A program made the translations under genes and the position numbers. Below the pieces are notes generated by a model, which was not told the DNA's origin, did not search any database, and worked only from the letters and a program-made list of their open reading frames with translations. A DNA stretch of 64,000 bases, from assembly GCF_022370835.2 (NCBI RefSeq), contig NZ_CP092365.1:2294001-2358000 (forward strand), written 5' to 3'. Positions 1 to 64,000 of the stretch are shown here, one piece after another (the stretch's first letter is position 1; each line of letters opens with the position of its first letter). The DNA comes from Mycolicibacillus parakoreensis (GTDB taxonomy: Bacteria > Actinomycetota > Actinomycetes > Mycobacteriales > Mycobacteriaceae).

Positions 1-66
1 GGTGACCGTGCAGGCGAGCAGGGCGACCAGCGCCACACCGCGCCGCAGGATGTGCAGACCGATCAT
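1..66 (-). CDS. mceE: MceE-type lipoprotein, N-terminal fragment
   Basis: Only the first 22 codons are inside the window; the gene continues beyond base 1. The start ATG (64-66) overlaps the TGA of the upstream mceD gene as ATGA, so it is the fifth gene of the mce operon. The peptide has two Arg (residues 8-9), a hydrophobic stretch and a lipobox LLAC with Cys19, i.e. a lipoprotein signal peptide. In mce operons the fifth mce gene (mceE, LprK-like) typically encodes the lipoprotein, so position and signal agree. The MCE domain itself is not visible here. Confidence 0.8.
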   Translation of the reverse strand, partial: MIGLHILRRGVALVALLACTVT

Positions 67-1508
67 GGTGACGGCTCCCCTTCCGCAGGCGGTGGCCCCG
101 GCACGGGGCCCGGCGGCGGACCGCCCGGCAGCAGCATCCCGTCGAACGTGGTCGGACTCGGCGGGGGCGCCCCGGCGTACAGCGGCGGTGTCGGCGCGGC
201 AGGCAGCCCGTCAGGCGCGTAGGACCCCGGCGGACTCGCCGGATCGTCCCAACCCGGCGGAGGCGCGACATCGCCGTCCAACCCGGTGTAGGCCGAGATC
301 GGCAGCTCCGGTTCTGCCGGGTCCGGTGGACGCTCGGCGTTGGGCATCAACGCCGGATCGGTGTAGATCAGTTTGTCCGGGCTGCCCGACTTGGCCAGAT
401 ACGGGTTGATCGGCAGCGGAAGCCCATTGAAGTTCAGCAGGCGCAGAGCCGGGCCGAGGTACTGCTCGCACAGCTTGCCGGTCTCGGTCGACGTGACGTT
501 GCCGATCGCGCCGGTCATGGTGCAGATCGCCTGCACCGGGTTGGCCATGTTGATGAATCCGAACGACCCGAGCGGGGTGCCGCTGGAGGCGTTGTACATG
601 TTGAGCGTGTTGGCGATCGCGTTCGGCGTGATGTGCAGGATGTTGCGGACCGCGTCCTTGGCGTCGGCCAGAGTCTGAGAGACCTGGGACAACCCGTCGA
701 CCACCTCGACGGTCTCGGCATGGCTGCCGGCGACGAAGTCCCTGACCTCATCGACCGTGTTGGAGAAATCGCGCAGCGCCGCATCGAGATTGGTGCGACT
801 GTCATCGACCACGCTGGTCAGTGTGGCCAGTCGGGACTCGAATGCCACGATCTGCTGATCACTGTCACGCAACGCGGTCACGAAGGTCTGCAGCCCCTCG
901 ATGATGTCGACGATGTCACCGCTGCCCTCGGCGAGTATCCGGGCCACACCCGACATCTGCGCCAACGTCTCCCGCAGCTTGGCGCCGTTGCCGTCCATCG
1001 CCGAGGCGGCACTCTCGAGGAAACGGGACGCCGAGGTTCCCGACACGCCGCTGCGTGGACCCAACTCGGCGGCAAGCCGGTTGAGCTGCGTTTTGACCTC
1101 GTCCCACTCCACCGGCACCGCGGTGCGCTCGCGCGGGATCACCGCGCCGTCGGGCAGGGTAGGGCCGTCGCCGTGGTGATACGCCGGGGTCAGCTGCACG
1201 AACCGGGCGGCCACCAGGTTGGGCGCGACGATGACCGCTTTGGCATCGGCGGGCACCGGAACCGTGCGGTCGACGCGCAAGGTGAGCTTGGTCTGCGGGC
1301 CTTGCGGTTCGATCCGGTCGATGGTGCCGACCTTCACCCCGGAGACCCGAACCTCGTCACCGGGGTAGATCGCGGTGGCGGTCGAGAAATACGCGGTGAT
1401 CGTGGTCGGCTTCAGCACGGTCTGGCGGACCACGAACACCCCGCCGACCAGCAGCAGCACGGCCAGCAGGGCTCCGACGGCAACCCGCAGTGGTTTTCTG
1501 GTCGTCAT
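63..1508 (-). CDS. mceD: MCE family protein MceD
   Basis: 481-residue substrate-binding subunit of an Mce lipid importer, probably forming part of the periplasmic hexameric MlaD-like ring. One N-terminal membrane anchor (about residues 8-28) is followed by an MlaD/MCE domain (about 34-110, with the YPGDEVRVSGVKVGTI core), a long helical MCE_1 region (about 130-300) and a Pro/Gly-rich tail from about residue 390 that is typical of MceC/D/F proteins. Its ATG overlaps the end of mceC (ATGA) and its stop overlaps mceE. Assigned as D because it is fourth in order and directly precedes the lipoprotein gene. Confidence 0.9.
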   Translation of the reverse strand: MTTRKPLRVAVGALLAVLLLVGGVFVVRQTVLKPTTITAYFSTATAIYPGDEVRVSGVKVGTIDRIEPQGPQTKLTLRVDRTVPVPADAKAVIVAPNLVAARFVQLTPAYHHGDGPTLPDGAVIPRERTAVPVEWDEVKTQLNRLAAELGPRSGVSGTSASRFLESAASAMDGNGAKLRETLAQMSGVARILAEGSGDIVDIIEGLQTFVTALRDSDQQIVAFESRLATLTSVVDDSRTNLDAALRDFSNTVDEVRDFVAGSHAETVEVVDGLSQVSQTLADAKDAVRNILHITPNAIANTLNMYNASSGTPLGSFGFINMANPVQAICTMTGAIGNVTSTETGKLCEQYLGPALRLLNFNGLPLPINPYLAKSGSPDKLIYTDPALMPNAERPPDPAEPELPISAYTGLDGDVAPPPGWDDPASPPGSYAPDGLPAAPTPPLYAGAPPPSPTTFDGMLLPGGPPPGPVPGPPPAEGEPSP

Positions 1509-2599
1509 CGCGGTGGCAGGTCTCCCGGTTGGGGGATGCCGTTGACCGGGAACGGGATCTCGGCACGCGGGCCGACGTTGTCCGGCGGCTGGCCGGCGTC
1601 GACGCCGCGCCGGAAACCGAAGATGTAGTCCAGGAACGGCTGGAACAGCTGCGGAATGAGCATGTTGGGGATGTAGGCGCTGTAATACGCGCCGTTGGAG
1701 ACGGTTTCCCCCTGGGTGAGCTCGTATTTGGCCAGACCGGGCAGCGCCTTGGCGAGATTGTCGCGGTTTTTCACCAAGACCTCGTTGAGCGTCTTGAGCT
1801 CATCGAGAGTCGGTTTGAGCTGTTCGTCGTTCTGGGCGACCAGCTCCGACAGCTGCCGCGAGACCGCCGAGGTGCTGGCCAGCAGGCTGACGATCGCCTG
1901 CCGGCGGGTGTTGAGGACGTCGACCAGGCTGTCGGCGTCGAGGATCAGCGAGTTGATCTTCTGGCTGCGCTCGGAGAGCACACCGGTCAGATCGGCAGCG
2001 GATTTCAGCAAGTCGGCCAGGCCTTCGTTGCGGCTGTTCAGCGACCGCGACAGCCGGCTCAACCCGTCGAACGTCGGGCCCAACTGCGGCGCGATCTGGT
2101 CGATCGTCTCCGAGAGGGTGTCCAGGGATCGGTTGAGCGACTCGGTGTCGGTGCCGGCGGTGTTGGTGGTCAGCTCGCCGACCACGTCGGTCAACGAGTA
2201 CGGCGACGAGGTGCGGGTCACCGGGATGACGTCGAGCGCGCGCATCTTGCCGCTGCCGGCCGGTTCCAGCGTCATCACCCGTTCGCCGAGCAACGACCCG
2301 GTGCGGATGTGTGCGGTGGTCTGTGTGCCCAGCCGATGCTTGGCGGCCAGGGTGAAGGTCACCAGTGCGTCGCCGTCGTCGAGGGCGACCTCGGTGACCG
2401 CACCGACCTTGATACCCGACAGCGTGACGTCGGCGCCGTTCTGCAGGCCCCCGGCTTCGGTGAACCGAGCCTGGTAGCGCACCGAGGAGGCCCACTGGAT
2501 CAATTGTTCGGGCTGCAACCCGATCGCCACGATGAAGGCGATCAGCACGATCCCGATCAGGCCCGTGCGGACCAGCCGGAAACCACGGTATCTCAGCAT
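1505..2599 (-). CDS. mceC: MCE family protein MceC
   Basis: 364-residue Mce protein. I place the start at ATG 2599, just after a G-rich ribosome site, rather than at a longer in-frame ATG at 2773 that would overlap mceB and add a 58-residue low-complexity extension. A membrane anchor (about 11-28) is followed by the MCE domain (about 40-110, GLQNGADVTLSGIKVGAV) and a helical region. It is third in the operon, 46 bp after mceB, and overlaps mceD by 4 bp. Likely role: lipid-conducting ring or tube subunit of the envelope Mce complex. The substrate is unknown. Confidence 0.9.
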   Translation of the reverse strand: MLRYRGFRLVRTGLIGIVLIAFIVAIGLQPEQLIQWASSVRYQARFTEAGGLQNGADVTLSGIKVGAVTEVALDDGDALVTFTLAAKHRLGTQTTAHIRTGSLLGERVMTLEPAGSGKMRALDVIPVTRTSSPYSLTDVVGELTTNTAGTDTESLNRSLDTLSETIDQIAPQLGPTFDGLSRLSRSLNSRNEGLADLLKSAADLTGVLSERSQKINSLILDADSLVDVLNTRRQAIVSLLASTSAVSRQLSELVAQNDEQLKPTLDELKTLNEVLVKNRDNLAKALPGLAKYELTQGETVSNGAYYSAYIPNMLIPQLFQPFLDYIFGFRRGVDAGQPPDNVGPRAEIPFPVNGIPQPGDLPPR

Positions 2600-2645
2600 C
2601 GCCGCACCCCCCGTCGTTGCCGCGTCGCGCCGCCGGCCGCCGGGG

Positions 2646-3674
2646 TCAGTCGGTGTCGGTGCATCGGCCCTCCTCCGACTTGACCCAGGGGAAGACCGCG
2701 GTGCGGCCCTGGACATCGCTGACGCGGATCTGCACGGCACACAGGTAGTACTGGATGAAACCGCCGTAGGCACCGAGCCGGATGGCCTTGCGATAGTTCT
2801 CCGGCGCCTTCTGCAGCGACATGTCCAGCCCGCCCAGGTCGGCGTTGATGGCCGTCGCCAGGCGGAAGGTCTCGTGGATGGTCCGGGTCAGCGGATCGCG
2901 GGCGTCGCCCAACAGATCGGCCAGCGACGCGGTGCCCCGATCCAGCGCTGTCACCGCATTCCCGATCGCGTCGCGGTCCTCGGCCAGTCCGCTGACCAAC
3001 TCGCTGATCCGGTCGACCGCCCCGGCCAGCCGCTCATCCCCCTTGTTGAGGGTGGCCAGCACCGTCTGCAGGTTGTCGATCAGGGACTCGATCACCTGGT
3101 TGTTGTCGGCCAGCGACGTCGAGAACGACGACGTCTGCGACAGCATCGAATCGATGGTGCCGCCCTCGCCCTGCATGACCTGGATCAGCGACGCGGTCAG
3201 GGCATTGACGTCCTCGGGATTGAGCCCGCGGATCACCGGTTTGAGCCCGTTGAGCAACAGATCCAGGTCCAGCGCGGGTGCGGTCGATTCAAGCGGGATC
3301 TGCGCTCCCGCCGGCAGCAGCCGGGTCGACCCGGGCCCCTGCTGAAGCTCCAGGTAGCGGTCACCGACGAGGTTCAGATACCGCACGGAGGCCTGGGTGC
3401 CCTGGGTCAACGCGACCTTGCGGTCGGCGTCGAAGTTGACCAACACCGTGCCGTCGGGGCGCAGCGCCACGCCGCGCACGGTGCCCACCCGGACCCCGGC
3501 GACCCGCACGCTGTCGCCGGACTTCAGCCGGGAGGCGTCGGCGAACACGGCCTCGTAGGCGGTTCTCGGTCCGGTCTGGACTTCACCGAAGATCGCGAAC
3601 AGCAACGCCGTCGCCAGCGACATCACCACGGCGAAGCTGCCGAACTTGACCAAAGTCCCCGCGAGGCCCCTCAT
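2646..3674 (-). CDS. mceB: MCE family protein MceB
   Basis: 342-residue Mce protein with an N-terminal membrane segment (about 9-31), an MCE domain (about 38-115, containing LKSGDSVRVAGVRVGTV) and a helical MCE_1 region; the C-terminal part has two Cys near LCAVQ and GRCTD. Its ATG at 3674 overlaps the mceA stop (ATGA), which shows translational coupling. Second in mce order. Part of the envelope-spanning lipid import complex by family knowledge; substrate not deducible. Confidence 0.9.
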   Translation of the reverse strand: MRGLAGTLVKFGSFAVVMSLATALLFAIFGEVQTGPRTAYEAVFADASRLKSGDSVRVAGVRVGTVRGVALRPDGTVLVNFDADRKVALTQGTQASVRYLNLVGDRYLELQQGPGSTRLLPAGAQIPLESTAPALDLDLLLNGLKPVIRGLNPEDVNALTASLIQVMQGEGGTIDSMLSQTSSFSTSLADNNQVIESLIDNLQTVLATLNKGDERLAGAVDRISELVSGLAEDRDAIGNAVTALDRGTASLADLLGDARDPLTRTIHETFRLATAINADLGGLDMSLQKAPENYRKAIRLGAYGGFIQYYLCAVQIRVSDVQGRTAVFPWVKSEEGRCTDTD

Positions 3675-4876
3675 CCGGGCATCCCCACCTGGGCGCTGTT
3701 GCGGGGCGGGCCACCGATCGGGCCGAACAGCGCCTCTTTGAGCCCGTCGGAGTTGATCAGGATGCCCTGGTTGCCGTACTCGTAGGGGTCGGCGCCGACA
3801 TCGGCGATGAGCGAGGGGACCCGGAACTCCGGCGGCACGTCGGGCAGGCCCAGATCACTGCAGTAGGACCGCTCGGCGGTGGCCGACACCTTCGGCAGGT
3901 GATCGGGGTAGCGATACCGCTCCCTACCCAAAGTGAAGCTGGCCGAGATGATGATGCCCGGCACCTGGAACGGCGGCGACTTCGCGAACGGCACCAAGCC
4001 GCCGATCGCGCAGCCGAGATGCTCGTGGTATTTGTCGAGCAGCGCGGCGGTCGGCTCCAGCGCCCGGGTCAGGTCCGTGAGCACAGCGCGGTTCTCGCCC
4101 ACCACCTCGTTGCCGGTGTCGGCCAGACCGATGGCACTGAGCAGGAAGGTGTTCAGGTTGTCGCGCTCCTCGACGATACTGTCGCTGATGACGGACGTAT
4201 TGGCGAGGATGTCGGTGAGATCCGGTGCCGCGTCGGCGTAGGAGCGCGCCACCGACGGCATCGTGGCGGCCTCGTGTTCCAAGATGTCCAGGCTGGGTTC
4301 GAGCTCGGCCAGCAGGTGGTCGAAATCGGTGAGCGCCTGGCCGATCTTGTGCCCACGACCGTTGAAGGCCGTCGAGACCGCGCCCAGGGTCTCGTTGAGC
4401 TTCATCGGGTCGATCTTGTCGAGCAGCCGGACGAGCTGCTGGAAGACCGTGTTGATTTCCACGGTGACGTGTTCACCGGAGAGCACTTGCCCGGCGCGCA
4501 ACCGTGCCGACACCGGGGCGGCCGGCGCAACGAGTTCGACCGACTTGGCGCCGAACACCGTGGTGGAGGCGATCCGGGCGGAGACGTTGGCCGGGATCAG
4601 GCGCAGCTGTCCGGGATCCAACCGCAGGTGCAGCACGGCGGTGCCGTCGGGCCGGGGCTCGATGTCCCCCACCTTGCCCACCTGCACGCCCCGCATCTTC
4701 ACCTTGGCGTCCGGCTGCATCACCAGCCCGGCACGCTCAGAGAGCACCGTGACCGGAACCGTCGTGGTGAAACTGCCACGAAACAGGCCCACCGGCACGA
4801 CGATCAGGACCGCGATCACTGCCAGCGTCGCCAAGCCGATCAGCGGGCGGCGGTAGGCGGCCAGTCGACCGGCCAT
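3671..4876 (-). CDS. mceA: MCE family protein MceA
   Basis: 401-residue first Mce protein of the operon. It has an N-terminal TM helix (about residues 10-32), an MCE domain (about 38-115, VMQPDAKVKMRGVQVGKVG) and a long helical MCE_1 domain. Mycobacterial mce operons normally begin with two yrbE permease genes directly upstream of mceA. Here the upstream position is taken by a 34-codon ORF and then a divergent promoter, so the permease pair is absent or elsewhere. The ATG at 4876 overlaps the stop of that small ORF as TGATG. Expression probably starts at the operator-containing region 5000-5031. Confidence 0.9.
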   Translation of the reverse strand: MAGRLAAYRRPLIGLATLAVIAVLIVVPVGLFRGSFTTTVPVTVLSERAGLVMQPDAKVKMRGVQVGKVGDIEPRPDGTAVLHLRLDPGQLRLIPANVSARIASTTVFGAKSVELVAPAAPVSARLRAGQVLSGEHVTVEINTVFQQLVRLLDKIDPMKLNETLGAVSTAFNGRGHKIGQALTDFDHLLAELEPSLDILEHEAATMPSVARSYADAAPDLTDILANTSVISDSIVEERDNLNTFLLSAIGLADTGNEVVGENRAVLTDLTRALEPTAALLDKYHEHLGCAIGGLVPFAKSPPFQVPGIIISASFTLGRERYRYPDHLPKVSATAERSYCSDLGLPDVPPEFRVPSLIADVGADPYEYGNQGILINSDGLKEALFGPIGGPPRNSAQVGMPG

Positions 4877-4980
4877 CAGCGTCCGACGTTCCGGCGCAGG
4901 CCGAAGGCCGCGCCACCGTTGCGCCGCACCCGCCCGTTTCCGGTGGTCGAGGCCGCATCGTCAGCGCCCTGGGCCCGCAT
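4876..4980 (-). CDS. possible 34-aa leader ORF of the mce operon
   Basis: Short ORF running MRAQGADDAASTT... to ...GLRRNVGR. Start ATG (4978-4980) has a strong Shine-Dalgarno GGAGG at a spacing of 8 nt, and its TGA overlaps the mceA start (TGATG), so it could couple ribosomes into mceA. No membrane segment or recognisable domain; the composition is polar, Gly/Arg rich. It could be a leader peptide, a remnant N-terminus, or simply the translated 5' leader. An alternative GTG five codons upstream lacks a ribosome site. No homologue recognised. Confidence 0.45.
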   Translation of the reverse strand: MRAQGADDAASTTGNGRVRRNGGAAFGLRRNVGR

Positions 4981-4999
4981 GAAGTTCGCCTCCACAATG

Positions 5000-5014
5000 G
5001 ATAACTTTGTTCTC
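5000..5014. promoter_or_regulatory. operator copy 1 (mce promoter)
   Basis: GATAAC-TTT-GTTCTC, a 6-3-6 inverted repeat with one arm mismatch. It belongs to the GAGAAT-N3-ATTCTC family found ten times in the window. It sits 19 bp upstream of the small ORF that precedes mceA and just downstream of a likely -10 (TATGAT on the minus strand, 5026-5031), where a bound repressor would block transcription. Degenerate copy, therefore moderate confidence. Confidence 0.5.
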
Positions 5015-5146
5015 ACTATCGGCGAATCATACATTTGCGGTCCGGGAACACAAGCGTTTTTGCGATCTCACAGCCGTGGGTCCCGCGCCGGCTCGCCACG
5101 GACTCCGGGGGCTCCGACCCAGCTGAGAGACGGTTTGTCGCAACCC

Positions 5147-5180
5147 TTGTCATAAAGTCCCGCGCGAGAGTACAATTCTC
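5147..5180 (+). promoter_or_regulatory. promoter with operator copy 2 (SDR/P450 operon)
   Basis: TTGTCA (5147-5152), 18 bp spacing, TACAAT (5171-5176) form a sigmaA-like promoter for the plus-strand operon starting at 5225. The -10 lies inside the palindrome GAGAGT-ACA-ATTCTC (5166-5180), one base from the island consensus. A repressor bound here would cover the -10 element, the arrangement expected for TetR-type repression. Confidence 0.65.
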
Positions 5181-5224
5181 GACGTACGGAAGGCGTGATC
5201 TTGTAAAGTCAGCGTGGACGGGTC

Positions 5225-5938
5225 ATGAAGACGGCGGTGGTGACGGGAGGAGCATCGGGCATCGGTGCCGCGATCGTGGCCCGACTGCGCGCCGACGGAT
5301 ATCGGGTCGCGGTCTTCGACCGTGCCGTGAGCGAGGCGGCCGCGGCCGATGAGTGGGCGTTCGCGGCCGATGTCACCGACCGTGCCCAACTTGATGCGGC
5401 ACTCGCCCGCGTGCGCGACCAGGCGGGCCCGGTCACCATTGTGGTCAACGCGGCCGGCGCCGACGGCTTCAAACGGTTCTCCCGCATCGCCTTCGCGGAG
5501 TGGCAGCGGATCATCGACGTGAACCTCAACGGCGTCTTCCACACCATCCAGGCGACCCTGCCGGACATGGTGGAGGCCGGGTGGGGACGCATCGTCAACA
5601 TCTCCTCCTCGAGCACCCACTCGGGCACCCCGTACATGAGCCACTATGTCGCCGCGAAATCGGCGGTCAACGGATTGACCAAGAGTCTCGCCCTGGAGTA
5701 CGGGCCGAACGGGATCACGGTCAACGCCGTACCACCCGGTTTCATCGACACACCGATGTTGCGCAACGCCGACCGACAGGGCTTCCTCGGCGACATCGAG
5801 GACAACATCGCCAAGACGCCGGTGCGTCGGATCGGCAGGCCGGAGGACATCGCCGCCGCGTGCGCGTTCTTCGTCTCCGAGGAAGCCGGCTACATCACCG
5901 GCCAGATCCTCGGAGTCAACGGCGGCCGGAACACCTAG
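5225..5938 (+). CDS. SDR-family NAD(P)-dependent oxidoreductase
   Basis: 237-residue classical short-chain dehydrogenase. It has the cofactor motif TGGASGIG (residues 7-14), NAAG (75-78), N100, the catalytic Ser at about 128-130, and Y141/K145 of YxxxK. The C-terminal half has the GFIDTPM and YITGQILGVNGG features of FabG-like and 3-hydroxyacyl-CoA or hydroxysteroid dehydrogenases. First gene of an operon with a mycofactocin-type SDR, ferredoxin, P450 and 2OG dioxygenase. Likely oxidises an alcohol or 3-hydroxyacyl intermediate in the cytoplasm. The substrate is not deducible. Transcribed from the operator-covered promoter at 5147-5180. Confidence 0.85.
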   Translation: MKTAVVTGGASGIGAAIVARLRADGYRVAVFDRAVSEAAAADEWAFAADVTDRAQLDAALARVRDQAGPVTIVVNAAGADGFKRFSRIAFAEWQRIIDVNLNGVFHTIQATLPDMVEAGWGRIVNISSSSTHSGTPYMSHYVAAKSAVNGLTKSLALEYGPNGITVNAVPPGFIDTPMLRNADRQGFLGDIEDNIAKTPVRRIGRPEDIAAACAFFVSEEAGYITGQILGVNGGRNT

Positions 5939-5988
5939 CACGCGACTTCCTGCCGGTTCAACAAGTGCAGACAACGAAAGGACTACCC

Positions 5989-6849
5989 GTGGGACGTGTT
6001 GCAGACAAGGTCGCGTTCATCACCGGCGCGGCGCGCGGACAAGGCCGCAGCCACGCGCTGCGGCTGGCCGAAGAGGGCGCCGACATCATCGCCGTGGACC
6101 TCTGCGAGGACATCGACACCATCGGTTACCCGATGGCCAGACCCGAGGATCTCGACGAGACCGCCACGCTGGTCGAGAAGACCGGGCGCCGCATCGTGAC
6201 CGCACAGGCCGACGTCCGCGAGGCCGCACAACTGAAGTCCGCCCTGGACAACGGCCTGGCGGAGCTCGGCAAGGTCGACATCGTCGTCGCCCAGGCCGGC
6301 GTTGCCGGGATGAAGGGGCAGCCGCCGCTGCAGGCCTGGACCGATGTGATCAACACCAACCTGGTCGGCACCATCAACGCCATCCAGGTTGCGCTGCCCC
6401 ATCTGGACAACGGGGCCTCGATCATCGCGACAGCATCAGCGGCCGCCCTGATGGACGCACACCAAAAAGCCAACCCCGGCGGCGATCCCGGCGGCATGGC
6501 CTACATGACATCGAAACGCCTGATGGCGCACTACATTCATGATCTGGCTACCGAACTGGCGGTTCGCGGGATCCGCGCCAACGTCATCCACCCCACCAAC
6601 TGCAACACCGACATGCTGCAGAGCGAGCCGATGTACCGCTCGTTCCGACCGGATTTGGAGAATCCGGGCCGCGCCGATGCCGAGCCGGCGTTCTACGTCC
6701 AGCAGGCGATGAAGGTGCCGTTCATCGAACCCGACGACATCAGCAATGCCGTGTTGTGGCTCGCCTCGGAGGAATCCCGGTATGTGACCGGTATGCAGTT
6801 GCGCGTCGACGCGGGCGGCTATCTGAAGTGGTACGACTACCACGTCTGA
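5989..6849 (+). CDS. mycofactocin-dependent SDR (carveol dehydrogenase-like)
   Basis: 286 residues starting at GTG 5989, preceded by AAAGGA. It has the features of the mycofactocin-coupled SDR subfamily: GAARGQGRSHA cofactor loop, ADIIAVDLC after beta-2, YMTSK catalytic pair, and the C-terminal YVTGMQLRVDAGGYLK. By family knowledge these enzymes hold NAD without exchange and re-oxidise it through the redox peptide mycofactocin; carveol dehydrogenase is the type member. It follows another SDR by 50 bp and precedes a ferredoxin/P450 pair, so it may oxidise an alcohol made by that P450. A longer in-frame ORF from 5500 overlaps the upstream SDR and is rejected. Confidence 0.85.
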   Translation: MGRVADKVAFITGAARGQGRSHALRLAEEGADIIAVDLCEDIDTIGYPMARPEDLDETATLVEKTGRRIVTAQADVREAAQLKSALDNGLAELGKVDIVVAQAGVAGMKGQPPLQAWTDVINTNLVGTINAIQVALPHLDNGASIIATASAAALMDAHQKANPGGDPGGMAYMTSKRLMAHYIHDLATELAVRGIRANVIHPTNCNTDMLQSEPMYRSFRPDLENPGRADAEPAFYVQQAMKVPFIEPDDISNAVLWLASEESRYVTGMQLRVDAGGYLKWYDYHV

Positions 6850-6898
6850 CACATCTGACCATGCGACACCGAACATCGGCAGACAGGAAAGGAGCCCC

Positions 6899-7150
6899 AT
6901 GAAGGTCTGGGTTGATCCGCAACGATGCCAGGGGCACGGGCTCTGCCACATGATCGCCCCGGAATCATTTGACCTCGACGACGTCGACGGTCACTCGACC
7001 GCGGTCACCGCAGACGTTGCCGCCGACCAGGAGGAGCTGGTCACCGAAGCCATGCAATCGTGCCCGGAGCGCGCCATCTTCATCGACGGCAAGAACGCCG
7101 CCGATGAGTACGCCACTGGGGAAGGACAGCCAGATTGGATGACGCAATGA
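6899..7150 (+). CDS. [3Fe-4S] ferredoxin, P450 partner
   Basis: 83-residue ferredoxin with CX2HX2C (C10, H13, C16) and C55-Pro. In a [4Fe-4S] ferredoxin the middle position would be Cys; His there is common in actinobacterial P450 ferredoxins that bind a [3Fe-4S] cluster. GGAG lies upstream of the ATG. Its TGA overlaps the ATG of the following P450 gene (ATGA), so it is almost certainly that enzyme's electron donor. Confidence 0.9.
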   Translation: MKVWVDPQRCQGHGLCHMIAPESFDLDDVDGHSTAVTADVAADQEELVTEAMQSCPERAIFIDGKNAADEYATGEGQPDWMTQ

Positions 7151-8550
7151 GTGTTGACGACAGCGTGGAAACCAACGCCGAGGACGCCACCGCCGACGGC
7201 TCCGCCGACTTGAGCGACCACAAGCGGGAGCGCCTCTACCATTTCGATCGCCACACCCCGGAGTATCGCGAACAGTTCCTGGACATCACCAAGGAGATGC
7301 ACGAAAAGTGCCCGATGGCCTGGAGCGAGACCTACGACGGCCACTGGGTCGCCGCCGGCGCCCAGGAGGTCTTCGAACTGGCCCGGTGCCCGTACGTCTC
7401 CAACGACCACGACATCCACAATGAACGGCGCGGCTATAAGGGCATCTCGATCCCGCCGGCCAAACGTGCGGCCAACCGCGGCGGCGTGCTGGAAATGGAC
7501 GGGGAGGAACAGCAGTTCTACCGCCAACTGCTCAACCCGTACATGTCACCGGCCGCCATCAAGCGATGGATCCCGTTCATCAACGAGATCACCCGTGCGG
7601 CGATCAACGAGAAGATCGAACAGGGGCGCATCGACTTCGTCGACGATCTGGCCAACATCGTTCCGGCCGTCTTCACCCTGGCGATCCTCGGTATCCCGCT
7701 GAAGAACTGGACCATCTACTGCGAGCCGGTGCATGCCGCGGTCTACACCCCCGAGCATGACCCGGACTCGGTGCGCGTCGCCGAGCTCCACCGGGAAATG
7801 GGGCTGGACCTGCTCACCCACTACACCGAGATCAAGGCGAACCCGCGGCCCGGGATCGTCAACGCACTGGCCCAGGCACGCCGCGACGGTGAGCCGATCT
7901 CCGACCTGGACGCGCTGTCCATGGTGGGGGTGGTGATCGGCGGGGGCTTTGACACCACCACGGCGCTGACCGCCCACACCCTGGAGTGGCTGGCGCAGCA
8001 TCCCGATGAGCGCGAACGCCTCAGCCGTGAGCGCGACAAGCTGTTCAATCACGCCACCGAGGAGTTCCTGCGCTACTTCACCCCTGCCCCCGGCGATGGG
8101 CGCACCTTCTCCGAGGACGTCGAGGTGGCCGGGGTGAAGGTCAAAGAGGGTGAGCGGCTGTGGCTGTCCTGGGCGATGGCCAACCGGGATCCGTCGGCGT
8201 TCAACGAGCCCGACAAGCTCATCATGGACCGCAAGGGCAACCGGCACTTCAGCTTCGGGTTGGGTGTGCACCGCTGCATCGGTTCGCATGTCGCGCGGGC
8301 GGTGTACAAGTCGATGGTGCTCGCGGTGCTCGACCGGATGCCGGACTACCGCTGCGAGCCAGAGGGGACCGTGCACTACGACACGATCGGCGTCATCCAG
8401 GGGATGCGTCATCTGCCGGCGACCTTCACCCCCGGCGAGCCGATCGGACCGGGCCTCGAGGAGACCCTCGAGAAACTGCAGCGGATCTGCGACGAGCAGG
8501 AATGCGCCCGGCCGATCACCGAACTCAAAGACGAGGTCGTCATCGGCTGA
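7147..8550 (+). CDS. cytochrome P450
   Basis: 467-residue soluble bacterial P450. Heme-binding motif FGLGVHRCIG with Cys377; I-helix GGGFDTTTA carries the usual acid-alcohol pair; EEFLR supplies the K-helix ExxR. The ATG at 7147 overlaps the ferredoxin stop; an earlier in-frame ATG (7135) inside the ferredoxin is less likely. The N-terminus is acidic and soluble (about 35 residues). Likely hydroxylates the substrate or an early intermediate. The extended C-terminus beyond the fold (about residues 430-467) resembles that of other actinobacterial terpene/steroid-type P450s, but I cannot assign a CYP family. Confidence 0.9.
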   Translation: MSVDDSVETNAEDATADGSADLSDHKRERLYHFDRHTPEYREQFLDITKEMHEKCPMAWSETYDGHWVAAGAQEVFELARCPYVSNDHDIHNERRGYKGISIPPAKRAANRGGVLEMDGEEQQFYRQLLNPYMSPAAIKRWIPFINEITRAAINEKIEQGRIDFVDDLANIVPAVFTLAILGIPLKNWTIYCEPVHAAVYTPEHDPDSVRVAELHREMGLDLLTHYTEIKANPRPGIVNALAQARRDGEPISDLDALSMVGVVIGGGFDTTTALTAHTLEWLAQHPDERERLSRERDKLFNHATEEFLRYFTPAPGDGRTFSEDVEVAGVKVKEGERLWLSWAMANRDPSAFNEPDKLIMDRKGNRHFSFGLGVHRCIGSHVARAVYKSMVLAVLDRMPDYRCEPEGTVHYDTIGVIQGMRHLPATFTPGEPIGPGLEETLEKLQRICDEQECARPITELKDEVVIG

Positions 8551-8601
8551 CGCGTCTCGACGTCAACACCATCGCCGACAGTACGAGGGTAGGGCAGCGC
8601 C

Positions 8602-9444
8602 ATGACGATCAGCACTTCTGCGCTCACCGAGCTGACCGGGCTGGCGGTGTCGGGGGCGACCGCCGAGGACCTGATGCGGCCCGCCGCCGCCGCGGAATGC
8701 TTACACGACCTCGACGAGCACGGGGTGCTGGTCTACCGCCAGATCGGCCTCAGCGACGACGAGTTGGTCGCCTTCAGCAGAACACTGGGCACGGTGGTGG
8801 TGCAGCCCACCGGCGAACACCGGCTCCCCGAGATCCAGACCATCACCATGGATCCCACCAAGACCAACCCGGTGATGGCGTCGTATCGGCGGGGAAACTT
8901 CTACTGGCACATCGACGGTGCCACCCTCGAGGTTCCGCAGAAGGCGACGGTGTTGATCGCGCGAACTGTCGATCCGGCCGGGGGCGACACCGAGTTCGCC
9001 AACACCTACGCCGCCTACGCGGCGCTCAGCGACGCCCGCAAGGCCGAGATCGCCGATCTGCGGGTGCGCCACAGCTTCGCCCACGCCCAGTCGTTGGGCA
9101 ACCCCGACGCCGGCCCCGAGGAACGCAGGGCCTGGCAGCGGGTGCCCGACCGGACCCATCCGCTGGTCTGGACGCGCCGCAACGGCCGCAGGTCGCTGCT
9201 GCTGGGCGCCACCGCCGCCGAGGTCGTCGGGTGGCCCGCGCAGCGGGGTCGGGCGTTGCTCGATGAACTGCTGGAGTGGTCGACCCAACCCCGGTTCACG
9301 CTGCGGCATAAATGGAGCGTCGGCGACCTGGTCATCTGGGACAACACCGGCATGCTGCACCGCGCCCTGCCCTTCGCCGCCACCTCGGTGCGCCGGATCC
9401 ATCGCACCACGATCGCCGGCGAGGAATCCGTCTCGGCGGCCTAA
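8602..9444 (+). CDS. TauD/TfdA-family 2-oxoglutarate dioxygenase
   Basis: 280-residue Fe(II)/2-oxoglutarate-dependent oxygenase. Facial triad: H103-x-D105 (WHIDGA) and H253 (GMLHRA), with a downstream Arg in SVRRIHRTT to bind 2OG. Members hydroxylate taurine, 2,4-D, alkyl sulfates or carboxylic acids; the substrate here is unknown. Last gene of the plus operon starting at 5225. Its TAA overlaps the TAG of the convergent nitroreductase gene at the 4-bp sequence CTAA (9441-9444). Confidence 0.85.
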   Translation: MTISTSALTELTGLAVSGATAEDLMRPAAAAECLHDLDEHGVLVYRQIGLSDDELVAFSRTLGTVVVQPTGEHRLPEIQTITMDPTKTNPVMASYRRGNFYWHIDGATLEVPQKATVLIARTVDPAGGDTEFANTYAAYAALSDARKAEIADLRVRHSFAHAQSLGNPDAGPEERRAWQRVPDRTHPLVWTRRNGRRSLLLGATAAEVVGWPAQRGRALLDELLEWSTQPRFTLRHKWSVGDLVIWDNTGMLHRALPFAATSVRRIHRTTIAGEESVSAA

Positions 9445-10133
9445 CGCACCGGGCGGTTGGGCCCCGGGCCTCGGCCGGTCTCCGGGGCGGGGTGCAGGAT
9501 GTCGGTGGCGCGATGCCCCCAATGGTCCAGGTCGACGACCTCCTCAACCGGGCGGCGGCGTAGCGGCCCGTGCCGGCCCTTCGGCCAGCCCACCACGACG
9601 TGGCCGGCGAGAATCCAGTCCGGTGGGACCCCGACGGCCTCCCGCAGCAGCTGCTCGCCCCCGTAGGAGCACCAGCTGGTCAGACACGCACCCAGCCCCT
9701 GGGCACGGGCGGCCAGCAGAAAATTCTGCATCGCCGGGAAGATCGAACCGCCGAGAAGCAGCTCCGAGGCCGTCGAATACCGCTTCTGGACGAACAGCAC
9801 CGAGGTGAGGTCGCCGGCCCGATCGTGCAGTTCGTAGGTCGCACGGTCGGTGCGGGCCCGACGGCCGGTGTCCTCCGGCGACGGTCGGGTCATCCCGTAG
9901 ACCGGCTCGATGACCGCCAGGGCCTCGGCGGCGGCCCGGGCGACCACCGCACGCTGGGCCGGCGAACGCAGCACGACGAAGCGCCAGCCCTGGGCATTGG
10001 CGCCCGACGGGGCCCAGGTGGCGGCTTGCAGGCAGCGGCTCAACGTGACGTCATCGACCGGTTCGTCACGAAACCGCCGGATCGTTCGGGCGGTCGCCAG
10101 GACCTCCCAGATGTCGCTTGCCGTTGCTCTCAT
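9441..10133 (-). CDS. nitroreductase-family FMN oxidoreductase
   Basis: 230 residues from ATG 10133, preceded by GGAAGG; the longer ORF to 10304 adds only a low-complexity extension and is rejected. N-terminal RTIRRFRDEPV and the WAPSGANAQGWRF segment are the FMN/substrate pocket signature of NADH-oxidase/nitroreductases; the C-terminal half has AARAQGLGACLTSW. Probably reduces a quinone, enone or similar group, or works as a flavin reductase. Last gene of the minus-strand operon with two acyl-CoA dehydrogenases, 68 bp after the first of them. Confidence 0.8.
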   Translation of the reverse strand: MRATASDIWEVLATARTIRRFRDEPVDDVTLSRCLQAATWAPSGANAQGWRFVVLRSPAQRAVVARAAAEALAVIEPVYGMTRPSPEDTGRRARTDRATYELHDRAGDLTSVLFVQKRYSTASELLLGGSIFPAMQNFLLAARAQGLGACLTSWCSYGGEQLLREAVGVPPDWILAGHVVVGWPKGRHGPLRRRPVEEVVDLDHWGHRATDILHPAPETGRGPGPNRPVR

Positions 10134-10200
10134 CGACCTTCCTCTCGGGGCTTGCGCCGCGGCCGCCGCCGATGGGCGCCGGGGTGCGCCGTGGTGAGCC

Positions 10201-11376
10201 TCAGCCGCGGGGCAGCCCCAGTGCCTGCTGGGCGATGACATTGCGGTGGATCTCCGAAGTGCCGCCGGCGATGGTTCCGGAGAAGCTGCGGGCATGGCGC
10301 TCAAACCAGCTCGCGAAGTAGCTGTCGAGGTTCATCGGCGCGTACGGGCCGGACATCGCCGGGTGGACCAACCCGGCTGCCCCCGCAGCGGATAACGCAT
10401 GTTCGGAGGCGAACATCTCGGCCTCCGAACCGAGCAGCTTGAGCACCGACAGCGCGCCGATGTCGTCCTGGCCGCGGGCGGCGCGGGCCAGCGCGGCCGA
10501 GCCGAGCAGGCGCAACGCCTGGTAGTCCATGAGCGCGGTGGCGTACCGGTCACGTTCCAGCTCATCGCGGGGACCGGCGTCGGCGATGATGTTGTCCAGC
10601 CGGTCGGCGAAACCCAGCCACATCATCGTGCGTTCGTGACCCAGCGATCCGTTGGCCACCTTCCACCCGGCGTTGAGCGGGCCGACCAGGTTGGCCGCCG
10701 GTACCCGGGCGTCGGTGAAGAACACCTCGTTGAAGTCTTCGTCGTCGATGCCGCAGATCGTGGCGAACGGCCGGCACACCACACCCGGGGTGTCGGTGGG
10801 GATCAGCAAGGCGCTGATGCCCCGGTGTTTGGATGCGTCGGGGTCGGTGCGCACGAACGTCAGCAACACGTCGGCGTCGTGGGCACCCGAGGTCCACACC
10901 TTCTGGCCGTTGACGATGAAGTCCTCGCCGTCGCGCACCGCCCGGGTGCTCAGCGCGGCCAGATCCGACCCGGCGCTCGGTTCGCTCATTCCCAGCGATG
11001 CGGTGATCTCCGCGCGCAGGATCGGCACCGCCCAGCGGTGCTTCTGCTCCTCGCTGCCGAACGACAACAGCGACGCGGCAACGATGTTGACGCCCTGGGG
11101 GTTGAAGCTGTGGTAGATCCGACGCCGACACAGCTCCTCGAGGTGGACGAACTGTTGCAGCAGCCCGGCGTTGCGGCCGCCGAACTCCGGCGGGTTGCCC
11201 GGCAGCAACCAGCCGTTGTCGAACAGTAGACGCTGCCATCGGCGCGCCCAGTCCGGCATGTGGGACACCGAGCGGGGACGTTCCAACGTCTCGGCTTCGG
11301 CGGGCAGGTGCCGGTCGAGGAAGTCGGCGAACTCCGCGCGGAACGCCTCGACGTCGGGGTCAAATTCGAGTTGCAA
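10201..11376 (-). CDS. acyl-CoA dehydrogenase, catalytic subunit of a FadE pair
   Basis: 391 residues starting at TTG 11376 with GAGGAG upstream. ACAD fold: FGGRN in the N-terminal helices, GMSEPSAGSDLA and NGQKVWTSGAHDAD in the beta domain, and GTIAGGTSEIHRN at the C-terminus. The helix-G motif GHER places a Glu where isovaleryl-CoA and long-chain dehydrogenases have their base, so this is the catalytic member of a heteromeric pair. It overlaps the gene for the shorter partner by 17 bp. Very similar in length and sequence to the ACAD at 36556-37731, so the two are recent paralogues. Confidence 0.9.
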   Translation of the reverse strand: MQLEFDPDVEAFRAEFADFLDRHLPAEAETLERPRSVSHMPDWARRWQRLLFDNGWLLPGNPPEFGGRNAGLLQQFVHLEELCRRRIYHSFNPQGVNIVAASLLSFGSEEQKHRWAVPILRAEITASLGMSEPSAGSDLAALSTRAVRDGEDFIVNGQKVWTSGAHDADVLLTFVRTDPDASKHRGISALLIPTDTPGVVCRPFATICGIDDEDFNEVFFTDARVPAANLVGPLNAGWKVANGSLGHERTMMWLGFADRLDNIIADAGPRDELERDRYATALMDYQALRLLGSAALARAARGQDDIGALSVLKLLGSEAEMFASEHALSAAGAAGLVHPAMSGPYAPMNLDSYFASWFERHARSFSGTIAGGTSEIHRNVIAQQALGLPRG

Positions 11377-12376
11377 GGTGCTCCTCTGCGATCGTGGCCC
11401 GATGCTCGGCGGCGCCGCCGAGCATCAGCTCACCGGCCTTGGCCCGTTTCAGGGCGAACTGCAGATCGTTCTCCCAGGTGAAGCCCATGGCCCCGAACAG
11501 CTGGAGGCCGTGGCGGAACACCACCGACTGACACTCCCCCGCGGCTGCCTTGGCCATGTGGGCGGCCGTTCGCCGGCGCGGGTCGTCGGCCGCGATCGTC
11601 AGCGCGGCGAAATATCCCAGCGCCCGGGCCCGCTCGATGGCGACGTGCATGTCGGCGGCCTTGTGCTGCACGGCCTGGAAGGACCCGATCGGCACCCCGA
11701 ACTGGTAGCGGGTGCGAGCGTGTTCGAGGGCCAGATCGAGGATGCGCTGACAGGAGCCGACCATCGTCATCGCCATGCCGGTCAGCGCGACGTGCCGCGC
11801 CCGCTCGGCGTCCCCAGCGTCCCCGACGCGTGCGCTGTCGGGCACCGTGACCCCGGCGAAGGACACGTCGGCGACGTGCAGCGTCGGGTCGAACACCGCG
11901 GTGCGCCGCGCCGTCACCGCGGTGGCGTCGACCAGGAACACCCCGGCGGCGGTGACCACGGCGAGCCGGTCGGCCCGGTCGCCGTCGAGCACCTGCAGCG
12001 CGGTGCCGTCCAGGACCCACCCGTCGGCGTTGCGGTGCCCGCTGATCCCGGCGAGCACCGCCGCACCGCGGCCCCCGTCGGGGGTGTAGTGGCGGCCCGC
12101 CAGCGGCGCGAACTGGGTCAACGAGGCCAGAAACGGCGTCGGGTCGGTGGCCCGGCCCAACTCTTCGATGACGATCGCCAACTCGACCGCGGTGGCCGGC
12201 TCGTTGAGTTCGGTCCAGCCGAGGTCGCCGTAGAGCTTCCACAGCGGGTCGATGAGCTCACCGTCCGCACCGTTCTCGACGACGCTGCGCACCAGCGAGG
12301 CCGGGCACTGCTTGCCCACCACATCGCGCACCGTGTCCCGCAAAAGCCGCTGGTCGGAATCGAACTCCAGAAGCAT
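11360..12376 (-). CDS. acyl-CoA dehydrogenase, partner subunit of a FadE pair
   Basis: 338 residues from ATG 12376, which has GAGGTGA 7 nt upstream; a GTG three codons earlier (12385) is an alternative. C-terminal ACAD domain is clear (RTRYQFGVPIGSFQAVQH, LFGAMGFTWE). The helix-G Glu is absent (GMAMTMVGSC), so it should be non-catalytic, as in the alpha2-beta2 FadE complexes of mycobacterial sterol side-chain degradation where two ACAD genes lie side by side. First gene of the operon; operator copy 3 is 29 bp upstream. Confidence 0.88.
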   Translation of the reverse strand: MLLEFDSDQRLLRDTVRDVVGKQCPASLVRSVVENGADGELIDPLWKLYGDLGWTELNEPATAVELAIVIEELGRATDPTPFLASLTQFAPLAGRHYTPDGGRGAAVLAGISGHRNADGWVLDGTALQVLDGDRADRLAVVTAAGVFLVDATAVTARRTAVFDPTLHVADVSFAGVTVPDSARVGDAGDAERARHVALTGMAMTMVGSCQRILDLALEHARTRYQFGVPIGSFQAVQHKAADMHVAIERARALGYFAALTIAADDPRRRTAAHMAKAAAGECQSVVFRHGLQLFGAMGFTWENDLQFALKRAKAGELMLGGAAEHRATIAEEHLATRI

Positions 12377-12405
12377 CGCCGTCACCTCATCTTCCTGATC
12401 CGGAT

Positions 12406-12420
12406 GAGAATACCATTCTC
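12406..12420. promoter_or_regulatory. operator copy 3, perfect (GAGAAT-ACC-ATTCTC)
   Basis: Perfect 6-3-6 palindrome between divergent operons, 29 bp upstream of the minus-strand FadE pair. Read on the minus strand it contains TATTCT, which could be the -10, giving a transcript start near 12400. One of three perfect copies in the window. Confidence 0.75.
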
Positions 12421-12505
12421 ATAATCGGATCCGTCGATCTTGTATGCCCACCCCGGGCGACCGCCGCCCCACGCCGCTGTGTGCACGCCCCGGAGCAACC
12501 CCGGT

Positions 12506-12546
12506 GAGAAGATTATTCTTGAACATCGAGAATTACGCTATACAAT
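12506..12546 (+). promoter_or_regulatory. promoter with operator copy 4 (amidohydrolase operon)
   Basis: GAGAAG-ATT-ATTCTT (12506-12520) is a two-mismatch copy of the palindrome. It overlaps a -35 TTGAAC (12519-12524), which is followed after 16 bp by TACAAT (12541-12546). This would drive the plus-strand operon starting at 12621 with a leader of about 65-70 nt. Confidence 0.6.
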
Positions 12547-12620
12547 TGAGGGGCAACCCGTGGGGGCTGCCATTGACGCAGCGCACCTCGCGGCGGTCGA
12601 TACGGCGAAGGGCGACACCG

Positions 12621-13745
12621 ATGCGCGAACACCCCGACGGCAGCCGCACTCCACTCATCGACGCCAGCGTCCACATCTTCTTCGGCTCCAACAGCGACCT
12701 CGGCGACTTCCTGCCCGAACCGTTCAAAAGCCGCGGCTTCTCCGATTACGAGATGGACTGGTACGGGGCGCCCGGCGGCGAGTACGCGAAGGGCACCCAG
12801 CTCGGCCGCGGATCCGACCGGATCTACCCCGGGTCCGACCCCGCCGTCGTGGCCCGGCACCTGTTCACCGACCGCGACGTCGACGTCGCCGTGCTGCACC
12901 CCATGGGGCGGGGCATCATGCCCGACCGCCACCTCGGTAGCGCGGTGCTCGCCGCCATCAACGACATGATGGTGTCCCGCTGGCTTGACCACGACCGGTT
13001 CGGGGACCGCTTCCGCGGCACCATCCGGGTCAACCCCGACGACATCGCCGGCGCGGTGCGCGAGATCACGCGGTGGAAGGACCATCCCCGCGTCGTGCAG
13101 ATCGGGGTTCCGCTGCAGTCCCGCGAGTTGTACGGCAAGCCCCAGTTCTGGCCGCTGTGGGAGGCCGCGGCCGACGCCGGTCTGCCCGTCGCCGTACACA
13201 CCGAAGTCGGTGAGGGTATCGCGCTGCCCCCGACTCCCTCCGGCCACACCCGCACCTACGAGCAGTACCTCGGCTTCACGGCGCTGAACTACCTGTATCA
13301 CCTGATGAACATGATCGCCGAGGGGGTCTTCGAACGCTGGCCCGCCCTGAAGGTCGTGTGGGCCGACGGGGCCGCGGATTTCCTGACGCCGTTCATCTGG
13401 CGCATGGACACCTTCGGGCGCCCCCACCTCGAACAGACCCCGTGGGCACCGCTGATGCCCAGCCACTATCTGCCCGATCACGTCTATTTCGTCCAGGGCA
13501 GCCTCGACGGTCCCGGCGATGTCGACTATGCCGGCGATTGGTTGGGCTTCACCGGCAAGGACCAGATGGTGATGTTCGGCTCGAGCTATCCGCACTGGCA
13601 CAACCACGACGGCAGCGCACTGCCCCCGGCACTCACCGCCGAGCAGCGCGACAACGTGTGCTGGCGCACCGCGGCGACGCTGTACGGCATTGACGTACCC
13701 GAGGCCGTACCCGAGGACATATCCGAGAACCTGCCGATCCGGTAG
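12621..13745 (+). CDS. amidohydrolase-2 family protein with altered metal ligands
   Basis: 374 residues from ATG 12621; the longer ORF from 12444 runs through the promoter and is rejected. ACMSD-like TIM barrel: PLIDASVHIFF near the N-terminus, VAVHTEVGEG in the middle, and FGSSYPHW at residues 319-325. Its neighbour (13772) has DSDVH and SSDYPH at the two metal sites. Here both Asp are Ser (S16 and S322), so metal binding is probably changed or lost. May be a hydrolase/decarboxylase paralogue with a structural role or a different chemistry. First gene of a four-gene operon. Confidence 0.8.
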   Translation: MREHPDGSRTPLIDASVHIFFGSNSDLGDFLPEPFKSRGFSDYEMDWYGAPGGEYAKGTQLGRGSDRIYPGSDPAVVARHLFTDRDVDVAVLHPMGRGIMPDRHLGSAVLAAINDMMVSRWLDHDRFGDRFRGTIRVNPDDIAGAVREITRWKDHPRVVQIGVPLQSRELYGKPQFWPLWEAAADAGLPVAVHTEVGEGIALPPTPSGHTRTYEQYLGFTALNYLYHLMNMIAEGVFERWPALKVVWADGAADFLTPFIWRMDTFGRPHLEQTPWAPLMPSHYLPDHVYFVQGSLDGPGDVDYAGDWLGFTGKDQMVMFGSSYPHWHNHDGSALPPALTAEQRDNVCWRTAATLYGIDVPEAVPEDISENLPIR

Positions 13746-13771
13746 GTCAGCCCCGAGTAAGGAAGACCACG

Positions 13772-14917
13772 ATGACCGTTCACACCAACGAGCGGGTTCC
13801 GGCCACCGAACGGGTCGCCGTCCGCGTCGTCGACTCCGACGTGCACCCGGTACCGCGTCGCGGCGAGTTGCTCGAATACATCCCGGAGCCCTGGCGCAGC
13901 AAGTATTTTCTGAGCCACCGCGTCGGCGAGACGATCTACTACGACGCCCCCGACTACGCGCACTCCTCCGCGATGCGTGTCGACGCGTTCCCCGCCGACG
14001 GCGAGTTCCCCGGCAGCGATCCCGACATGGCGTTTCGCCAGCTGATCATGGAGGCCGGTTCCGACATCGCGATCCTGGAACCGGCGGGGCGTACGGCGCG
14101 GCTTCCCGAAGCCAACCAGGCGTTCGCCAGCGCGCTCAACGATTGGCAGGCCAACCACTGGCTCGACGACCACAACAATTGGCACCAGCGCTGGCGCGGA
14201 TCGATCTGCGCCGCCATTGAGCACCCTCAGGGTGCGGCCGCCGAGATCGAGAAGTGGGCCGGGCACCCTTACATGGCCCAGATCCTGATCAAGGCGGAGC
14301 CGCGTCCCTCGTGGGGCCACCCCCAGTACGATCCGATCTGGGCGGCGGCGGTCAAACACGACATCACCGTGAGCTGCCACCTGGCCCGGGGAAGCTTTGA
14401 AACCCTGCCCACCCCGCCTGTCGGATTCCCCAGCTACAACCACGATTTCATGGTCACGTACTCACTGCTGGCGGCGAACCAGGTGATGAGCCTGATCTTC
14501 GACGGGGTGTTCGACCGGTTCCCCTCCCTGCGCATCGTCTTCGTCGAACACGCCTTCACCTGGGTGCTGCCGTTGATGTGGCGCATGGACGCCATCTATG
14601 CGCAGCGCAAATCGTGGATGGACATCAAACGCAAGCCCAGCGAGTACCTCAAAGAGCACATCAAGTTCACCACGCAACCGCTGGACTACTGCGAGGAGGA
14701 CAAAACCCAGCTCAAACGGGTGCTGGAGTGGATGGAGGCGGACAAGATCCTGCTCTACTCCTCCGACTACCCGCACTGGACGTTCGATGATCCGCGCTGG
14801 CTGGTCAAACACCTGCCGAAGCACTTCCGCGAGCAGGTGATGTTCCGCAACGGGCTTGAGACCTACCATCTTCCCGAGACGGTCCCCGCCCTCGAGGGAC
14901 AGGCCCGGGTATTTTGA
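13772..14917 (+). CDS. amidohydrolase-2 family (ACMSD-like) hydrolase
   Basis: 381 residues with AAGGA upstream of ATG 13772. Metal-binding D23-V-H25 (VVDSDVHP), VSCHLARG, and C-terminal SSDYPHWTFDDP supply the canonical ligands of PF04909 enzymes (decarboxylases or hydrolases of ring-derived acids). Such proteins recur in mycobacterial lipid and terpenoid catabolic clusters; the reaction here is unknown. Its TGA overlaps the ATG of the Rieske ferredoxin gene (TGATG), so the two are translationally coupled. Confidence 0.85.
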   Translation: MTVHTNERVPATERVAVRVVDSDVHPVPRRGELLEYIPEPWRSKYFLSHRVGETIYYDAPDYAHSSAMRVDAFPADGEFPGSDPDMAFRQLIMEAGSDIAILEPAGRTARLPEANQAFASALNDWQANHWLDDHNNWHQRWRGSICAAIEHPQGAAAEIEKWAGHPYMAQILIKAEPRPSWGHPQYDPIWAAAVKHDITVSCHLARGSFETLPTPPVGFPSYNHDFMVTYSLLAANQVMSLIFDGVFDRFPSLRIVFVEHAFTWVLPLMWRMDAIYAQRKSWMDIKRKPSEYLKEHIKFTTQPLDYCEEDKTQLKRVLEWMEADKILLYSSDYPHWTFDDPRWLVKHLPKHFREQVMFRNGLETYHLPETVPALEGQARVF

Positions 14918-15321
14918 TGCCTCAGCAGACCGACAAGAAGGCCCGCCCGCCGCGACTGGCGCGCGGCCAAGAGCATGTGGTGGCGACCGTCGACCAGATC
15001 CCGCCCGGCAGCCGCATGATCGTCCCGATCGGGCACTACGGCGTCGGCGTCTACAACATCAACGGGACGTTCTACGCGATCGCCAATTTCTGCCCACACC
15101 AGGGCGGCCCCCTCTGCCTCGGCCGGTTGCGCGGCCGGACCGTCCCCGACGACAACGTCCCCGGAGACGCCGTCATGGTTCGCGATCTGGAGTACATCTA
15201 CTGTCCCTGGCACCAATGGGGTTTCGAGTTGGCGACCGGCACCACCGCAGTCAAACCCGAATGGAGCGTGCGCACCTACAAGGTGCGCGTGGTCGGCAAC
15301 AACGTGCTGGTGCAGGCGTGA
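14917..15321 (+). CDS. Rieske [2Fe-2S] ferredoxin
   Basis: 134-residue stand-alone Rieske protein. Cluster ligands are CPH (C59, H61) and CPWH (C96, H99), with the spacing of dioxygenase ferredoxins but an insertion of about 15 residues between the two motifs. There is no membrane anchor, so it is a soluble electron carrier. It starts at ATG 14917 within the upstream stop and ends in a GTGA overlap with the next gene. Could donate electrons to an oxygenase elsewhere in the island; none lies in this operon. Confidence 0.8.
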   Translation: MPQQTDKKARPPRLARGQEHVVATVDQIPPGSRMIVPIGHYGVGVYNINGTFYAIANFCPHQGGPLCLGRLRGRTVPDDNVPGDAVMVRDLEYIYCPWHQWGFELATGTTAVKPEWSVRTYKVRVVGNNVLVQA

Positions 15322-16205
15322 GTCGCGACGCTGAAGCCGCCTGCGTGGAGATCAACGGCGGCAATGTGGTCTACGAGATCCTGGGAGACTCCGGGGAACT
15401 CATCGTTTTGACACCGGGTGGCCGGTTCAGCAAAGACATCCCCGGACTGCGGCCGCTCGCTGAGGAACTCGTCGCCGGTGGCTACCGGGTGCTGCTGTGG
15501 GACCGGCCCAACTGCGGGGCGTCCGACGTGCAGTTCTACGGCCAGTCCGAATCGCACATGCGCGCCGAGACGCTGAGCGGACTTCTCGCCGCGCTCGGCG
15601 AAGGCCCCTGCATCCTGGCCGGCGGGTCCGGCGGCGCGCGGGACTCGATACTGACCGCCATGCTCTACCCGGAACTCGTCACGAAACTGGCGACGTGGAA
15701 CATCGTCGGCGGCATCTACGGCACGTTCGTCCTGGGCTCCTACTATGTGATTCCCAGCATTCTGGCGGTGCGCGGCAACGGGATCGACGGACTGGTACGG
15801 GTCTCCGAATGGCGCGACCGCATCGCGGCGAACGCGACGAACGAGCAACGCCTGCGGGCGCTGGACCCCGACGAGTTCCTCGCGGTCATGCTGCGTTGGC
15901 TCAACGCGTTCGTGTCCAAGCCGGGTCAGACCATTCCCGGCGTCGACGACGAGATGTTCGACCGGATCACGGTTCCCACCTTGATCATCCGCGGCGGTGA
16001 GAACGACTGGGATCACCCCAAGCGGACGTCGCTGGAGGTGCACTGCCTGATCAAGGGTTCCCAGTTGATCGACCCGCCGTGGCCCGAAGACGCCTGGGAG
16101 CGGGCCGCCGAGAAGCGTGCCAAGGGAGAGGTGAAGCGGTTCAACATGTTCGACACGTGGGTCCAGGCCGCCCCGGCGCTGCTGAATTTTTTCGACAGAG
16201 GATGA
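15318..16205 (+). CDS. alpha/beta-hydrolase fold protein
   Basis: 295 residues from GTG 15318 (GTGA overlap with the Rieske gene). Features: oxyanion strand LTPGGRFS, WDRPNCGAS, nucleophile elbow GGSGG with Ser104, and a GGENDWDHP strand that could carry the acid. The usual GH near the C-terminus with the catalytic His is not visible; the last His is in EVHC. So activity may rely on a displaced His, or be altered. Ends a four-gene operon and stops 3 bp before the convergent gene at 16208. The longer ORF from 14856 is a frame overlap and is rejected. Confidence 0.8.
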   Translation: MSRDAEAACVEINGGNVVYEILGDSGELIVLTPGGRFSKDIPGLRPLAEELVAGGYRVLLWDRPNCGASDVQFYGQSESHMRAETLSGLLAALGEGPCILAGGSGGARDSILTAMLYPELVTKLATWNIVGGIYGTFVLGSYYVIPSILAVRGNGIDGLVRVSEWRDRIAANATNEQRLRALDPDEFLAVMLRWLNAFVSKPGQTIPGVDDEMFDRITVPTLIIRGGENDWDHPKRTSLEVHCLIKGSQLIDPPWPEDAWERAAEKRAKGEVKRFNMFDTWVQAAPALLNFFDRG

Positions 16206-16207
16206 GG

Positions 16208-16681
16208 TCAGCCGGAGTGGATGCGCACCTCGTCGTTCAACGCCGCCTGGAGGGCGGTCTGGATACGGCTCTCGGGGATGCGGCCCAGATCGTCGTCGGA
16301 GACGGTCACATGGACGATGTCCTCGCCGTCGTCACCGACGGACCGGTGGATCTGGCCCACGATCCCGAACCCGGCCAGGACTCCGTGCGCATCGTCGTCG
16401 GTTCCGCGACTGATGTAGGTCGTCACACCCGCGACCGGGCGGGTTCCGAACGCCCGGGCACAGAGCACGACACCGGATTGCTCGACGCTGCGCGAATCGG
16501 GTCCGGCGATGAGCAGATGCACCTGCCGTCGATCCGCGGGCATCGCCGCGACGTTGGTCTCGATGACCTCGGCGCCGCGTTGTTCGGCGAGCCCGCGCAG
16601 AACGGTCATCCCGTTTTCGACGCCCTCCGGGGTGAGCCCGGCGTCCGGGTCGATGTCGATGCGCACCACCGCAGTTCTCAC
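16208..16681 (-). CDS. conserved-looking hypothetical protein, 157 aa
   Basis: Likely starts at GTG 16681 (VRTAVVRIDIDPDAG...); the ORF to 16843 would overlap the promoter and start of the divergent gene. Soluble alpha/beta protein with no TM segment or family motif that I recognise. Visible features: DPDAGLTPEGVENGMTVL, a central VHLLIAGPDSRS, and GVTTYISRGTDDDAHGV. Convergent with the upstream hydrolase operon and divergent from the DUF35-thiolase gene (85 bp apart). Function unknown. Confidence 0.65.
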   Translation of the reverse strand: MRTAVVRIDIDPDAGLTPEGVENGMTVLRGLAEQRGAEVIETNVAAMPADRRQVHLLIAGPDSRSVEQSGVVLCARAFGTRPVAGVTTYISRGTDDDAHGVLAGFGIVGQIHRSVGDDGEDIVHVTVSDDDLGRIPESRIQTALQAALNDEVRIHSG

Positions 16682-16766
16682 AGGATCAAGTTTAACCAGG
16701 AAACCACGCGGGTGACAGCGCCGCATCCTCAGGCGATGACGCCCGCGACGAGGATAGTGAGGTGAG

Positions 16767-18419
16767 GTGACGTCACCGGGACGGCCGCTGCCGGAGATCA
16801 CCAGCGAGAACGAATTCTTCTGGACCGCCGGCGCCGATAACACGCTGCGGATACAGCAATGCCACGACTGCGCGGCCCTGATCCACCCTCCGCAACCGGT
16901 GTGCCGCTACTGTCGCGGCGAGCACCTCGGGGTGCGCGACGTCTCCGGACGGGCGACCCTGATCGGCTTCACGGTCAACCACCGGTTCAACCTGCCCGGC
17001 ATGCCCGCGCCGTATGTCGTCGCCCAGGTCGCGATCGACGAGGACCCGCGGGCGCGGCTGACCACCAACGCGGTCGACTGCGACCCCGACCACCTGGTTC
17101 TCGGCCAGCAGATGGAGGTCGTCTTCGAGCACCACGAGGACGTCTGGCTGCCGCTGTTCCGCCCGGTCGAGGGAGCCGAGGTCGGTGCCCTGCCCCAGGA
17201 CCCGATCGCCCCCGACGACTACGCCCGCCACGTCCGGCCGATGGTCACCGACCGCAAATTCGAAGACGCGGTGGCGATCACCGGGATCGGCGCATCGCAG
17301 ATGGGCCGGCGTCTGATGGTGCCGCCGCTGTCGCTGACCCTGCAGGCGTGCCGGTCGGCGATCGCCGACGCCGGCCTGACCCTCGACGATATCGACGGCC
17401 TGGCGACCTATCCCGGGCCCGGTCCGCTGGGGCCGTTCACCGAGGGCGGGGTGACCGCCCTGGAATCGGCGCTGGGTATCCGGCCCACGTGGCACAACGG
17501 CGGGATGGAGACGTTCGGGCCGACCGGGTCGGTGATCGCGGCGATGCTCGCGGTCGCCGGCGGGCTGGCCCGCCACGTGCTCTGCTTCCGCACGCTGTGG
17601 GAGGCCACCCACGGCGCACTGATGAAGCAGGGCAAGATCACACCGCAGGGCGGGCGCAGCACCGGCTGGCAGACGCCGTTCGGCGCCGTCTCCGCTGCTC
17701 ACACGCTCGCCCAGAACGCCCAGCGCCATTTCCACCGGTACGGCACCACCCGGGAGACGTTGGGCTGGATCGCGTTGAACCAGCGGGCCAACGCGGCGCT
17801 GAATCCGACGGCGATCTACCGGGATCCGATGACGATGGACGACTATCTGTCGGCCCGGATGATCACCACGCCCTTCGGTCTCTACGACTGCGACGTGCCC
17901 TGCGACGGCGCGGTCGCCGTGATCGTGTCGGCGGCCGAGACCGCAGGCGATCGGGCCAAGGCGCCGGTGTTCGTCGAGGCGGCCGGCACCCAGATCCTCG
18001 AACGGCTCGACTGGGACCAGAGCACCCTCGCCCATGAGCCCCAGGTGCTCGGCCAGGCCGCACATCTGTGGTCGCGGACCTCGTTGCGGCCCGACGACGT
18101 CGACGTGGCCGAGCTCTACGACGGCTTCACCTTCAACTGTGTGTCCTGGATCGAGGCTCTGGGCTTCTGCGGTATCGGTGAGGCCAAGGACTTCCTCGAC
18201 GGTGGCACCAACATCGCTCGCGACGGCGTGCTGCCGCTGAACACCCACGGCGGCCAGCTCTCCCACGGCCGCACCCACGGCATGGGCCTGATCCACGAGG
18301 CCGTCAGCCAACTGCGCGGCGAGGCCGGTGAGCGCCAGGTCGCCGATGCCCGGGTGGCGGTGGCCAGCAGCGGCGGCCTGACCCCCAGCGGGGTGCTGTT
18401 GTTGCGGAGCGACGCATGA
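16767..18419 (+). CDS. DUF35 (OB-fold/Zn-ribbon)-thiolase fusion, Ltp2-like
   Basis: 550 residues from GTG 16767 with GAGGTGAG upstream. N-terminal DUF35: a zinc ribbon CHDCAALIHPPQPVCRYC (about residues 32-49) and an OB-fold to about 135. From about 165 to the end there is a lipid-transfer-type thiolase domain (AITGIGASQMG, GGQLSHGRTHGMGLIHEAV, RGEAGERQV). The loop where thiolases keep the nucleophilic Cys reads FGPTGS, so no CoA-acylating Cys is visible. In sterol side-chain degradation separate Ltp2 and DUF35 proteins form a retro-aldolase releasing the ring ketone; here both are one chain. Ends ATGA into the next gene. Confidence 0.85.
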   Translation: MTSPGRPLPEITSENEFFWTAGADNTLRIQQCHDCAALIHPPQPVCRYCRGEHLGVRDVSGRATLIGFTVNHRFNLPGMPAPYVVAQVAIDEDPRARLTTNAVDCDPDHLVLGQQMEVVFEHHEDVWLPLFRPVEGAEVGALPQDPIAPDDYARHVRPMVTDRKFEDAVAITGIGASQMGRRLMVPPLSLTLQACRSAIADAGLTLDDIDGLATYPGPGPLGPFTEGGVTALESALGIRPTWHNGGMETFGPTGSVIAAMLAVAGGLARHVLCFRTLWEATHGALMKQGKITPQGGRSTGWQTPFGAVSAAHTLAQNAQRHFHRYGTTRETLGWIALNQRANAALNPTAIYRDPMTMDDYLSARMITTPFGLYDCDVPCDGAVAVIVSAAETAGDRAKAPVFVEAAGTQILERLDWDQSTLAHEPQVLGQAAHLWSRTSLRPDDVDVAELYDGFTFNCVSWIEALGFCGIGEAKDFLDGGTNIARDGVLPLNTHGGQLSHGRTHGMGLIHEAVSQLRGEAGERQVADARVAVASSGGLTPSGVLLLRSDA

Positions 18420-19318
18420 CCGAGGTTCGACAGCGCGTCGTCAACGCCGGCGGGGTGCCGATGTCGGCGCTGGTCAGCGAGCCCGAGCCGGCGACGAGAG
18501 GACCCCACGCCGTCATCGTCGCCCTGCACGGCGGCGCGACGACGTCGGCGTATTTCGACTGTCCCGGCCATCCCGAGCTCTCCCTGCTGCGCGCGGGTGC
18601 GGCGGCCGGCTACACCGTCGTCGCACTGGATCGGCCCGGCTACGGCGCCTCGGCACCGTATCCGCAGGAGATGGCCGCCCCGGAGCAGCGGGTCAGCCTG
18701 GCCTACACCGCGATCGACCGTATCCTCGCTGATCGGCCACGCGGTTCGGGGCTGTTCGTCGTGGGCCACTCCGCCGGATGCCAACTCGCTCTGCGGATGG
18801 TGGCCGACGGGCTGCGTTCCGACCTGCTGGGTGTGGAGCTCGCCGGTACCGGCCGGCACTTCACACCGGCGGCGCGCGAGGTCCTGCGCACCGCGCGCCC
18901 CGACCATCGACCGGCCGGGCTCAAAGAACTGTTGTGGGAACCGGCGCGACTGTATCCGCCCGGCGTCGCCACCCGGATCTCCAGCACCTCCGGGGGCGCG
19001 GAATCGGAGGCGGAGGCGGCGACGGCGAGCGACTGGTCGCACAGCGCCTTTCCCGCGCTGGCGGCCGCGGTCAGCGTCCCGGTGCAGTACAGCGTCGCCG
19101 AGCACGAGAAGGTCTGGCAGGTCGATCCCGATGCTCGTGCCGGGATCGCCGCGTTGTTCACCGCGGCCGGGTTCGTCAGCGTCAATGAACAACCCGAGGC
19201 GGGCCACAATCTCAGCCTCTGCTGGAACGCCGACGTCTACCACCGGTCGGTGTTCTCGTTCATCGAACGGTGCGCGATGACAGACATCCCCAACGAGGTC
19301 GATCAGGAGGTCGGTTGA
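18416..19318 (+). CDS. alpha/beta hydrolase
   Basis: 300 residues. HGG oxyanion motif (residues 38-40), DRPGYGAS, nucleophile elbow GHSAG with Ser119 and C-terminal GHNLSL with the catalytic His. Soluble. It overlaps the thiolase fusion by 4 bp and the following dehydrogenase by TGATG, so the three act together: aldol cleavage, hydrolysis, then oxidation of a hydroxy acid is a plausible order, but this is inference. Could be an ester, lactone or CoA-thioester hydrolase. Confidence 0.85.
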   Translation: MTEVRQRVVNAGGVPMSALVSEPEPATRGPHAVIVALHGGATTSAYFDCPGHPELSLLRAGAAAGYTVVALDRPGYGASAPYPQEMAAPEQRVSLAYTAIDRILADRPRGSGLFVVGHSAGCQLALRMVADGLRSDLLGVELAGTGRHFTPAAREVLRTARPDHRPAGLKELLWEPARLYPPGVATRISSTSGGAESEAEAATASDWSHSAFPALAAAVSVPVQYSVAEHEKVWQVDPDARAGIAALFTAAGFVSVNEQPEAGHNLSLCWNADVYHRSVFSFIERCAMTDIPNEVDQEVG

Positions 19319-20136
19319 TGCGGGTGGGTTTCATCGGATTGGGCAGCCAGGGTGCCCCGATGGCGCGGCGGATCGTCGAATCCGGCTATCCGACCACGCT
19401 GTGGGCCCGGCGGGCGGCGTCGCTGGAGGCCTTCGCCGACACCGATGCCGGCACCGCCGAGTCGCCGGCGGCGCTGGCCCGGGCCAGCGACCTGGTCTGT
19501 CTGTGTGTGGTCTCCGACGACGACGTCGAGGAGATCATCGGCGGCGAAAACGGTGTGCTCGCCGGTCTGGCGCCCGGCGGCATCATCGCGGTGCACAGCA
19601 CGGTGCACCCCGACACGTGCCGTCGGCTCGCTCAGCGGGCTGGCGCGCAGGGGATTTCGGTGATCGACGCACCGGTCAGCGGCGGCGGGCCGGCGGCGGC
19701 GGCCGGTCGGCTGCTGGTGATGCTCGGCGGTGACACCGAGGCGGTGCAACGGTGCCGTCCGGTGATCGAAACCTATGCCGATCCGGCCGTACATCTGGGC
19801 GGGGTCGGCTCGGGTCAGGTGACCAAGTTGCTCAATAACCTGTTGTTCACCGCCAACCTCGGCTCCGCCGCCTCCGCACTGGCCCTCGGTGAGGCTCTCG
19901 GGGTCGCCGCCGACCGTCTCGCCGAGGTCGTCACCCGCGGCAGCGCCAACAGCTTCGCGCTGAACAGCATCCAAGGATCGGGCGGCACCCTGGACCGGCT
20001 GGCCGGGCTGGCGGGAACCCTGTTGCAAAAGGACGTCCGGTTGATCACCGACCTGGCGGACCGGGCCGACGCGGCCCCCGGTGCGGTTCTCGACGCCGCC
20101 GACGCCGCCCTGACGACGATGGGCCATCCGCGCTGA
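19318..20136 (+). CDS. beta-hydroxyacid dehydrogenase (HIBADH family)
   Basis: 272 residues from ATG 19318. Rossmann motif GFIGLGSQGAPMA at the N-terminus, the substrate-binding signature DAPVSGG, and catalytic Lys in GSGQVTKLLNN. These define the 3-hydroxyisobutyrate/tartronate semialdehyde dehydrogenase family, which oxidises 3-hydroxy acids with NAD(P). Part of the 16767 operon. Ends 141 bp before the next P450 gene. Confidence 0.88.
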   Translation: MRVGFIGLGSQGAPMARRIVESGYPTTLWARRAASLEAFADTDAGTAESPAALARASDLVCLCVVSDDDVEEIIGGENGVLAGLAPGGIIAVHSTVHPDTCRRLAQRAGAQGISVIDAPVSGGGPAAAAGRLLVMLGGDTEAVQRCRPVIETYADPAVHLGGVGSGQVTKLLNNLLFTANLGSAASALALGEALGVAADRLAEVVTRGSANSFALNSIQGSGGTLDRLAGLAGTLLQKDVRLITDLADRADAAPGAVLDAADAALTTMGHPR

Positions 20137-20277
20137 TTGAGCGCCGGTTACGAGAATCGCCTGTTAATCCGGCCTTTTCGCCCTTCCCAAAGTCACCGGT
20201 ATGCCCTACTGTTAGCCCTACGGTCCAAGCCTGAGCGACACGTGTCCAGCCCGCGGTGTGCCCTCGAGGAGGAACTG

Positions 20278-21480
20278 GTGACCAAACCCAAACTGGTCTT
20301 CGACCCCTTCAGCGACGAGTATTTCCATGACCCGTTCGACATCTATCGGCGAATGCGAGACGAAGCGCCCCTCTATTACAGCGAGGACGAGGATTTCTAC
20401 GCGCTGACCCGGCACGCTGACGTCGCCGCGGCGTTCAAGGATTTCGAGACGTACTCGTCGGCCCGCGGATGCGATCTGGCGATGGTGCGCTCCGATGAGC
20501 CCCCGCAGAAGTCGATCATCTTCATGGATCCACCCGAGCATCGGCACATGCGCAGTCTGCTCAACAAGGCGTTCACGCCGCGCGCGATGCAGGCCCAACG
20601 CGAGACGATCACCCAGCAGGTCGATCGGTTCCTCTCCGCGGTGGACCCCGAGCGTTTCGACGTGGTGCAGGATTTCTCCGGCCCCTTCCCCGTCGAGGTC
20701 ATCACCCGGATGGCCGGTGTGCCCGAGGAGTACCGCCAGCAGGTGCGGCATTGGATCGACGCCAGCCTGTCCCGCGAGCCCGGCAGGTTCGACATGGATG
20801 AAGCCGGGATGCAGGCGACCATCGAGACCGCCATGTACTACTACGAACTCCTGCAGGAGCGCCGCGCCAACCCGCAGGACGACATGATCAGCAGGCTGAT
20901 CGCCGCCGAGATTCCCGACGAGGACGGCGGGATGCGGCGCCTGGACGACCTCGAGATCACCGGCTTCGCCACGCTGCTCGGTGGTGCCGGCGCGGAGACC
21001 GTGACCAAACTGGTCGGCAATGCCGTGGTGATCTTCGCGCGTCACCCCGAACAGTGGCAGAGGCTGCTCGCCGACCGCAGCAAGATCCCCAACGCCGTCG
21101 AGGAACTGCTGCGCTACGAGGGCCCGGTCCAGTACAACGTGCGCTATACGCTCAAGGAGGCGCACACCAGCGGCGGGACGATCCCGCCCGGCAAGCCGGT
21201 GTTTTTGATCGGTGCGGCCGCCAACCGTGATTCGGCGGCGTTCACCGACGCCGACACGTTCGACATCGACCGCGACCAGACCGAGGCCCAGCATCTCGGG
21301 CTCGGATACGGCGTCCACAGCTGCCTCGGCGCCGCACTGGCCCGCATGGAGAGCGCCATCGCCTTGGAGAGACTCCTGGACTTCATGCCCCGTTACACCG
21401 TCGATTGGGACGGCCTGAAGCGGGTCCAGATGCAAAACGTGGCGGGCTGGAGCAACGTGCCGGTACAGGTACTGCGGTAG
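20278..21480 (+). CDS. cytochrome P450
   Basis: 400 residues from GTG 20278, which follows GAGGAACTG; the upstream in-frame extension to 20137 lacks P450 character. Heme loop LGLGYGVHSCLG with Cys349, where the first residue of the usual FGxGxHxC motif is Leu-Gly instead of Phe-Gly. I-helix GGAGAETVTK, K-helix EELLRYE. It is followed by a ferredoxin gene 8 bp downstream. The 141 bp upstream carries no clear copy of the island operator, so it may be read through from 16767 or have its own promoter. Confidence 0.9.
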   Translation: MTKPKLVFDPFSDEYFHDPFDIYRRMRDEAPLYYSEDEDFYALTRHADVAAAFKDFETYSSARGCDLAMVRSDEPPQKSIIFMDPPEHRHMRSLLNKAFTPRAMQAQRETITQQVDRFLSAVDPERFDVVQDFSGPFPVEVITRMAGVPEEYRQQVRHWIDASLSREPGRFDMDEAGMQATIETAMYYYELLQERRANPQDDMISRLIAAEIPDEDGGMRRLDDLEITGFATLLGGAGAETVTKLVGNAVVIFARHPEQWQRLLADRSKIPNAVEELLRYEGPVQYNVRYTLKEAHTSGGTIPPGKPVFLIGAAANRDSAAFTDADTFDIDRDQTEAQHLGLGYGVHSCLGAALARMESAIALERLLDFMPRYTVDWDGLKRVQMQNVAGWSNVPVQVLR

Positions 21481-21488
21481 GGGGCTTC

Positions 21489-21707
21489 GTGGCCGGAAAA
21501 CGCAACGTCATCGTCGACTACGGGTTGTGCGAGGCCAATGCGGTGTGCATGGGAGTCAATCCCGAGATCTTTCACGTCGACGACGACGATCATCTGACGA
21601 TCCTGAAACCCGACGTCACCGCCGACACCGAAGAGGACATCGATCAGGCGGTGCGCCGGTGCCCGCGCCAAGCGCTGTCGATCGTCGAGGTCGACGCGCC
21701 GGACTGA
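21489..21707 (+). CDS. [3Fe-4S]-type ferredoxin, P450 partner
   Basis: 72 residues from GTG 21489, which follows AGGGGG. Cluster motif is CEANAVC, i.e. CX2NX2C with Asn in place of the usual fourth Cys/His, then CP near the C-terminus. By family this is a P450-type small ferredoxin, and it sits immediately downstream of the P450 at 20278. A strong hairpin follows the stop (21714-21743). Confidence 0.85.
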   Translation: MAGKRNVIVDYGLCEANAVCMGVNPEIFHVDDDDHLTILKPDVTADTEEDIDQAVRRCPRQALSIVEVDAPD

Positions 21708-21713
21708 CCGCGT

Positions 21714-21743
21714 CGGGTCGGGCTAACCGGTTAACCCGACCCG
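21714..21743. terminator. bidirectional hairpin between convergent genes
   Basis: CGGGTCGGG (21714-21722) and CCCGACCCG (21735-21743) are perfect inverted arms around a centre with the palindrome TAACCGGTTA (21724-21733). It lies between the convergent ferredoxin (+) and DUF1330 (-) stops and includes the TAA of the latter. There is no U-tract, as is common for mycobacterial terminators; likely terminates both operons. Confidence 0.6.
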
Positions 21744-22051
21744 GTCGGCGGTTCGAACCCGGCGACGATCACGGCGTTGCAGTCCGCCGCGGCGTGACGA
21801 AGTTTGGCGGCGGCCTGGTACTCGTCGGAGTGGTACCAGTCCCGGGCGGCCTGCACCGATTCGAACTCCAGGATGATCGTCTGATCGCCGTGCCACCGCC
21901 CCTCGATCGACTGCGGTGCGCGATCAGCGGCCAGGATCGACACCGTGCCCGGCGCCATCGCCGGCTGCGCCGCCCGGGCGTAGGCCGCCATACCGGCCGG
22001 GTCCTTGATCGCCTCGGTCAAAATCACGTATCCCTTGGGCCCTGTGGGCAT
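21731..22051 (-). CDS. DUF1330-family protein
   Basis: 106 residues from ATG 22051, preceded by AGAAGGGGAG. The ferredoxin-like alpha/beta (dimeric ABM) fold is suggested by YVILTEAIKDPAGMAAYARAA at the start and the DQTIILEFESVQAARDWYHS segment characteristic of DUF1330. Role unknown; such small proteins often accompany oxygenase operons. Third gene of the P450-ferredoxin operon, 20 bp after the ferredoxin. Its stop lies in the terminator hairpin. Confidence 0.8.
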   Translation of the reverse strand: MPTGPKGYVILTEAIKDPAGMAAYARAAQPAMAPGTVSILAADRAPQSIEGRWHGDQTIILEFESVQAARDWYHSDEYQAAAKLRHAAADCNAVIVAGFEPPTGSG

Positions 22052-22071
22052 GGTCTCCCCTTCTGTTCTGC

Positions 22072-22269
22072 TCAGTCCTCGTCGGTGACGTCGATCGCGT
22101 GCTCCGGACACTGCCGGGCCGCCTCGCGCACCGCCTCGTCGAATTCGGCGGCGATGGTCCCCTCGATGGCCTCGGAATACCCGTCGTCGGTGAGTGCGAA
22201 CACCGAGGGACAGATCGTCGTGCAGATTCCGTGACCGGCGCAGCGGTCCGGGTCGACCCATGCCTTCAT
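22072..22269 (-). CDS. [3Fe-4S] ferredoxin, P450 partner
   Basis: 65 residues with CX2HX2C (C10, H13, C16), C20-Pro and C54-Pro. The His in the cluster motif matches P450-type [3Fe-4S] ferredoxins; C20 is an additional Cys. The ATG overlaps the stop of the upstream P450 by 4 bp, so gene order here is P450 then ferredoxin, unlike the 6899/7147 pair. Confidence 0.9.
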   Translation of the reverse strand: MKAWVDPDRCAGHGICTTICPSVFALTDDGYSEAIEGTIAAEFDEAVREAARQCPEHAIDVTDED

Positions 22270-23564
22270 CGGGCACCGTCCTGTGCCGGGGTGAATTCCA
22301 GGTGCAGCTCGGTCAGTCCCCGCAGGATGTAGGTCGGAACGTAGTGGAACTCGCGCGCTCCGGCGGGGCCGTGGTGCTGCTCGGAGATTCGGATGTCACT
22401 GGTGCGCTGGAGAATGCGTTCGATCGCCACCCGGGTTTCGGCACGCGCGAGCGGGGATCCCGGGCAGGTGTGGATTCCGCGCCCGAAGGCGAGGTGTTGG
22501 CGGGCGTTCTTGCGACCGGGGTCGAAGGTGTCCGGGTCGGGGAACCGTTCCGGGTCGCGGTTGGCGGCGGCGTTGACGACCATCACCGTTGTACCGGCCG
22601 GGATCTCGACACCGCCGACGGTGACCGGGACGCGCGACAACCGGAAATCGCCTTTGACCGGGCTCTCGAAACGCAACGCCTCTTCGATGAAGTTGGGGAT
22701 CAGGCCGTGATCGCGGCGCAGCGCCTGCTGGAGGTCCGGTTGTTCGGCGATGATGCGCAACGCCGATCCGAGCAGCCGGACGGTCGTCTCCTGGCCGGCG
22801 GAGTAGACGTTGGTGGCCACGCGAGCCACATCGATCGGGTCCGGAAGCGATCCGTCCGGGAAGGTGGCCGCGGCCATCCCGCTGAGAACGTCGCCCCGGG
22901 GTTCGTTGCGCCGGTCGACGATGTAGCCGCAGAAGGTCTCGTAGAGGAACTCCAGCGGGCTGTGCGCCAACGCCTCGGCATCGGTGCTGCCGATGCCGCC
23001 GCCGGCGTTTCGGTCGATGCCGCGCACGAAGGCGTCGCGGTCCTGCTGGGGAACGCCGAGCAGGTCGGCGATGACCAGCAGGGTGAACGGGGCGGCGAAT
23101 CCGGTGATGAACTCGTGGTCGTCGCCGGTCAGATACGTGTCGAGCACCGAGTCGGCCAACGCCCACATGGCGTCCTCGTTCTCCTTGAGACGCTTCGGTG
23201 TGATCAAGCGCATCAACAGTTCACGGTGGGCGGTGTGCGTCGGCGGGTCCAGGGTCGGCAACTGGTCACTGAACGGGAGTTCGTCGCGGTGCCGGTCGAT
23301 CAACTCGGTGACGTCATCGCCCTCGAGCGGCACCGGGAAGCCGGGGAACGGTCCGGTCACCGCGATGCAGGAGGAGAACGCCTCGGCATCGCCGGCAACC
23401 TCGCAGGCCTCCTCCCAGCCGGTCACCATCATCACGTCGTGATGGTTCTCCCGCGTGACCGGGCAGCGCTCCCGCAGTCGCCGCAGGTAGTCGTAGGGAT
23501 CGGCGACCATGGCGGCGTCGGTAAAGAAATCGACCGTATCCAGATCGTCCACGACTTCATCCAC
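22266..23564 (-). CDS. cytochrome P450
   Basis: 432 residues from ATG 23564 with AAGGG upstream. Heme motif FGRGIHTCPG with Cys367, I-helix SAGQETT, K-helix EEALRFE. Soluble. Third P450 of the island, with its own ferredoxin downstream. Operator copy 5 is 30 bp upstream, so it should be co-regulated with the other operons. Substrate unknown. Several P450s each with a dedicated ferredoxin suggest multiple oxidations of a hydrophobic skeleton. Confidence 0.9.
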   Translation of the reverse strand: MDEVVDDLDTVDFFTDAAMVADPYDYLRRLRERCPVTRENHHDVMMVTGWEEACEVAGDAEAFSSCIAVTGPFPGFPVPLEGDDVTELIDRHRDELPFSDQLPTLDPPTHTAHRELLMRLITPKRLKENEDAMWALADSVLDTYLTGDDHEFITGFAAPFTLLVIADLLGVPQQDRDAFVRGIDRNAGGGIGSTDAEALAHSPLEFLYETFCGYIVDRRNEPRGDVLSGMAAATFPDGSLPDPIDVARVATNVYSAGQETTVRLLGSALRIIAEQPDLQQALRRDHGLIPNFIEEALRFESPVKGDFRLSRVPVTVGGVEIPAGTTVMVVNAAANRDPERFPDPDTFDPGRKNARQHLAFGRGIHTCPGSPLARAETRVAIERILQRTSDIRISEQHHGPAGAREFHYVPTYILRGLTELHLEFTPAQDGAR

Positions 23565-23594
23565 CCTTCGACGCGTACATTGGACCTCGCGCGC

Positions 23595-23609
23595 GAGAAT
23601 GTACTTCTC
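23595..23609. promoter_or_regulatory. operator copy 5 (GAGAAT-GTA-CTTCTC)
   Basis: One mismatch from the island palindrome, 30 bp upstream of the P450 start at 23564. On the minus strand it contains TACATT, a plausible -10 hexamer. The neighbouring ACAD operon ends at 23704 and is read in the same direction, so this site serves the P450 operon. Confidence 0.65.
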
Positions 23610-23703
23610 GTTTAATGATTAATAGACTTCCACAGCATCCGGTACGCGTCAACAACACCGGCACCCCGCGGTCTTGTACAGGGGCACAGACGGATCGGCG
23701 TGG

Positions 23704-24852
23704 TCACAATCCCAGCGATTTGGCGATGATCACCTTCATCACCTCCGAGGTTCCGGCGTAGATCCGGGAGACCCGGGCATCGGTGTACAGCCGGGCGATC
23801 GGGTACTCCATCATGTACCCGTATCCGCCGAACAGCTGCAGGCAGCGATCCACCACCCGCCCCTGGACCTCGGTGCAGAACAGTTTCACCCGCGCGGCGT
23901 CGGCGCCCGAGAGGTCGCCGGCGACCAGATCGATGACCGCCCGGTCGGCCATCGTCTGCGCCGCCTCCACCTCGGCCGACATCGCCGCCAATTCGAACTT
24001 GGTGTTCTGGAACGACGCCAGGGGTGTGCCGAAGGCCTTGCGTTGCTTGACGTAGTCGACGGTGGTGGTGATCGCCGCCCGCGCCTGGGCGACCGAACCG
24101 ACCGCCACGGTCATCCGCTCCTGGGGAAGGTTGTGCCCCAGATAGCCGAACGCCTCCCCCTCCGCGCCGAGCAGGTTGGCCGCCGGCACCCGGACGTCGG
24201 TGAACGACAGCTCCGCGGTGTCCTGCACCTTGCAGCCCATCTTGTCCAGTTCGCGGCCCCGTTCGAAGCCCGGCATGCCGTCCTCGACCACCAGCAGGCT
24301 GAGCCCACGGCGGCGGTTCTCCGGATCGGTCGCGGTGCGCGCCACCACGATGACCAGGTCGGCCTGGACCCCGCCGGTGATGAACGTCTTGGACCCGTTG
24401 AGCACGTAGTCGTCGCCGTCGCGGACCGCGGTCGTGCGCATCCCGGCGAGATCCGAGCCGGTGCCCGGCTCGGTCATCGCGACCGCGGTCAACAAGGTGC
24501 CGGCCGCCAATCCGGGAAACCAGCGTCGCCGCTGCGCAGCGTCGGCGTAGTGCAGAAAGTACGGCAGGATCACGTCGAGTTGTGTGCGCACCGTCGACAG
24601 GGTCACCAGGGCGCGCGCCGCCTCCTCCTGCAACACCACGTTGTAGCGGTAGTCGGCCAGCCCGGCGCCGCCGTACTCCTCGGGGATCGCCATGCCCAAC
24701 ATGCCCAGCGACCCCAACTGCTCGAACACCTCGCGGGGCATCCGACCGGCCTTCTCCCACGCGGGGTAGTGCGGAACGACCTGCTTCTCGATGAAATCGC
24801 GAGCCAGTTTCCGAAACGCCTCGTGGTCGTCGTGAAACACGTCCCTGCGCAT
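23704..24852 (-). CDS. acyl-CoA dehydrogenase
   Basis: 382 residues. Full-length ACAD with EEYGGAGLADY, MTEPGTGSDLAGM, NGSKTFITGG, GYGYMMEYPIARLYTDARV and AGTSEVMK. The C-terminal IYxGT position carries Ala, but helix G has PQERM, matching the Glu used as base in isovaleryl-CoA-type dehydrogenases. Likely homotetrameric alpha,beta-dehydrogenase. Its ATG lies in an overlap with the thiolase stop. Last gene of the minus operon from 30582/29224. Confidence 0.9.
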   Translation of the reverse strand: MRRDVFHDDHEAFRKLARDFIEKQVVPHYPAWEKAGRMPREVFEQLGSLGMLGMAIPEEYGGAGLADYRYNVVLQEEAARALVTLSTVRTQLDVILPYFLHYADAAQRRRWFPGLAAGTLLTAVAMTEPGTGSDLAGMRTTAVRDGDDYVLNGSKTFITGGVQADLVIVVARTATDPENRRRGLSLLVVEDGMPGFERGRELDKMGCKVQDTAELSFTDVRVPAANLLGAEGEAFGYLGHNLPQERMTVAVGSVAQARAAITTTVDYVKQRKAFGTPLASFQNTKFELAAMSAEVEAAQTMADRAVIDLVAGDLSGADAARVKLFCTEVQGRVVDRCLQLFGGYGYMMEYPIARLYTDARVSRIYAGTSEVMKVIIAKSLGL

Positions 24853-26000
24853 CAGCCGACCAACTCCACCACGGTGGCGTTCGCGGTGCCGCCACCCTCA
24901 CACATGGTCTGCAGCCCGTACCGGATCCCGCGGTCGCGCATATGGTGCACCATCCGGGTCATCAGTACGGCCCCCGAGGCCCCGAGCGGATGGCCCAGCG
25001 CGATCGCCCCGCCCAGCGGGTTGAGCCGCTGCGGGTCGGCTCCGGTCTCGGCCAGCCAGGCCAGCGGCACCGGGGCGAACGCCTCGTTCACCTCGAACAC
25101 ACCCGGGTCGGAGATCCCCAGCCCGGTCCGGCGCAGCACCTTCTCGGTGGCCGGGATCGGTCCGGTGAGCATCAGCACCGGGTCCGCGCCGGCGACCGCA
25201 CCGCCGAGGTAACGCGCGATCGGGTTCAGACCGAGCTGGCGCGCCCGCTCCGAGGTGGTGACCAGCAGCGCCGCCGCACCGTCGGAGATCTGCGACGAGC
25301 TGCCGGCGTGAATCACCCCGTCGTCGGCGAAGGCGGGTTTGAGCGCGGCGAGCTTGTCGGGGGTCGACCCGCGGCGCACCCCTTCGTCGACGGTCAGCTC
25401 CGACCCGTCTGCGGTGCGCACCGCCACGATCTGTTCGTCGAACACCCCGGAGTCCTGGGCCGCGGCGGCGCGGACGTGCGAGCGGGCCGAATACTCGTCG
25501 AGAACACCGCGGTCCAGTCCCCATTTCTGCGCGATCAACTCGGCGGAGAGCCCCTGGTTGAACGAGAAATCGTCATAGCGTTCAAGCACTTTCGGCCCGT
25601 AGGGCATGCCGGTGGACCGCGCTGCGCCCAGCGGGACCCGGCTCATCACCTCCACGCCGCCGGCGACGACGACGTCCTGCTGTCCGGACATCACCGCCTG
25701 GGCGGCGAAATCCAGCGCCTGCTGGCTCGATCCGCAGGCCCGGTTGACGGTCGTACCGGGGATCGTCTCCGGCCAGCCGGCTGCCAGCACCGCGAAGCGC
25801 CCGATGTTGCTGGACTGGTCGCCGACCTGCGAGACACAGCCCCAGATCACGTCGTCGATCACGGCGGGATCGACTCCGGTGCGCTCGATCAGCGCACCGA
25901 GCACCACCGCGGACAGGTCGGCGGCGTGCATCTGCGCCAATCCCCCACCGCGTTTGCCGACCGGTGTGCGCACCGCCTCGATGATCACCGCATCACGCAT
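24852..26000 (-). CDS. acetyl-CoA acyltransferase (thiolase, FadA-like)
   Basis: 382 residues from ATG 26000. Catalytic Cys89 in NRACGSSQ, NEAFAPV, GHPLGASG with the catalytic His, and CEGGGTANA with the second Cys: a complete degradative thiolase active site. It should cleave 3-ketoacyl-CoA to acetyl- or propionyl-CoA in the last beta-oxidation step. The start overlaps the end of the crotonase gene by 8 bp; the ORF extension to 26162 is a frame artefact inside that gene. Confidence 0.92.
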   Translation of the reverse strand: MRDAVIIEAVRTPVGKRGGGLAQMHAADLSAVVLGALIERTGVDPAVIDDVIWGCVSQVGDQSSNIGRFAVLAAGWPETIPGTTVNRACGSSQQALDFAAQAVMSGQQDVVVAGGVEVMSRVPLGAARSTGMPYGPKVLERYDDFSFNQGLSAELIAQKWGLDRGVLDEYSARSHVRAAAAQDSGVFDEQIVAVRTADGSELTVDEGVRRGSTPDKLAALKPAFADDGVIHAGSSSQISDGAAALLVTTSERARQLGLNPIARYLGGAVAGADPVLMLTGPIPATEKVLRRTGLGISDPGVFEVNEAFAPVPLAWLAETGADPQRLNPLGGAIALGHPLGASGAVLMTRMVHHMRDRGIRYGLQTMCEGGGTANATVVELVG

Positions 26001-26793
26001 TCTTCTGCTCCGATCTGATCGCCCACCGGCCGGTGAACGTCGGGTCCCGTTTCTCGGCGAAGGCCGCGTAGGCCTCACCGACATCCGTTCCGGCGAAATT
26101 ACCCGGCTGGGCGCGCGCCTCGTTGGCCAGCGCCTCCGGGAACGTGCACTGCGCCCCCGCATTCAGCAACCCCTTGCTGTGGGCCAACGCGACCGGTGGG
26201 CCCGCCGCCAGGCGACGCCCCAGGTCCTCGACGAAGGCGTCGATCCGGTCCTGCGGTTGCACCCAGGTGATTAGACCCAGCGCATGGGCCTCGGCCGCAT
26301 CGATGTCCTCGGCCAGCAGGGCCAGACGCTTGGCTTGCTGCAGCCCCACCAGCCGGGGCAACAGCCAGGATCCGCCGAGGTCTACCGACAGGCCGCGGCG
26401 GGCGAAGATCTGACAGAACCGCGCTTGCGGGGTCGCCACCACCAGATCGCAGCCCAGCGCGAGATTCCAGCCCGCGCCGACCGCCACCCCGGTCACCTTC
26501 GCGACCGTCGGAATGGGCAGCTCATACAGGGCCAGAGCGACATCGGTGAGCCGGCGCAACTTCCGGTTGGGGTGCACGTCCTCGGGCACCGAGATGTCGG
26601 CACCGGAACAAAACGCCCCACCGCTGCCGGTCAGGACCAGGGCGCGCACGCCGTCGTCATCGGTGACGGCACGCAAGGCGTCGCGCAGAGCGATCCAGAG
26701 TCGCGGGTTCAGCGCGTTGCGACGTTCCGGCCGATTGAGGGTGAGCGTGCGCACCCCGTCGCGGTCGGAGCACAGCAGCGGTGCGGCGCTCAT
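25993..26793 (-). CDS. enoyl-CoA hydratase/isomerase (crotonase family)
   Basis: 266 residues. NRPERRNALNPRL near the N-terminus, oxyanion segment GSGGAFCSGADIS, GAGWNLALGCDLVVA and the substrate-pocket segment GLSVDLGGSWLLPRL. These fit the EchA-type crotonases that hydrate enoyl-CoA or do related CoA chemistry. Coupled by ATGA to the CoA-transferase upstream and overlapping the thiolase downstream. Confidence 0.88.
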   Translation of the reverse strand: MSAAPLLCSDRDGVRTLTLNRPERRNALNPRLWIALRDALRAVTDDDGVRALVLTGSGGAFCSGADISVPEDVHPNRKLRRLTDVALALYELPIPTVAKVTGVAVGAGWNLALGCDLVVATPQARFCQIFARRGLSVDLGGSWLLPRLVGLQQAKRLALLAEDIDAAEAHALGLITWVQPQDRIDAFVEDLGRRLAAGPPVALAHSKGLLNAGAQCTFPEALANEARAQPGNFAGTDVGEAYAAFAEKRDPTFTGRWAIRSEQKNA

Positions 26794-28058
26794 CGGTATG
26801 CCGGCCCGACGGCACCCTGCGCACGCAGCGCGGCGATCTGCCCGGCGTCCAGCCCGAGTCCGCCCAGCACCGAATCGGTGTGCTCACCCAGCCCGGGGAC
26901 CGCCCCCATCGGCTGCTCGAAACCCGCGATCACCGGTGGGGGTAGCAGCGCGGTGATAGCGCCCGCGGGCGTGTCCACCGGCCGCCATCGGTCGCGTGTG
27001 ACCAGTTGCGGGTGGGCGACGACCTCGCCCGGCGTGTTGTAACGGGCATTGCCGATTCCGGCCGCATCGGCGGTGCGCTGTATCTCGGCGAGATCGTTCG
27101 CTGCACACCATGTTTGGATCGCTCCGTTGAGCTCTTCACGCGCAGAGCACCGTGCGGCGTTGGAGGCGAACCGGGGATCGTCGGCCAGATCGGGGCGACC
27201 GATGACCTCGCGGGCCAGCCGGTCCCACTCACGGTCGTTGGTGGTGCCGAGCACCACGGTCTGTCCGTCGGCGGTGGTGAACGCCCCGTAGGGCGCCACC
27301 GCCGGCGAGCTCATGCCCAGCGGCTGCTGGTCGACCCCGGAGTGCTGCGTGTAGGTCAGTTGATAGCCCATGATGTCGGTCATGGTGTCGAACAGGCTCA
27401 CCGCCACCGCCGGGGCGGTGCCCGCGCGATGCCGGGCGCGCCCATGCAGCAGCGCGACGATCGAGAGTGCGGCGTACAGGCCGGTGGTGATATCGGCGAC
27501 CGGCGGTCCCGGCTTGGCGGGCATGTCCGGGTACCCGGTGACCGCACAACACCCGGACTCGGCCTGCACCAGCAGGTCATAGGCGCGTTTGTGCGAGATC
27601 GGCCCGCCGGGGCCGTAACCGTCGATCTCGACCGGGATGACGTGCGGGTGGCGCTCAGCGATGTCGTCGGGGGCGATCCCCAGCCGTGCCGTCGACCCCG
27701 GCGCCAGGTTGGACACCAACGCGTCGGCACCGTCGAGCAGGCGGTGCAACACCTGCATTCCCGCCGGCGTCTTCAGATCGAGGGTCACCGACTGCTTGCC
27801 GCGGTTGGCCCAGACGAAGTGCGCCGCCAGCCCACCCGGACCATTGACGACGTCGTCGTAGTCGCGGGCGAAGTCCCCGCCGCGGGGGTTTTCGACTTTG
27901 ATCACCCGCGCACCGAAATCGGCCAGCACTCGGGTGCACATCGGCGCCGAGACCGCCTGCTCCAAGGCCACGACCGTGACCCCGCTCAACGGCGCGGTCG
28001 CGGTCACGTCGTCTCGCCGCGGTTGACCTGCGGCACCCGCGCGGTGCGCAGGGGCCAT
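26790..28058 (-). CDS. CaiB/BaiF-family CoA-transferase
   Basis: 422 residues from ATG 28058, which overlaps the stop of the upstream ACAD as TGATG; GTG 28007 is an alternative start. Class III CoA-transferase: SAPMCTRVLADFGARVIKVE, catalytic Asp189 in PVADITTGLYAA, and GGPISHKRAYDLL. Transfers CoA between an acyl-CoA donor and a carboxylic acid substrate. A 784-codon ORF in this frame extends to 29144 through the ACAD gene; that part is an antisense/out-of-frame artefact. Likely activates a substrate acid for the beta-oxidation genes that follow. Confidence 0.88.
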   Translation of the reverse strand: MAPAHRAGAAGQPRRDDVTATAPLSGVTVVALEQAVSAPMCTRVLADFGARVIKVENPRGGDFARDYDDVVNGPGGLAAHFVWANRGKQSVTLDLKTPAGMQVLHRLLDGADALVSNLAPGSTARLGIAPDDIAERHPHVIPVEIDGYGPGGPISHKRAYDLLVQAESGCCAVTGYPDMPAKPGPPVADITTGLYAALSIVALLHGRARHRAGTAPAVAVSLFDTMTDIMGYQLTYTQHSGVDQQPLGMSSPAVAPYGAFTTADGQTVVLGTTNDREWDRLAREVIGRPDLADDPRFASNAARCSAREELNGAIQTWCAANDLAEIQRTADAAGIGNARYNTPGEVVAHPQLVTRDRWRPVDTPAGAITALLPPPVIAGFEQPMGAVPGLGEHTDSVLGGLGLDAGQIAALRAQGAVGPAYR

Positions 28059-29224
28059 CAGTAGCTCCTCGGCAGGCCGAGCACATGCGAGCCCAGGAAG
28101 TTCAGGATCATCTCCTGGCTGACCGGCGCGATCTTCATCAGCCGCGACTCGCGGAAGAACCGCGAGACGTTGTACTCCTCGGAATAGCCCATTCCGCCGT
28201 GGGTCTGCAGCGCCCGGTCGGCGGCGGCGAAACCGGCGTCGGCGCACAGATATTTCGCGGTGTTGGCTTCGCGCCCGCAGGGTTTGCCGTTGTCGTAGAG
28301 CCAGGTGGCTTTGCGCAGCATGAGTTCCGCGCCGTCGAGTCGGGCCAGCGAGTCGGCCAGCGGGAATTGGACGCCCTGGTTCATCCCGATCGGACGGTCG
28401 AAGACCTCGCGTTCGTTGGCGTATTTGACGGCCCGCTCCAGAGCCACGCGGCCGATGCCGAGCGCCTCGGCGGCGATCAGCATCCGCTCCGGGTTCAGCC
28501 CGTCGAGGATGTAGCTGAAACCCTTGCCCTCCTCGCCGACCCGGTCGGCGACCGGGATCTCGAGGTTGTCGATGAACACCTCGTTGGAGGAGACCGCATT
28601 GCGGCCCATCTTCGGAATCGGCCGGATGTCGACCCGGTCGCGGTCCAGATCGGTCAAGAACAGGGTCATGCCGTCGGTCTTCTTGGCGACGTCGTTGTAG
28701 TGCTGAGTGCGGGTCAGCAGCAGGATCTTCTCGGACTCCAGGGCCTTGGAGATCCACACCTTGCGGCCGTTGACGATGTAGCGGTCCCCGTCGCGTTTGG
28801 CGAACGTCGTGATCCGGGAGGTGTCCAGGCCGGCGCCCGGCTCGGTGACCCCGAAGCACACGTGCAGTTCGCCGGTCGCGACGCGGGGCAGGGTGCGGGC
28901 TTTGAGTTCCTCGGAGCCGTGCACGACGACCGGGTGCATACCGAAGATCGACAGGTGGATCGCGCTGGCGGCGTTCATGCCACCACCGGAGCGGGCGACC
29001 TCCTCGGCCAGCAGGGTGGCCTCGGTGATCCCGAACCCGTGACCACCGTACTGCTCCGGGATGGTCATGCCCAGCCACCCGCCGGCGGCGATCGCGTCGT
29101 AGAACTCCTGCGGGAATTCGTGCGCCTGATCCTTCTGCATCCAATAGTGGTCGTCGAACTTGGCAGCCAGCTCAGCGACCGACGAACGGATCAGCTGCTG
29201 ATCCTCGGTGAGCTCAAAGTTCAT
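28058..29224 (-). CDS. acyl-CoA dehydrogenase
   Basis: 388 residues from ATG 29224 (MNFELTEDQQLIR), preferred over an ATG eight codons upstream because the family starts here. EQYGGHGFG, VTEPGAGLDTSR, NGRKVWISKA, MGRNAVSSNEVF and HGGMGYSEEYNVSRFFR are typical ACAD segments. Helix-G NPERM supplies the IVD-type catalytic Glu. The C-terminal GTSE motif is replaced by APVSQEMI, as in some mycobacterial FadE groups. Coupled by TGATG to the CoA-transferase. Confidence 0.9.
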   Translation of the reverse strand: MNFELTEDQQLIRSSVAELAAKFDDHYWMQKDQAHEFPQEFYDAIAAGGWLGMTIPEQYGGHGFGITEATLLAEEVARSGGGMNAASAIHLSIFGMHPVVVHGSEELKARTLPRVATGELHVCFGVTEPGAGLDTSRITTFAKRDGDRYIVNGRKVWISKALESEKILLLTRTQHYNDVAKKTDGMTLFLTDLDRDRVDIRPIPKMGRNAVSSNEVFIDNLEIPVADRVGEEGKGFSYILDGLNPERMLIAAEALGIGRVALERAVKYANEREVFDRPIGMNQGVQFPLADSLARLDGAELMLRKATWLYDNGKPCGREANTAKYLCADAGFAAADRALQTHGGMGYSEEYNVSRFFRESRLMKIAPVSQEMILNFLGSHVLGLPRSY

Positions 29225-29301
29225 CCCGGACACCGTTTTCCTCCACATCCCCGGCCGTTGTGACGGCGCACGTCAATCCTGCTGCTCGCGGCCTGGTGCA
29301 C

Positions 29302-30582
29302 TCAGCTGTTGACCTGGGCGGCGTCCATCAGCGCGTTGCCCTGCCGCTGCCCGTGGGTGTGCTGGCTCAGAGCCCGAGTGGAGACGTCGTGGCCCTCGGC
29401 GGCCTTACGCAACGCGCCGACCGTGGCCTCCTGCCGGGGGATGTGGCGGAACGGGTCGAAGGAGTACCAGCGCATCGCATTCTCGTGGGTCATCTTGTTG
29501 ATGTCGCTGTCCGACACCTGGTTGGCCGTGAGCACCTCCCACAGCTCTTCGGGGGCGTCGGGCCACATCGAGTCGCTGTGGGGGTAGTCGGCTTCCCACG
29601 CGATGTTGTCGATCCCGATCAGGTGGCGCAGTCGAACACCGACCGGGTCGGAGATGAAGCAGGTCAAGAAATGCTCCCGGAAGACCTCCGAGGGGACCTT
29701 GCCGCCGAAGTCCTGCCCGGTCCAGGTCGCATGCATCTCGTAGGTGCGGTCCACCCGTTCCAGAAAGTAGGGGATCCAGCCGGTGCCGCCCTCGGAGAGC
29801 GCGATCTTGAGGTCCGGGAAATCCTTGACCGGCTTGGACCACAGCAGATCCGCGGCCGCCTGGACGATGTTCATCGGCTGCAGGGTGATCATCACGTCCA
29901 TCGGCGCGTCGGGCGCGGTGATCGCCAGCTTGCCCGAGGAGCCGATGTGCACGTTCATCACCGTGTCGGTGTCGCACAACGCCTTCCACAACGGGTTCCA
30001 ATACGGGTCGTGGAAACTGGGGTATCCCATGGCCGCGGGGTTCTCACTGAACGTCAGCGCATGCACCCCCTTCTCGGCGACGCGGCGCACCTCGTCGGCA
30101 CAGGCCTCGGCATCCCAGATCACCGGCAGCGCCATCGGGATGAACCGTCCCGGGTGCGCACCGCACCACTCGTCGATGTGCCAGTCGTTGTAGGCCCGGA
30201 TCAGCGCCACCGAGAAGTCCTGATCGTCGGTGGCGAACAACCGTCCGGCGAAGCCGGGAAAGGACGGAAAACAGATCGAACTCAAGATCCCGCCGGCGTT
30301 CATGTCCTTGACCCGCTCGTCGACGTTGTAGCAGCCCGGCCGGATCTCGTCGAGGCCCTGCGGTTCGAGCCCGTATTCCTCCTTCGGCCGGCCGGCCACG
30401 GCGTTGAGTGCCACGTTGGGGATCACGGTGTCGCGGAACTGCCAGGTGTCCGAACCGTCGGCGTTGTGCACCAGGCGCGGAGCATCATCGAGGTATTTCT
30501 TGGGCAGATGATTTTTGAACATGTCCGGCGGTTCCACGGTGTGGTCGTCGACGCTGATCAAGATCATGTCGTCCTTGTTCAC
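29302..30582 (-). CDS. amidohydrolase-2 family (ACMSD-like) hydrolase
   Basis: 426 residues from GTG 30582, preceded by GGAAGGGA; a longer frame to 30660 overlaps an inverted repeat and lacks support. N-terminal ISVDDHTVEP carries the D-x-H-type metal ligands, and WEADYPHSDSMWP the C-terminal Asp/His. It has the length and features of the mycobacterial amidohydrolases associated with acyl-CoA catabolism. It precedes the ACAD/CoA-transferase/crotonase/thiolase genes by 77 bp on the same strand and may head that operon. Confidence 0.85.
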   Translation of the reverse strand: MNKDDMILISVDDHTVEPPDMFKNHLPKKYLDDAPRLVHNADGSDTWQFRDTVIPNVALNAVAGRPKEEYGLEPQGLDEIRPGCYNVDERVKDMNAGGILSSICFPSFPGFAGRLFATDDQDFSVALIRAYNDWHIDEWCGAHPGRFIPMALPVIWDAEACADEVRRVAEKGVHALTFSENPAAMGYPSFHDPYWNPLWKALCDTDTVMNVHIGSSGKLAITAPDAPMDVMITLQPMNIVQAAADLLWSKPVKDFPDLKIALSEGGTGWIPYFLERVDRTYEMHATWTGQDFGGKVPSEVFREHFLTCFISDPVGVRLRHLIGIDNIAWEADYPHSDSMWPDAPEELWEVLTANQVSDSDINKMTHENAMRWYSFDPFRHIPRQEATVGALRKAAEGHDVSTRALSQHTHGQRQGNALMDAAQVNS

Positions 30583-30652
30583 TGCGCATTCCCTTCCGCT
30601 GGGGACCCGGTGGCCGTGAGCGGCCACCAGCACGACCCTAACGGAAATTAGC

Positions 30653-30669
30653 TTCTCCATCCAGGAGAA
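30653..30669. repeat. inverted repeat TTCTCC-N5-GGAGAA
   Basis: Perfect 6-bp arms (30653-30658, 30664-30669) around ATCCA, in the divergent region between the amidohydrolase (-) and the CMD protein (+). It reuses the same half-site bases as the island operator but in the opposite orientation, so it may be an unrelated hairpin in the leader of the minus transcript or a second regulatory site. Confidence 0.35.
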
Positions 30670-30817
30670 TCAACAGGCGATCATCACGCCGGGGCCCGCC
30701 GCATCACAGGACCGGCGCCCGGGGCCCGTACCGGCGACCGCGCGGGCCCGGTTGCCAGAAATCTCCCGCCGGAGGTTGACCGGCGGACGAAAACATGAAA
30801 ATCTATCGCTCACTTTT

Positions 30818-30832
30818 GAGAATCGAATTCTC
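30818..30832. promoter_or_regulatory. operator copy 6, perfect (GAGAAT-CGA-ATTCTC)
   Basis: Perfect palindrome 19 bp upstream of the CMD start at 30852 and about 235 bp upstream of the divergent amidohydrolase. It should control the Rieske oxygenase operon and possibly the divergent operon too. Confidence 0.75.
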
Positions 30833-30851
30833 ATTACGCGAGGAGAGCATC

Positions 30852-31394
30852 ATGCGCCTGGGTCCGTTGCCACCGGAGCAGTGGGACGACGACGTGGACC
30901 GAGCACTGATCGGCATGCTGCCCGCTGCACGCCGCAACCCCGCCGGTGCCGGTGTCGCACTGGGCACGCTGGTGCGCCACCCCAAGCTGACCAAGGCTTT
31001 CCTCGGATTCAACATCCATCTGCTGTTCCGTTCGACGCTGCCCGAACGGCTGCGCGAACTGGTGATCCTGCGCGTGGCCCACCGACGGGGCTGCACATAC
31101 GAGTGGACCCACCACGTGATCATGGGCCTGGAGGTCGGGCTGACCGAGACCGACATCGAGGATCTGCAGCACGGGACCGCGGCCGGTGCCCTGGACCGTA
31201 CGGTGCTCGCCGCGGTCGACGAACTCGAAGAGCAGTCCCGGATCTCCGATCCCACCTGGTCGGCGCTCGCGGAGCACCTCGATGAGCGCCAGCGGATGGA
31301 TCTGGTGTTCACGGTCGGCTGCTACGGCACGCTGGCCATGGCTTTCAACACTTTCGGCATCGAAGACGAACAGCAAACCGAACAGGAGAGGTAG
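30852..31394 (+). CDS. carboxymuconolactone decarboxylase/AhpD-like protein
   Basis: 180 residues from ATG 30852 with AGGAGAG just upstream; an upstream ATG (30795) runs through the operator and is rejected. The all-helical CMD fold is indicated by LRELVILRVAHRRGCTYEWTHHVIMG, the conserved Cys/Glu/His helix of the family. Some relatives are gamma-carboxymuconolactone decarboxylases, others AhpD-type antioxidant proteins; the paired CxxC of AhpD is not present, so a decarboxylase/hydrolase-like or unknown role is favoured. First gene of the Rieske operon. Confidence 0.82.
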   Translation: MRLGPLPPEQWDDDVDRALIGMLPAARRNPAGAGVALGTLVRHPKLTKAFLGFNIHLLFRSTLPERLRELVILRVAHRRGCTYEWTHHVIMGLEVGLTETDIEDLQHGTAAGALDRTVLAAVDELEEQSRISDPTWSALAEHLDERQRMDLVFTVGCYGTLAMAFNTFGIEDEQQTEQER

Positions 31395-31399
31395 TTACC

Positions 31400-32683
31400 G
31401 TGGCGTATTTCCCCAAGCCAGCTGCTGGCAGCTGGACCGAGAGTTATCCCGAACTCGGGACCGATCCGGTCGAATACAAGGACTCCTACGACCCGCAACA
31501 TTTCGCCGACGAGCAGCAGGCGATCTTCCGCCGCACCTGGCTCAACGTGGGCCGAGTCGAACGGCTGCCGCGCACCGGCAACTACTTCACCCGGGAGCTG
31601 CCGTCGGCGGGCAAAGGCACCTCGGTGATCGTCGTCAAGGGTGAGGACGGCGTGATCCGGGCGTTCCACAACATCTGCCGACACCGGGGCAACAAGTTGG
31701 TCTGGAACGACTACCCCCACGAGGAGACGTCGGGGATCTGCCGGCAGTTCCAGTGCAAGTACCACGGGTGGCAATACGCCCTGGACGGCAAACTCACCTT
31801 CATCCAGCAGGAGGACGAGTTCTTCGACGTCGACAAGAACCAGTACGGCCTGGTCGAGGTGCGCTGCGAGGTGTGGGCGGGCTTCATCTTCGTCAACCTC
31901 GACACCAAGGCCGCGCCGCTGGTGGACTACCTCGGCCCGTTCGCCAAGGGCATCGAGGAATACCCGTTTCACGAGATGACCGAGGTGTACCACTTCAAGG
32001 GCGAGATCGGCAGCAACTGGAAGCTGTTCATCGACGCGTTCGCCGAGTTCTACCACGCGGCGGTGCTGCACAAGACGCAGGCCACCAAGGAGGAGGGCGA
32101 GAAACTCTTCAAGGTCGGCTATGAGGGCCTGCACTACGAGCTGCAGGGCCCGCACTCGATGCTCTCCTCGTGGGGCGGCATGTCACCGCCGAAGGATCTG
32201 AACATGGTCAAGCCCATGGAGCGCGCCCTGCGCAGCGGCCTGTTCGGCCCCTGGGATCGACCCGACATCGACGGTCTCGACCCGCTGCCGCCGGGGGTCA
32301 ACCCGACGAATGACCCGCGATGGGGCATCGACTCCTGGGTGTTCTTCCCGAACTTCATGATCGCGATCTGGACCACCGGCTGGTATTTGACCTACCACTA
32401 CTGGCCGACCGCGGCCGACCGGCACATCTTCGAGGGGACCTTGTATTTCGTGCCGCCGAAGACCGCGCGCGAGTACCTCGCCCAGGAGATGGCCGCGGTG
32501 ACCTTCAAGGAGTACGGGCTGCAAGACGCCAACACCCTGGAAGCGACCCAGACGATGATCAGCACCGGCGTGGTCGACAAATTCCTGCTGTGCGACCAGG
32601 AGATCCTGCTGCGCCACCTGCACAAGACCGCCCGCAGTTACGTCAACGAATACAAGGAGAAGCACAGTGCCGCTGCCCGCTGA
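31400..32683 (+). CDS. Rieske non-heme iron oxygenase, alpha subunit
   Basis: 427 residues from GTG 31400. Rieske ligands C93-R-H95 and C119-x2-H122 (CRHRG, CKYHGW). Mononuclear iron site D212, E216, H219, H224 in DAFAEFYHAAVLH. So this is a complete ring-hydroxylating or monooxygenating catalytic subunit. No beta-subunit gene (SnoaL-like small subunit) directly follows; the next gene is a 107-aa protein. The best electron donor in the window is the KshB-like reductase at 56124, which carries the same perfect operator. Confidence 0.92.
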   Translation: MAYFPKPAAGSWTESYPELGTDPVEYKDSYDPQHFADEQQAIFRRTWLNVGRVERLPRTGNYFTRELPSAGKGTSVIVVKGEDGVIRAFHNICRHRGNKLVWNDYPHEETSGICRQFQCKYHGWQYALDGKLTFIQQEDEFFDVDKNQYGLVEVRCEVWAGFIFVNLDTKAAPLVDYLGPFAKGIEEYPFHEMTEVYHFKGEIGSNWKLFIDAFAEFYHAAVLHKTQATKEEGEKLFKVGYEGLHYELQGPHSMLSSWGGMSPPKDLNMVKPMERALRSGLFGPWDRPDIDGLDPLPPGVNPTNDPRWGIDSWVFFPNFMIAIWTTGWYLTYHYWPTAADRHIFEGTLYFVPPKTAREYLAQEMAAVTFKEYGLQDANTLEATQTMISTGVVDKFLLCDQEILLRHLHKTARSYVNEYKEKHSAAAR

Positions 32684-32990
32684 ATTCGCCGACCTGGAGC
32701 CCTACGCCGAGTGGGATCTGGCCACCGAGGCCGAACGCTACGACAAGCGGCTGGCCTCAACGATGCCGGAACTGCAGGCGTTCTATGACGCCGCGTTCCC
32801 CCGCATCGAGGAGGCGCTGACCTACCTCGATCAGTTCCCCCTCGACGATCTGCCCGACGATGCGCGCTCACTGGTCCACGTGTTGCAGTCGCTGATCAAC
32901 GTGTCCTTCCCGGTCGAGGCCTGGAAGCAGCCGCGGGTGCCCGACACCGGTGCGGCCGAGCTGCATCGGGTGCAGGACCCGGTGATCTGA
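32667..32990 (+). CDS. small protein of unknown function, Rieske-operon partner
   Basis: 107 residues from GTG 32667 with AAGGAGA upstream, overlapping the Rieske gene by 17 bp. Acidic, probably helical, no Cys, no TM. I recognise no domain. Tight coupling to the oxygenase suggests an accessory or subunit role; it is not a SnoaL-fold beta subunit as far as I can see. Confidence 0.7.
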   Translation: MPLPAEFADLEPYAEWDLATEAERYDKRLASTMPELQAFYDAAFPRIEEALTYLDQFPLDDLPDDARSLVHVLQSLINVSFPVEAWKQPRVPDTGAAELHRVQDPVI

Positions 32991-33024
32991 GGGTGCTCGG
33001 GGCACCTCAACCGGGCGGTTCGCG

Positions 33025-34245
33025 ATGACGGTGACACTCAAAGCGGCCGGGCTGCTCGACGTCGACGCCGGCGAGATCAGGCGACCCGGGCTCATCCGGG
33101 TCGACGAGGACCGAATCGTCGGGATCGGCACCGCCGGTCCCGACGACGAGGTCCTCGATCTCGGCGAACTCATCGTGCTGCCCGGGCTCATGGACATGGA
33201 GGTCAACCTGCTGATGGGGGGCCGGGGCGAGAACCCCGGCCTCTCGCAGGTCCAAGACGACCCGCCGACCCGGATGCTGCGCGCGGTCGGCAATGCCCGC
33301 CGCACGCTGCGCGCCGGGTTCACCACGGTGCGCAATCTCGGGTTGTTCGTCAAGACCGGCGGATATCTGCTGGACGTGGCGCTGGGCAAGGCCATCGACG
33401 CCGGCTGGATCGAGGGGCCGCGGATCGTGCCGGCCGGTCACGCGATCACCCCGACCGGCGGGCACCTGGACCCGACCATGTTCGCCGCGTTCATGCCGGG
33501 CGTGCTGGAGCTGACGGTCGAGGAAGGCATCGCCAACGGCGTCGATGAGATTCGCAAGGCGGTGCGTTATCAGATCAAGTACGGCGCCCAGCTGATCAAG
33601 GTGTGCTGCTCCGGCGGGGTCATGTCGCTGACCGGTGAAGCGGGCGCACAGCATTACTCCGATGAAGAACTGCGTGTCATCGTCGACGAGGCGCACCGGC
33701 GAGGGTTGCGCGTCGCGGCGCACACCCACGGCGCCGAGGCGGTCAAACATGCCGTGGCGTGCGGAATCGACTGCATCGAACACGGGTTCCTCATGGACGA
33801 CGAGGCGATCGCGATGCTCGTGGACAACGACCGTTTTCTGGTCACTACTCGCCGTCTGGCCGAGGCGATGGATGTCTCCAAGGCACCGGCCGAACTGCAG
33901 GCCAAGGCCGCCGAGATGTTCCCCAAGGCCCGCACGTCGGTGCAGGCGGCCTACGAGGCCGGTGTCAAGATCGCCGTCGGCACCGATGCGCCGGCCATTC
34001 CGCACGGTCGTAACGCCGACGAACTGGTCACGTTGGTCGACTGGGGTCTGCCACCGGCCGCGGTGCTCAAGGCGGCCACGGTGACCGCGGCCGACCTGAT
34101 CAACGTCACCGACCGGGGTCGACTGGCCGAGGGGCTGCTGGCCGACATCATCGCGGTGCCCGGCGACCCGTTGGCGGATATCTCCGTGACCCGCGACGTT
34201 CAGTTCGTCATGAAAGGCGGTCGAGTGCATGTCAACAAGAACTGA
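33025..34245 (+). CDS. amidohydrolase-1 family protein lacking the HxH motif
   Basis: 406 residues. Composite-domain amidohydrolase of the imidazolonepropionase/prolidase-like group: an N-terminal beta sandwich, then LPGLMDMEVNL where the family has D-x-H-x-H. Here E59 and N61 replace both His. Other ligands look intact: Lys in LIKVCCSGG (carboxylated Lys in relatives), HTHG, IEHGF, and GTDAPAIPHG with the Asp. With two metal ligands changed, activity may use one metal or be different. Overlaps the next gene by 17 bp. Confidence 0.82.
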   Translation: MTVTLKAAGLLDVDAGEIRRPGLIRVDEDRIVGIGTAGPDDEVLDLGELIVLPGLMDMEVNLLMGGRGENPGLSQVQDDPPTRMLRAVGNARRTLRAGFTTVRNLGLFVKTGGYLLDVALGKAIDAGWIEGPRIVPAGHAITPTGGHLDPTMFAAFMPGVLELTVEEGIANGVDEIRKAVRYQIKYGAQLIKVCCSGGVMSLTGEAGAQHYSDEELRVIVDEAHRRGLRVAAHTHGAEAVKHAVACGIDCIEHGFLMDDEAIAMLVDNDRFLVTTRRLAEAMDVSKAPAELQAKAAEMFPKARTSVQAAYEAGVKIAVGTDAPAIPHGRNADELVTLVDWGLPPAAVLKAATVTAADLINVTDRGRLAEGLLADIIAVPGDPLADISVTRDVQFVMKGGRVHVNKN

Positions 34246-34651
34246 CGACCTCATCGAGATCCAGCAGACGTTGGCCCGCTACGCGGTCACGATCACCCAG
34301 GGCGACATCGATGGCCTGGTCGCGGTGTTCACCCCCGACGGCACCTACAGCGCGTTCGGCGAAACCTATACCCTGGACCGTTTTCCGGCGCTCGTCGACG
34401 CCGCACCCAAGGGGTTGTTCCTGACCGGCACCCCGGTGATCGAATTGGACGGCGACACCGCGACCGGAACCCAGCCGCTGTGTTTCATCGACCACGCCAG
34501 CCACGACATGCGGATCGGCTACTACACCGACACCTACGTTCGGACCGAGACGGGCTGGCGGCTGCGCACCAGGGCGATGACGTTCATCCGTCGCAGCGGT
34601 ACGCACGACTCCGGGCGCCCCCACGCGGTGGACCGTCCGTCGGCGCGGTGA
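34229..34651 (+). CDS. SnoaL/NTF2-like protein
   Basis: 140 residues, ATG 34229 inside the end of the amidohydrolase gene. DDLIEIQQTLARYAVTITQGDIDGLVAVFTPDGTY is the typical start of a SnoaL-like cone-shaped barrel; GYYTDTYVRTETGWRLR is the typical end. These proteins act as isomerases, cyclases or dehydratases, and one fold variant is the beta subunit of Rieske dioxygenases, so a link to the oxygenase at 31400 is possible. Ends GTGA into an ACAD gene. Confidence 0.8.
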   Translation: MSTRTDDLIEIQQTLARYAVTITQGDIDGLVAVFTPDGTYSAFGETYTLDRFPALVDAAPKGLFLTGTPVIELDGDTATGTQPLCFIDHASHDMRIGYYTDTYVRTETGWRLRTRAMTFIRRSGTHDSGRPHAVDRPSAR

Positions 34652-35736
34652 ACGTCGCAGAATTCCAGGCCGATCTGCGTGCCTGGCTCGACGAGAACGA
34701 CCTGAGTCCGGGACCCGACGATTCCCTGGATTCCCACGTCGAGCAGTTCCGCCGGGTCTCCGCCGCGCTCTACGCCGCGGACTGGATGCGCTACGGCTGG
34801 CCGGTCGAGGCCGGCGGGCTGGACGGACCGGCGATGCTGCGGGCGGTGGTCGGGGAAGAGGTCGTCGGCCGCGGGCTCGCCGCACCCGGACCCTATTCGA
34901 TGCTCGAGGTGTTGGCGCCCACCCTGATCGACTACGCCCCGCCGCAGCTCGCCGCCGAGATGGTGCCGCGTTTGCTGTCCGGCCGCGAGCAGTGGTGCCA
35001 GGGATTCTCCGAGCCGGGCTCCGGCAGCGACCTGGCGTCGCTGTCCACCCGAGCGGAGAGCGCCGGTGATCACTGGATCGTCAACGGGCAGAAGGTGTGG
35101 ACCAGTTTCGCCCAGTACGCCACCCGGTGCGTTCTGCTGACCCGCACCTCCCCGGGCCACGACGGCATCACCGCCTTCTTCGTCGACATGGACTCCCCCG
35201 GCATCACCGTACGGCCGCTGCAGGCGATGCACGGGGTCGATGAGTTCTGTGAGGTCTACTTCGATGACGTGGCGATCCCGGCCGAGCGGATGCTGGGCGC
35301 GCCGGGCGACGGCTGGCGGCTGGCGATGGACCTGCTGCCGTTCGAGCGCTCCACCTGCTTTTGGCAGCGGATCGCCTACCTGTACGCCCGTTTCGACAGC
35401 CTCATCGCCGAGGCCACCGAGATCGACGACGCCGAGCTCGGGGCGGCGTACCTGGCGCTGCATACGCTGCGCTGCCGCTCACGCGCCACCCAGCATCGCC
35501 TGGCCGGCGGCACCCGACTGGGTCCGGACACCTCCATCGACAAGGTGTTGTTGGCCACCGCCGAGCAGAAACTCTTCGACACCGTGCGCGATCTGTTGCC
35601 CGGCGGCATAGAACTCGATGACTCGCGCTGGCGCAGCGAGTTTCTCTACTCGCGGGCGGCGAGCATCTACGGCGGGACCTCGGAGATCCAACGCAACATC
35701 ATCGCGCGCCGGCTTTTGGACCTGGGGAAGGAATGA
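34648..35736 (+). CDS. acyl-CoA dehydrogenase, catalytic subunit of a FadE pair
   Basis: 362 residues from GTG 34648 (GTGA overlap). QGFSEPGSGSDLASL, NGQKVWTSFAQYA, and GGTSEIQRNIIARRLL are ACAD segments; helix G has LPFER, giving the catalytic Glu. The gene is coupled by ATGA to the short partner at 35733. Upstream in-frame sequence to 34480 is within the SnoaL gene and is rejected. Probably half of an alpha2-beta2 complex that dehydrogenates a bulky acyl-CoA. Confidence 0.9.
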   Translation: MNVAEFQADLRAWLDENDLSPGPDDSLDSHVEQFRRVSAALYAADWMRYGWPVEAGGLDGPAMLRAVVGEEVVGRGLAAPGPYSMLEVLAPTLIDYAPPQLAAEMVPRLLSGREQWCQGFSEPGSGSDLASLSTRAESAGDHWIVNGQKVWTSFAQYATRCVLLTRTSPGHDGITAFFVDMDSPGITVRPLQAMHGVDEFCEVYFDDVAIPAERMLGAPGDGWRLAMDLLPFERSTCFWQRIAYLYARFDSLIAEATEIDDAELGAAYLALHTLRCRSRATQHRLAGGTRLGPDTSIDKVLLATAEQKLFDTVRDLLPGGIELDDSRWRSEFLYSRAASIYGGTSEIQRNIIARRLLDLGKE

Positions 35737-36551
35737 GCGTGGAGCCCACCATGGACGCCGACTCCCTGCGTTTGCTCGAACGCACACTGCGTACCGCCAT
35801 GACCGCAGCCGTCGGCGCCGACCTCGACGCGGCGCTTGGTGAACTGGGGTGGCGCGACATGCTCATCGAGATGCCCGAGACGGCGACCCGTGTGGTGTTC
35901 CAATCGCTCGGCGAGACCGGGTCGCATGCCTCGGTGCTCAACGACGTCGTGGCGCACGAGGCGGGCCGCGCCGATCTCGACGCGGCGCCGGCGGTGCCGC
36001 TGCCGTTCGCGGGCGGGTCGTGGGTGATCTGGCAGCGCACCGCGGCGCCGAGCACGGCCATCGGGGGCGACATCCCGGTTCAGCGCGTCGGCTCCGGGCA
36101 GCCGGTGCCGCTGGCGGCCGGACGCCGGGCCCTGGGCTGGTGGCTGACCGGCACCAGCCGGGCCATGCTGGCACTGGCCCGCCGACATGCCCTGGACCGC
36201 ACCCAGTTCGGTAAACCCATCGCCGCGTTTCAGGCCGTCCGGCATCGGCTCGCCGAGACCCTGGTCGCGATCGAGGGGGCGGAGGCGGCGCTGGCGACCG
36301 CCGGTGAGCGCCCCGATGAGCTGTGCTCGCTGTTGGGCAAGGCGGCCGCCGGAGATGCGGCCCTGGTCACCGCGCGGCACTGCCAACAGGTGCTCGGCGG
36401 GGTCGGATTCACCGCCGAGCACGATCTGCACGTCCATGTCGAGCGGGTGTTGCTCCTCGACGGAATGCTCGGCAGTACCAGGGAATTGACTCGGGAAGCC
36501 GGCGCTGCGGCGCGCGCCGCCGGCGCCGCCCCGCGCCTGGTGGACCTGTAG
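35733..36551 (+). CDS. short acyl-CoA dehydrogenase, partner subunit of a FadE pair
   Basis: 272 residues, much shorter than the usual 340-390. The C-terminal helical domain is clear (RTQFGKPIAAFQAVRHRLAE, QQVLGGVGFTAEHDLHVHV) but the N-terminal and beta domains are reduced. The helix-G Glu is absent (WWLTGTSRAM), so it should depend on the subunit at 34648 for the active-site base. Ends 4 bp before the convergent ACAD gene at 36556. Confidence 0.82.
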   Translation: MSVEPTMDADSLRLLERTLRTAMTAAVGADLDAALGELGWRDMLIEMPETATRVVFQSLGETGSHASVLNDVVAHEAGRADLDAAPAVPLPFAGGSWVIWQRTAAPSTAIGGDIPVQRVGSGQPVPLAAGRRALGWWLTGTSRAMLALARRHALDRTQFGKPIAAFQAVRHRLAETLVAIEGAEAALATAGERPDELCSLLGKAAAGDAALVTARHCQQVLGGVGFTAEHDLHVHVERVLLLDGMLGSTRELTREAGAAARAAGAAPRLVDL

Positions 36552-36555
36552 GGCC

Positions 36556-37731
36556 TCAACCGCGCGGGAGGCCGAGCACCCGCTGAGCGATGATGTTGCG
36601 CTGGATCTCCGAGGTGCCCCCGGCGATGGTTCCGGAGAAGCTGCGCAGATAGCGGTCGAACCAGCCGGTCACGGCGTGGTCCTCGTTGAGCGGCAGATAG
36701 GTTCCCGACGTGGCGGGGTGCGCCAGCGCCGCGCCACCGGCGTTGTCCACGGCGTGTTCGGCGGCGTCCTGCACCGCCTCGGATCCGAGCAGCTTGAGCA
36801 CCGACAGCGACGCCACATCCTGCTCGCCGCGCGCGGCCTGGGCCAACGCCACCGAGCCGAGCAGTCGCAGCGCCTGATTGTCCATCAGCAGAGTCGCGTA
36901 CCGGTCTCGCTGCAAAGGCCCGACCGGATGGGTGTCGTGGATCAGGTCGCGCAGTCGGTCGGCGAAGCTCATCCACAGCAGGGTGCGTTCATGGCCGAGT
37001 GAGCCGTTGGCCACCTTCCATCCGCCGTTGAGCGGGCCCACCAGATTCTCGACCGGCACCCGGACGTCGTTGAAGAACACCTCGTTGAAGTCGATGTCGT
37101 TGTGGTCGCACGCCGAGGCGAACGGCCGGCGTGCCACCCCCTCGGTGTCGGTGGGGATCATCAGCACACTGATCCCCTTGTGCTTGGGCGCGTCGGGGTC
37201 GGTGCGCACGAAGGTCAGGATCACATCGGCGTCGTGGGCTCCGGAGGTCCACACCTTCTGCCCGTTGACCACGAACTCGTCGCCCTGAAGCACCGCACGG
37301 GTCTGCAGGGCGGCCAGATCGGACCCCGCCCCGGGTTCACTCATGCCCAGCGATGCGGTGATCTCGGCGCGCAGGATCGGCACCGCCCACCGGCGCTTCT
37401 GTTCCTCGGTGCCGAACGACAACAGCGACGCGGCGATGATGCCCACGCCCTGCGGGTTGTAGCTCAGGTAGATGCGGCGCCGGGACAACTCCTCGGAGTG
37501 CACGTACTGCTGCACGATGGTGGCGTTGCGTCCGCCGAACTCGGGGGGGTTGCCCGGCAGTAACCACCCGTTGTCGAACAACAGCCGCTGCCAGCGCCGA
37601 GCCCACGGCGGCACGTCCGAACACGATCCCGGCCGCTGCAGCGCTTCGGCGTCGCCGGGCAGATGCTCGTCGAGGAACGCGGCGAACTCGGCCCGGAAGG
37701 CCTCGACATCGGCATCGAAGGTGAGCTGCAC
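36556..37731 (-). CDS. acyl-CoA dehydrogenase, paralogue of 10201-11376
   Basis: 391 residues from GTG 37731 with AAGGAGTGAC upstream. Same length and near-identical motifs as the enzyme at 10201 (WARRWQRLLFDNGWLLPG, LGMSEPGAGSDLAAL, NGQKVWTSGAHDADV, LGHER, GTIAGGTSEIQRN). Helix-G Glu present. It is a single-gene minus unit with operator copy 7 about 56 bp upstream, and has no partner gene directly beside it, so it may pair with the 35733 or 11360 product. Confidence 0.9.
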   Translation of the reverse strand: MQLTFDADVEAFRAEFAAFLDEHLPGDAEALQRPGSCSDVPPWARRWQRLLFDNGWLLPGNPPEFGGRNATIVQQYVHSEELSRRRIYLSYNPQGVGIIAASLLSFGTEEQKRRWAVPILRAEITASLGMSEPGAGSDLAALQTRAVLQGDEFVVNGQKVWTSGAHDADVILTFVRTDPDAPKHKGISVLMIPTDTEGVARRPFASACDHNDIDFNEVFFNDVRVPVENLVGPLNGGWKVANGSLGHERTLLWMSFADRLRDLIHDTHPVGPLQRDRYATLLMDNQALRLLGSVALAQAARGEQDVASLSVLKLLGSEAVQDAAEHAVDNAGGAALAHPATSGTYLPLNEDHAVTGWFDRYLRSFSGTIAGGTSEIQRNIIAQRVLGLPRG

Positions 37732-37787
37732 GTCACTCCTTCAGGCTTCTCGGCGGACCTCGGCGGCACAGCGGGGCGACCAAGGAC

Positions 37788-37802
37788 GAGAACAACGTTC
37801 TT
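37788..37802. promoter_or_regulatory. operator copy 7 (GAGAAC-AAC-GTTCTT)
   Basis: 6-3-6 inverted repeat with arms GAGAAC/GTTCTT, between the divergent ACAD (37731, -) and TetR gene (37917, +). On the minus strand a TATTAT -10 lies at about 37811, placing the site at the start of transcription. Its position beside the TetR gene suggests autoregulation. Confidence 0.6.
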
Positions 37803-37878
37803 GATTGCGAATAATACTAATCTAGATTACAGAGTCTGAATACCCTTTTAGCGCCAGTATGTTCTCCGGTAGAATAAA

Positions 37879-37920
37879 ATGATGTTCTCTTCGCGTCGCA
37901 CGCAGTCGAGCCGCTCGTGA
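37879..37920 (+). CDS. possible 13-aa upstream ORF of the TetR gene
   Basis: MMFSSRRTQSSRS, ending TGA that overlaps the GTG start of the TetR gene (GTGA). A likely -10 TAGAAT (37870-37875) sits 3 bp before the first ATG, so the transcript may be leaderless and begin with this ORF. The TetR GTG has no evident Shine-Dalgarno, so translation could depend on coupling. Confidence 0.4.
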   Translation: MMFSSRRTQSSRS

Positions 37921-38573
37921 GCACCACCAGCGAGCAGCCGGCCTGGAAGCAGCGTGCCGTCGAACGGTCCATCAAGACCGCGAAACTTCGGGCCGCACAG
38001 CGCGTCCAGCGCTTTCTCGACGCGGCTCAGGCCATCATCATCGAAAAAGGCAGCACCGACTTTACCGTCCAGGAGGTCGTTGACCGCTCGCGCCAGTCGC
38101 TACGCAGCTTCTACCTGCAGTTCGACGGTAAGCACGAGTTGCTGCTCGCGCTGTTCGAAGACGCGCTGAGCCGCTCGGCCGACCAGATCCGGGCCGCCAC
38201 CGAAAGCCACGACGATCCGGTGGAACGGCTCAAGGTCGCGGTGATGCTGCTGTTCGAATCCTCGCGTCCGGACCCGACCGCGCGGCGCCCGCTGTTCACC
38301 GACTTCGCCCCGACGCTGCTGTTGTCGCATCCCGCCGAGGTCAAGGTGGCGCACACGCCGCTGCTGACACTGCTCGCCGAGTTGATGGAAGACGCCGCCG
38401 CGGCCGGTGAGCTGCGCGCGGACGCCAATCCGCGGCGGATGGCGGCCATGACCATGCAGACGGTCATGTTCAATGCGCAGTCCAGCCCGGTCTCCACCGA
38501 CCCCGAGGCCTATCCGCTCAGCGCCGAGGAGATCTGGGACTTCTGCGCGCACGGTTTCGCCCCGCCCGACTGA
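37917..38573 (+). CDS. TetR-family transcriptional regulator (candidate island repressor)
   Basis: 218 residues from GTG 37917. The N-terminal helix-turn-helix spans about residues 38-82 (DFTVQEVVDRSRQSLRSFYLQF, with the FYLQF/KHELL end typical of TetR). The C-terminal ligand domain is hydrophobic and helical. A basic extension of about 30 residues precedes the HTH. Beside operator copy 7, and the only regulator in the centre of the ten-operator island, so it is my candidate for the repressor that binds GAGAAT-N3-ATTCTC, with a CoA-ester or free acid as possible inducer. Not obviously KstR or KstR2 by operator sequence. Confidence 0.85.
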   Translation: MSTTSEQPAWKQRAVERSIKTAKLRAAQRVQRFLDAAQAIIIEKGSTDFTVQEVVDRSRQSLRSFYLQFDGKHELLLALFEDALSRSADQIRAATESHDDPVERLKVAVMLLFESSRPDPTARRPLFTDFAPTLLLSHPAEVKVAHTPLLTLLAELMEDAAAAGELRADANPRRMAAMTMQTVMFNAQSSPVSTDPEAYPLSAEEIWDFCAHGFAPPD

Positions 38574-38616
38574 GCTAGATCGGCAGCCACATCGCCCGTC
38601 CGGTAGGGTCGGGTCC

Positions 38617-38661
38617 ATGGTGAACACGAGCATCGCGGTCGTCCGGGACCGCCGCTTCTAG
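38617..38661 (+). CDS. erm leader peptide (14 aa)
   Basis: ATG-GTG... encodes MVNTSIAVVRDRRF and ends TAG at 38661. A possible -10 TAGGGT lies at 38603-38608, so the message would start at or just before the ATG. Positioned 110 bp upstream of erm with overlapping hairpins in between, it fits a translated leader in macrolide-sensing attenuation. The RDRR residues near the end could be the stall region (inference). Confidence 0.6.
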   Translation: MVNTSIAVVRDRRF

Positions 38662-38740
38662 CGGCGCAGCTCCGACCGTTCGGACCGCTTCGCCGCCCTC
38701 GGCACGTCCGTTGCCGGGCGGCGTTTTCTCTGCCGCCCGG
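38661..38740 (+). promoter_or_regulatory. attenuator with alternative hairpins upstream of erm
   Basis: Four complementary segments: GCGGCG (38661-38666, at the leader stop codon), CGCCGCCC (38691-38698), GGGCGGCG (38716-38723) followed by TTTTCTC, and GCCGCCCGG (38732-38740). Pairing 2:3 gives a terminator-like hairpin with a U tract. Pairing 1:2 would free segment 3, which can pair with 4 instead. This is the classic layout for ribosome-controlled attenuation. Confidence 0.6.
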
Positions 38741-38771
38741 GCCGCCCTCCCGATGCCCGGAGTGTGTTCGC

Positions 38772-39572
38772 ATGCCTGCTTATGGCTTCGGTCGACACGA
38801 GTTCGGCCAGAACTTCCTCACCGACCCCGCGACCGTCGACACGATCGTCGCCCTCGTCAGCCGTACTGCGGGGTCGATCCTGGAAATCGGCCCCGGCGAC
38901 GGGGCGCTGACCCTGCCCCTGCAGCGGTTGGGCCGGCCGATCACCGCCGTCGAGATCGACGGTGCACGCACGCGATCCCTACGTGATCGCTGTGAACCGA
39001 CGACGCAGATCGTGCACGGTGATTTCCTGCGCTACCGGCTTCCCAGCAAGCCACACGTCATCGTCGGCAACCTGCCGTTCGACCAGACCACCGCCATGCT
39101 GCGACACATCCTGCACGCCCCCTGGTGGACCGAGGCGATTTTGATGACCCAGTGGGAGGTCGCCCGCCGTCGCGCCGCCGTCGGGGGCGCCACGATGATG
39201 ACCGCGCAGTGGTGGCCGTGGTTCGAGTTCACCTTGGCCGGTCGTGTTCCGTCCGCGGCGTTCACTCCGCGCCCCGGGGTCGACGCGGGCCTGCTCGTCA
39301 CCCGACGGAGGGGCAGATCACTGGTCGCCCGCACACAACGAAAACCGTATGCGAGTTTCGTGCACGCCGTATTCACCTCGAAGGGCCGTGGCCTGCAGGA
39401 GATTCTGCCGCGAGTGCTCGGGCCCGGACACAGAGACGAGCTGCGGCGGTGGCTCGCCCGCCAGCGGTTCCGGGGTACCGCGCTGCCGCGCGATCTGTCG
39501 GCGACGCAGTGGGTGGAACTGTTCGCGATCACCACCGGCGCGCACACGCGGATGGGCCCGCCGCGACGCTGA
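38772..39572 (+). CDS. erm: 23S rRNA adenine N6-methyltransferase, Erm family
   Basis: 266 residues with GGAG 9 nt upstream. GQNFLTD (12-18), SAM motif LEIGPGDG (37-44), VEID (60-63), HGDFLR (83-87) and the N6-adenine methyltransferase motif NLPF (100-103). The KsgA/Erm family splits into 16S dimethylases and MLS-resistance Erm; the arrangement with a leader/attenuator and the short Arg-rich C-terminus fit Erm, as in the erm genes of fast-growing mycobacteria. It should methylate A2058 of 23S rRNA and confer macrolide/lincosamide resistance. Unrelated in function to the catabolic genes around it. Confidence 0.85.
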   Translation: MPAYGFGRHEFGQNFLTDPATVDTIVALVSRTAGSILEIGPGDGALTLPLQRLGRPITAVEIDGARTRSLRDRCEPTTQIVHGDFLRYRLPSKPHVIVGNLPFDQTTAMLRHILHAPWWTEAILMTQWEVARRRAAVGGATMMTAQWWPWFEFTLAGRVPSAAFTPRPGVDAGLLVTRRRGRSLVARTQRKPYASFVHAVFTSKGRGLQEILPRVLGPGHRDELRRWLARQRFRGTALPRDLSATQWVELFAITTGAHTRMGPPRR

Positions 39573-39584
39573 GCACGGCCCGTC

Positions 39585-42014
39585 TCAGCCGAGGGCCGGG
39601 CGATCGCCGATCACCTTGTCGCGTTCGAGCGTCGCGATCTCCGCGGCGCTCAATCCCACCTGCTCGAGCAGTTCGTGGTTGTGTTCGCCCAGCAACGGCG
39701 CCGACCGCCGGTGCACCCGTTCGGTGAGCTTCACCGGCATCGTGCTGTGCAGCGCCGCCCCGGCGACCGGATGGTCCACCCGTTCGAAGAATCCGCGGTG
39801 GGCCACTTGGGCGAGTTCGGCCTGTCGGTGCGGCTGCATCACCTTCGCCACCGGAACACCGGCAGCCCACAGCGCGGCCACGACCTCGTCCCCGCTGCGC
39901 TGCAGGCACCACGCGGCGAGGTGTTCGTCGATGCGGTCGTGATGCGCCCGCCGGCCGGCGGCCGTCGACAGCCGGTCATCGGAGGCCCAATCCGGTGTTG
40001 CCAGCGCCCGACATAGCCCTTCCCACTGCGCGTCGGTGGCCACCGCGATCGCCACCCAACAGTCCTCACGGCCGAATTCGTCGACACCGGCTGTGCGGTA
40101 AAGGTTCTGCGGTGCGCCAGCGGGGCCCCGATTACCGTCACGGCCCAACAGCGCGCCGTAGGCGGAGTATTCGATGACCTGCTCGGCGGTGATGTTGATC
40201 GCCGCATCGACCATCGCGGCCTCCACCAGGACGCCCTGCCCGGTGCGCCGACGGTGCTCCAGGGCCAACAACACCGCGTTGGCCGCGTGGATGCCGGCGA
40301 TCGGATCGCCGATCGAATAGGGTTCGTCGGGGCAGCGGTCGGAGTAGCCGGTCAGCCAGCTGATCCCGGACGCGGCCTCGATGACGTAGGCGAATGCCGG
40401 GATGTCGCGCCAGGGTCCGTCCAGACCGAACCCGGGCATCCGCACCAGAATCGCCTCCGGCCGCAGCTGCTGGACCTCGGCGAACTCCACGCCGATCTGC
40501 TCAAAGACCCGGGGGGTGAAGTTCTCCACGACGACGTCACAGGTGGCGATCAGCCGCCGCAGGACCTGCTGACCGGCGGGCTGCTGCAGATCCAGGGTCA
40601 GACTCTTCTTGTTGGTGTTCAGCGCCGAGAAGATCGGGGAGCGCTCCCACCAGTGACTTTCGCTGACCGGAACACCGGCGATGAGCCGGGTGCCGTCGGG
40701 TCGGCGGGTGGACTCGACGTGGATGACCTCGGCACCGAGCATGCCCAGCAGGTGTGTGCACGACGGCCCGGCCCAGAAGGTGGTCATGTCCAGCACGCGG
40801 ATACCCTGCAGCGGCAATCCCGGGTCGGGGCTCTGCCGATCGCTGTCACCGGCGGCCGCGGGGCGAGCCGTGCGCCGTCGGTAGTGACTGGTGTGCTCAC
40901 CCAGGCGGGGCGCCGGTCGCGGTGGCACCAGCAGCGGTGGCTGCATCCGGTAGGGCCGGTCGGGCTGGCTGAAGCCATCGCGGGGATTGGCGACGAAGGC
41001 GTGGCGCTGCCGGAAGTGGTCGAGTTCGGTGATGGTGGCGCCGTTGGCCACCGGTGCGTTGGGGATGCGGAATGCGGTGGCCAGGTCGCGGATCTCGGCG
41101 ACGGTGTGGTCGCGTACCCAGGCGTACAACTCGTCGGCCTTCGCGGTGGCCTGCTCGGTGATCGACAACGGCGAGTCTTCGTCGATCCACTCCGGATGCC
41201 CGGTCATCGCACACAGGTCGAACCACTGCTGAGCGGTGCCGCAGCCCAGATCCACCAGCCCGTCTTTGGCCTGGGCGATCCCGGGCACGGTGACCTTGCG
41301 TGCATCCCGCCACGGCCGGCCGAGCATCTCGAAGTAGGTGACCGGGTAATAGGTGAGACCGAGGATCTGGGTTTCCAACATCGACAGATCCAGGAGCTGC
41401 CCGCCGCCCCCGGCCACTTGGCGGCGCCGTGAGGCCAGCATCAGCGCACCGGCGTACCCACCGGCGAGGTACTCCCCGACCTGCCCGCCGACGAACACCG
41501 GTGCCCGGTCGGGTGCGCCCCGGCCGAGCCCGACGATCCCGCCCGACCAGGCCTGCAGCGTGAATTCGGTGGCCGGACGATCCCGCCACGGACCCTCGAG
41601 ACCGAACGGGGTGATCGCGACCACCGTGAGATGCCGGTGGCGATGATGCAGCCGCGACGGCGCCCACGCCGGCTGGCCGGCCAGCGCCCCATCGTGCGAC
41701 CACACCACGGCGTCGGCCGACGTCAGCAACCTGTCGACGAACGCGATGTCGGCGTCACTGCTCGGATCGACCACCACACTGTGCTTTCCGGCGGCCAGGA
41801 AACCGAAGAGCGCCCCGTCGCCGCCGGCGGGGATCGCAGCCCCCGACGCCGACCAACGACGCAGTGGATCTCCGTGCGGCGGTTCCACCGTGATGACCCG
41901 GGCACCGCCGTCGACGAGCAGCTTGGTGCAGTAGGCCCCGGCGATCCCGCCGGAGAAGTCGACCACCGTGTAGCCGTGCAGCGGACCTGTTCGGGAGTCG
42001 CGATCGTGCTGCAC
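39585..42014 (-). CDS. tandem (fused) CaiB/BaiF CoA-transferase
   Basis: 809 residues from GTG 42014: two class III CoA-transferase domains in one chain (about 10-375 and 402-800). The C-terminal domain has the catalytic Asp570 (IGDPIAGIHAA), whereas the N-terminal domain has Glu181 at the matching place (QVGEYLAGGYAG). Each half contains the family N-terminal motif (VVDFSGGIAGAYCTKLLVDGGARV; VLDMTTFWAGPSC). Normal enzymes are interlocked dimers of about 400 residues; the fusion may form an intramolecular dimer with one active site. Divergent from the aldehyde dehydrogenase across operator copy 8. Confidence 0.88.
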   Translation of the reverse strand: MQHDRDSRTGPLHGYTVVDFSGGIAGAYCTKLLVDGGARVITVEPPHGDPLRRWSASGAAIPAGGDGALFGFLAAGKHSVVVDPSSDADIAFVDRLLTSADAVVWSHDGALAGQPAWAPSRLHHRHRHLTVVAITPFGLEGPWRDRPATEFTLQAWSGGIVGLGRGAPDRAPVFVGGQVGEYLAGGYAGALMLASRRRQVAGGGGQLLDLSMLETQILGLTYYPVTYFEMLGRPWRDARKVTVPGIAQAKDGLVDLGCGTAQQWFDLCAMTGHPEWIDEDSPLSITEQATAKADELYAWVRDHTVAEIRDLATAFRIPNAPVANGATITELDHFRQRHAFVANPRDGFSQPDRPYRMQPPLLVPPRPAPRLGEHTSHYRRRTARPAAAGDSDRQSPDPGLPLQGIRVLDMTTFWAGPSCTHLLGMLGAEVIHVESTRRPDGTRLIAGVPVSESHWWERSPIFSALNTNKKSLTLDLQQPAGQQVLRRLIATCDVVVENFTPRVFEQIGVEFAEVQQLRPEAILVRMPGFGLDGPWRDIPAFAYVIEAASGISWLTGYSDRCPDEPYSIGDPIAGIHAANAVLLALEHRRRTGQGVLVEAAMVDAAINITAEQVIEYSAYGALLGRDGNRGPAGAPQNLYRTAGVDEFGREDCWVAIAVATDAQWEGLCRALATPDWASDDRLSTAAGRRAHHDRIDEHLAAWCLQRSGDEVVAALWAAGVPVAKVMQPHRQAELAQVAHRGFFERVDHPVAGAALHSTMPVKLTERVHRRSAPLLGEHNHELLEQVGLSAAEIATLERDKVIGDRPALG

Positions 42015-42146
42015 AGCTGGGAGTCAACCCGCTGAGCACAATTAAGTCAAGTGATTGACTTGAGCGTCGAACGGCCCCCGCCCGAACGGCTCCATCGCGG
42101 CCACTTCGGCCCTAGACAACCGGTGCCCCGGGGCATAATCTGCTAC

Positions 42147-42161
42147 CAGAATGTCATTTTC
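42147..42161. promoter_or_regulatory. operator copy 8 (CAGAAT-GTC-ATTTTC)
   Basis: Two mismatches from the palindrome, 21 bp upstream of the aldehyde dehydrogenase start and 132 bp upstream of the divergent CoA-transferase. Retained AGAAT and ATTTTC arms and its position argue for a weak operator. Confidence 0.5.
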
Positions 42162-42182
42162 ATAGACGAGAGGCGCATTTCA

Positions 42183-43640
42183 ATGTCAGTGCAGGCGGTC
42201 CTGGACGAGATCCGCAACCGGCCCGGCACCGGTACGGTCGTACCGGTCATCGACCCGTCAACCGAGGAGCAGATCACCGAGTTCACCGACTGCGGCCCGG
42301 AAGCCATCGACGAGGCGGTCGCCAACGCGAAGGCGACCGCGGAATCCGGGGTGTGGTCCGGCCTGCCCGACTACGACCGCGCCAAAGTGCTGTGGCGGAT
42401 CGCCGACCTCATCGATGAGAACGCCGCGATCCTCTCCGAGCTGGAATCCCTCAACGGGGGGATCCCGCCGGGGCAGGCCGACATCATCACCAAGGTCGGC
42501 TCGGAGTGGTTCCGCTACTACGCCGGGTGGTGCACCAAGATCGACGGAATCGCGCGCGACATCAACGCCGGTGGGCTCACCGGCGTCGAATCGCACCAGC
42601 ACGTCTACACCCTGCGCGAGCCCTACGACGTGGTGGGGCTGATCTTCCCGTGGAACGGGCCGGTGTTCAACTTCTGCGCCAAGCTCGCCCCATCGCTGGC
42701 GGCGGGGTGCAGCAGTGTGGTCAAACCCGCCGAGGAGACCCCGCTGTCGGCCCTGGTGCTCGACCGGATTCTGACCGAGGCCGGCGTGCCCGAGGGCGTG
42801 GTCAACCTGGTGAACGGCTTGGGCCACACCGCCGGTGCGGCGATCACCGCGCACCCCGACGTCGACAAGGTCGCGTTCACCGGCTCCACCGAGGTCGGTC
42901 GCGAGATCGTGCGGTCCTCGGCCGGCAGCAACCTCAACAAGGTCACCCTGGAGCTCGGCGGCAAATCACCGGTGGTGATCTTCGACGACGCCGACCTGAA
43001 CATGGCGATCCCGATGGCCTCGTTCGGCACCTTCATCCACTCCGGACAGGCATGTGTATGTGGCTCGCGGATCTTCGCCCAGCGCGGCGTCTACGAGCAG
43101 GTGGTGGAGGGCATGGCCAACATGGCCAACACCATGCAGTTGGGCGGGCCGCACGAAGAGGGCACCGTCATCGGTCCGCTGATCAGCCAGAAGCAGCTGA
43201 CCCGGGTCCTGGGCTACCTCGACCAGGGCCGCTCCGACGGCGCTGAGCTGGTCACCGGCGGTCACCGACTGGACCGCAAGGGATATTTCGTGCACCCGAC
43301 CGTGGTCACCGGGGTCGACCCCGACCGCAGCAGACTGTTCCAGGAGGAGATCTTCGGACCGATCGTCACGATCTTGCCGTTCGACGACGAGGACGAGGCG
43401 ATCGCCTTGGCCAACAACAGCACCTACGGGCTGGCGGCGACGGTGTGGACCGAGAACCTCGGCCGTGCACACCGGTTGGCCAAGCGGCTCAAGGCCGGCA
43501 CGGTCGGACTCAACTGCCAGATGCAGTTCGATCATTCGATGCCCTTCGGTGGCTACAAACAGTCCGGGTGGGGGTACGAATCCGGCAAGGCCGGCATCGA
43601 GACCTACCTGCAGACCAAGATCGTCTGGGCCCAGATGTAG
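42183..43640 (+). CDS. NAD-dependent aldehyde dehydrogenase
   Basis: 485 residues from ATG 42183; the upstream in-frame start at 42051 precedes the operator and is rejected. Catalytic Glu257 (LELGGKSP) and Cys291 (SGQACVC), FTGSTEVG NAD-site and PFGGYKQSGWGYE near the C-terminus. Cytoplasmic oxidation of an aldehyde to the acid. A second aldehyde dehydrogenase lies at 61991, so two aldehyde oxidation steps or substrates are likely. Confidence 0.92.
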   Translation: MSVQAVLDEIRNRPGTGTVVPVIDPSTEEQITEFTDCGPEAIDEAVANAKATAESGVWSGLPDYDRAKVLWRIADLIDENAAILSELESLNGGIPPGQADIITKVGSEWFRYYAGWCTKIDGIARDINAGGLTGVESHQHVYTLREPYDVVGLIFPWNGPVFNFCAKLAPSLAAGCSSVVKPAEETPLSALVLDRILTEAGVPEGVVNLVNGLGHTAGAAITAHPDVDKVAFTGSTEVGREIVRSSAGSNLNKVTLELGGKSPVVIFDDADLNMAIPMASFGTFIHSGQACVCGSRIFAQRGVYEQVVEGMANMANTMQLGGPHEEGTVIGPLISQKQLTRVLGYLDQGRSDGAELVTGGHRLDRKGYFVHPTVVTGVDPDRSRLFQEEIFGPIVTILPFDDEDEAIALANNSTYGLAATVWTENLGRAHRLAKRLKAGTVGLNCQMQFDHSMPFGGYKQSGWGYESGKAGIETYLQTKIVWAQM

Positions 43641-43689
43641 AGGTCCGTCTCGATCGGCGGCCGCACCACACGAAGCCTCTTCTTTGTCG

Positions 43690-44430
43690 ACACGGTCCGC
43701 GGTCGCTGCAGGACGAGTTTGGTGGTGCGGGTCGCGTAGGCCGCCGCGGCGTCCTCCCAGTCCGCGGTCATGGTGGTGACGGTCTCGGCGGGGAACCCGG
43801 TGGTGGCCAAAAAATCCAGCACCGCGGGCAGAACCGGACGCACGTGCGACACCCCGATTCTCAACGTGGCGTCGTTGGCGTACATGTGCATCAGGGGCAC
43901 CTTGGCGCCCAGCGCCGCGTAGTAGCCGACGGGCCGGCACGCGCCGCCAGGTGCCAGGTTGCGCAGAGCCGCGTCGAGCCCGGCGGCCGACGATGAGGCC
44001 TCGATCGCCACGTCGTAATCTCTGCGGGGCAACGCACCTCGCCGTCGTTTCGTCACCGCGATGTCATGACAGGTCACGCCCAGGGATTCGGCGATCCGCA
44101 GTCGAGCCTGATCCACGTCGAGGTAGTCGACGGTCTCCGCGCCGTGCCGCACGGCCAGGCCCGCCGCATAGAGCCCGACGCCCTGCGCCCCCCCCCCACG
44201 ACCAGCACCCGGGCGCCCGGCCGGGCGGTCAGCGCTGGCACAACGCACCGCCACGCGACGGCGGACAGCCCTCAGCGAGACGTCGCGACGCGGTCGGGCA
44301 GATCGGCCGCGACGTCCGCCCTGGGCGCGTGTCCGGCCTCTGCACCATCGTGCAGTCCGCCGCCGGGTCAAAGCGGCGCGCGCCTGACCGTCGACGGCGT
44401 CGATGTCCGAGCACCGTCGGTGCGCATGAC
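43690..44430 (-). pseudogene. decayed zinc-type alcohol dehydrogenase
   Basis: The 43.7-44.2 kb part encodes the C-terminal half of a medium-chain dehydrogenase (GAQGVGLYAAGLAVRHGAETVDYLD through TTKLVLQRPR). Upstream, the coding shifts frame. Codons for AWRCVVPALTARPGARVLVV (about 44202-44261) join the next segment only through a run of ten G (44188-44197 on the minus strand), where 8 or 11 G would keep the frame. Further upstream EAGHAPRADVAADLPDRVATS leads to an in-frame TGA. No intact GroES-type N-terminal domain remains. Either a true pseudogene or, for the G-run only, a sequencing slip. Confidence 0.75.
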
Positions 44431-44459
44431 GCGGTGACAGCGCGACTCCGACCCCTCTG

Positions 44460-45479
44460 TCAGGTGTCGAGCACGAAGATCGGCTTGTGGCCGGCCCGCT
44501 GCGAGGTGAGCACGTCGGGAATCTCGTCCCATCCGTAGATGCCACTGGTGACCAGTTCGGGGTGCAGGACGCCCGCGGCGACGGCATCGAGAGTGGGCGT
44601 CATGCTCTCCCGCGCGTGGCCCTTGCCGTTGTGGAAGTGGACTCCGCGCATGTAGAGCTGCAACATGGGCAAAGCCACGTCCTGAAAGTAGATGCCCACG
44701 CTGTTGACATAACCTTCGGGGACCACCGACCGCAGCGCCTTGCTGAGTTTCTCGGGGTCGCACGAGGCATCCACGGCGAGATCGAAGTTCTTCTCTCGTT
44801 TGCCGTTGATGTCGGCGACTTCGGCGCCGAGTTTCTCGGCGACCGCCATCCGCACCGGGTCGTCGTCGTAGTAGACCGTGCGCGCGCCGGCACAGTGCAG
44901 GGCGGCGTCGACGCAGTACAGTCCGATGGACCCGGTGCCGCCGAACACCGCCACCTGCGGTTCGACCATCTCGGACACGTACGGCACCACCGTTTCCCAG
45001 CCGAGGGCCAGATTGTCGCCGATCGAGGCCAGGTGCACCGGATCGACGTTGGTCGGCAGGGGCGCCAGGTTGTAGTCGGCGTAGGGCACCCGGATCAGTT
45101 CAGAGAAGGTGCCACCCCACGTGCCGTTGACGGGCAGTCCGTATTGGGCGTCGCCGTGGCGCAGGCAGCGGGCGGGGTGTCTCTTGCGGCACTGCACGCA
45201 CGTTCCACAGGCGATGTGCCAGGCCACGCCGACGACATCGCCGACCGCGACCCCGCTGCACTGCGGGCCGACCTCGACGACGGTGCCGATGCATTCGTGG
45301 CCGAGCGCGAAGGGCGCCGCCAGGGAGAACGGTGTCTTGTCCGCGATGACGTGGTGGTCGAGGTCGCAGGTGGTCGCGGCCAGCGGCCGCACCAAGGCGT
45401 CGGTCGGCTCGACGATGGTGGGGTCATCCACCTCATCGAACCGTAGGTTTCCGGGTCCGACGAAGGTCAGGCTTCTCAT
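44460..45479 (-). CDS. zinc-dependent alcohol dehydrogenase (MDR)
   Basis: 339 residues from ATG 45479, preceded by AAAGGAG. Catalytic zinc: Cys in ATTCDLDH and GHE; structural zinc CGTCVQCRKRHPARC; NAD-binding VFGGTGSIG. Intact paralogue-like neighbour of the pseudogene downstream. Likely oxidises a secondary or primary alcohol intermediate. It is the third gene of the operon that begins with the monooxygenase at 47508. Confidence 0.9.
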   Translation of the reverse strand: MRSLTFVGPGNLRFDEVDDPTIVEPTDALVRPLAATTCDLDHHVIADKTPFSLAAPFALGHECIGTVVEVGPQCSGVAVGDVVGVAWHIACGTCVQCRKRHPARCLRHGDAQYGLPVNGTWGGTFSELIRVPYADYNLAPLPTNVDPVHLASIGDNLALGWETVVPYVSEMVEPQVAVFGGTGSIGLYCVDAALHCAGARTVYYDDDPVRMAVAEKLGAEVADINGKREKNFDLAVDASCDPEKLSKALRSVVPEGYVNSVGIYFQDVALPMLQLYMRGVHFHNGKGHARESMTPTLDAVAAGVLHPELVTSGIYGWDEIPDVLTSQRAGHKPIFVLDT

Positions 45480-45581
45480 GGCTTCATTTCTCCTTTGGTC
45501 CTGGTGGAAGGCAAGATCGAAGAGCAACCGGTCGACGGGTGCCTCAGGGGGTGCTCGCGCGCTCCGAGGCCGCCGCCGCCT

Positions 45582-45971
45582 TCAGTTCCTCGAAGCGCAC
45601 GATGGCCCCACCGGCACCCAGGTGCCCTCGGTCTGCTCGTGGATGAGCACCCACACCCGTAACGCGTCGGTCGCGGACAGACCGGCGGCCGCGAGGACCT
45701 GTTCGGTGACCTCTTTGACCAGTCCCTCCTTGCGGCGCGGGGACAACGCCCCGTCGGGCACGGTGACGTCGACGCGAAAGCGTGGCTGTTCGTCGCCGAG
45801 GGCTGCGAACTCTCCGGCGGGGACCTCATCGATGCGACTCCACGCCTGGGCGCGGAAGAACGCGGTTTCGGGGGCGCCCTCCCACTTCAGCAGCGTGGCG
45901 GCCAGGGTCTTCTGCAGGTCGCGGGTGTCGGTGAGGACCCCGGTGGGGACGGTCAGGGCGATCATCGGCAT
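45582..45971 (-). CDS. tautomerase-family protein (4-OT-like)
   Basis: 129 residues from ATG 45971, preceded by GGAAGG. After Met removal Pro is the first residue (M-P-M-I), the catalytic base of tautomerases. The body has LTVPTGVLTDTRDLQKTLAAT and a second half with FRVDVTVPDGALSPRRKEGLVKEV, i.e. two beta-alpha-beta units as in the longer members. May tautomerise an enol intermediate, or hydrate an unsaturated acid. An ORF extension to 46076 is within the monooxygenase gene. Confidence 0.75.
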   Translation of the reverse strand: MPMIALTVPTGVLTDTRDLQKTLAATLLKWEGAPETAFFRAQAWSRIDEVPAGEFAALGDEQPRFRVDVTVPDGALSPRRKEGLVKEVTEQVLAAAGLSATDALRVWVLIHEQTEGTWVPVGPSCASRN

Positions 45972-45993
45972 GGGCAGTGTCCTTCCTCGGGGA

Positions 45994-47508
45994 TTATTGG
46001 GAAAAACCGGTCTGGGTGACCTGGAGGCCGTCGGCGCTGCGCGACGCCGGCGTAACGGGGCGCAGCGTGGAGTCAAAGTTGTTGATTCGCAGTGCTAGCG
46101 CATCGAGGAGATAGTTCTGTCGGGTGCGCCACGGCGATTTCGTGGACTGGTTGGGGAATTCGGCCACCGAACGCTGGACATAGCCGGACGTGAGACCGAA
46201 CAGTGGTCGAGGCGCCATGCTCTCGGTGGGCCGGGGAACGACGGCGCGAATTCGTTTGTCGCGAGTCCGGTTGAGAACGCGACACACCAGCCGCGAAGAC
46301 AGGTCGGCACGCAACGTCCCCGATGCGTTGGTGTAGCCGACGCAGAAGGCAAAGTTCGGGATGCCGGAGACCATGGCGCCGTTCCACACGAACTCGTCGG
46401 CGAACTCGACCGCTTCGCCGTCGATGGTGGGGCCGATTCCGCCGAAGGTCCGCAGCTTCAGACCGGTGGCGGTCACGATAATGTCCGCGGGCAGGACACG
46501 ACCCGAGGTCAGCCGGATTCCGTCAGTGACGAACTCGGCAACGGTGTCGGTCACGACGTCGGCGTGTCCGGACTTGATGGCCTTGAAGAAATCTGCGCCC
46601 GGTGCCGCGCACAGCCGTTGATCCCAGGGCCGGTAGGCCGGGGTGAAGTGCTCGGCAACCATGGCCTCGTCTCCGAGTATGCGCGTGGCCTGATCGGTCA
46701 GAAGGCGCCGCGCCCGAGATGAGAGGCGTTGGCAGAACTGATAGAAACCGATGTTGAAGACGACATTTTTGGCCCGAACGACGTGGTGTGCGAGTCCTTC
46801 CGGAAGGCGCCGGCGCAGCCAGTCGGCGCGGGCGTCCCGGCTGGGTACCGCGCTGATCCACGTGGGGCTGCGCTGCAGCATCGTTACGTGGGTGCTTGCC
46901 GACGCCATCGACGGCACCAGGGTGACCGCGGTGGCCCCGCTGCCGATGATGACGACACGTTTACCGACGTAGTCGAGGTCGTCGGGCCAGAACTGTGGAT
47001 GCACGATCGGTCCGGCGAAATCGTCCTCGCGTGGGAAAAACGGCGTGTAGGCCTGGTCGTAGTCGTAGTAGCCCGCGCACAGGTAGACAAAGTCGCACGT
47101 CATCGACAGCGCCCGGTCCCCCTGCTGCACCGTCAGCGTCCACCGCAGCTCGGTGCTGGACCAGTCCGCGCCGACCACTTTCGTGCCGTAGACGATGCGG
47201 TCGTCAATGCCGAACTCCGACGCCGTTTCGTGGATGTAGCGCAGGATCGCCGGGCCGTCGGCGATCGATTTCGCGTCCCGCCAGGGCTTGAATGCATATC
47301 CGAGCGTGAACATGTCGGAATCGGAACGAATACCGGGATAACGGAACAGATCCCACGTGCCGCCCAGCTCCCCACGCGCCTCCAGGATCAGATAACTGCG
47401 CTCGGGGCACTCGGTCTGCAGCCGGTATCCGGCGCCGACGCCGGACAGGCCGGCGCCGACCACCACCACATCAACGTGTTCGGGCAGTCCACCCTCGGAT
47501 GCCGACAC
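45994..47508 (-). CDS. FAD-dependent Baeyer-Villiger-type monooxygenase
   Basis: 504 residues from GTG 47508. FAD motif GAGLSG (18-23), GGTWDLFRYPGIRSDSD, the BVMO fingerprint FAGPIVHPQFWP, and the NADPH motif GSGATAV: an EthA-like class B flavin monooxygenase. Would insert oxygen next to a carbonyl to give an ester or lactone. Divergent from a TetR gene with palindromic sites between them, the same layout as mycobacterial ethA/ethR. First gene of the operon with tautomerase and alcohol dehydrogenase. Confidence 0.88.
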   Translation of the reverse strand: MSASEGGLPEHVDVVVVGAGLSGVGAGYRLQTECPERSYLILEARGELGGTWDLFRYPGIRSDSDMFTLGYAFKPWRDAKSIADGPAILRYIHETASEFGIDDRIVYGTKVVGADWSSTELRWTLTVQQGDRALSMTCDFVYLCAGYYDYDQAYTPFFPREDDFAGPIVHPQFWPDDLDYVGKRVVIIGSGATAVTLVPSMASASTHVTMLQRSPTWISAVPSRDARADWLRRRLPEGLAHHVVRAKNVVFNIGFYQFCQRLSSRARRLLTDQATRILGDEAMVAEHFTPAYRPWDQRLCAAPGADFFKAIKSGHADVVTDTVAEFVTDGIRLTSGRVLPADIIVTATGLKLRTFGGIGPTIDGEAVEFADEFVWNGAMVSGIPNFAFCVGYTNASGTLRADLSSRLVCRVLNRTRDKRIRAVVPRPTESMAPRPLFGLTSGYVQRSVAEFPNQSTKSPWRTRQNYLLDALALRINNFDSTLRPVTPASRSADGLQVTQTGFSQ

Positions 47509-47518
47509 ACGGACCCCC

Positions 47519-47534
47519 TATAACGATCGTAATA
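47519..47534. promoter_or_regulatory. palindromic operator, TetR/BVMO divergon (site 1)
   Basis: TATAACGATCGTAATA, a near-perfect 16-bp palindrome (mismatched at one position per arm), 10 bp upstream of the monooxygenase GTG. Candidate site for the divergent TetR at 47584. Confidence 0.55.
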
Positions 47535-47552
47535 ATCAGATCAGATGCTAGA

Positions 47553-47570
47553 CTATAACGGTTGCTATAG
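47553..47570. promoter_or_regulatory. palindromic operator, TetR/BVMO divergon (site 2)
   Basis: CTATAACGGTTGCTATAG: 7-4-7 inverted repeat with one arm mismatch, 13 bp upstream of the TetR start (47584) and next to its GGGGAGG ribosome site. It shares the CTATAACG half-site with site 1, so both are probably bound by the same regulator, distinct from the island operator. Confidence 0.6.
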
Positions 47571-47583
47571 CAAGGGGAGGACC

Positions 47584-48243
47584 GTGGCCGACGATCGAAC
47601 CGGACGTCAACGCATGGTCGCCGGCGCCGCGGACATGATCAGCCGACGCGGGCTCAACGCGACCAGCGTGCGCGACCTGGCCAAGCACACCCAGGCTCCA
47701 CTGGGCTCGACCTACCATTATTTCCCCGGCGGCAAGTACGATCTCGCGACCGAAGCGGTGCGGTGGGCCGACAACCTCACCATGAGCGTATTGGCCAAGG
47801 AACTCGCGTCCGGTCCACAGGCCGGCCTGTCGGCGTTTCTGTCGCTGTGGCGACACATCGTCCTCGACAGTGACTTTCACGCGGGATGCCCGGTCCTGGC
47901 GGTGTCTGTGGAAGACCTTCCTGACAAACATCACGCACCGCGCGACGCCGCCGCAGAGGCGTTTGGACGCTGGATCTCGCTGTTGGCGGAGTCCCTCCGT
48001 GACGCCGGCGCAAGCCCGAGCGACGCCGACCAGGTCGCGACGCTGATCGTCGCGGCCGTCGAAGGAACCGTGGCAATCTGCCGCGCCCAACGCAGCATCA
48101 CTCCCCTCGACCACGTCACCGCACAACTCGCCCAGATGATCGAGGCGGTGCTGCCCACACCGCCGACGAGGACCGGCGCCGCTCGTTCACGGGTGTCGAG
48201 AAAGCTCCCCGACGATGACGGGCATGCAGCGCAACGGCGCTAG
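47584..48243 (+). CDS. TetR-family regulator of the monooxygenase divergon
   Basis: 219 residues from GTG 47584 with GGGGAGG upstream; the ORF start at 47545 lies in the operator. HTH about residues 22-55 (NATSVRDLAKHTQAPLGSTYHYFPGGK). C-terminal domain resembles LmrA/YxaF-type TetR proteins (CPVLAVSVEDL). Likely represses itself and the BVMO operon through the sites at 47519 and 47553. Convergent with the hydrolase gene at 48240 (CTAG overlap). Confidence 0.85.
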   Translation: MADDRTGRQRMVAGAADMISRRGLNATSVRDLAKHTQAPLGSTYHYFPGGKYDLATEAVRWADNLTMSVLAKELASGPQAGLSAFLSLWRHIVLDSDFHAGCPVLAVSVEDLPDKHHAPRDAAAEAFGRWISLLAESLRDAGASPSDADQVATLIVAAVEGTVAICRAQRSITPLDHVTAQLAQMIEAVLPTPPTRTGAARSRVSRKLPDDDGHAAQRR

Positions 48244-49058
48244 CGGCCGCGGAGAAACTCCAGCAACAGGTCGTTGACGTCGCCCGCCTGCTCGATCTGC
48301 GGGCAGTGTCCGGCCTTGTCGATGACCGCGGAACGGCCGGCGGGGATCTGCGCGGCGATCTCGCCGGCCCAGCCCGGCGGCAGCAGCTTGTCGTCGGCTC
48401 CCTCGACCAGCAGCGCGGGGACCGCGATCCGCCGGTGGTCACGCGCTGTCCCGCCGGCCGGCGGCGGGGTTCCCGGGCGTCGGAATCGGGCGGCCGCCAC
48501 CGCCTCCCATGCGCCCGGTGCGGTACTGGATTCGTATCGGCGTCGCACGTAGGCCTCGTCGTCGGGGTATGCCGGGTCGTGAAACAGTGCCGTCACGATC
48601 TGGCGCATGGCCGGCATCGTGGCGTCGTAGTCGTAGAGCGCCTGCATGTGATCGTTGCGCTGGATCTCTCCGCCGCCGCAGAGCGCCACCATGGTGCGGA
48701 TCGGCAGCAGCGGGTTGGTTCCGGTGGTGTCGGCCAACAGCATGATCGCGCCCATCGAGTTGCCCACGAAGTGCGCCGACTCGATGTCCAGCAGCGCGCA
48801 GAATCGGGCGATGTGGCGGATGCGCATGCCGCGACCGTCGTTGAAGTCGATGACTTTGGCGGTCTGCCCGAACCCCAGCAGGTCGGGGGCCAGCACCCGG
48901 AAATGTTCGGCCAGTGCCGCGAGGTTGCGTTCCCAGCCCAGTTCGGCGCTGGCCCCGAATTCGCCACCGTGCAACAGGATCACCGGGTCCCCACGCCCGG
49001 CCTCCAGATAGCTGGTGGCCAGACCATCGACATCCAGGGTGTGACGCTGAATCTTCAA
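48240..49058 (-). CDS. alpha/beta hydrolase, MCP hydrolase-like
   Basis: 272 residues from TTG 49058 with AGGAG upstream. HGGEFGASAE, PDLLGFGQT, nucleophile elbow GNSMG (Ser101), VEGADDKLL (acid) and AGHCPQIEQ (His). This set resembles meta-cleavage product hydrolases (BphD/HsaD type), which open C-C bonds after ring cleavage, though other hydrolases share it. It follows the cyclase gene in the same direction, which also fits ring-product hydrolysis. Confidence 0.85.
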   Translation of the reverse strand: MKIQRHTLDVDGLATSYLEAGRGDPVILLHGGEFGASAELGWERNLAALAEHFRVLAPDLLGFGQTAKVIDFNDGRGMRIRHIARFCALLDIESAHFVGNSMGAIMLLADTTGTNPLLPIRTMVALCGGGEIQRNDHMQALYDYDATMPAMRQIVTALFHDPAYPDDEAYVRRRYESSTAPGAWEAVAAARFRRPGTPPPAGGTARDHRRIAVPALLVEGADDKLLPPGWAGEIAAQIPAGRSAVIDKAGHCPQIEQAGDVNDLLLEFLRGR

Positions 49059-49140
49059 ACCAGACTCCTACTTCGGGTTCGCGTGACGCCGACTCGCGCC
49101 GGCACCCAGCGGTCTCGACGACCTGCACACCGGCGTCCAC

Positions 49141-50130
49141 TCATTTGATCGCAATGGGGTTGACCGGCGAGCCCACCGCACCGGTCACCCGTAGCGGCGG
49201 CGCGACCAACTGGAACTCGTAGACCCCGTCGGCGGCGCAGTCGGCCGCCAGGGCCTGGAAATCCCAGTACTCGCCGAGCATCATGCCCATGTCGCGCAGG
49301 CACAGCATGTGCATGGGCAGATAGGTGCCCTCCACCCCCGAGACGGGGTCTTCGACCATCAGGTTGTCCGCGGCCACCGCCGCGACCTGGTGATCATGGA
49401 GCCACGCCGCACAGCTCCAGTCCAGCCCGGCCCCGAGCTCGGCGCCGTCACCGGTGCTCAAAAACCGCGACCACCAGCCGGTCCGGACCAAAACGATGTC
49501 GCCCCGCCCGACGGTCACCCCCTGCGATGCCGCCACCCGGTCGAGTTCGTCGGGGGTGATCGGCGTGCCGTGTTCCAAAAAGGTCTGCGCACCCCGGTGG
49601 GCGACCAGATCCAGCAGCACCCCCCGGGAGGTGATGCCTTTGGCGTCGACCTTGTCGATTCCGCAGTGATATGCGCCCAGACTGGTGACCGACCCCGCGG
49701 GGAACCCGTTGTAGAGCAGATCGTCGTAGTACACGTGCGACAGTGCGTCCCACTGCGTCGCCGCCTGCAGCGGCATCACGATCATGTCGTCGTTGAATCG
49801 GAACGGGTTGTCGGTGAAGAACTCACCGAGTTGGTGTGCCGCCAGGTTGCGTGACCATCCCACACCGTAGCGGGCCAACGTGGTGACATCGCCGCCGTCA
49901 ACGGTCATGACGTGGACCGGATTCTGCCGGAATGCGAACGCCCCCTGCGGGCCGGCGGAACTGAAATCGACCCCCAGAGCGAACACCCGACCGTGGCGCA
50001 CCAAGCTCGCCGCCTCGGCCACCTTCTCGGCGTCGATGAAGTTCAGCGTGCCCAGTTCGTCGTCGTCACCCCAGCGTCCCCAGTTGCGGACGTCGGCGCC
50101 CAGACGACGGAACTCGTCGAGGGTGCCCAC
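49141..50130 (-). CDS. cyclase-family (kynurenine formamidase-like) hydrolase
   Basis: 329 residues from GTG 50130, one base overlapping the SDR stop. QWDALSHVYYDD matches the conserved HxxxxD/H region of PF04199, with metal ligands probably from ALSH and the GAYHCGIDKVDAKGITSRGVLLDL strand, typical of the family. Such enzymes hydrolyse cyclic amides or lactones, or open rings. Coupled to the SDR and followed by the MCP-like hydrolase after 82 bp. Confidence 0.82.
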   Translation of the reverse strand: MGTLDEFRRLGADVRNWGRWGDDDELGTLNFIDAEKVAEAASLVRHGRVFALGVDFSSAGPQGAFAFRQNPVHVMTVDGGDVTTLARYGVGWSRNLAAHQLGEFFTDNPFRFNDDMIVMPLQAATQWDALSHVYYDDLLYNGFPAGSVTSLGAYHCGIDKVDAKGITSRGVLLDLVAHRGAQTFLEHGTPITPDELDRVAASQGVTVGRGDIVLVRTGWWSRFLSTGDGAELGAGLDWSCAAWLHDHQVAAVAADNLMVEDPVSGVEGTYLPMHMLCLRDMGMMLGEYWDFQALAADCAADGVYEFQLVAPPLRVTGAVGSPVNPIAIK

Positions 50131-50948
50131 TAGGCCCGGTCCTCATCGAGCTCGGCGGCCATACTCGCCGCGAGGTTGCCGCCGTCGACCCAGACGACCT
50201 GGCCGGAGATATAGCTGGCTGCGGCACTGTTGAGAAACGCCAGTACGGCGGCCTGCTCTTGCGGCTCGCAACTGCGGCCCAGCGGTTTGGCGATGCGGTC
50301 GAGGAAGCCCTGACCGTAGGCGGTGCGCAACTGCTCGAGGATCGGGGTCTCGGTCACCCCGGGCCCGGTGCAGTTGATCCGGATACCGCGACGCCCCAGC
50401 CGCACCGTGTTGGCCATGGTGTAGAGGATCACCGCTTCTTTGGACAACCGGTACCCGCCGTCGGACAGCGCATCGGGGTGGTCGCGACACCAGCGGATCC
50501 CCTCGGCGACCGTGCGGGTGCCCAGCAGGCCGGCGACCTCCTCACGGTGGTTCTGGTATCCCGACGCCGCCAGCGACGACACGCTGACCACCGACGAACC
50601 CGAGGGCATGGTCGCCACCACGGCCTCGGTCAGATGGCGCAGGCCGAGGAAGTTGACGGTGACCACCAACGCGGGATCACCGATCCCCGACGAGACCCCG
50701 GCGACGTTGAACAGCGCGTCGACCGGACCGTTGAGGGCCGCCACTGCGCGGTCGACGGAGACCGGGTCGGCCAGGTCGATCCGGTGGAACTCGGCGAGGT
50801 CGCCGGCCGGGTCCGCCCGGTCCACTCCGATCACCTCGGCGCCGAGCTCGGTCAGTTGGCCGACCAGCTGCGCGCCGATACCCGAGGCGCACCCGGTGAC
50901 CAGCGCACGTCGGCCGTCGTAGCGCCACAGTCGCTCGATCCGGCCCAT
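50130..50948 (-). CDS. SDR-family oxidoreductase
   Basis: 272 residues from ATG 50948, preceded by AGGGTGGAA; the frame to 50981 is an extension. TGCASGIG cofactor motif, FNVAG, SSLAASGYQ with the catalytic Ser, YRLSK for Tyr/Lys, and GQVVWVDGG. A long insert between Ser and Tyr (about 35 residues) is characteristic of 3alpha-hydroxysteroid/carbonyl reductase-like SDRs. First gene of the operon controlled by operator copy 9. Confidence 0.87.
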   Translation of the reverse strand: MGRIERLWRYDGRRALVTGCASGIGAQLVGQLTELGAEVIGVDRADPAGDLAEFHRIDLADPVSVDRAVAALNGPVDALFNVAGVSSGIGDPALVVTVNFLGLRHLTEAVVATMPSGSSVVSVSSLAASGYQNHREEVAGLLGTRTVAEGIRWCRDHPDALSDGGYRLSKEAVILYTMANTVRLGRRGIRINCTGPGVTETPILEQLRTAYGQGFLDRIAKPLGRSCEPQEQAAVLAFLNSAAASYISGQVVWVDGGNLAASMAAELDEDRA

Positions 50949-51006
50949 TTCCACCCTGCCGCGGTACGTCGGTCTACACAAACACGCAATTGCGTTCTCG
51001 CCATCG

Positions 51007-51021
51007 TAGAGTATGACTCTC
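51007..51021. promoter_or_regulatory. operator copy 9 (TAGAGT-ATG-ACTCTC)
   Basis: 6-3-6 repeat with arms TAGAGT/ACTCTC, 58 bp upstream of the SDR at 50948. A -10-like TACGAT overlaps it on the minus strand. Variant but in the right position. Confidence 0.5.
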
Positions 51022-51029
51022 GACGGCGG

Positions 51030-51920
51030 TCACTCCTCGGGGCTCAGCAGTCCTTCTGCGGCCGAATAGGGGTCGGCCTGTCCGTCGACCACCTGCTCGG
51101 CGAGCCGCCGCAGCCCCGGATGGGTGCGCAACCGCGACTGCGCCAGCGACAGAATCTGCGACCGCGCGCGGGCCAGTTGCCGGTCGCGGTTGTCGGCGCG
51201 GTGGTGGGCGTCGATCACCGCCACCAGGTCGGCGATCCCCTCGCCGCGGGTGGCGATCAAGGTGAGGATCGGGGCCCCGGAATGCTTCAGCTCGATGCGC
51301 AGATCGCGCACCGTCTGGGCGGCGCCGTCACGGTCGGCCTTGTTGACCACCACCACGTCGGCCACCTCCAGCAGCCCCGCCTTGGCCGCCTGGACCGCGT
51401 CGCCGGCACCCGGATTGAGCACCACGATCGTCGGGTCGGCGACCGCGGCGATCTCGATCTCGGATTGGCCCACCCCCACCGTCTCCAGCAGGATGACGTC
51501 GTAGTCCAACCCCGCCAGCAGGCGTATCGCCGCGGGCACCGAGGCGGACAGGCCCCCCAGATGCCCGCGCGACGCCACCGACCGGATCAGCACTCCGGTG
51601 TCGCCGACGTGTCCGGCCATCCGGATGCGATCGCCGAGCAGGGCCCCGCCGCTGTAGGGCGACGACGGGTCGACGGCGAGCACCGCGACCCGCAAGCCCT
51701 GCTCGCGGTAGGCGCCGACCAGCGCCCCGACCGCGGTGGACTTGCCCGCCCCCGGCGGGCCGGTCACCCCGACGACCCGCGTGGAGGACGGCGCGAGATC
51801 GGCCAGGACTTCGGCGCGCCGCTCACCCTCGATCAGGGTGAGCAGGCGCCCGGCCGCGCGGACGGATCCACCCCGAGCTGCCGCGATCAACTCGGCGATC
51901 GTCGTGGCGATGGCTACCAC
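51030..51920 (-). CDS. MeaB/ArgK-type GTPase
   Basis: 296 residues from GTG 51920. G3E-family P-loop GTPase: Walker A GPPGAGKST (54-62), DPSS, switch ETVGVGQSE and NKAD. MeaB proteins protect and reload adenosylcobalamin acyl-CoA mutases (methylmalonyl-, isobutyryl-CoA mutase). No mutase gene is in the window, so the partner is elsewhere or the island yields a branched acyl-CoA that feeds into it. Last gene of the operon from 56081; starts 7 bp after the crotonase stop. Confidence 0.88.
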   Translation of the reverse strand: MVAIATTIAELIAAARGGSVRAAGRLLTLIEGERRAEVLADLAPSSTRVVGVTGPPGAGKSTAVGALVGAYREQGLRVAVLAVDPSSPYSGGALLGDRIRMAGHVGDTGVLIRSVASRGHLGGLSASVPAAIRLLAGLDYDVILLETVGVGQSEIEIAAVADPTIVVLNPGAGDAVQAAKAGLLEVADVVVVNKADRDGAAQTVRDLRIELKHSGAPILTLIATRGEGIADLVAVIDAHHRADNRDRQLARARSQILSLAQSRLRTHPGLRRLAEQVVDGQADPYSAAEGLLSPEE

Positions 51921-51927
51921 CCCCCAT

Positions 51928-52695
51928 CTAGTTCTTGCCCGCGGTGAGCCGCGCGACGATCGCGGCGAAATCCTCGGTCTGGAACGACTGGTCCTCGGCC
52001 ATGTTGGCGAAATCCAGGGTGGCCAGCACGGCGCGCTCCAGGTGGATGTTGAGCAGCCGTTTGGTGCTCTCCACCGCCTGGCGCGGCAGCTCGGCGATGC
52101 GGCGGGCGCACGCGGTCGCCTCGGCCAGCGGATCGTCGACGACATGGTTGGCCAGGCCCAGCTGCACCGCCCGCTCGGCACCGATCTTGGCTCCGGTCAA
52201 CGCGTATTCCTTGGCCAACAGCAGACTCATCTGCAGCGGCCAGGTCAACGGCCCCCCGTCGGCGGCGACCAGCCCGACCTGCACGTGCGGGTCGGCGAGG
52301 TAGGCCTGTTCGGCGATGAAGACGAGGTCGCTCAACGCGACCAGGCTGCAGCCCAGCCCGACCGCGGGTCCGTTGACCGCGGCGATCACCGGGGTCCGGC
52401 AGCGCGCCATACCCAGCACGATCTCACGTCCGTGCACGATGGTCTTGGCGCGCAGCCGCTCGTCGCGACGCAGCTCGTCGAGGTAGCCGAAGTCGCCTCC
52501 GGCGGAGAACGCCCGCCCGGCGCCGGTCAGCACCGCTGCCCGGGCATCGTGGTCCTCGTCGAGCCGCGGCCAGAGTTTCGCCAAGCCGGTGTGCAGGTCG
52601 TCGTTGACCGCGTTGAGCGCGTCGGGGCGGTTCAAGGTGATGATCCGCAGCTCCCCGTCGGCGCGGACGTCGATCTCGTCGGGCATGTCGTACAT
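51928..52695 (-). CDS. enoyl-CoA hydratase/isomerase (crotonase family)
   Basis: 255 residues. NRPDALNAVNDDL, GAGRAFSAGGDFGYL oxyanion segment, GPAVGLGCSLVALSDL and VGLVAADGGPLTWPL are crotonase hallmarks. The active-site acid positions differ from the 25993 paralogue, so the reaction may be hydration or C-C cleavage. Between MeaB and the FadE pair in the operon from 56081. Confidence 0.87.
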   Translation of the reverse strand: MYDMPDEIDVRADGELRIITLNRPDALNAVNDDLHTGLAKLWPRLDEDHDARAAVLTGAGRAFSAGGDFGYLDELRRDERLRAKTIVHGREIVLGMARCRTPVIAAVNGPAVGLGCSLVALSDLVFIAEQAYLADPHVQVGLVAADGGPLTWPLQMSLLLAKEYALTGAKIGAERAVQLGLANHVVDDPLAEATACARRIAELPRQAVESTKRLLNIHLERAVLATLDFANMAEDQSFQTEDFAAIVARLTAGKN

Positions 52696-52697
52696 GG

Positions 52698-53789
52698 TCA
52701 GACTCCTAATCCCAGGATTCGGCCGGCGATGATGTTCTTCTGGATCTGCGAGGTCCCGCCCATCACGCTCTGAGCGCGGCTGTACAGGTAGGCACTGAGC
52801 AGTTCGTGGTCCTCGGTTCCGGTCACCGCCAGCGCCGCATGACCGACGGCCTGCTCCACCCAGGTCATCAGCAGTTTGTCCAATGATCCCTCCGGACCGT
52901 GCGAGACCCCGTCGAGTTGTTCGGAGAGCCGGCGGCGCACGTGCAGCCGCAGCATCTCGGCCTGCACCGCCGCCCAGGTCAGCTCCTCGGGGATCTCCTC
53001 ACCGGCCCGGTCGATCAGCTGGCGCACCAGCTTGGCGTAACGGGCCGAGTATCCCAGCGTGGACGGTTCCCGTTCGTGGCCGACCACCGTCATCGCCAGC
53101 GCCCAGCCCTCCCCCGGCGCGCCGACCATCTGACTGGCCGGCACCGTCGCACCGTCGAAGGTGACCTGGCCGAATTCGGTGGTGACCCCGTTGATCATCT
53201 GCAGCGGCCGCTGGGCGATGCCCGGCTGGTCCATGGCCACGACGAACGCCGAGATGCCGCGATGCCGGGGCGCGTCGGGGTCGGTGCGGGCCAGTAGCAA
53301 ACACCAGTCGGCGACGTCGGAGTAGCTGGTCCAGATCTTGTGCCCGTGGACGAGGTAGTCGTCCCCGACCCGGGTGGCGGTGGTGGTCAGCGAGGCCAAA
53401 TCCGATCCGGCTCCGGGCTCGGAGAAGCCCTGGCACCACCGTTCGGTGCCGTCGATCATGCCGGGCAGGAATCGTTGCTGCAGCTCGGGGTCGCCGTGCC
53501 GGCCGAGTCCGACCACCAGGTACCCCAGGCTCGGCCGCGGCGGCGCCCCGGCGCGGGCCAGTTCCTCGTCGACGATGACGTCGTAGACCGGCGCCAACTC
53601 GTGACCGCCGTACCGACGCGGCCAGGACATCCCGAAGAACCCGGCGCGGTAGAGGTCCTGGTGCCACTCGCCCTGCCGCGCCCAGTACTCGTCGGCGCCG
53701 GCGGCGGGGAACGTGCCCGCCCGCTCGGTCAGCCAGGAGCGCAGCCGGCCGCGGAACTCGGCTTCCTCCGGTGAATCACGAAAGTCCAC
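52698..53789 (-). CDS. acyl-CoA dehydrogenase, catalytic subunit of a FadE pair
   Basis: 363 residues from GTG 53789. WPRRYGGHELAP, GFSEPGAGSDLASL, HGHKIWTSYSDVADW, GGTSQIQKNIIAGRILGL; helix-G motif GHEREP gives the Glu. It overlaps the partner ACAD by 14 bp. Third FadE pair in the window, resembling the 34648 type more than the 10201 type. Confidence 0.9.
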   Translation of the reverse strand: MDFRDSPEEAEFRGRLRSWLTERAGTFPAAGADEYWARQGEWHQDLYRAGFFGMSWPRRYGGHELAPVYDVIVDEELARAGAPPRPSLGYLVVGLGRHGDPELQQRFLPGMIDGTERWCQGFSEPGAGSDLASLTTTATRVGDDYLVHGHKIWTSYSDVADWCLLLARTDPDAPRHRGISAFVVAMDQPGIAQRPLQMINGVTTEFGQVTFDGATVPASQMVGAPGEGWALAMTVVGHEREPSTLGYSARYAKLVRQLIDRAGEEIPEELTWAAVQAEMLRLHVRRRLSEQLDGVSHGPEGSLDKLLMTWVEQAVGHAALAVTGTEDHELLSAYLYSRAQSVMGGTSQIQKNIIAGRILGLGV

Positions 53790-54681
53790 TGTTGACCTCC
53801 TTCAACGTGACCCGCCACAGGTCGGCGTCGACCAGGGCGCGCCGCAGATAGACGTGGGCCAGGCACTCCCAGGTGTTGCCGATCCCGCCGTGCACCTGAA
53901 TGGCGGTCTCACACACGGTGCGCGCCGCCCGGGCGCAGTAGAGCTTGGCGACCCGGGCCGCCTGCAGCGCCTCGCCGGGGTCGAGCTCATCGACGGCCCA
54001 GGCGGCGTGCCGGACCACGCTGATCGAGCCCTCGATCAGCGTGGCCGCCTCGGCCAGCAGGTGCGCGACGGCCTGATACGACCCGATGGTCTTGCCGTAC
54101 TGTTCGCGGATTTTGGCGTAGTCGCAGGCGAGGCTGTGGGCACCGCGGGCCGCGCCGACCAGGTCCGCACCGGTGGCGACCAGCGCCAGCGCCCGCCAGG
54201 CCGTGGCGTCACCGGGCGCCAGTTCGCCGAGGCGCTCGGTGGTCGCGCCGGGGCGGGCGGTGCGCCGGGTCAGATCGACGCCCGCTTCGGCGGCGCCCGG
54301 GGTGGCGGCCACCACGGTGTCGTCGCGCAGATCCAGCGCCCGCTCGGCGCCGCAGACCTCGATCGCGTTGCCCGCCGCCACGATCGTGGTCGCTCCGGTG
54401 CTCACGTTGAGCCGGTGACACAGGTCGTCGGCGAGCACCGGTCCCAAAAACGGCACGTCGACCAGGCCCCGGGCGAACTCCTCGGCGACGATCGCGACCT
54501 CCACCCCGGAGGCGCCGTCGCTGCGCAGGGTGCGCCAGCCGGTTGCGTCGACGGTCTTCTCCAGCCGCCGGCGGCGACGCTCGTCGTCGAGGTCGGCGAC
54601 CGATCCGGGCCCGAGGTCATCGGCGAGTTTTGCCGCGGCGTCGCGCAATTGCCGCTGTTCGGTGTTCAGCCGGACATCCAC
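53776..54681 (-). CDS. acyl-CoA dehydrogenase, partner subunit of a FadE pair
   Basis: 301 residues from GTG 54681, overlapping the CoA ligase stop by 16 bp. KIREQYGKTIGSYQAVAHLLAE and AIQVHGGIGNTWE are the C-terminal ACAD segments. No helix-G Glu (GADLVGAAR), so a non-catalytic partner. The ORF extension to 54978 lies inside the ligase gene. Confidence 0.87.
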   Translation of the reverse strand: MDVRLNTEQRQLRDAAAKLADDLGPGSVADLDDERRRRRLEKTVDATGWRTLRSDGASGVEVAIVAEEFARGLVDVPFLGPVLADDLCHRLNVSTGATTIVAAGNAIEVCGAERALDLRDDTVVAATPGAAEAGVDLTRRTARPGATTERLGELAPGDATAWRALALVATGADLVGAARGAHSLACDYAKIREQYGKTIGSYQAVAHLLAEAATLIEGSISVVRHAAWAVDELDPGEALQAARVAKLYCARAARTVCETAIQVHGGIGNTWECLAHVYLRRALVDADLWRVTLKEVNSGLS

Positions 54682-56081
54682 AGGTGCTCCTTCAACACTC
54701 GGCGTAACAGTTTTCCCGACGCCAGCCGCGGAATCTCCGGGACGAAGACGACGCGGGTGGGTGTCTTGTAGGAGGCCAAACGGGCGGCGACCAGATCGCT
54801 CAGTTCCTCGCCGGTCACCGGCGCCTCCGCGCGCACCGCGGCGACGACGGCCTCGCCGTTGTCCGCGTCGGGCAGGCCGAACACGGCGCAGTCGGCGACG
54901 GCCGGATGCCCGTGCAACACCGCCTCGACCTCCGCGGGCGCGACCTGAAAGCCGCGCACCTTGACCATCTCCTTGCATCGGTCGGTGATCCGCAGCCAGC
55001 CGTCGTCGTCGAGATAGCCCAGGTCGCCGGTGCGGTACCAGCCGTCGGCGACGACCTGCGCGGTGGCCTCGTCGGGCAGATACCCGGCCATCAACGACTC
55101 GGAGCGCGCACGGATCTCACCGATCTCACCGGGGCCGGCCGGTCGGCCGGATTCCGGCGCCACCACCTGGACCTCGACGCCGGGCACCGCGGGTCCGACG
55201 CTGTCCAGCCGCGCCGCCCCGGGCGGGTTGCAGGCGATGACCGGCACCTCGCTGGTGCCGTAGGCGGGGACCCACCGCACCCCGGTGCGCCTGGTGACGC
55301 TCTCGGCGACGTCGGCGGCGACCGGGGTCGCGCCCCACATGATGTAGCGCAGCGACGACAGGTCGTAGCGCTCCAGGTCCGGGTGCCGGGCCAGGGCGAG
55401 CGCGATGGGCGCGACCGCCATCTCCACGGTGATCCGGTCGGCCTCGATGTGGTGCAGCATCGTGTCCACGTCGAACCGTCGGTGCAGCCGCACCGTCGCC
55501 CCGCAGCACAGGGCGGTGAGGATGTTGAGCAGACCCAGGATGTGCGACGGCGGGGTGGCGACCTGGATCCGGTCCGCACCGGTCAGCCCCAACGCGGTCT
55601 GCCAGTGCTGCACGGCCGCCGCCAGCGAACGGTGGGTGTGGCGGACTGCCTTGGGCAGGCCGGTGGTGCCGGAGCTGAACACCAGCAGCGCATCGGCGGC
55701 CGGGTCGGCCGCCGGCGGCGGGTCGGCGGGCCGGCCGGCGGGGATCGCGGCGTCGAGGTGGCGCATCGTCGGCATCAACTCGGCCAGCACCGGATGGTCG
55801 CCGACGGCGTGGCGCGGCTGGGTCAGCGCCAGCGCGTGCGCCACCTCGGCGCGCCGGTGGGCCGGGCTGAGCAGGACCGCGACCGCGCCGAGTCGCCACA
55901 CCGCCCGCAGCGCGACGAGGAACTCCGGGCGCGTGGACGCCATCAGCGCGACCCGCTCACCGGTGGTGACGCCGTCGGCGGCGAGTTCGCCGGCCAGGGC
56001 CGCGGCCGATCGGTCCAGCTCGCGCAGCCGGTACCGCTGGTCCTCGAACACGAGCACCGCCGCGGGCGAGCCTGACAACAT
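54666..56081 (-). CDS. acyl-CoA synthetase (AMP-forming)
   Basis: 471 residues from ATG 56081 with AGGA upstream. A3 motif VFSSGTTGLPKAV, AYGTSE, YRTGDLGYLDDDGW, GFQVAPAEVE and C-terminal LASGKLLRR with the catalytic Lys. It is short at the N-terminus, about 60-80 residues less than usual ligases. Activates a carboxylic acid to its CoA ester at the head of an operon with a FadE pair, crotonase and MeaB. A 1007-codon ORF in the same frame reaches to 57689 but is antisense to the reductase. Confidence 0.9.
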   Translation of the reverse strand: MLSGSPAAVLVFEDQRYRLRELDRSAAALAGELAADGVTTGERVALMASTRPEFLVALRAVWRLGAVAVLLSPAHRRAEVAHALALTQPRHAVGDHPVLAELMPTMRHLDAAIPAGRPADPPPAADPAADALLVFSSGTTGLPKAVRHTHRSLAAAVQHWQTALGLTGADRIQVATPPSHILGLLNILTALCCGATVRLHRRFDVDTMLHHIEADRITVEMAVAPIALALARHPDLERYDLSSLRYIMWGATPVAADVAESVTRRTGVRWVPAYGTSEVPVIACNPPGAARLDSVGPAVPGVEVQVVAPESGRPAGPGEIGEIRARSESLMAGYLPDEATAQVVADGWYRTGDLGYLDDDGWLRITDRCKEMVKVRGFQVAPAEVEAVLHGHPAVADCAVFGLPDADNGEAVVAAVRAEAPVTGEELSDLVAARLASYKTPTRVVFVPEIPRLASGKLLRRVLKEHLWMSG

Positions 56082-56104
56082 TTGAGACGATCCTATCGTT
56101 TTGC

Positions 56105-56119
56105 GAGAATAGTATTCTC
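56105..56119. promoter_or_regulatory. operator copy 10, perfect (GAGAAT-AGT-ATTCTC)
   Basis: Perfect palindrome 23 bp from the ligase ATG (-) and 4 bp from the reductase ATG (+). TAGTAT (56110-56115) inside it would be a -10 giving a leaderless reductase mRNA at about 56124. Controls both divergent operons. Confidence 0.75.
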
Positions 56120-56123
56120 TATC

Positions 56124-57158
56124 ATGAAGAACACCAAAGCGAAGGGGGTGGGCACGTTGGGTCCCCACGTATTCCAGCCGGTCACCGTGACCCGGGTCAT
56201 CGACGAGACCCCCGATGCCCGGACCTTCGTGTTGGCCCCGCGCGAACCGTTCGACTACCGCGCCGGCCAGTACTGCACCTTCGAGGTCCGCATCGGCGAC
56301 GAGACGCTCTACCGGTCGTATTCGATGTCCAGCGCCCCGGAGACCGACACCGAAGTGATGACGACGGTCAAACGGGTCGCCGGGGGCCGGGTGTCGAACT
56401 GGATGCTCGACAACGTCGCCGAAGGCGACGAGCTGACCATGACCCGCGCGGCGGGCACCTTCTGCCTCGACGAGACCGCGGCACCGCTGCTCGGCTTCGC
56501 CGGCGGCAGTGGGATCACCCCCATCTTGTCGCTGGCCAAGAGCGCGCTGGCCAGCACCGACCGCAGGGTGCGTCTTCTGTGCGCCGACCGCGACCGCGAA
56601 TCGGCCATCTTCACCGCCGCCCTCGACGACCTGGTCGCCCGCTACCCGGGTCGCCTCGTCGTGCAGCGCCACTGCGACGCCGACGCCGGCCTGCTGGATG
56701 CGGCGGCGATCCGGGAGTTCGTCGGTGACGACGTCGGCGCCGACTGCTACCTGTGCGGCCCCGAGGGCTTCATGTCCACCGTGCGCGCGGCGCTGCCCGG
56801 ATGCAGCCGGGTCCTCGCCGAGGACTTCAACCCGGCCCCGGCCGAGACCGAACCGCCGGCGCCGGCCGCCGACAGCGAGCTGGTCGGCGGAACGGTGACC
56901 ATCCGGCTCGCACGGCGCAAGACCTCGGTGCCCCGCGTGGACGGCGAGACCCTGCTGGAGACCGCGCGCCGCGCCGGCCTGGCCCCGCCGTTCTCCTGCG
57001 AGGCCGGTAACTGCGGGACCTGCATGGCCCACGTCACCGCCGGGCACGCCACCATGCGGGTCAACGACGCCCTGCGCCCCGACGAGGTCGAGGAAGGGTT
57101 CGTGCTGACCTGCCAGGCGATCCCCGACACCCCCGACATCACCGTGAAGTACGAATAG
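56124..57158 (+). CDS. KshB-like ferredoxin-NAD(P) reductase of an oxygenase system
   Basis: 344 residues from ATG 56124. FAD-binding RSYSMSS, NAD-binding GGSGITP, and a C-terminal plant-type [2Fe-2S] domain with C292, C297, C300 and C330. This FNR-2Fe2S order matches KshB/PaaE-type reductases that serve Rieske oxygenases. Its probable client is the Rieske oxygenase at 31400, which also has a perfect operator. The mRNA may be leaderless, since no Shine-Dalgarno precedes the ATG. Confidence 0.9.
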   Translation: MKNTKAKGVGTLGPHVFQPVTVTRVIDETPDARTFVLAPREPFDYRAGQYCTFEVRIGDETLYRSYSMSSAPETDTEVMTTVKRVAGGRVSNWMLDNVAEGDELTMTRAAGTFCLDETAAPLLGFAGGSGITPILSLAKSALASTDRRVRLLCADRDRESAIFTAALDDLVARYPGRLVVQRHCDADAGLLDAAAIREFVGDDVGADCYLCGPEGFMSTVRAALPGCSRVLAEDFNPAPAETEPPAPAADSELVGGTVTIRLARRKTSVPRVDGETLLETARRAGLAPPFSCEAGNCGTCMAHVTAGHATMRVNDALRPDEVEEGFVLTCQAIPDTPDITVKYE

Positions 57159-57222
57159 CCCGCTTTCGCATCCCGTGCCCACCGGCGGCCCCGAACCGCC
57201 CTCACCGACCCGAAGGAATCCC

Positions 57223-58053
57223 ATGGCCGTGACCCCCCTGCCCCTTTCCGACCGCACGCTGGTGATCTCCGGCGCGAGCCGCGGCATCGGCCTGGCCATC
57301 GGGATCGCCGCCGCCCGGCGCGGCGCGAACGTGGTGCTGCTGGCCAAGACCGACACCCCGCATCCGAAGCTGCCCGGCACGGTGCACACCGCGGCTGCCG
57401 AGATCGAGGCGGCCGGCGGCGCGGCCCTGGCGGTCGTCGGCGACGTGCGCAGCGAGGACGATGTGCACCGGGCGGTGGACGCCGCGGTGGCCCGCTTCGG
57501 CGGCGTCGACGTCTGCGTCAACAACGCCAGCGCGATCGCCACCGAGCCCAGCGAGACCCTGCCGGTCAAGAAGTTCGACCTGATGCTCGACGTCAACACG
57601 CGCGGGACGTTTCTGCTCACCCGGGCCTGTCTGCCGCACCTGCGGCGCGCGGCCAACCCGCACATCCTCACGATCGCCCCGCCGATCAATCTGAACCCGT
57701 ACTGGCTGGGCGCGCACCCGGCCTACACCCTGTCGAAGTATGCGATGAGCCTGCTGACGCTGGGCTGGGCCGCGGAGTTCGCCGATGCCGGGATCGCGGC
57801 GAACTGCCTGTGGCCGCAGACCTACATCGCGACCTCTGCGGTGACCAACCTGCCCGACGGCGATGACCTGGTGGCCCGCTCGCGCAGCCCCGAGATCATG
57901 GGCGACGCCGCCGCGGAGATCATCGGGCGCCCGGCACGCGAGGCCACCGGAGACTGCCACGTCGACGCCGAGGTGCTCGTCGAGGCGGGCGGCTACGACC
58001 TCGCCGACTACGGCGGCGGCGCTCAGCCGTTGCCCGACATGTTCTTGGACTGA
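57223..58053 (+). CDS. SDR-family oxidoreductase, HSDL2-like
   Basis: 276 residues from ATG 57223. GASRGIG (about 18-24) cofactor loop, AKTDTPHPKLPGTVHTAAAEIE segment typical of HSDL2-type SDRs, NNASAI, and catalytic Tyr/Lys in YTLSK. The usual active-site Ser appears replaced within LTIAPPINL. Probably a hydroxy-lipid or hydroxysteroid-like dehydrogenase. Second gene of the reductase operon; convergent with the CoA ligase at 58073. Confidence 0.82.
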   Translation: MAVTPLPLSDRTLVISGASRGIGLAIGIAAARRGANVVLLAKTDTPHPKLPGTVHTAAAEIEAAGGAALAVVGDVRSEDDVHRAVDAAVARFGGVDVCVNNASAIATEPSETLPVKKFDLMLDVNTRGTFLLTRACLPHLRRAANPHILTIAPPINLNPYWLGAHPAYTLSKYAMSLLTLGWAAEFADAGIAANCLWPQTYIATSAVTNLPDGDDLVARSRSPEIMGDAAAEIIGRPAREATGDCHVDAEVLVEAGGYDLADYGGGAQPLPDMFLD

Positions 58054-58072
58054 CGCCGGTTGCCGGGGCCGC

Positions 58073-59770
58073 TCACCGCGCAGGGGTCTCGAGGGCGCCG
58101 GCGAGCCGGCGGGTCGCCAGTCGGCGCAGCTCACCGGTTTTGATCTTGGCGTTGCCGGTGAGCACCACCTCGTGCTCGGCGAAGAACAGCACATGGCGGG
58201 GCACCTTGTAGCTGGCCAACCGGGATCGCACGAACGCGCGCAGCTCCGCCTCCTCGGGTGCGGCCCCGTCCCGGGCCACGATGCAGGCGACGACCGTTTC
58301 GCCGAGCGTGGGGTGGGCGACGCCGACGGTCTGGGTGATCTTCACGTCCGGATGCGTCGCCAGCACGTCGTCGACTTCGCGCGGTGAGACGTTCGCTCCC
58401 CCGGTTTTGATGATGTCGGTGAGCCGGCCCTGCCAGTACAGCCGCCCCTGGTCGTCGAGATAGCCGCCGTCGCCGGTGGGGAAGAACCCCTCCGCATCCA
58501 GCGTCGCGTCCAGCGGGATGCCCACGTAGCCCAGCATCAGGGTGGGCCCCTTGACCCGGATCTCACCGCTGGTCCCCCGCTCGACGACCTGCCCTGTCTG
58601 CGGGTCGACGATCTTGACCGTGGCGCCGGGCAACACCGCGCCGCTGGACTCCGCGTGCACCTCCGGCGCCGTGTTCGCGGGGTAGCCGGTGGTGATGGTG
58701 AAGGTCTCGGTGTTGCCGTAGGCGTGACCGGGTTCATGCCAGTCGACCGCCACGGTGCGATGACGCGCAAGCGGGGTCGTGGCGTCAACGAAACGCATGG
58801 CGGCCAAGTCGACCCGATCCCAGTTGGGCGCGGCCTGCAACTGCGCCCACTGATGCGGCCACGCGAACGGGAAGTTCACCCGCTCGCCGGCCATCAACTC
58901 CAGCGCCGCCTGCGCGTCGAAGGTGGACTGCAACACCAGACACCCGCCACTGGCCAGCGTCGAGCCGAGCACCATCGCGAAGTTCCCCGACCAGAAGAAG
59001 CCGTTGGCGGTCCAGCCGCGGACATGATCGTCGGCGCTGAACCCGTACATCCGGCAAAAGCGCCACATCTGGATGGTGACACCGCGGTGCGCGCTGAGGA
59101 TTCCCTTGGGGCTGCTGGTCGAGCCCGAGGAGAAGAACAGCACCGCCGGGTCGCTGGCACTCACCGCTGCCGCCGTCGCCGCCACCAGCGCATCGGGCTC
59201 ATCGGCGCCGAGGTCGACAAACTCCGGCCACCCCTGGATACCCGCCGACGGCGCGCCCACCACCACGATGCGCCGCAGGAACGGGTAACGCGCCGAGTTC
59301 AGCCGACCCGCTCGTGCCGTGGCGACCGCGGGCTCCAGCTCGCTGACCATCGCCGCGAAATCCTTGGACACCACATGGCGCTCAGCCAACAGCACGCTGA
59401 CCCCGGAGGCCCGCAACAGGTGGTCGAGTTCGCCCGCCGTCGAGAAGGTGCTCAAGGTGACCGCCACCCCGCCGGCCAGCGCGGTGCCGAAGACCGCCGC
59501 CAGCCATTCCGGCCGGTTGGTCATCAACACACCGACCCGGGTGCCCTTGCCCGCACCGCAGCACCGCAACGATTTGGCCACCGCCACCGCGGCGTCCCAC
59601 AGCTGGGTGTAGGTCCACCGGACGACCCCGTCGGCCGTCGGCCACACCAGCGCCTCACGCTCGGCGTAGGCCTCGGTGACCTCCCGCAGAAACCCGGGCA
59701 GGGTGAGCGCACCGAGCCCCGGCTCGTCGTCGAGCGGCGGGCCGCAGACCACGGAAACGGTACCGTCCAT
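58073..59770 (-). CDS. acyl-CoA synthetase (AMP-forming)
   Basis: 565 residues from ATG 59770, which lies 2 bp after the upstream MaoC-protein stop. Motifs FFSSGSTSSPKGI, YGNTETFTI, PTGDGGYLDDQGRLYWQGR, and LTGNAKIKTGELRR with the Lys. Full-length ligase, different from the short one at 54666, so two acids are activated in the pathway. Last gene of the minus operon that enters from beyond base 64000. Confidence 0.9.
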   Translation of the reverse strand: MDGTVSVVCGPPLDDEPGLGALTLPGFLREVTEAYAEREALVWPTADGVVRWTYTQLWDAAVAVAKSLRCCGAGKGTRVGVLMTNRPEWLAAVFGTALAGGVAVTLSTFSTAGELDHLLRASGVSVLLAERHVVSKDFAAMVSELEPAVATARAGRLNSARYPFLRRIVVVGAPSAGIQGWPEFVDLGADEPDALVAATAAAVSASDPAVLFFSSGSTSSPKGILSAHRGVTIQMWRFCRMYGFSADDHVRGWTANGFFWSGNFAMVLGSTLASGGCLVLQSTFDAQAALELMAGERVNFPFAWPHQWAQLQAAPNWDRVDLAAMRFVDATTPLARHRTVAVDWHEPGHAYGNTETFTITTGYPANTAPEVHAESSGAVLPGATVKIVDPQTGQVVERGTSGEIRVKGPTLMLGYVGIPLDATLDAEGFFPTGDGGYLDDQGRLYWQGRLTDIIKTGGANVSPREVDDVLATHPDVKITQTVGVAHPTLGETVVACIVARDGAAPEEAELRAFVRSRLASYKVPRHVLFFAEHEVVLTGNAKIKTGELRRLATRRLAGALETPAR

Positions 59771-59772
59771 GG

Positions 59773-60954
59773 CTATCGGGGCAGCTCCACCTCGGCGGTA
59801 CAGCTCACCAGCATCTCGCCGTTCTGGTTGGTCAACCGCAACTTCACCCCCACCAGCGGTACCCCCCAACTCGACTCGTCGTGCTTGTCGATGATCTCGG
59901 CGTCGAAATAGGTGACATCGCCCTCAAACGCCGGCGAACGGAAGTCGGCTTTGGTGTGCCGGACCATGCCGTCGTTGCCGGCCCAGTAGGCCAGATAGTC
60001 GGTGCACCAGGCACCCATCGTCGCGCCGTAGCCGTAGGCCCGCGCCATCCCCACCTCGCTGGCCCGCTCGGCGTCGATGTGCCCGCGCGAGGGTCCGACA
60101 TAGAGACCGTCGCGTTTGCGTGGATCGATCATCGCGTCCTCTTCGTCGAACGCGAAGTCCTTGCCCCAGCCCGGATCCTGGTAGATCCAGGGATCATCGA
60201 CGCCCGGTGGGGCAACCCAGCCGAAGGTGCCCCAGATGTTGAACAGGAACGCCCGGTATTCGGTGGTGAAACTCGCGATGGAGTGCGGGCCGATCACTCG
60301 GCGCGGCAGGGCGTCGCCGACCTGCACCTCGTCGAAGTGCGGGGAGACCCCCAATCGGTTGGACTCCAGCCACTGCCGGCGCAGCCGGTCGATGCCGTCG
60401 AGTTCGTCCCGCGTCCAGCGTTTGACCTCGCCGAGCTGGTTTTCGAACATGCCGCGCCGAACCGCCTCGTCATAGAGGTAGCGGATCGCCGTCGACCGCT
60501 CACGGGCCACCAACGCGCCGTGCTGATTGGTGTGGACGGTGTCGCCGCGGGAGAACATCGTCGGTCCGGCGAACTTCGTCTCCGTCACCTTGTAATCGTG
60601 GAAGCGGCGCTCCTGAAACAGTTTGTCGCCCGGCCGCACCGGACATCCGTAGAACCACCACTCCTCCCCACCGAAGATCAGGTGGCTGTTGGGGATGTGG
60701 CCGACGCAGGCCGGAGCCGCACCGTGCCCGTAATCCAGCGCCACCGCGATCGACTGCGGGGCGATGATGCCGCCGTAGCGTGACTCCCGGGCGAACTGCT
60801 CATCCCAGTGCAACGGGTTGGGGTAGTCCATCGCCATCACCCAGCGGCGGATATCCGATGAGCTGCACGGATCCCACAGCTGACCGCCTCCGATCGGTTT
60901 GCCGACCCGATGGTCGACGTCGGACAGGTCGAGCCCGACACTGGTCTCTGTCAT
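59773..60954 (-). CDS. MaoC-like hydratase, double hotdog
   Basis: 393 residues from ATG 60954 with GGGAG upstream. N-terminal hotdog has RWVMAMDYPNPLHWDEQFA, with Asp and His in the MaoC hydratase arrangement (D...NP.H.D). The C-terminal hotdog has RAYGYGATMGAWCTDYLAYWAG. Resembles the MaoC/FAS1-type hydratases of fatty and steroid acyl-CoA catabolism that hydrate enoyl-CoA to 3R-hydroxyacyl-CoA. Coupled to both neighbours (12 bp and 2 bp). Confidence 0.82.
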   Translation of the reverse strand: MTETSVGLDLSDVDHRVGKPIGGGQLWDPCSSSDIRRWVMAMDYPNPLHWDEQFARESRYGGIIAPQSIAVALDYGHGAAPACVGHIPNSHLIFGGEEWWFYGCPVRPGDKLFQERRFHDYKVTETKFAGPTMFSRGDTVHTNQHGALVARERSTAIRYLYDEAVRRGMFENQLGEVKRWTRDELDGIDRLRRQWLESNRLGVSPHFDEVQVGDALPRRVIGPHSIASFTTEYRAFLFNIWGTFGWVAPPGVDDPWIYQDPGWGKDFAFDEEDAMIDPRKRDGLYVGPSRGHIDAERASEVGMARAYGYGATMGAWCTDYLAYWAGNDGMVRHTKADFRSPAFEGDVTYFDAEIIDKHDESSWGVPLVGVKLRLTNQNGEMLVSCTAEVELPR

Positions 60955-60966
60955 CACCACTCCCAA

Positions 60967-61959
60967 TCAACGATTGACGTCGACGACGATGCGTCCACGC
61001 ACCGCGCCGGTCATGAGTTGTTCCGCCGCGCCGATGGCCTCGGCCAGACCGATCTCGGCCGCGATCGACTGCAGCACTGCGGGATCCAGATCGCGGGCCA
61101 GCCGCTCCCAGGCGGCCAGCCGTGGCTGCTTCGGGGCCATCACGCTGTCGATCCCCAACAGTGAAACACCGCGAAGGATGAACGGGGCAACCGACGCGGG
61201 GAGATCCATGCCCTGCGCGAGCCCGCACGCTGCCACCGCGCCACCGTAGCGGGTCTGTGCACAGGCATTGGCCAGCGTGTGGCTGCCCGCGGTGTCGACG
61301 ACACCGGCCCACCGCTCCTTCTGCAGTGGTTTGCCCGCTTCGGCCAACTCCGCCCGGTCCAGGATCGTGGCCGCACCGAGACCCTGCAGATAGTCGGTCT
61401 CCGCGGTCTTCGCCGTCACGGCGGCGACATCGAATCCCGCCTTGGCCAGCAACGCGATCGCAACACTGCCGACCCCGCCGGTCGCCCCGGTCACCAGGAT
61501 CTCTCCCTGGTCAGGGCGCACCCCGGCTGCGAGCAGGGAGTCCACGCAGAGACTCGCGGTGTACCCGGCGGTACCGATGGCCATCGCCTGGTCGGCGGTG
61601 AACACCGACGGTAACGGCACCAGCCAGTCACCACGGACGCGGGCGCGCTGAGCCAGCCCGCCCCAGTGCGTCTCCCCCACACCCCAACCGTTGAGGACCA
61701 CGCGGTCACCCGGGGACCAGTCGGCGTGACGGCTTTCGGTCACCACCCCGGCCAGGTCGATACCGGGGACCATCGGGAATCTACGGACGACCGGCGAGCT
61801 GCCGGTGATCGCCAGGCCGTCTTTGTAGTTCAGGGTTGAGTACGCGACGTCGACGGTGACCATGCCCTCGGCATCGTCGGGCAGTCGTGTCTCCTCCATG
61901 TCGGTGAGCCGGACAGTCTGCCCGGAATCCCCTTTCTCGATCAAAACCGCTGAAAACAC
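60967..61959 (-). CDS. YhdH/AcuI-type quinone oxidoreductase (acryloyl-CoA reductase-like)
   Basis: 330 residues. Zinc-free [44 protein letters not shown] motif [12 protein letters not shown]. The YhdH/AcuI family reduces small enoyl-CoAs such as acryloyl-CoA and enones. 12 bp upstream of the MaoC gene. Could reduce an unsaturated intermediate or a reactive enone. Confidence 0.87.
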
Positions 61960-61990
61960 CGGTATTCCACTCCTTTACGGTTGTCCGACG

Positions 61991-63427
61991 TCACTGAGCA
62001 GCGCCCTCGGGGGTGTGCCCCAGGGTGCTCTTGGTCTCCAGATACTCCTCGAAGCCGGCCTGACTCCACTCCCGTCCGTTGCCGCTGCGCTTGTACCCGC
62101 CGAACGGTGCATTGAGGTCGAAAGCATGGTTGATCGTCACCCAGCCGGCGCGGATCCTGCGGGCCACCGCGCGGGCCTGGTCCAGGTCGGCCCCCGAAAC
62201 GTAACCGGCCAGGCCATACTCGGTGTCGTTGGCGATCTCGATCGCTTCCTCGATGTCGTCGTAGCCGAGTATGCACAGCACCGGTCCGAAGATCTCCTCA
62301 CGGGCGATCGTCATGTCGTTGATGACGTCGGCGAAGACGGTCGGTTTGACGTAGTAGCCACGATCCAGCCCGTCCGGACGGCCGGCGCCGCCGGCCACGA
62401 CGGTCGCACCGTCGTCGATGCCGCTGGCGATCAGCCGCTGCACCCGGTCGAACTGAGCACGCGACGCCACGGGCCCGATCGCCTTCGGGTCGTCGAGGTC
62501 GCCCACCGACACCCCGTCGGCGATCTCGTGGGCGATGCCGATCGCCTCGGCCATCCGCGAATTCGGCACCAGCATCCGAGACGGAGCGTTACAGCTCTGA
62601 CCGGAGTTGGGCATCATGTAGGTCACGCCGGCGCGGACGCTGTCGGCGAAGGCGGCATCGTCGAGCACGATGTTGGGGCTTTTGCCCCCCAGTTCCTGGG
62701 TGACCCGCTTCACCGTCGGGGCGGCGTTGACGGCCACGTCGACTCCGGCGCGCGTCGACCCGGTGAACGACACCATGTCGATGCCGGGATGGCGGGACAG
62801 CGCGGTGCCGACCCCGGGGCCGTCCCCGTTGACCAGGTTGACCACACCGGCGGGCACGCCGGCGGCGTCCAGGACTTCGGTGAAGACGCACGGCGAGAAC
62901 GGTGCCACCTCGGAGGGTTTCAAAATCATCGTGCAGCCGGTCGCCAGCGCCGGGAACACCTTGACGGCGATCTGGTTGAGCGGCCAGTTCCACGGGGTGA
63001 TCAGCCCGCACACCCCGATCGGCTCCTTGGCGATCAGGGTCTCGCCCACGCGCTCCTCGAAGGCGAAACTGTTGAGCACCTCGATCGCGGTGGTCAGATG
63101 ACCGAGCGGGAGCTGGATATGCGGGCCCGCCGCCAGCGCCGGGGGCGCCCCGATCTCCGCGCTGACCGCCTCGGCGAGGTCGCCGGAGCGCCGCTGGTAT
63201 TCGGCGAGGATCGCCTGCAGCAACTCCAGGCGCTCACCACGGGTGGACTGCGACCAGCCGGTGAACGCGCGACGTGCTGCGTCGACCGCGCGGTCGACGT
63301 CGGCGTCGCCGCCCAGCGAGATCCGGCCGCTGACCTCCTCGGTGGCGGGGTTCTCCACGTCGAACGCACGCGGCTGGACCGGATCGACCCACTGACCGTC
63401 GATGTAGAACTTCAGATACTCGCGCAT
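61991..63427 (-). CDS. NAD(P)-dependent aldehyde dehydrogenase
   Basis: 478 residues from ATG 63427, preceded by AAGGAG; an ORF start at 63478 lies before this. ITPWNWPLNQIAVKV NAD site, QELGGKSPN with Glu, NSGQSCNAPSR with Cys279, and APFGGYKRSGNGRE. Second aldehyde dehydrogenase of the island. 31 bp upstream of the AcuI-like gene. Confidence 0.9.
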   Translation of the reverse strand: MREYLKFYIDGQWVDPVQPRAFDVENPATEEVSGRISLGGDADVDRAVDAARRAFTGWSQSTRGERLELLQAILAEYQRRSGDLAEAVSAEIGAPPALAAGPHIQLPLGHLTTAIEVLNSFAFEERVGETLIAKEPIGVCGLITPWNWPLNQIAVKVFPALATGCTMILKPSEVAPFSPCVFTEVLDAAGVPAGVVNLVNGDGPGVGTALSRHPGIDMVSFTGSTRAGVDVAVNAAPTVKRVTQELGGKSPNIVLDDAAFADSVRAGVTYMMPNSGQSCNAPSRMLVPNSRMAEAIGIAHEIADGVSVGDLDDPKAIGPVASRAQFDRVQRLIASGIDDGATVVAGGAGRPDGLDRGYYVKPTVFADVINDMTIAREEIFGPVLCILGYDDIEEAIEIANDTEYGLAGYVSGADLDQARAVARRIRAGWVTINHAFDLNAPFGGYKRSGNGREWSQAGFEEYLETKSTLGHTPEGAAQ

Positions 63428-63499
63428 CACCAACTCCTTCAGCTGCTGTAGTGCCGATCGGTGCCCTGCACACCGCATCGCCGACGAGGACCGCCCGCC

Positions 63500-64000
63500 C
63501 TAGTGACCGCCCACCCCCTCGCTGACCGACCGGGCGAGGGCGAAGCTGTGGCGGATGTGCTCCCCGTGGCCGTCGGGAACGGGCGGGAACCGCACCGCCG
63601 CCGACATGTCGCGGATCTCCTCGAGGTGCGCGCCGATTTCCTCGACCGTCCAGGACGACCGGACGGCGCCGCGGCTCTCGACGGTGACCGCACGGGCGAC
63701 GCGGCCGGCGAGCGCGATGAAGACCTCCCCGCTCACCGAACACGATTCGTGCGCGAGCCATCCCACCACGGGCGCGACATGGTCGGGCTCCATCGGCGGA
63801 TAGCCGGAGACGTCGAGGCCCTCGGCCATACGCGTCACCGCCGCCGGCACGATCACGTTGCATCGGACACCGTGGGATGCGCCCTCCAGTGCGGCGACGT
63901 TGCTCAAACCGATCACACCGGATTTGGCGGCGGCATAGTTGGCCACCTCGTGATTGCCGTAGATCCCGCCGATCGACGACGTCAACACGATTCGTCCATA
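63500..64000 (-). CDS. SDR-family oxidoreductase, C-terminal part (runs off the window)
   Basis: 166 codons visible; the N-terminus lies beyond base 64000. VLTSSIGGIYGNHEVANYAAAKSGV contains the catalytic Ser, Tyr (NYAAAK) and Lys, as in the dehydrogenase part of MFE-2/HSD17B4-type SDRs. The segment after LDVSGYPPMEPDHVAPVVGWLAHESCSVSGEVF includes the usual C-terminal strand, then a tail of about 65 residues. Likely a 3-hydroxyacyl-CoA dehydrogenase, which would follow the MaoC hydratase step. Confidence 0.82.
   Translation of the reverse strand, partial: YGRIVLTSSIGGIYGNHEVANYAAAKSGVIGLSNVAALEGASHGVRCNVIVPAAVTRMAEGLDVSGYPPMEPDHVAPVVGWLAHESCSVSGEVFIALAGRVARAVTVESRGAVRSSWTVEEIGAHLEEIRDMSAAVRFPPVPDGHGEHIRHSFALARSVSEGVGGH

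Follow-up and report, generated by a model that had tools for sequence, protein, structure and literature searches.

The palindrome GAGAAT-N3-ATTCTC is a real motif, and the regulon that it delineates is bigger than was recognized in a preliminary description of this DNA. We consider it highly likely that the motif is the operator of a TetR repressor, represented by the protein encoded at position 37917 of the window (the whole stretch of 64,000 nucleotides analysed here) and by a paralogue encoded at genome position 2164522, and that this repressor controls a catabolic regulon from which it is released by a pathway intermediate.

Occurrence and conservation of the motif

Nine sites in the 3.94-Mb Mycobacterium genome match GAGAAT-N3-ATTCTC with at most one mismatch, as compared with none for the reversed pattern, and all nine are confined to 205 kb. 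Five of them are perfect (0.02 predicted from composition) and four have one mismatch (1.1 predicted). When up to three mismatches are allowed, the window contains 16 sites versus a mean of 7.9 and a largest number of 14 in shuffled sequence, so that sites of this quality, including the one at 51007, are not judgeable by counting. This roughly twofold ratio is what speaks for the palindromes being a chance or compositional pattern selected by eye; for the strong sites such an origin is refuted by the genome-wide counts, the intergenic placement and the conservation within the genus, and we assign it a negligible probability.

The matrix used to scan a 286-kb island was built from sites of other genomes, and expected numbers were taken from 20 shuffles of the island. 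All 13 sites with a score of at least 17.5 are intergenic, the intergenic share of the island being 9.3%, and these 13 best sites are located 12–131 bp from a start codon, versus a random median of 556 bp. Strong sites outside the window were detected at genome positions 2144796, 2164361, 2165215, 2253488 and 2369347. With these operators included, the regulon spans about 225 kb instead of the approximately 50 kb proposed previously. The scan of the genome and its relatives, which the preliminary description had recommended, documents a motif that exceeds chance, is placed at promoters and is conserved in the genus.

All ten palindromes reported initially are present at the coordinates given for them, with zero to three mismatches each, three of them (12406, 30818 and 56105) being perfect as claimed. 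A role as operator is supported for nine by the matrix or by orthologous promoters, tentatively so for 42147, and was abandoned for 51007 because this site has no counterpart in 17 orthologous promoters. Matrix and promoter footprints are not fully independent since some of the tested sites have orthologous promoters that contributed to the training set. The individual sites are listed below (expected numbers refer to the matrix).

5000..5014: operator before the leftward mce operon; score 17.5, expected 0.20
5166..5180: operator before the rightward SDR/ferredoxin/P450/TauD operon; score 20.1, expected 0.00
12406..12420: perfect operator before leftward acyl-CoA dehydrogenase genes; expected 0.00
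12506..12520: operator before the rightward amidohydrolase operon; score 20.8, expected 0.00
23595..23609: operator before the leftward CYP150A6-like P450 gene; score 21.7, expected 0.00
30643..30657: possible operator before a leftward amidohydrolase gene, GGAAATTAGCTTCTC; weak score of 10.9, expected 3.85
30818..30832: perfect operator before the carboxymuconolactone decarboxylase/Rieske oxygenase operon; expected 0.00
37788..37802: operator upstream of tetR and a divergent acyl-CoA dehydrogenase gene, GAGAACAACGTTCTT; score 18.8, expected 0.10
37875..37889: possible extra operator 28 bp before tetR, TAAAATGATGTTCTC; score 15.3, expected 0.80
42147..42161: probable operator before an aldehyde dehydrogenase gene; score 15.7, expected 0.80
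56105..56119: perfect operator common to a CoA ligase gene (leftward) and an oxygenase reductase gene (rightward); expected 0.00

At the position of site 30818, 44 of 45 orthologous promoters have an operator with at most one mismatch, and 35 have a perfect one. All 17 genomes compared have one or more sites in the divergent promoter containing 12406 and 12506, and nine of them have two. Site 5166 is kept in 14 of 17 orthologous promoters, site 5000 in 7 of 17 genomes (as GATAATTTCATTCTC and close variants in promoter footprints), and site 23595, for which 16 orthologous promoters were testable, in 10 of these at two or fewer mismatches and in 12 at three or fewer. Both genomes with the reductase gene, among 30 searched, have a perfect site 56105. 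The possible operator at 30643, which was missing from the earlier list, has a recurrent counterpart, GAAAATTAGCTTCTC, which in loci L098, L132 and L138 precedes the main site by 177–178 bp. For 42147, one of six genomes with the gene gives some indication of conservation: the orthologue in G022 has GAGAAGGGGATTATC, and the other five have no site. Mycolicibacter loci L080, L102, L133, L141 and L146 also contain the GAGAAGGGGATTATC form, on the 3' side of tetR. Site 37875 is a weak candidate, with no counterpart (two or fewer mismatches) at the same place in the tetR loci compared. The rejected candidate 51007..51021 has a score at the level of noise (11.7, expected 2.9), recurs in 0 of 17 orthologous promoters and lies inside the leftward gene run 56081–48240.

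Genes under the proposed operators

The proposed operator, a 15-bp site, precedes about a dozen groups of catabolic genes. Gene groups in the window include the following.

63..4876, minus strand: mce genes of the lipid-import type behind the 5000 operator, in a run that extends leftward beyond the window
5225..9444, plus strand: two SDRs, 4Fe-4S ferredoxin, P450 and TauD dioxygenase
9441..12376, minus strand: paired acyl-CoA dehydrogenase genes and a nitroreductase family gene
12621..16205, plus strand: two amidohydrolases, Rieske ferredoxin and alpha/beta hydrolase
22266..23564, minus strand: cytochrome P450 of the CYP150A6 kind (PDB 6dcd, E 7e-146)
30852..36551, plus strand: CMD family gene, Rieske oxygenase, amidohydrolase, SnoaL-like gene and acyl-CoA dehydrogenases
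48240..56081, minus strand: CoA ligase, acyl-CoA dehydrogenases, enoyl-CoA hydratase, MeaB GTPase, SDR, cyclase and hydrolase
56124..58053, plus strand: oxygenase reductase (FAD/NAD/2Fe-2S) and SDR

Two of the four mce genes in the window were family-searched and belong to Mce4_CUP1/MlaD, the first also to TIGR00996; the remainder were assigned by position. Genes 33025–35736 adjoin tetR in 75–77 of 80 loci. The genes behind operators 42147 and 56105 are rare (6 and 2 of 30 genus genomes, respectively, at the cut-offs used), which counts against the proposed explanation.

The TetR protein encoded at 37917

37917..38573, plus strand: TetR-family regulator of 218 amino acids (Pfam TetR_N), candidate repressor

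The N-terminal portion of TetR 37917 matches the TetR_N helix-turn-helix family PF00440 with 31.1 bits (cut-off 24). Its AlphaFold model (mean pLDDT 84) has an all-helical TetR fold with a separate C-terminal ligand domain, and its fold matches include acyl-CoA-responsive FadR proteins and KstR2, among others. The gene is part of the most conserved syntenic block. Site 37788 is degenerate in the window; in all 80 other tetR loci that were fetched, its counterpart is a perfect palindrome with mostly variable flanks that lies upstream of the gene at a distance of 128–145 bp.

Orthologues of TetR 37917 are present in 19 of the 24 nearest congeners (78–85% identical) and are encoded in 168 of 198 genus genomes, its own included. 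Mycolicibacterium vaccae and M. neoaurum are among the species in which the gene was found. Regulator and operator are inherited together: the median number of motif copies is 12 in the 168 tetR-positive genomes versus 2 in the other 30, and at least seven matches occur in 162 of 168 versus 1 of 30. Among the exceptions are G158 (11 matches; 93% complete assembly) and G019 (6 matches), in which TetR was not found, and six tetR-positive genomes with five or fewer matches (G041, G069, G076, G101, G188 and G215). In four of these six, G041, G069, G188 and G215, the TetR is divergent. The conserved block, the operator upstream of tetR and the genus-wide tracking of the motif lend good support, short of proof, to the earlier proposal that TetR 37917 is the regulator.

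Other genes of the island follow the motif just as closely as tetR does, so that co-inheritance points to no one gene among them: genes 5225, 12621 and 50954 are present in 17 of 17 tetR-positive and 0 of 13 tetR-negative genomes. This inability to separate the genes of one island would suit a model in which the sites are operators of another regulator and TetR 37917 is merely a target, as would the degenerate tetR operator in the source genome and the other regulator genes of the island, namely an IclR-type gene at 2280055 and more genes that are regulator-like by sequence only. We nevertheless regard this model as improbable. In the shared block, tetR is the sole recognized regulator gene (window genes, some of them family-searched, versus 80 loci), its near-constant distance from the operator in all of these loci is typical of autoregulation, and operators are located on both sides of the gene for the TetR paralogue. 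This second TetR (2164522) is 75% identical to TetR 37917, from which it differs at just two residues around the recognition helix, and it probably shares control with TetR 37917. Of the two gene copies in the source genome, that at 37917 has the operator that is more degenerate.

The majority of characterized TetR proteins repress. That TetR 37917 is instead an activator or dual regulator appears unlikely. While the spacing of 12–131 bp between operators and starts fits activation as well as repression, the consensus derived from the 80 loci with tetR contains, as judged by eye, a TACAAT element that starts approximately 13 bp past the operator; the operator would therefore cover the −35 region, which argues against activation.

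Related regulators and proposed mechanism

The KstR and KstR2 regulons, which serve cholesterol catabolism in mycobacteria, likewise combine TetR-type repressors and short palindromes with CoA-ligase, acyl-CoA dehydrogenase, thiolase and mce genes. The operator is TnnAACnnGTTnnA for KstR and AnCAAGnnCTTGnT for KstR2, as given in the preliminary description, which set the new regulon apart from both. This separation is borne out, as neither pattern is enriched in the 286-kb island. With no mismatch allowed, the KstR pattern occurs once, within a gene (reversed control, two); with one or fewer mismatches, the KstR2 pattern occurs five times (reversed control, seven). Of the five KstR2 matches, one is located between genes, where it overlaps the operator at 2369347. 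In structural alignments, KstR and KstR2 are 17–18% identical to the TetR 37917 model. KstR2 responds to the CoA thioester HIP-CoA, according to a published account (PMC6593523).

Mce3R of M. tuberculosis likewise exerts TetR-type control of lipid genes. It is described as having a double TetR motif and binding a non-palindrome (PMC11667970), unlike TetR 37917, which is a single 218-residue TetR with a palindrome. Bacillus FadR, an acyl-CoA-responsive TetR, is about 15–19% identical to TetR 37917; this match gives no functional assignment because FadR is tied with EthR2 and Rv0078, QacR being slightly lower.

Rv0767c is presumably divergent to Rv0768. Promoters of the Rv0768 family (TIGR04284) bear TGGACA-N2-TGTCCA or close forms in 29 genus genomes, the source genome included, and their best GAGAAT match has at least three mismatches in 28 of the 29 and two in one. 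The TGGACA-N2-TGTCCA pattern has no match with one or fewer mismatches in the 286-kb island. It is probably the published motif X, and the present operator differs from it. The Rv0767c-type TetR and motif X likewise involve palindromic operators and P450-rich catabolic operons, and motif X is a palindrome ahead of 14 operons in phytosterol-grown Mycobacterium that include P450s, dehydrogenases and three TetR genes (PMC6593523). These features would fit a regulon that is the motif X/Rv0767c regulon and hence already described; yet the same paper states that motif X closely resembles the motif of Rv0767c (PMC6593523), and together with the promoter and island results this makes the identity of the two regulons very unlikely. 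GAGAAT-N3-ATTCTC was not found in print in the literature searched, and the earlier suggestion of a possibly undescribed regulon stands for that literature only.

In the mechanism that we infer, a TetR dimer would sit on the 15-bp site beside or over the promoter and block transcription, including that of its own gene. A pathway intermediate would enter the C-terminal pocket and free the DNA; the likeliest candidate is the CoA thioester of a lipid or terpenoid acid that is cyclic or branched. The CoA-thioester class of the ligand is weakly suggested by the model since the fold matches tie acyl-CoA and drug-type regulators. Release would turn on P450 and Rieske oxygenases, CoA ligases, paired acyl-CoA dehydrogenases, thiolases and CoA transferases as well as the mce-type import operon, all over the approximately 225 kb, and the regulon would probably thereby activate an uncharacterized pathway that consumes a lipid- or terpene-like compound. 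More speculatively, and as a possibility rather than an expectation, this may be a genus-wide regulon of non-tuberculous mycobacteria that is KstR-like in kind and devoted to a different cyclic compound, perhaps a gem-dimethyl terpenoid, with its own import operon, oxygenases, ring-cleaving CoA steps and cobalamin-dependent acyl-CoA mutase, and with a duplicated TetR pair sensing a pathway CoA thioester.

For most mycobacterial TetR proteins the physiological role is not known, as stated in a published source (PMC4482099). One of them now gains, from sequence alone, a clear predicted operator, more than 12 target promoters and a genus-wide distribution. A large catabolic programme is thereby marked out, with the regulator present in 168 and absent from 30 of the sampled genomes, and the operator-bearing operons provide a marker for a substrate search, namely for the compound that induces them. 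If the proposed control is correct, the mce import operon and the CYP150-type P450 would be tied to one controlled pathway.

Occurrence of the palindrome in the genome

The ten palindromes (GAGAAT-N3-ATTCTC) listed in the preliminary description (window positions 5000, 5166, 12406, 12506, 23595, 30818, 37788, 42147, 51007 and 56105) were all recovered by a search of the window, which spans genome positions 2294001-2358000. With up to three mismatches, 16 matches were counted against a shuffled mean of 7.9 and a maximum of 14. Because such matches are common by chance and counts from the window alone are weak, the analysis was extended to the complete genome and to other genomes, and a matrix was applied. 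The 3.94-Mb genome contains nine sites with up to one mismatch as compared with none for the reversed pattern, and 31 against four with up to two mismatches. Five perfect and four one-mismatch sites were found where base composition predicts 0.02 and 1.1, respectively. All nine lie between genome positions 2144796 and 2350119 (205 kb; 5% of the genome). Far from this region, GATAATACTATTCGC at 3500046-3500060 (L014:10046-10060) is located directly 5' of a 345-aa reading frame for which no Pfam match was obtained.

The matrix was derived from the distinct sites (up to two mismatches) in 80 named tetR loci plus 34 promoter footprint sites, all from other genomes; as these had been chosen by consensus, it leans toward the consensus. 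In the 286-kb region around the window (275 gene calls; 9.3% of bases intergenic), 13 sites scored at least 17.5; the number expected at this level from 20 block shuffles is no more than 0.2. The proposed position of the operators in intergenic DNA near operon starts applies to all 13 (at most 131 bp from a start codon; random median 556 bp). Sites 42147 and 37875 of the window and 2289784 and 2279942 of the genome, each expected 0.8-1.25 times by shuffling, are plausible.

Association with the TetR protein

The regulon is real, large and genus-wide, and its sequence associations make the TetR protein encoded at 37917..38573 (plus strand) a strong candidate for its repressor. Orthologues with 78-85% identity are present in 19 of the 24 nearest congeners, while 16 other genomes of the order gave weak TetR matches only (E 8e-9 or worse). 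A perfect operator lies 128-145 bp 5' of tetR in all 80 named loci, which are the best 80 of 417 and include many from closely related species; alignment columns flanking it hold 0 to 2 bits. Across these loci (1.25 Mb), perfect matches number 135, those with one mismatch 48 and those with two 58; the corresponding counts for the reversed pattern are 0, 0 and 11. Genes 33025-35736 adjoin tetR in 75-77 of the 80. A further site (up to two mismatches) occurs 3' of tetR, 600-1500 bp after its start, in 72 loci (reversed pattern, four).

The survey of the genus covered 198 genomes, our own included, each with a completeness of 90% or more; the TetR cut-off was E up to 1e-60. TetR was found in 168; ten of the 30 negative genomes were assigned as such from their presence in the motif-count list and absence from the TetR match list. 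The median number of motif matches (up to one mismatch) is 12 in TetR-positive and 2 in TetR-negative genomes (Mann-Whitney p 2e-17, uncorrected for relatedness), and at least seven are present in 162 of 168 versus one of 30. The scan of whole and related genomes suggested earlier as a check revealed enrichment of the motif. Two genomes with 11 (G158; assembly 93% complete) and six matches (G019) yielded no TetR at this cut-off, which may reflect a gap in the assembly or another binding protein. Conversely, six TetR-positive genomes have five or fewer matches; four of these show unusually weak TetR E values (1e-83 to 1e-104), yet G172 and G072 with similarly weak values have 11 and 12 matches. 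One match was inspected in each of five TetR-negative genomes: those in G019 and G003 are within open reading frames, which fits background, and those in G002, G009 and G015 have no coding frame called over the site.

A second TetR (genome 2164522) is 75% identical to the first, with two differing residues in the surroundings of the recognition helix. A perfect operator is located 147 bp 5' of it; a second, with one mismatch, follows 46 bp past its end, 98 bp upstream of the gene that comes next. In our genome the perfect operator is thus found at the paralogue and a degenerate one at TetR 37917.

Predicted target genes and conservation of their sites

Operon membership was set by spacing and strand alone, and part of the genes were family-searched.

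Genes assigned to operators
Site 5000, window: mce genes
Site 5166, window: SDR/ferredoxin/P450/TauD
Site 12406, window: paired acyl-CoA dehydrogenases
Site 12506, window: amidohydrolases
Site 23595, window: CYP150A6-like P450
Site 30818, window: Rieske oxygenase block
Site 42147, window: aldehyde dehydrogenase
Site 56105, window 56081-48240, leftward: CoA-ligase run
Site 56105, window 56124: oxygenase reductase
Genome 2144876, outside window: AMP-dependent ligase
Adjoining second TetR, outside window: enoyl-CoA hydratase and thiolase
Genome 2252274, outside window: amidohydrolase
Genome 2368540, leftward, outside window: SDR and Rieske oxygenases
Genome site 2279942 (weaker), outside window: MhpA-like hydroxylase operon
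Genome site 2289784 (weaker), outside window: aldehyde dehydrogenase

Six window genes were searched in 30 chosen genomes other than our own (17 with TetR, 13 without). SDR 5225, amidohydrolase 12621 and SDR 50954 were each found in 17/17 TetR-positive and 0/13 TetR-negative genomes; CYP150 22266 was found in 17/17 (one copy truncated at the edge of its contig) and in 1/13, the latter a partial match (62%) that lacks the site. Aldehyde dehydrogenase 42183 occurs in six of the 30 (E up to 1e-190) and reductase 56124 in two (E up to 1e-90); therefore, the targets are not all shared.

Matrix and orthologous promoters together upheld most of the ten sites. Site 5166 is kept in 14/17 promoters (G004, G024 and G012 lack it) and site 5000 in 7/17; in the 12406/12506 promoter, one or more sites (up to two mismatches) are present in 17/17 and two in 9/17. 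Site 23595 is retained in 10/16 testable promoters at up to two mismatches and 12/16 at up to three, and site 56105 is perfect in 2/2. Upstream of genes 30852-31400, a site with up to one mismatch is present in 44 of the 45 loci having enough upstream DNA, the reversed pattern in none of the 45. Support for 42147 is weak, with a counterpart in G022 only, of six genomes with the gene. Site 51007 was rejected as an operator (shuffle expectation 2.9; counterpart in 0/17); no promoter is needed there because gene 50954 sits within the leftward run headed by 56081.

The six mce-like genes form one run (genome 2291319-2298876; window 63-4876 and leftward), three confirmed by profile and three assigned by position; no yrbE-like permease gene was noticed among their called neighbours. 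At its start, the first mce gene is overlapped by a reading frame of roughly 34 codons. Window segment 38772-42014, which separates tetR from the aldehyde dehydrogenase gene, encodes a KsgA-like methyltransferase and a fused double CoA-transferase III; in G022 that dehydrogenase gene starts about 0.8 kb past the tetR end. A MeaB-type GTPase is encoded at 51030-51920, and close to the second TetR (genome 2168462-2170467; L287:6462-8467) lies a cobalamin-dependent acyl-CoA mutase in split form; the pair suggests a carbon-skeleton rearrangement step, in keeping with a branched substrate.

Proposed mechanism and relation to known regulons

We propose that a TetR dimer would sit on each palindrome and that a pathway intermediate would cause derepression. 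Our best guess for this intermediate is a CoA thioester: CoA chemistry predominates among the genes thought to be controlled, and KstR2, which belongs to the same family and has a comparable set of genes, is described in an excerpt of PMC6593523 as responding to HIP-CoA. A fold search does not decide the ligand class of TetR 37917.

Operators of the KstR, KstR2 and Rv0767c types are absent or unenriched across the 286-kb region, in line with the earlier view that the regulon is separate from those of KstR and KstR2. The promoter of Rv0768-family aldehyde dehydrogenases (L257-L285; 29 genomes) carries a conserved palindrome, TGGACA-N2-TGTCCA and close forms, which is likely the Rv0767c-type operator; Rv0767c presumably neighbours Rv0768. 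The published motif X is said in section 8 of PMC6593523 to match the Rv0767c motif. By this described likeness, not by its letters, motif X is most likely TGGACA-N2-TGTCCA of the Rv0768-family promoter and not GAGAAT-N3-ATTCTC. Searches of open PubMed Central papers brought up no description of GAGAAT-N3-ATTCTC in mycobacteria. The type of regulon is already known, and this particular one is apparently new. A single KstR2-like match (one mismatch) overlaps the operator at genome position 2369347.
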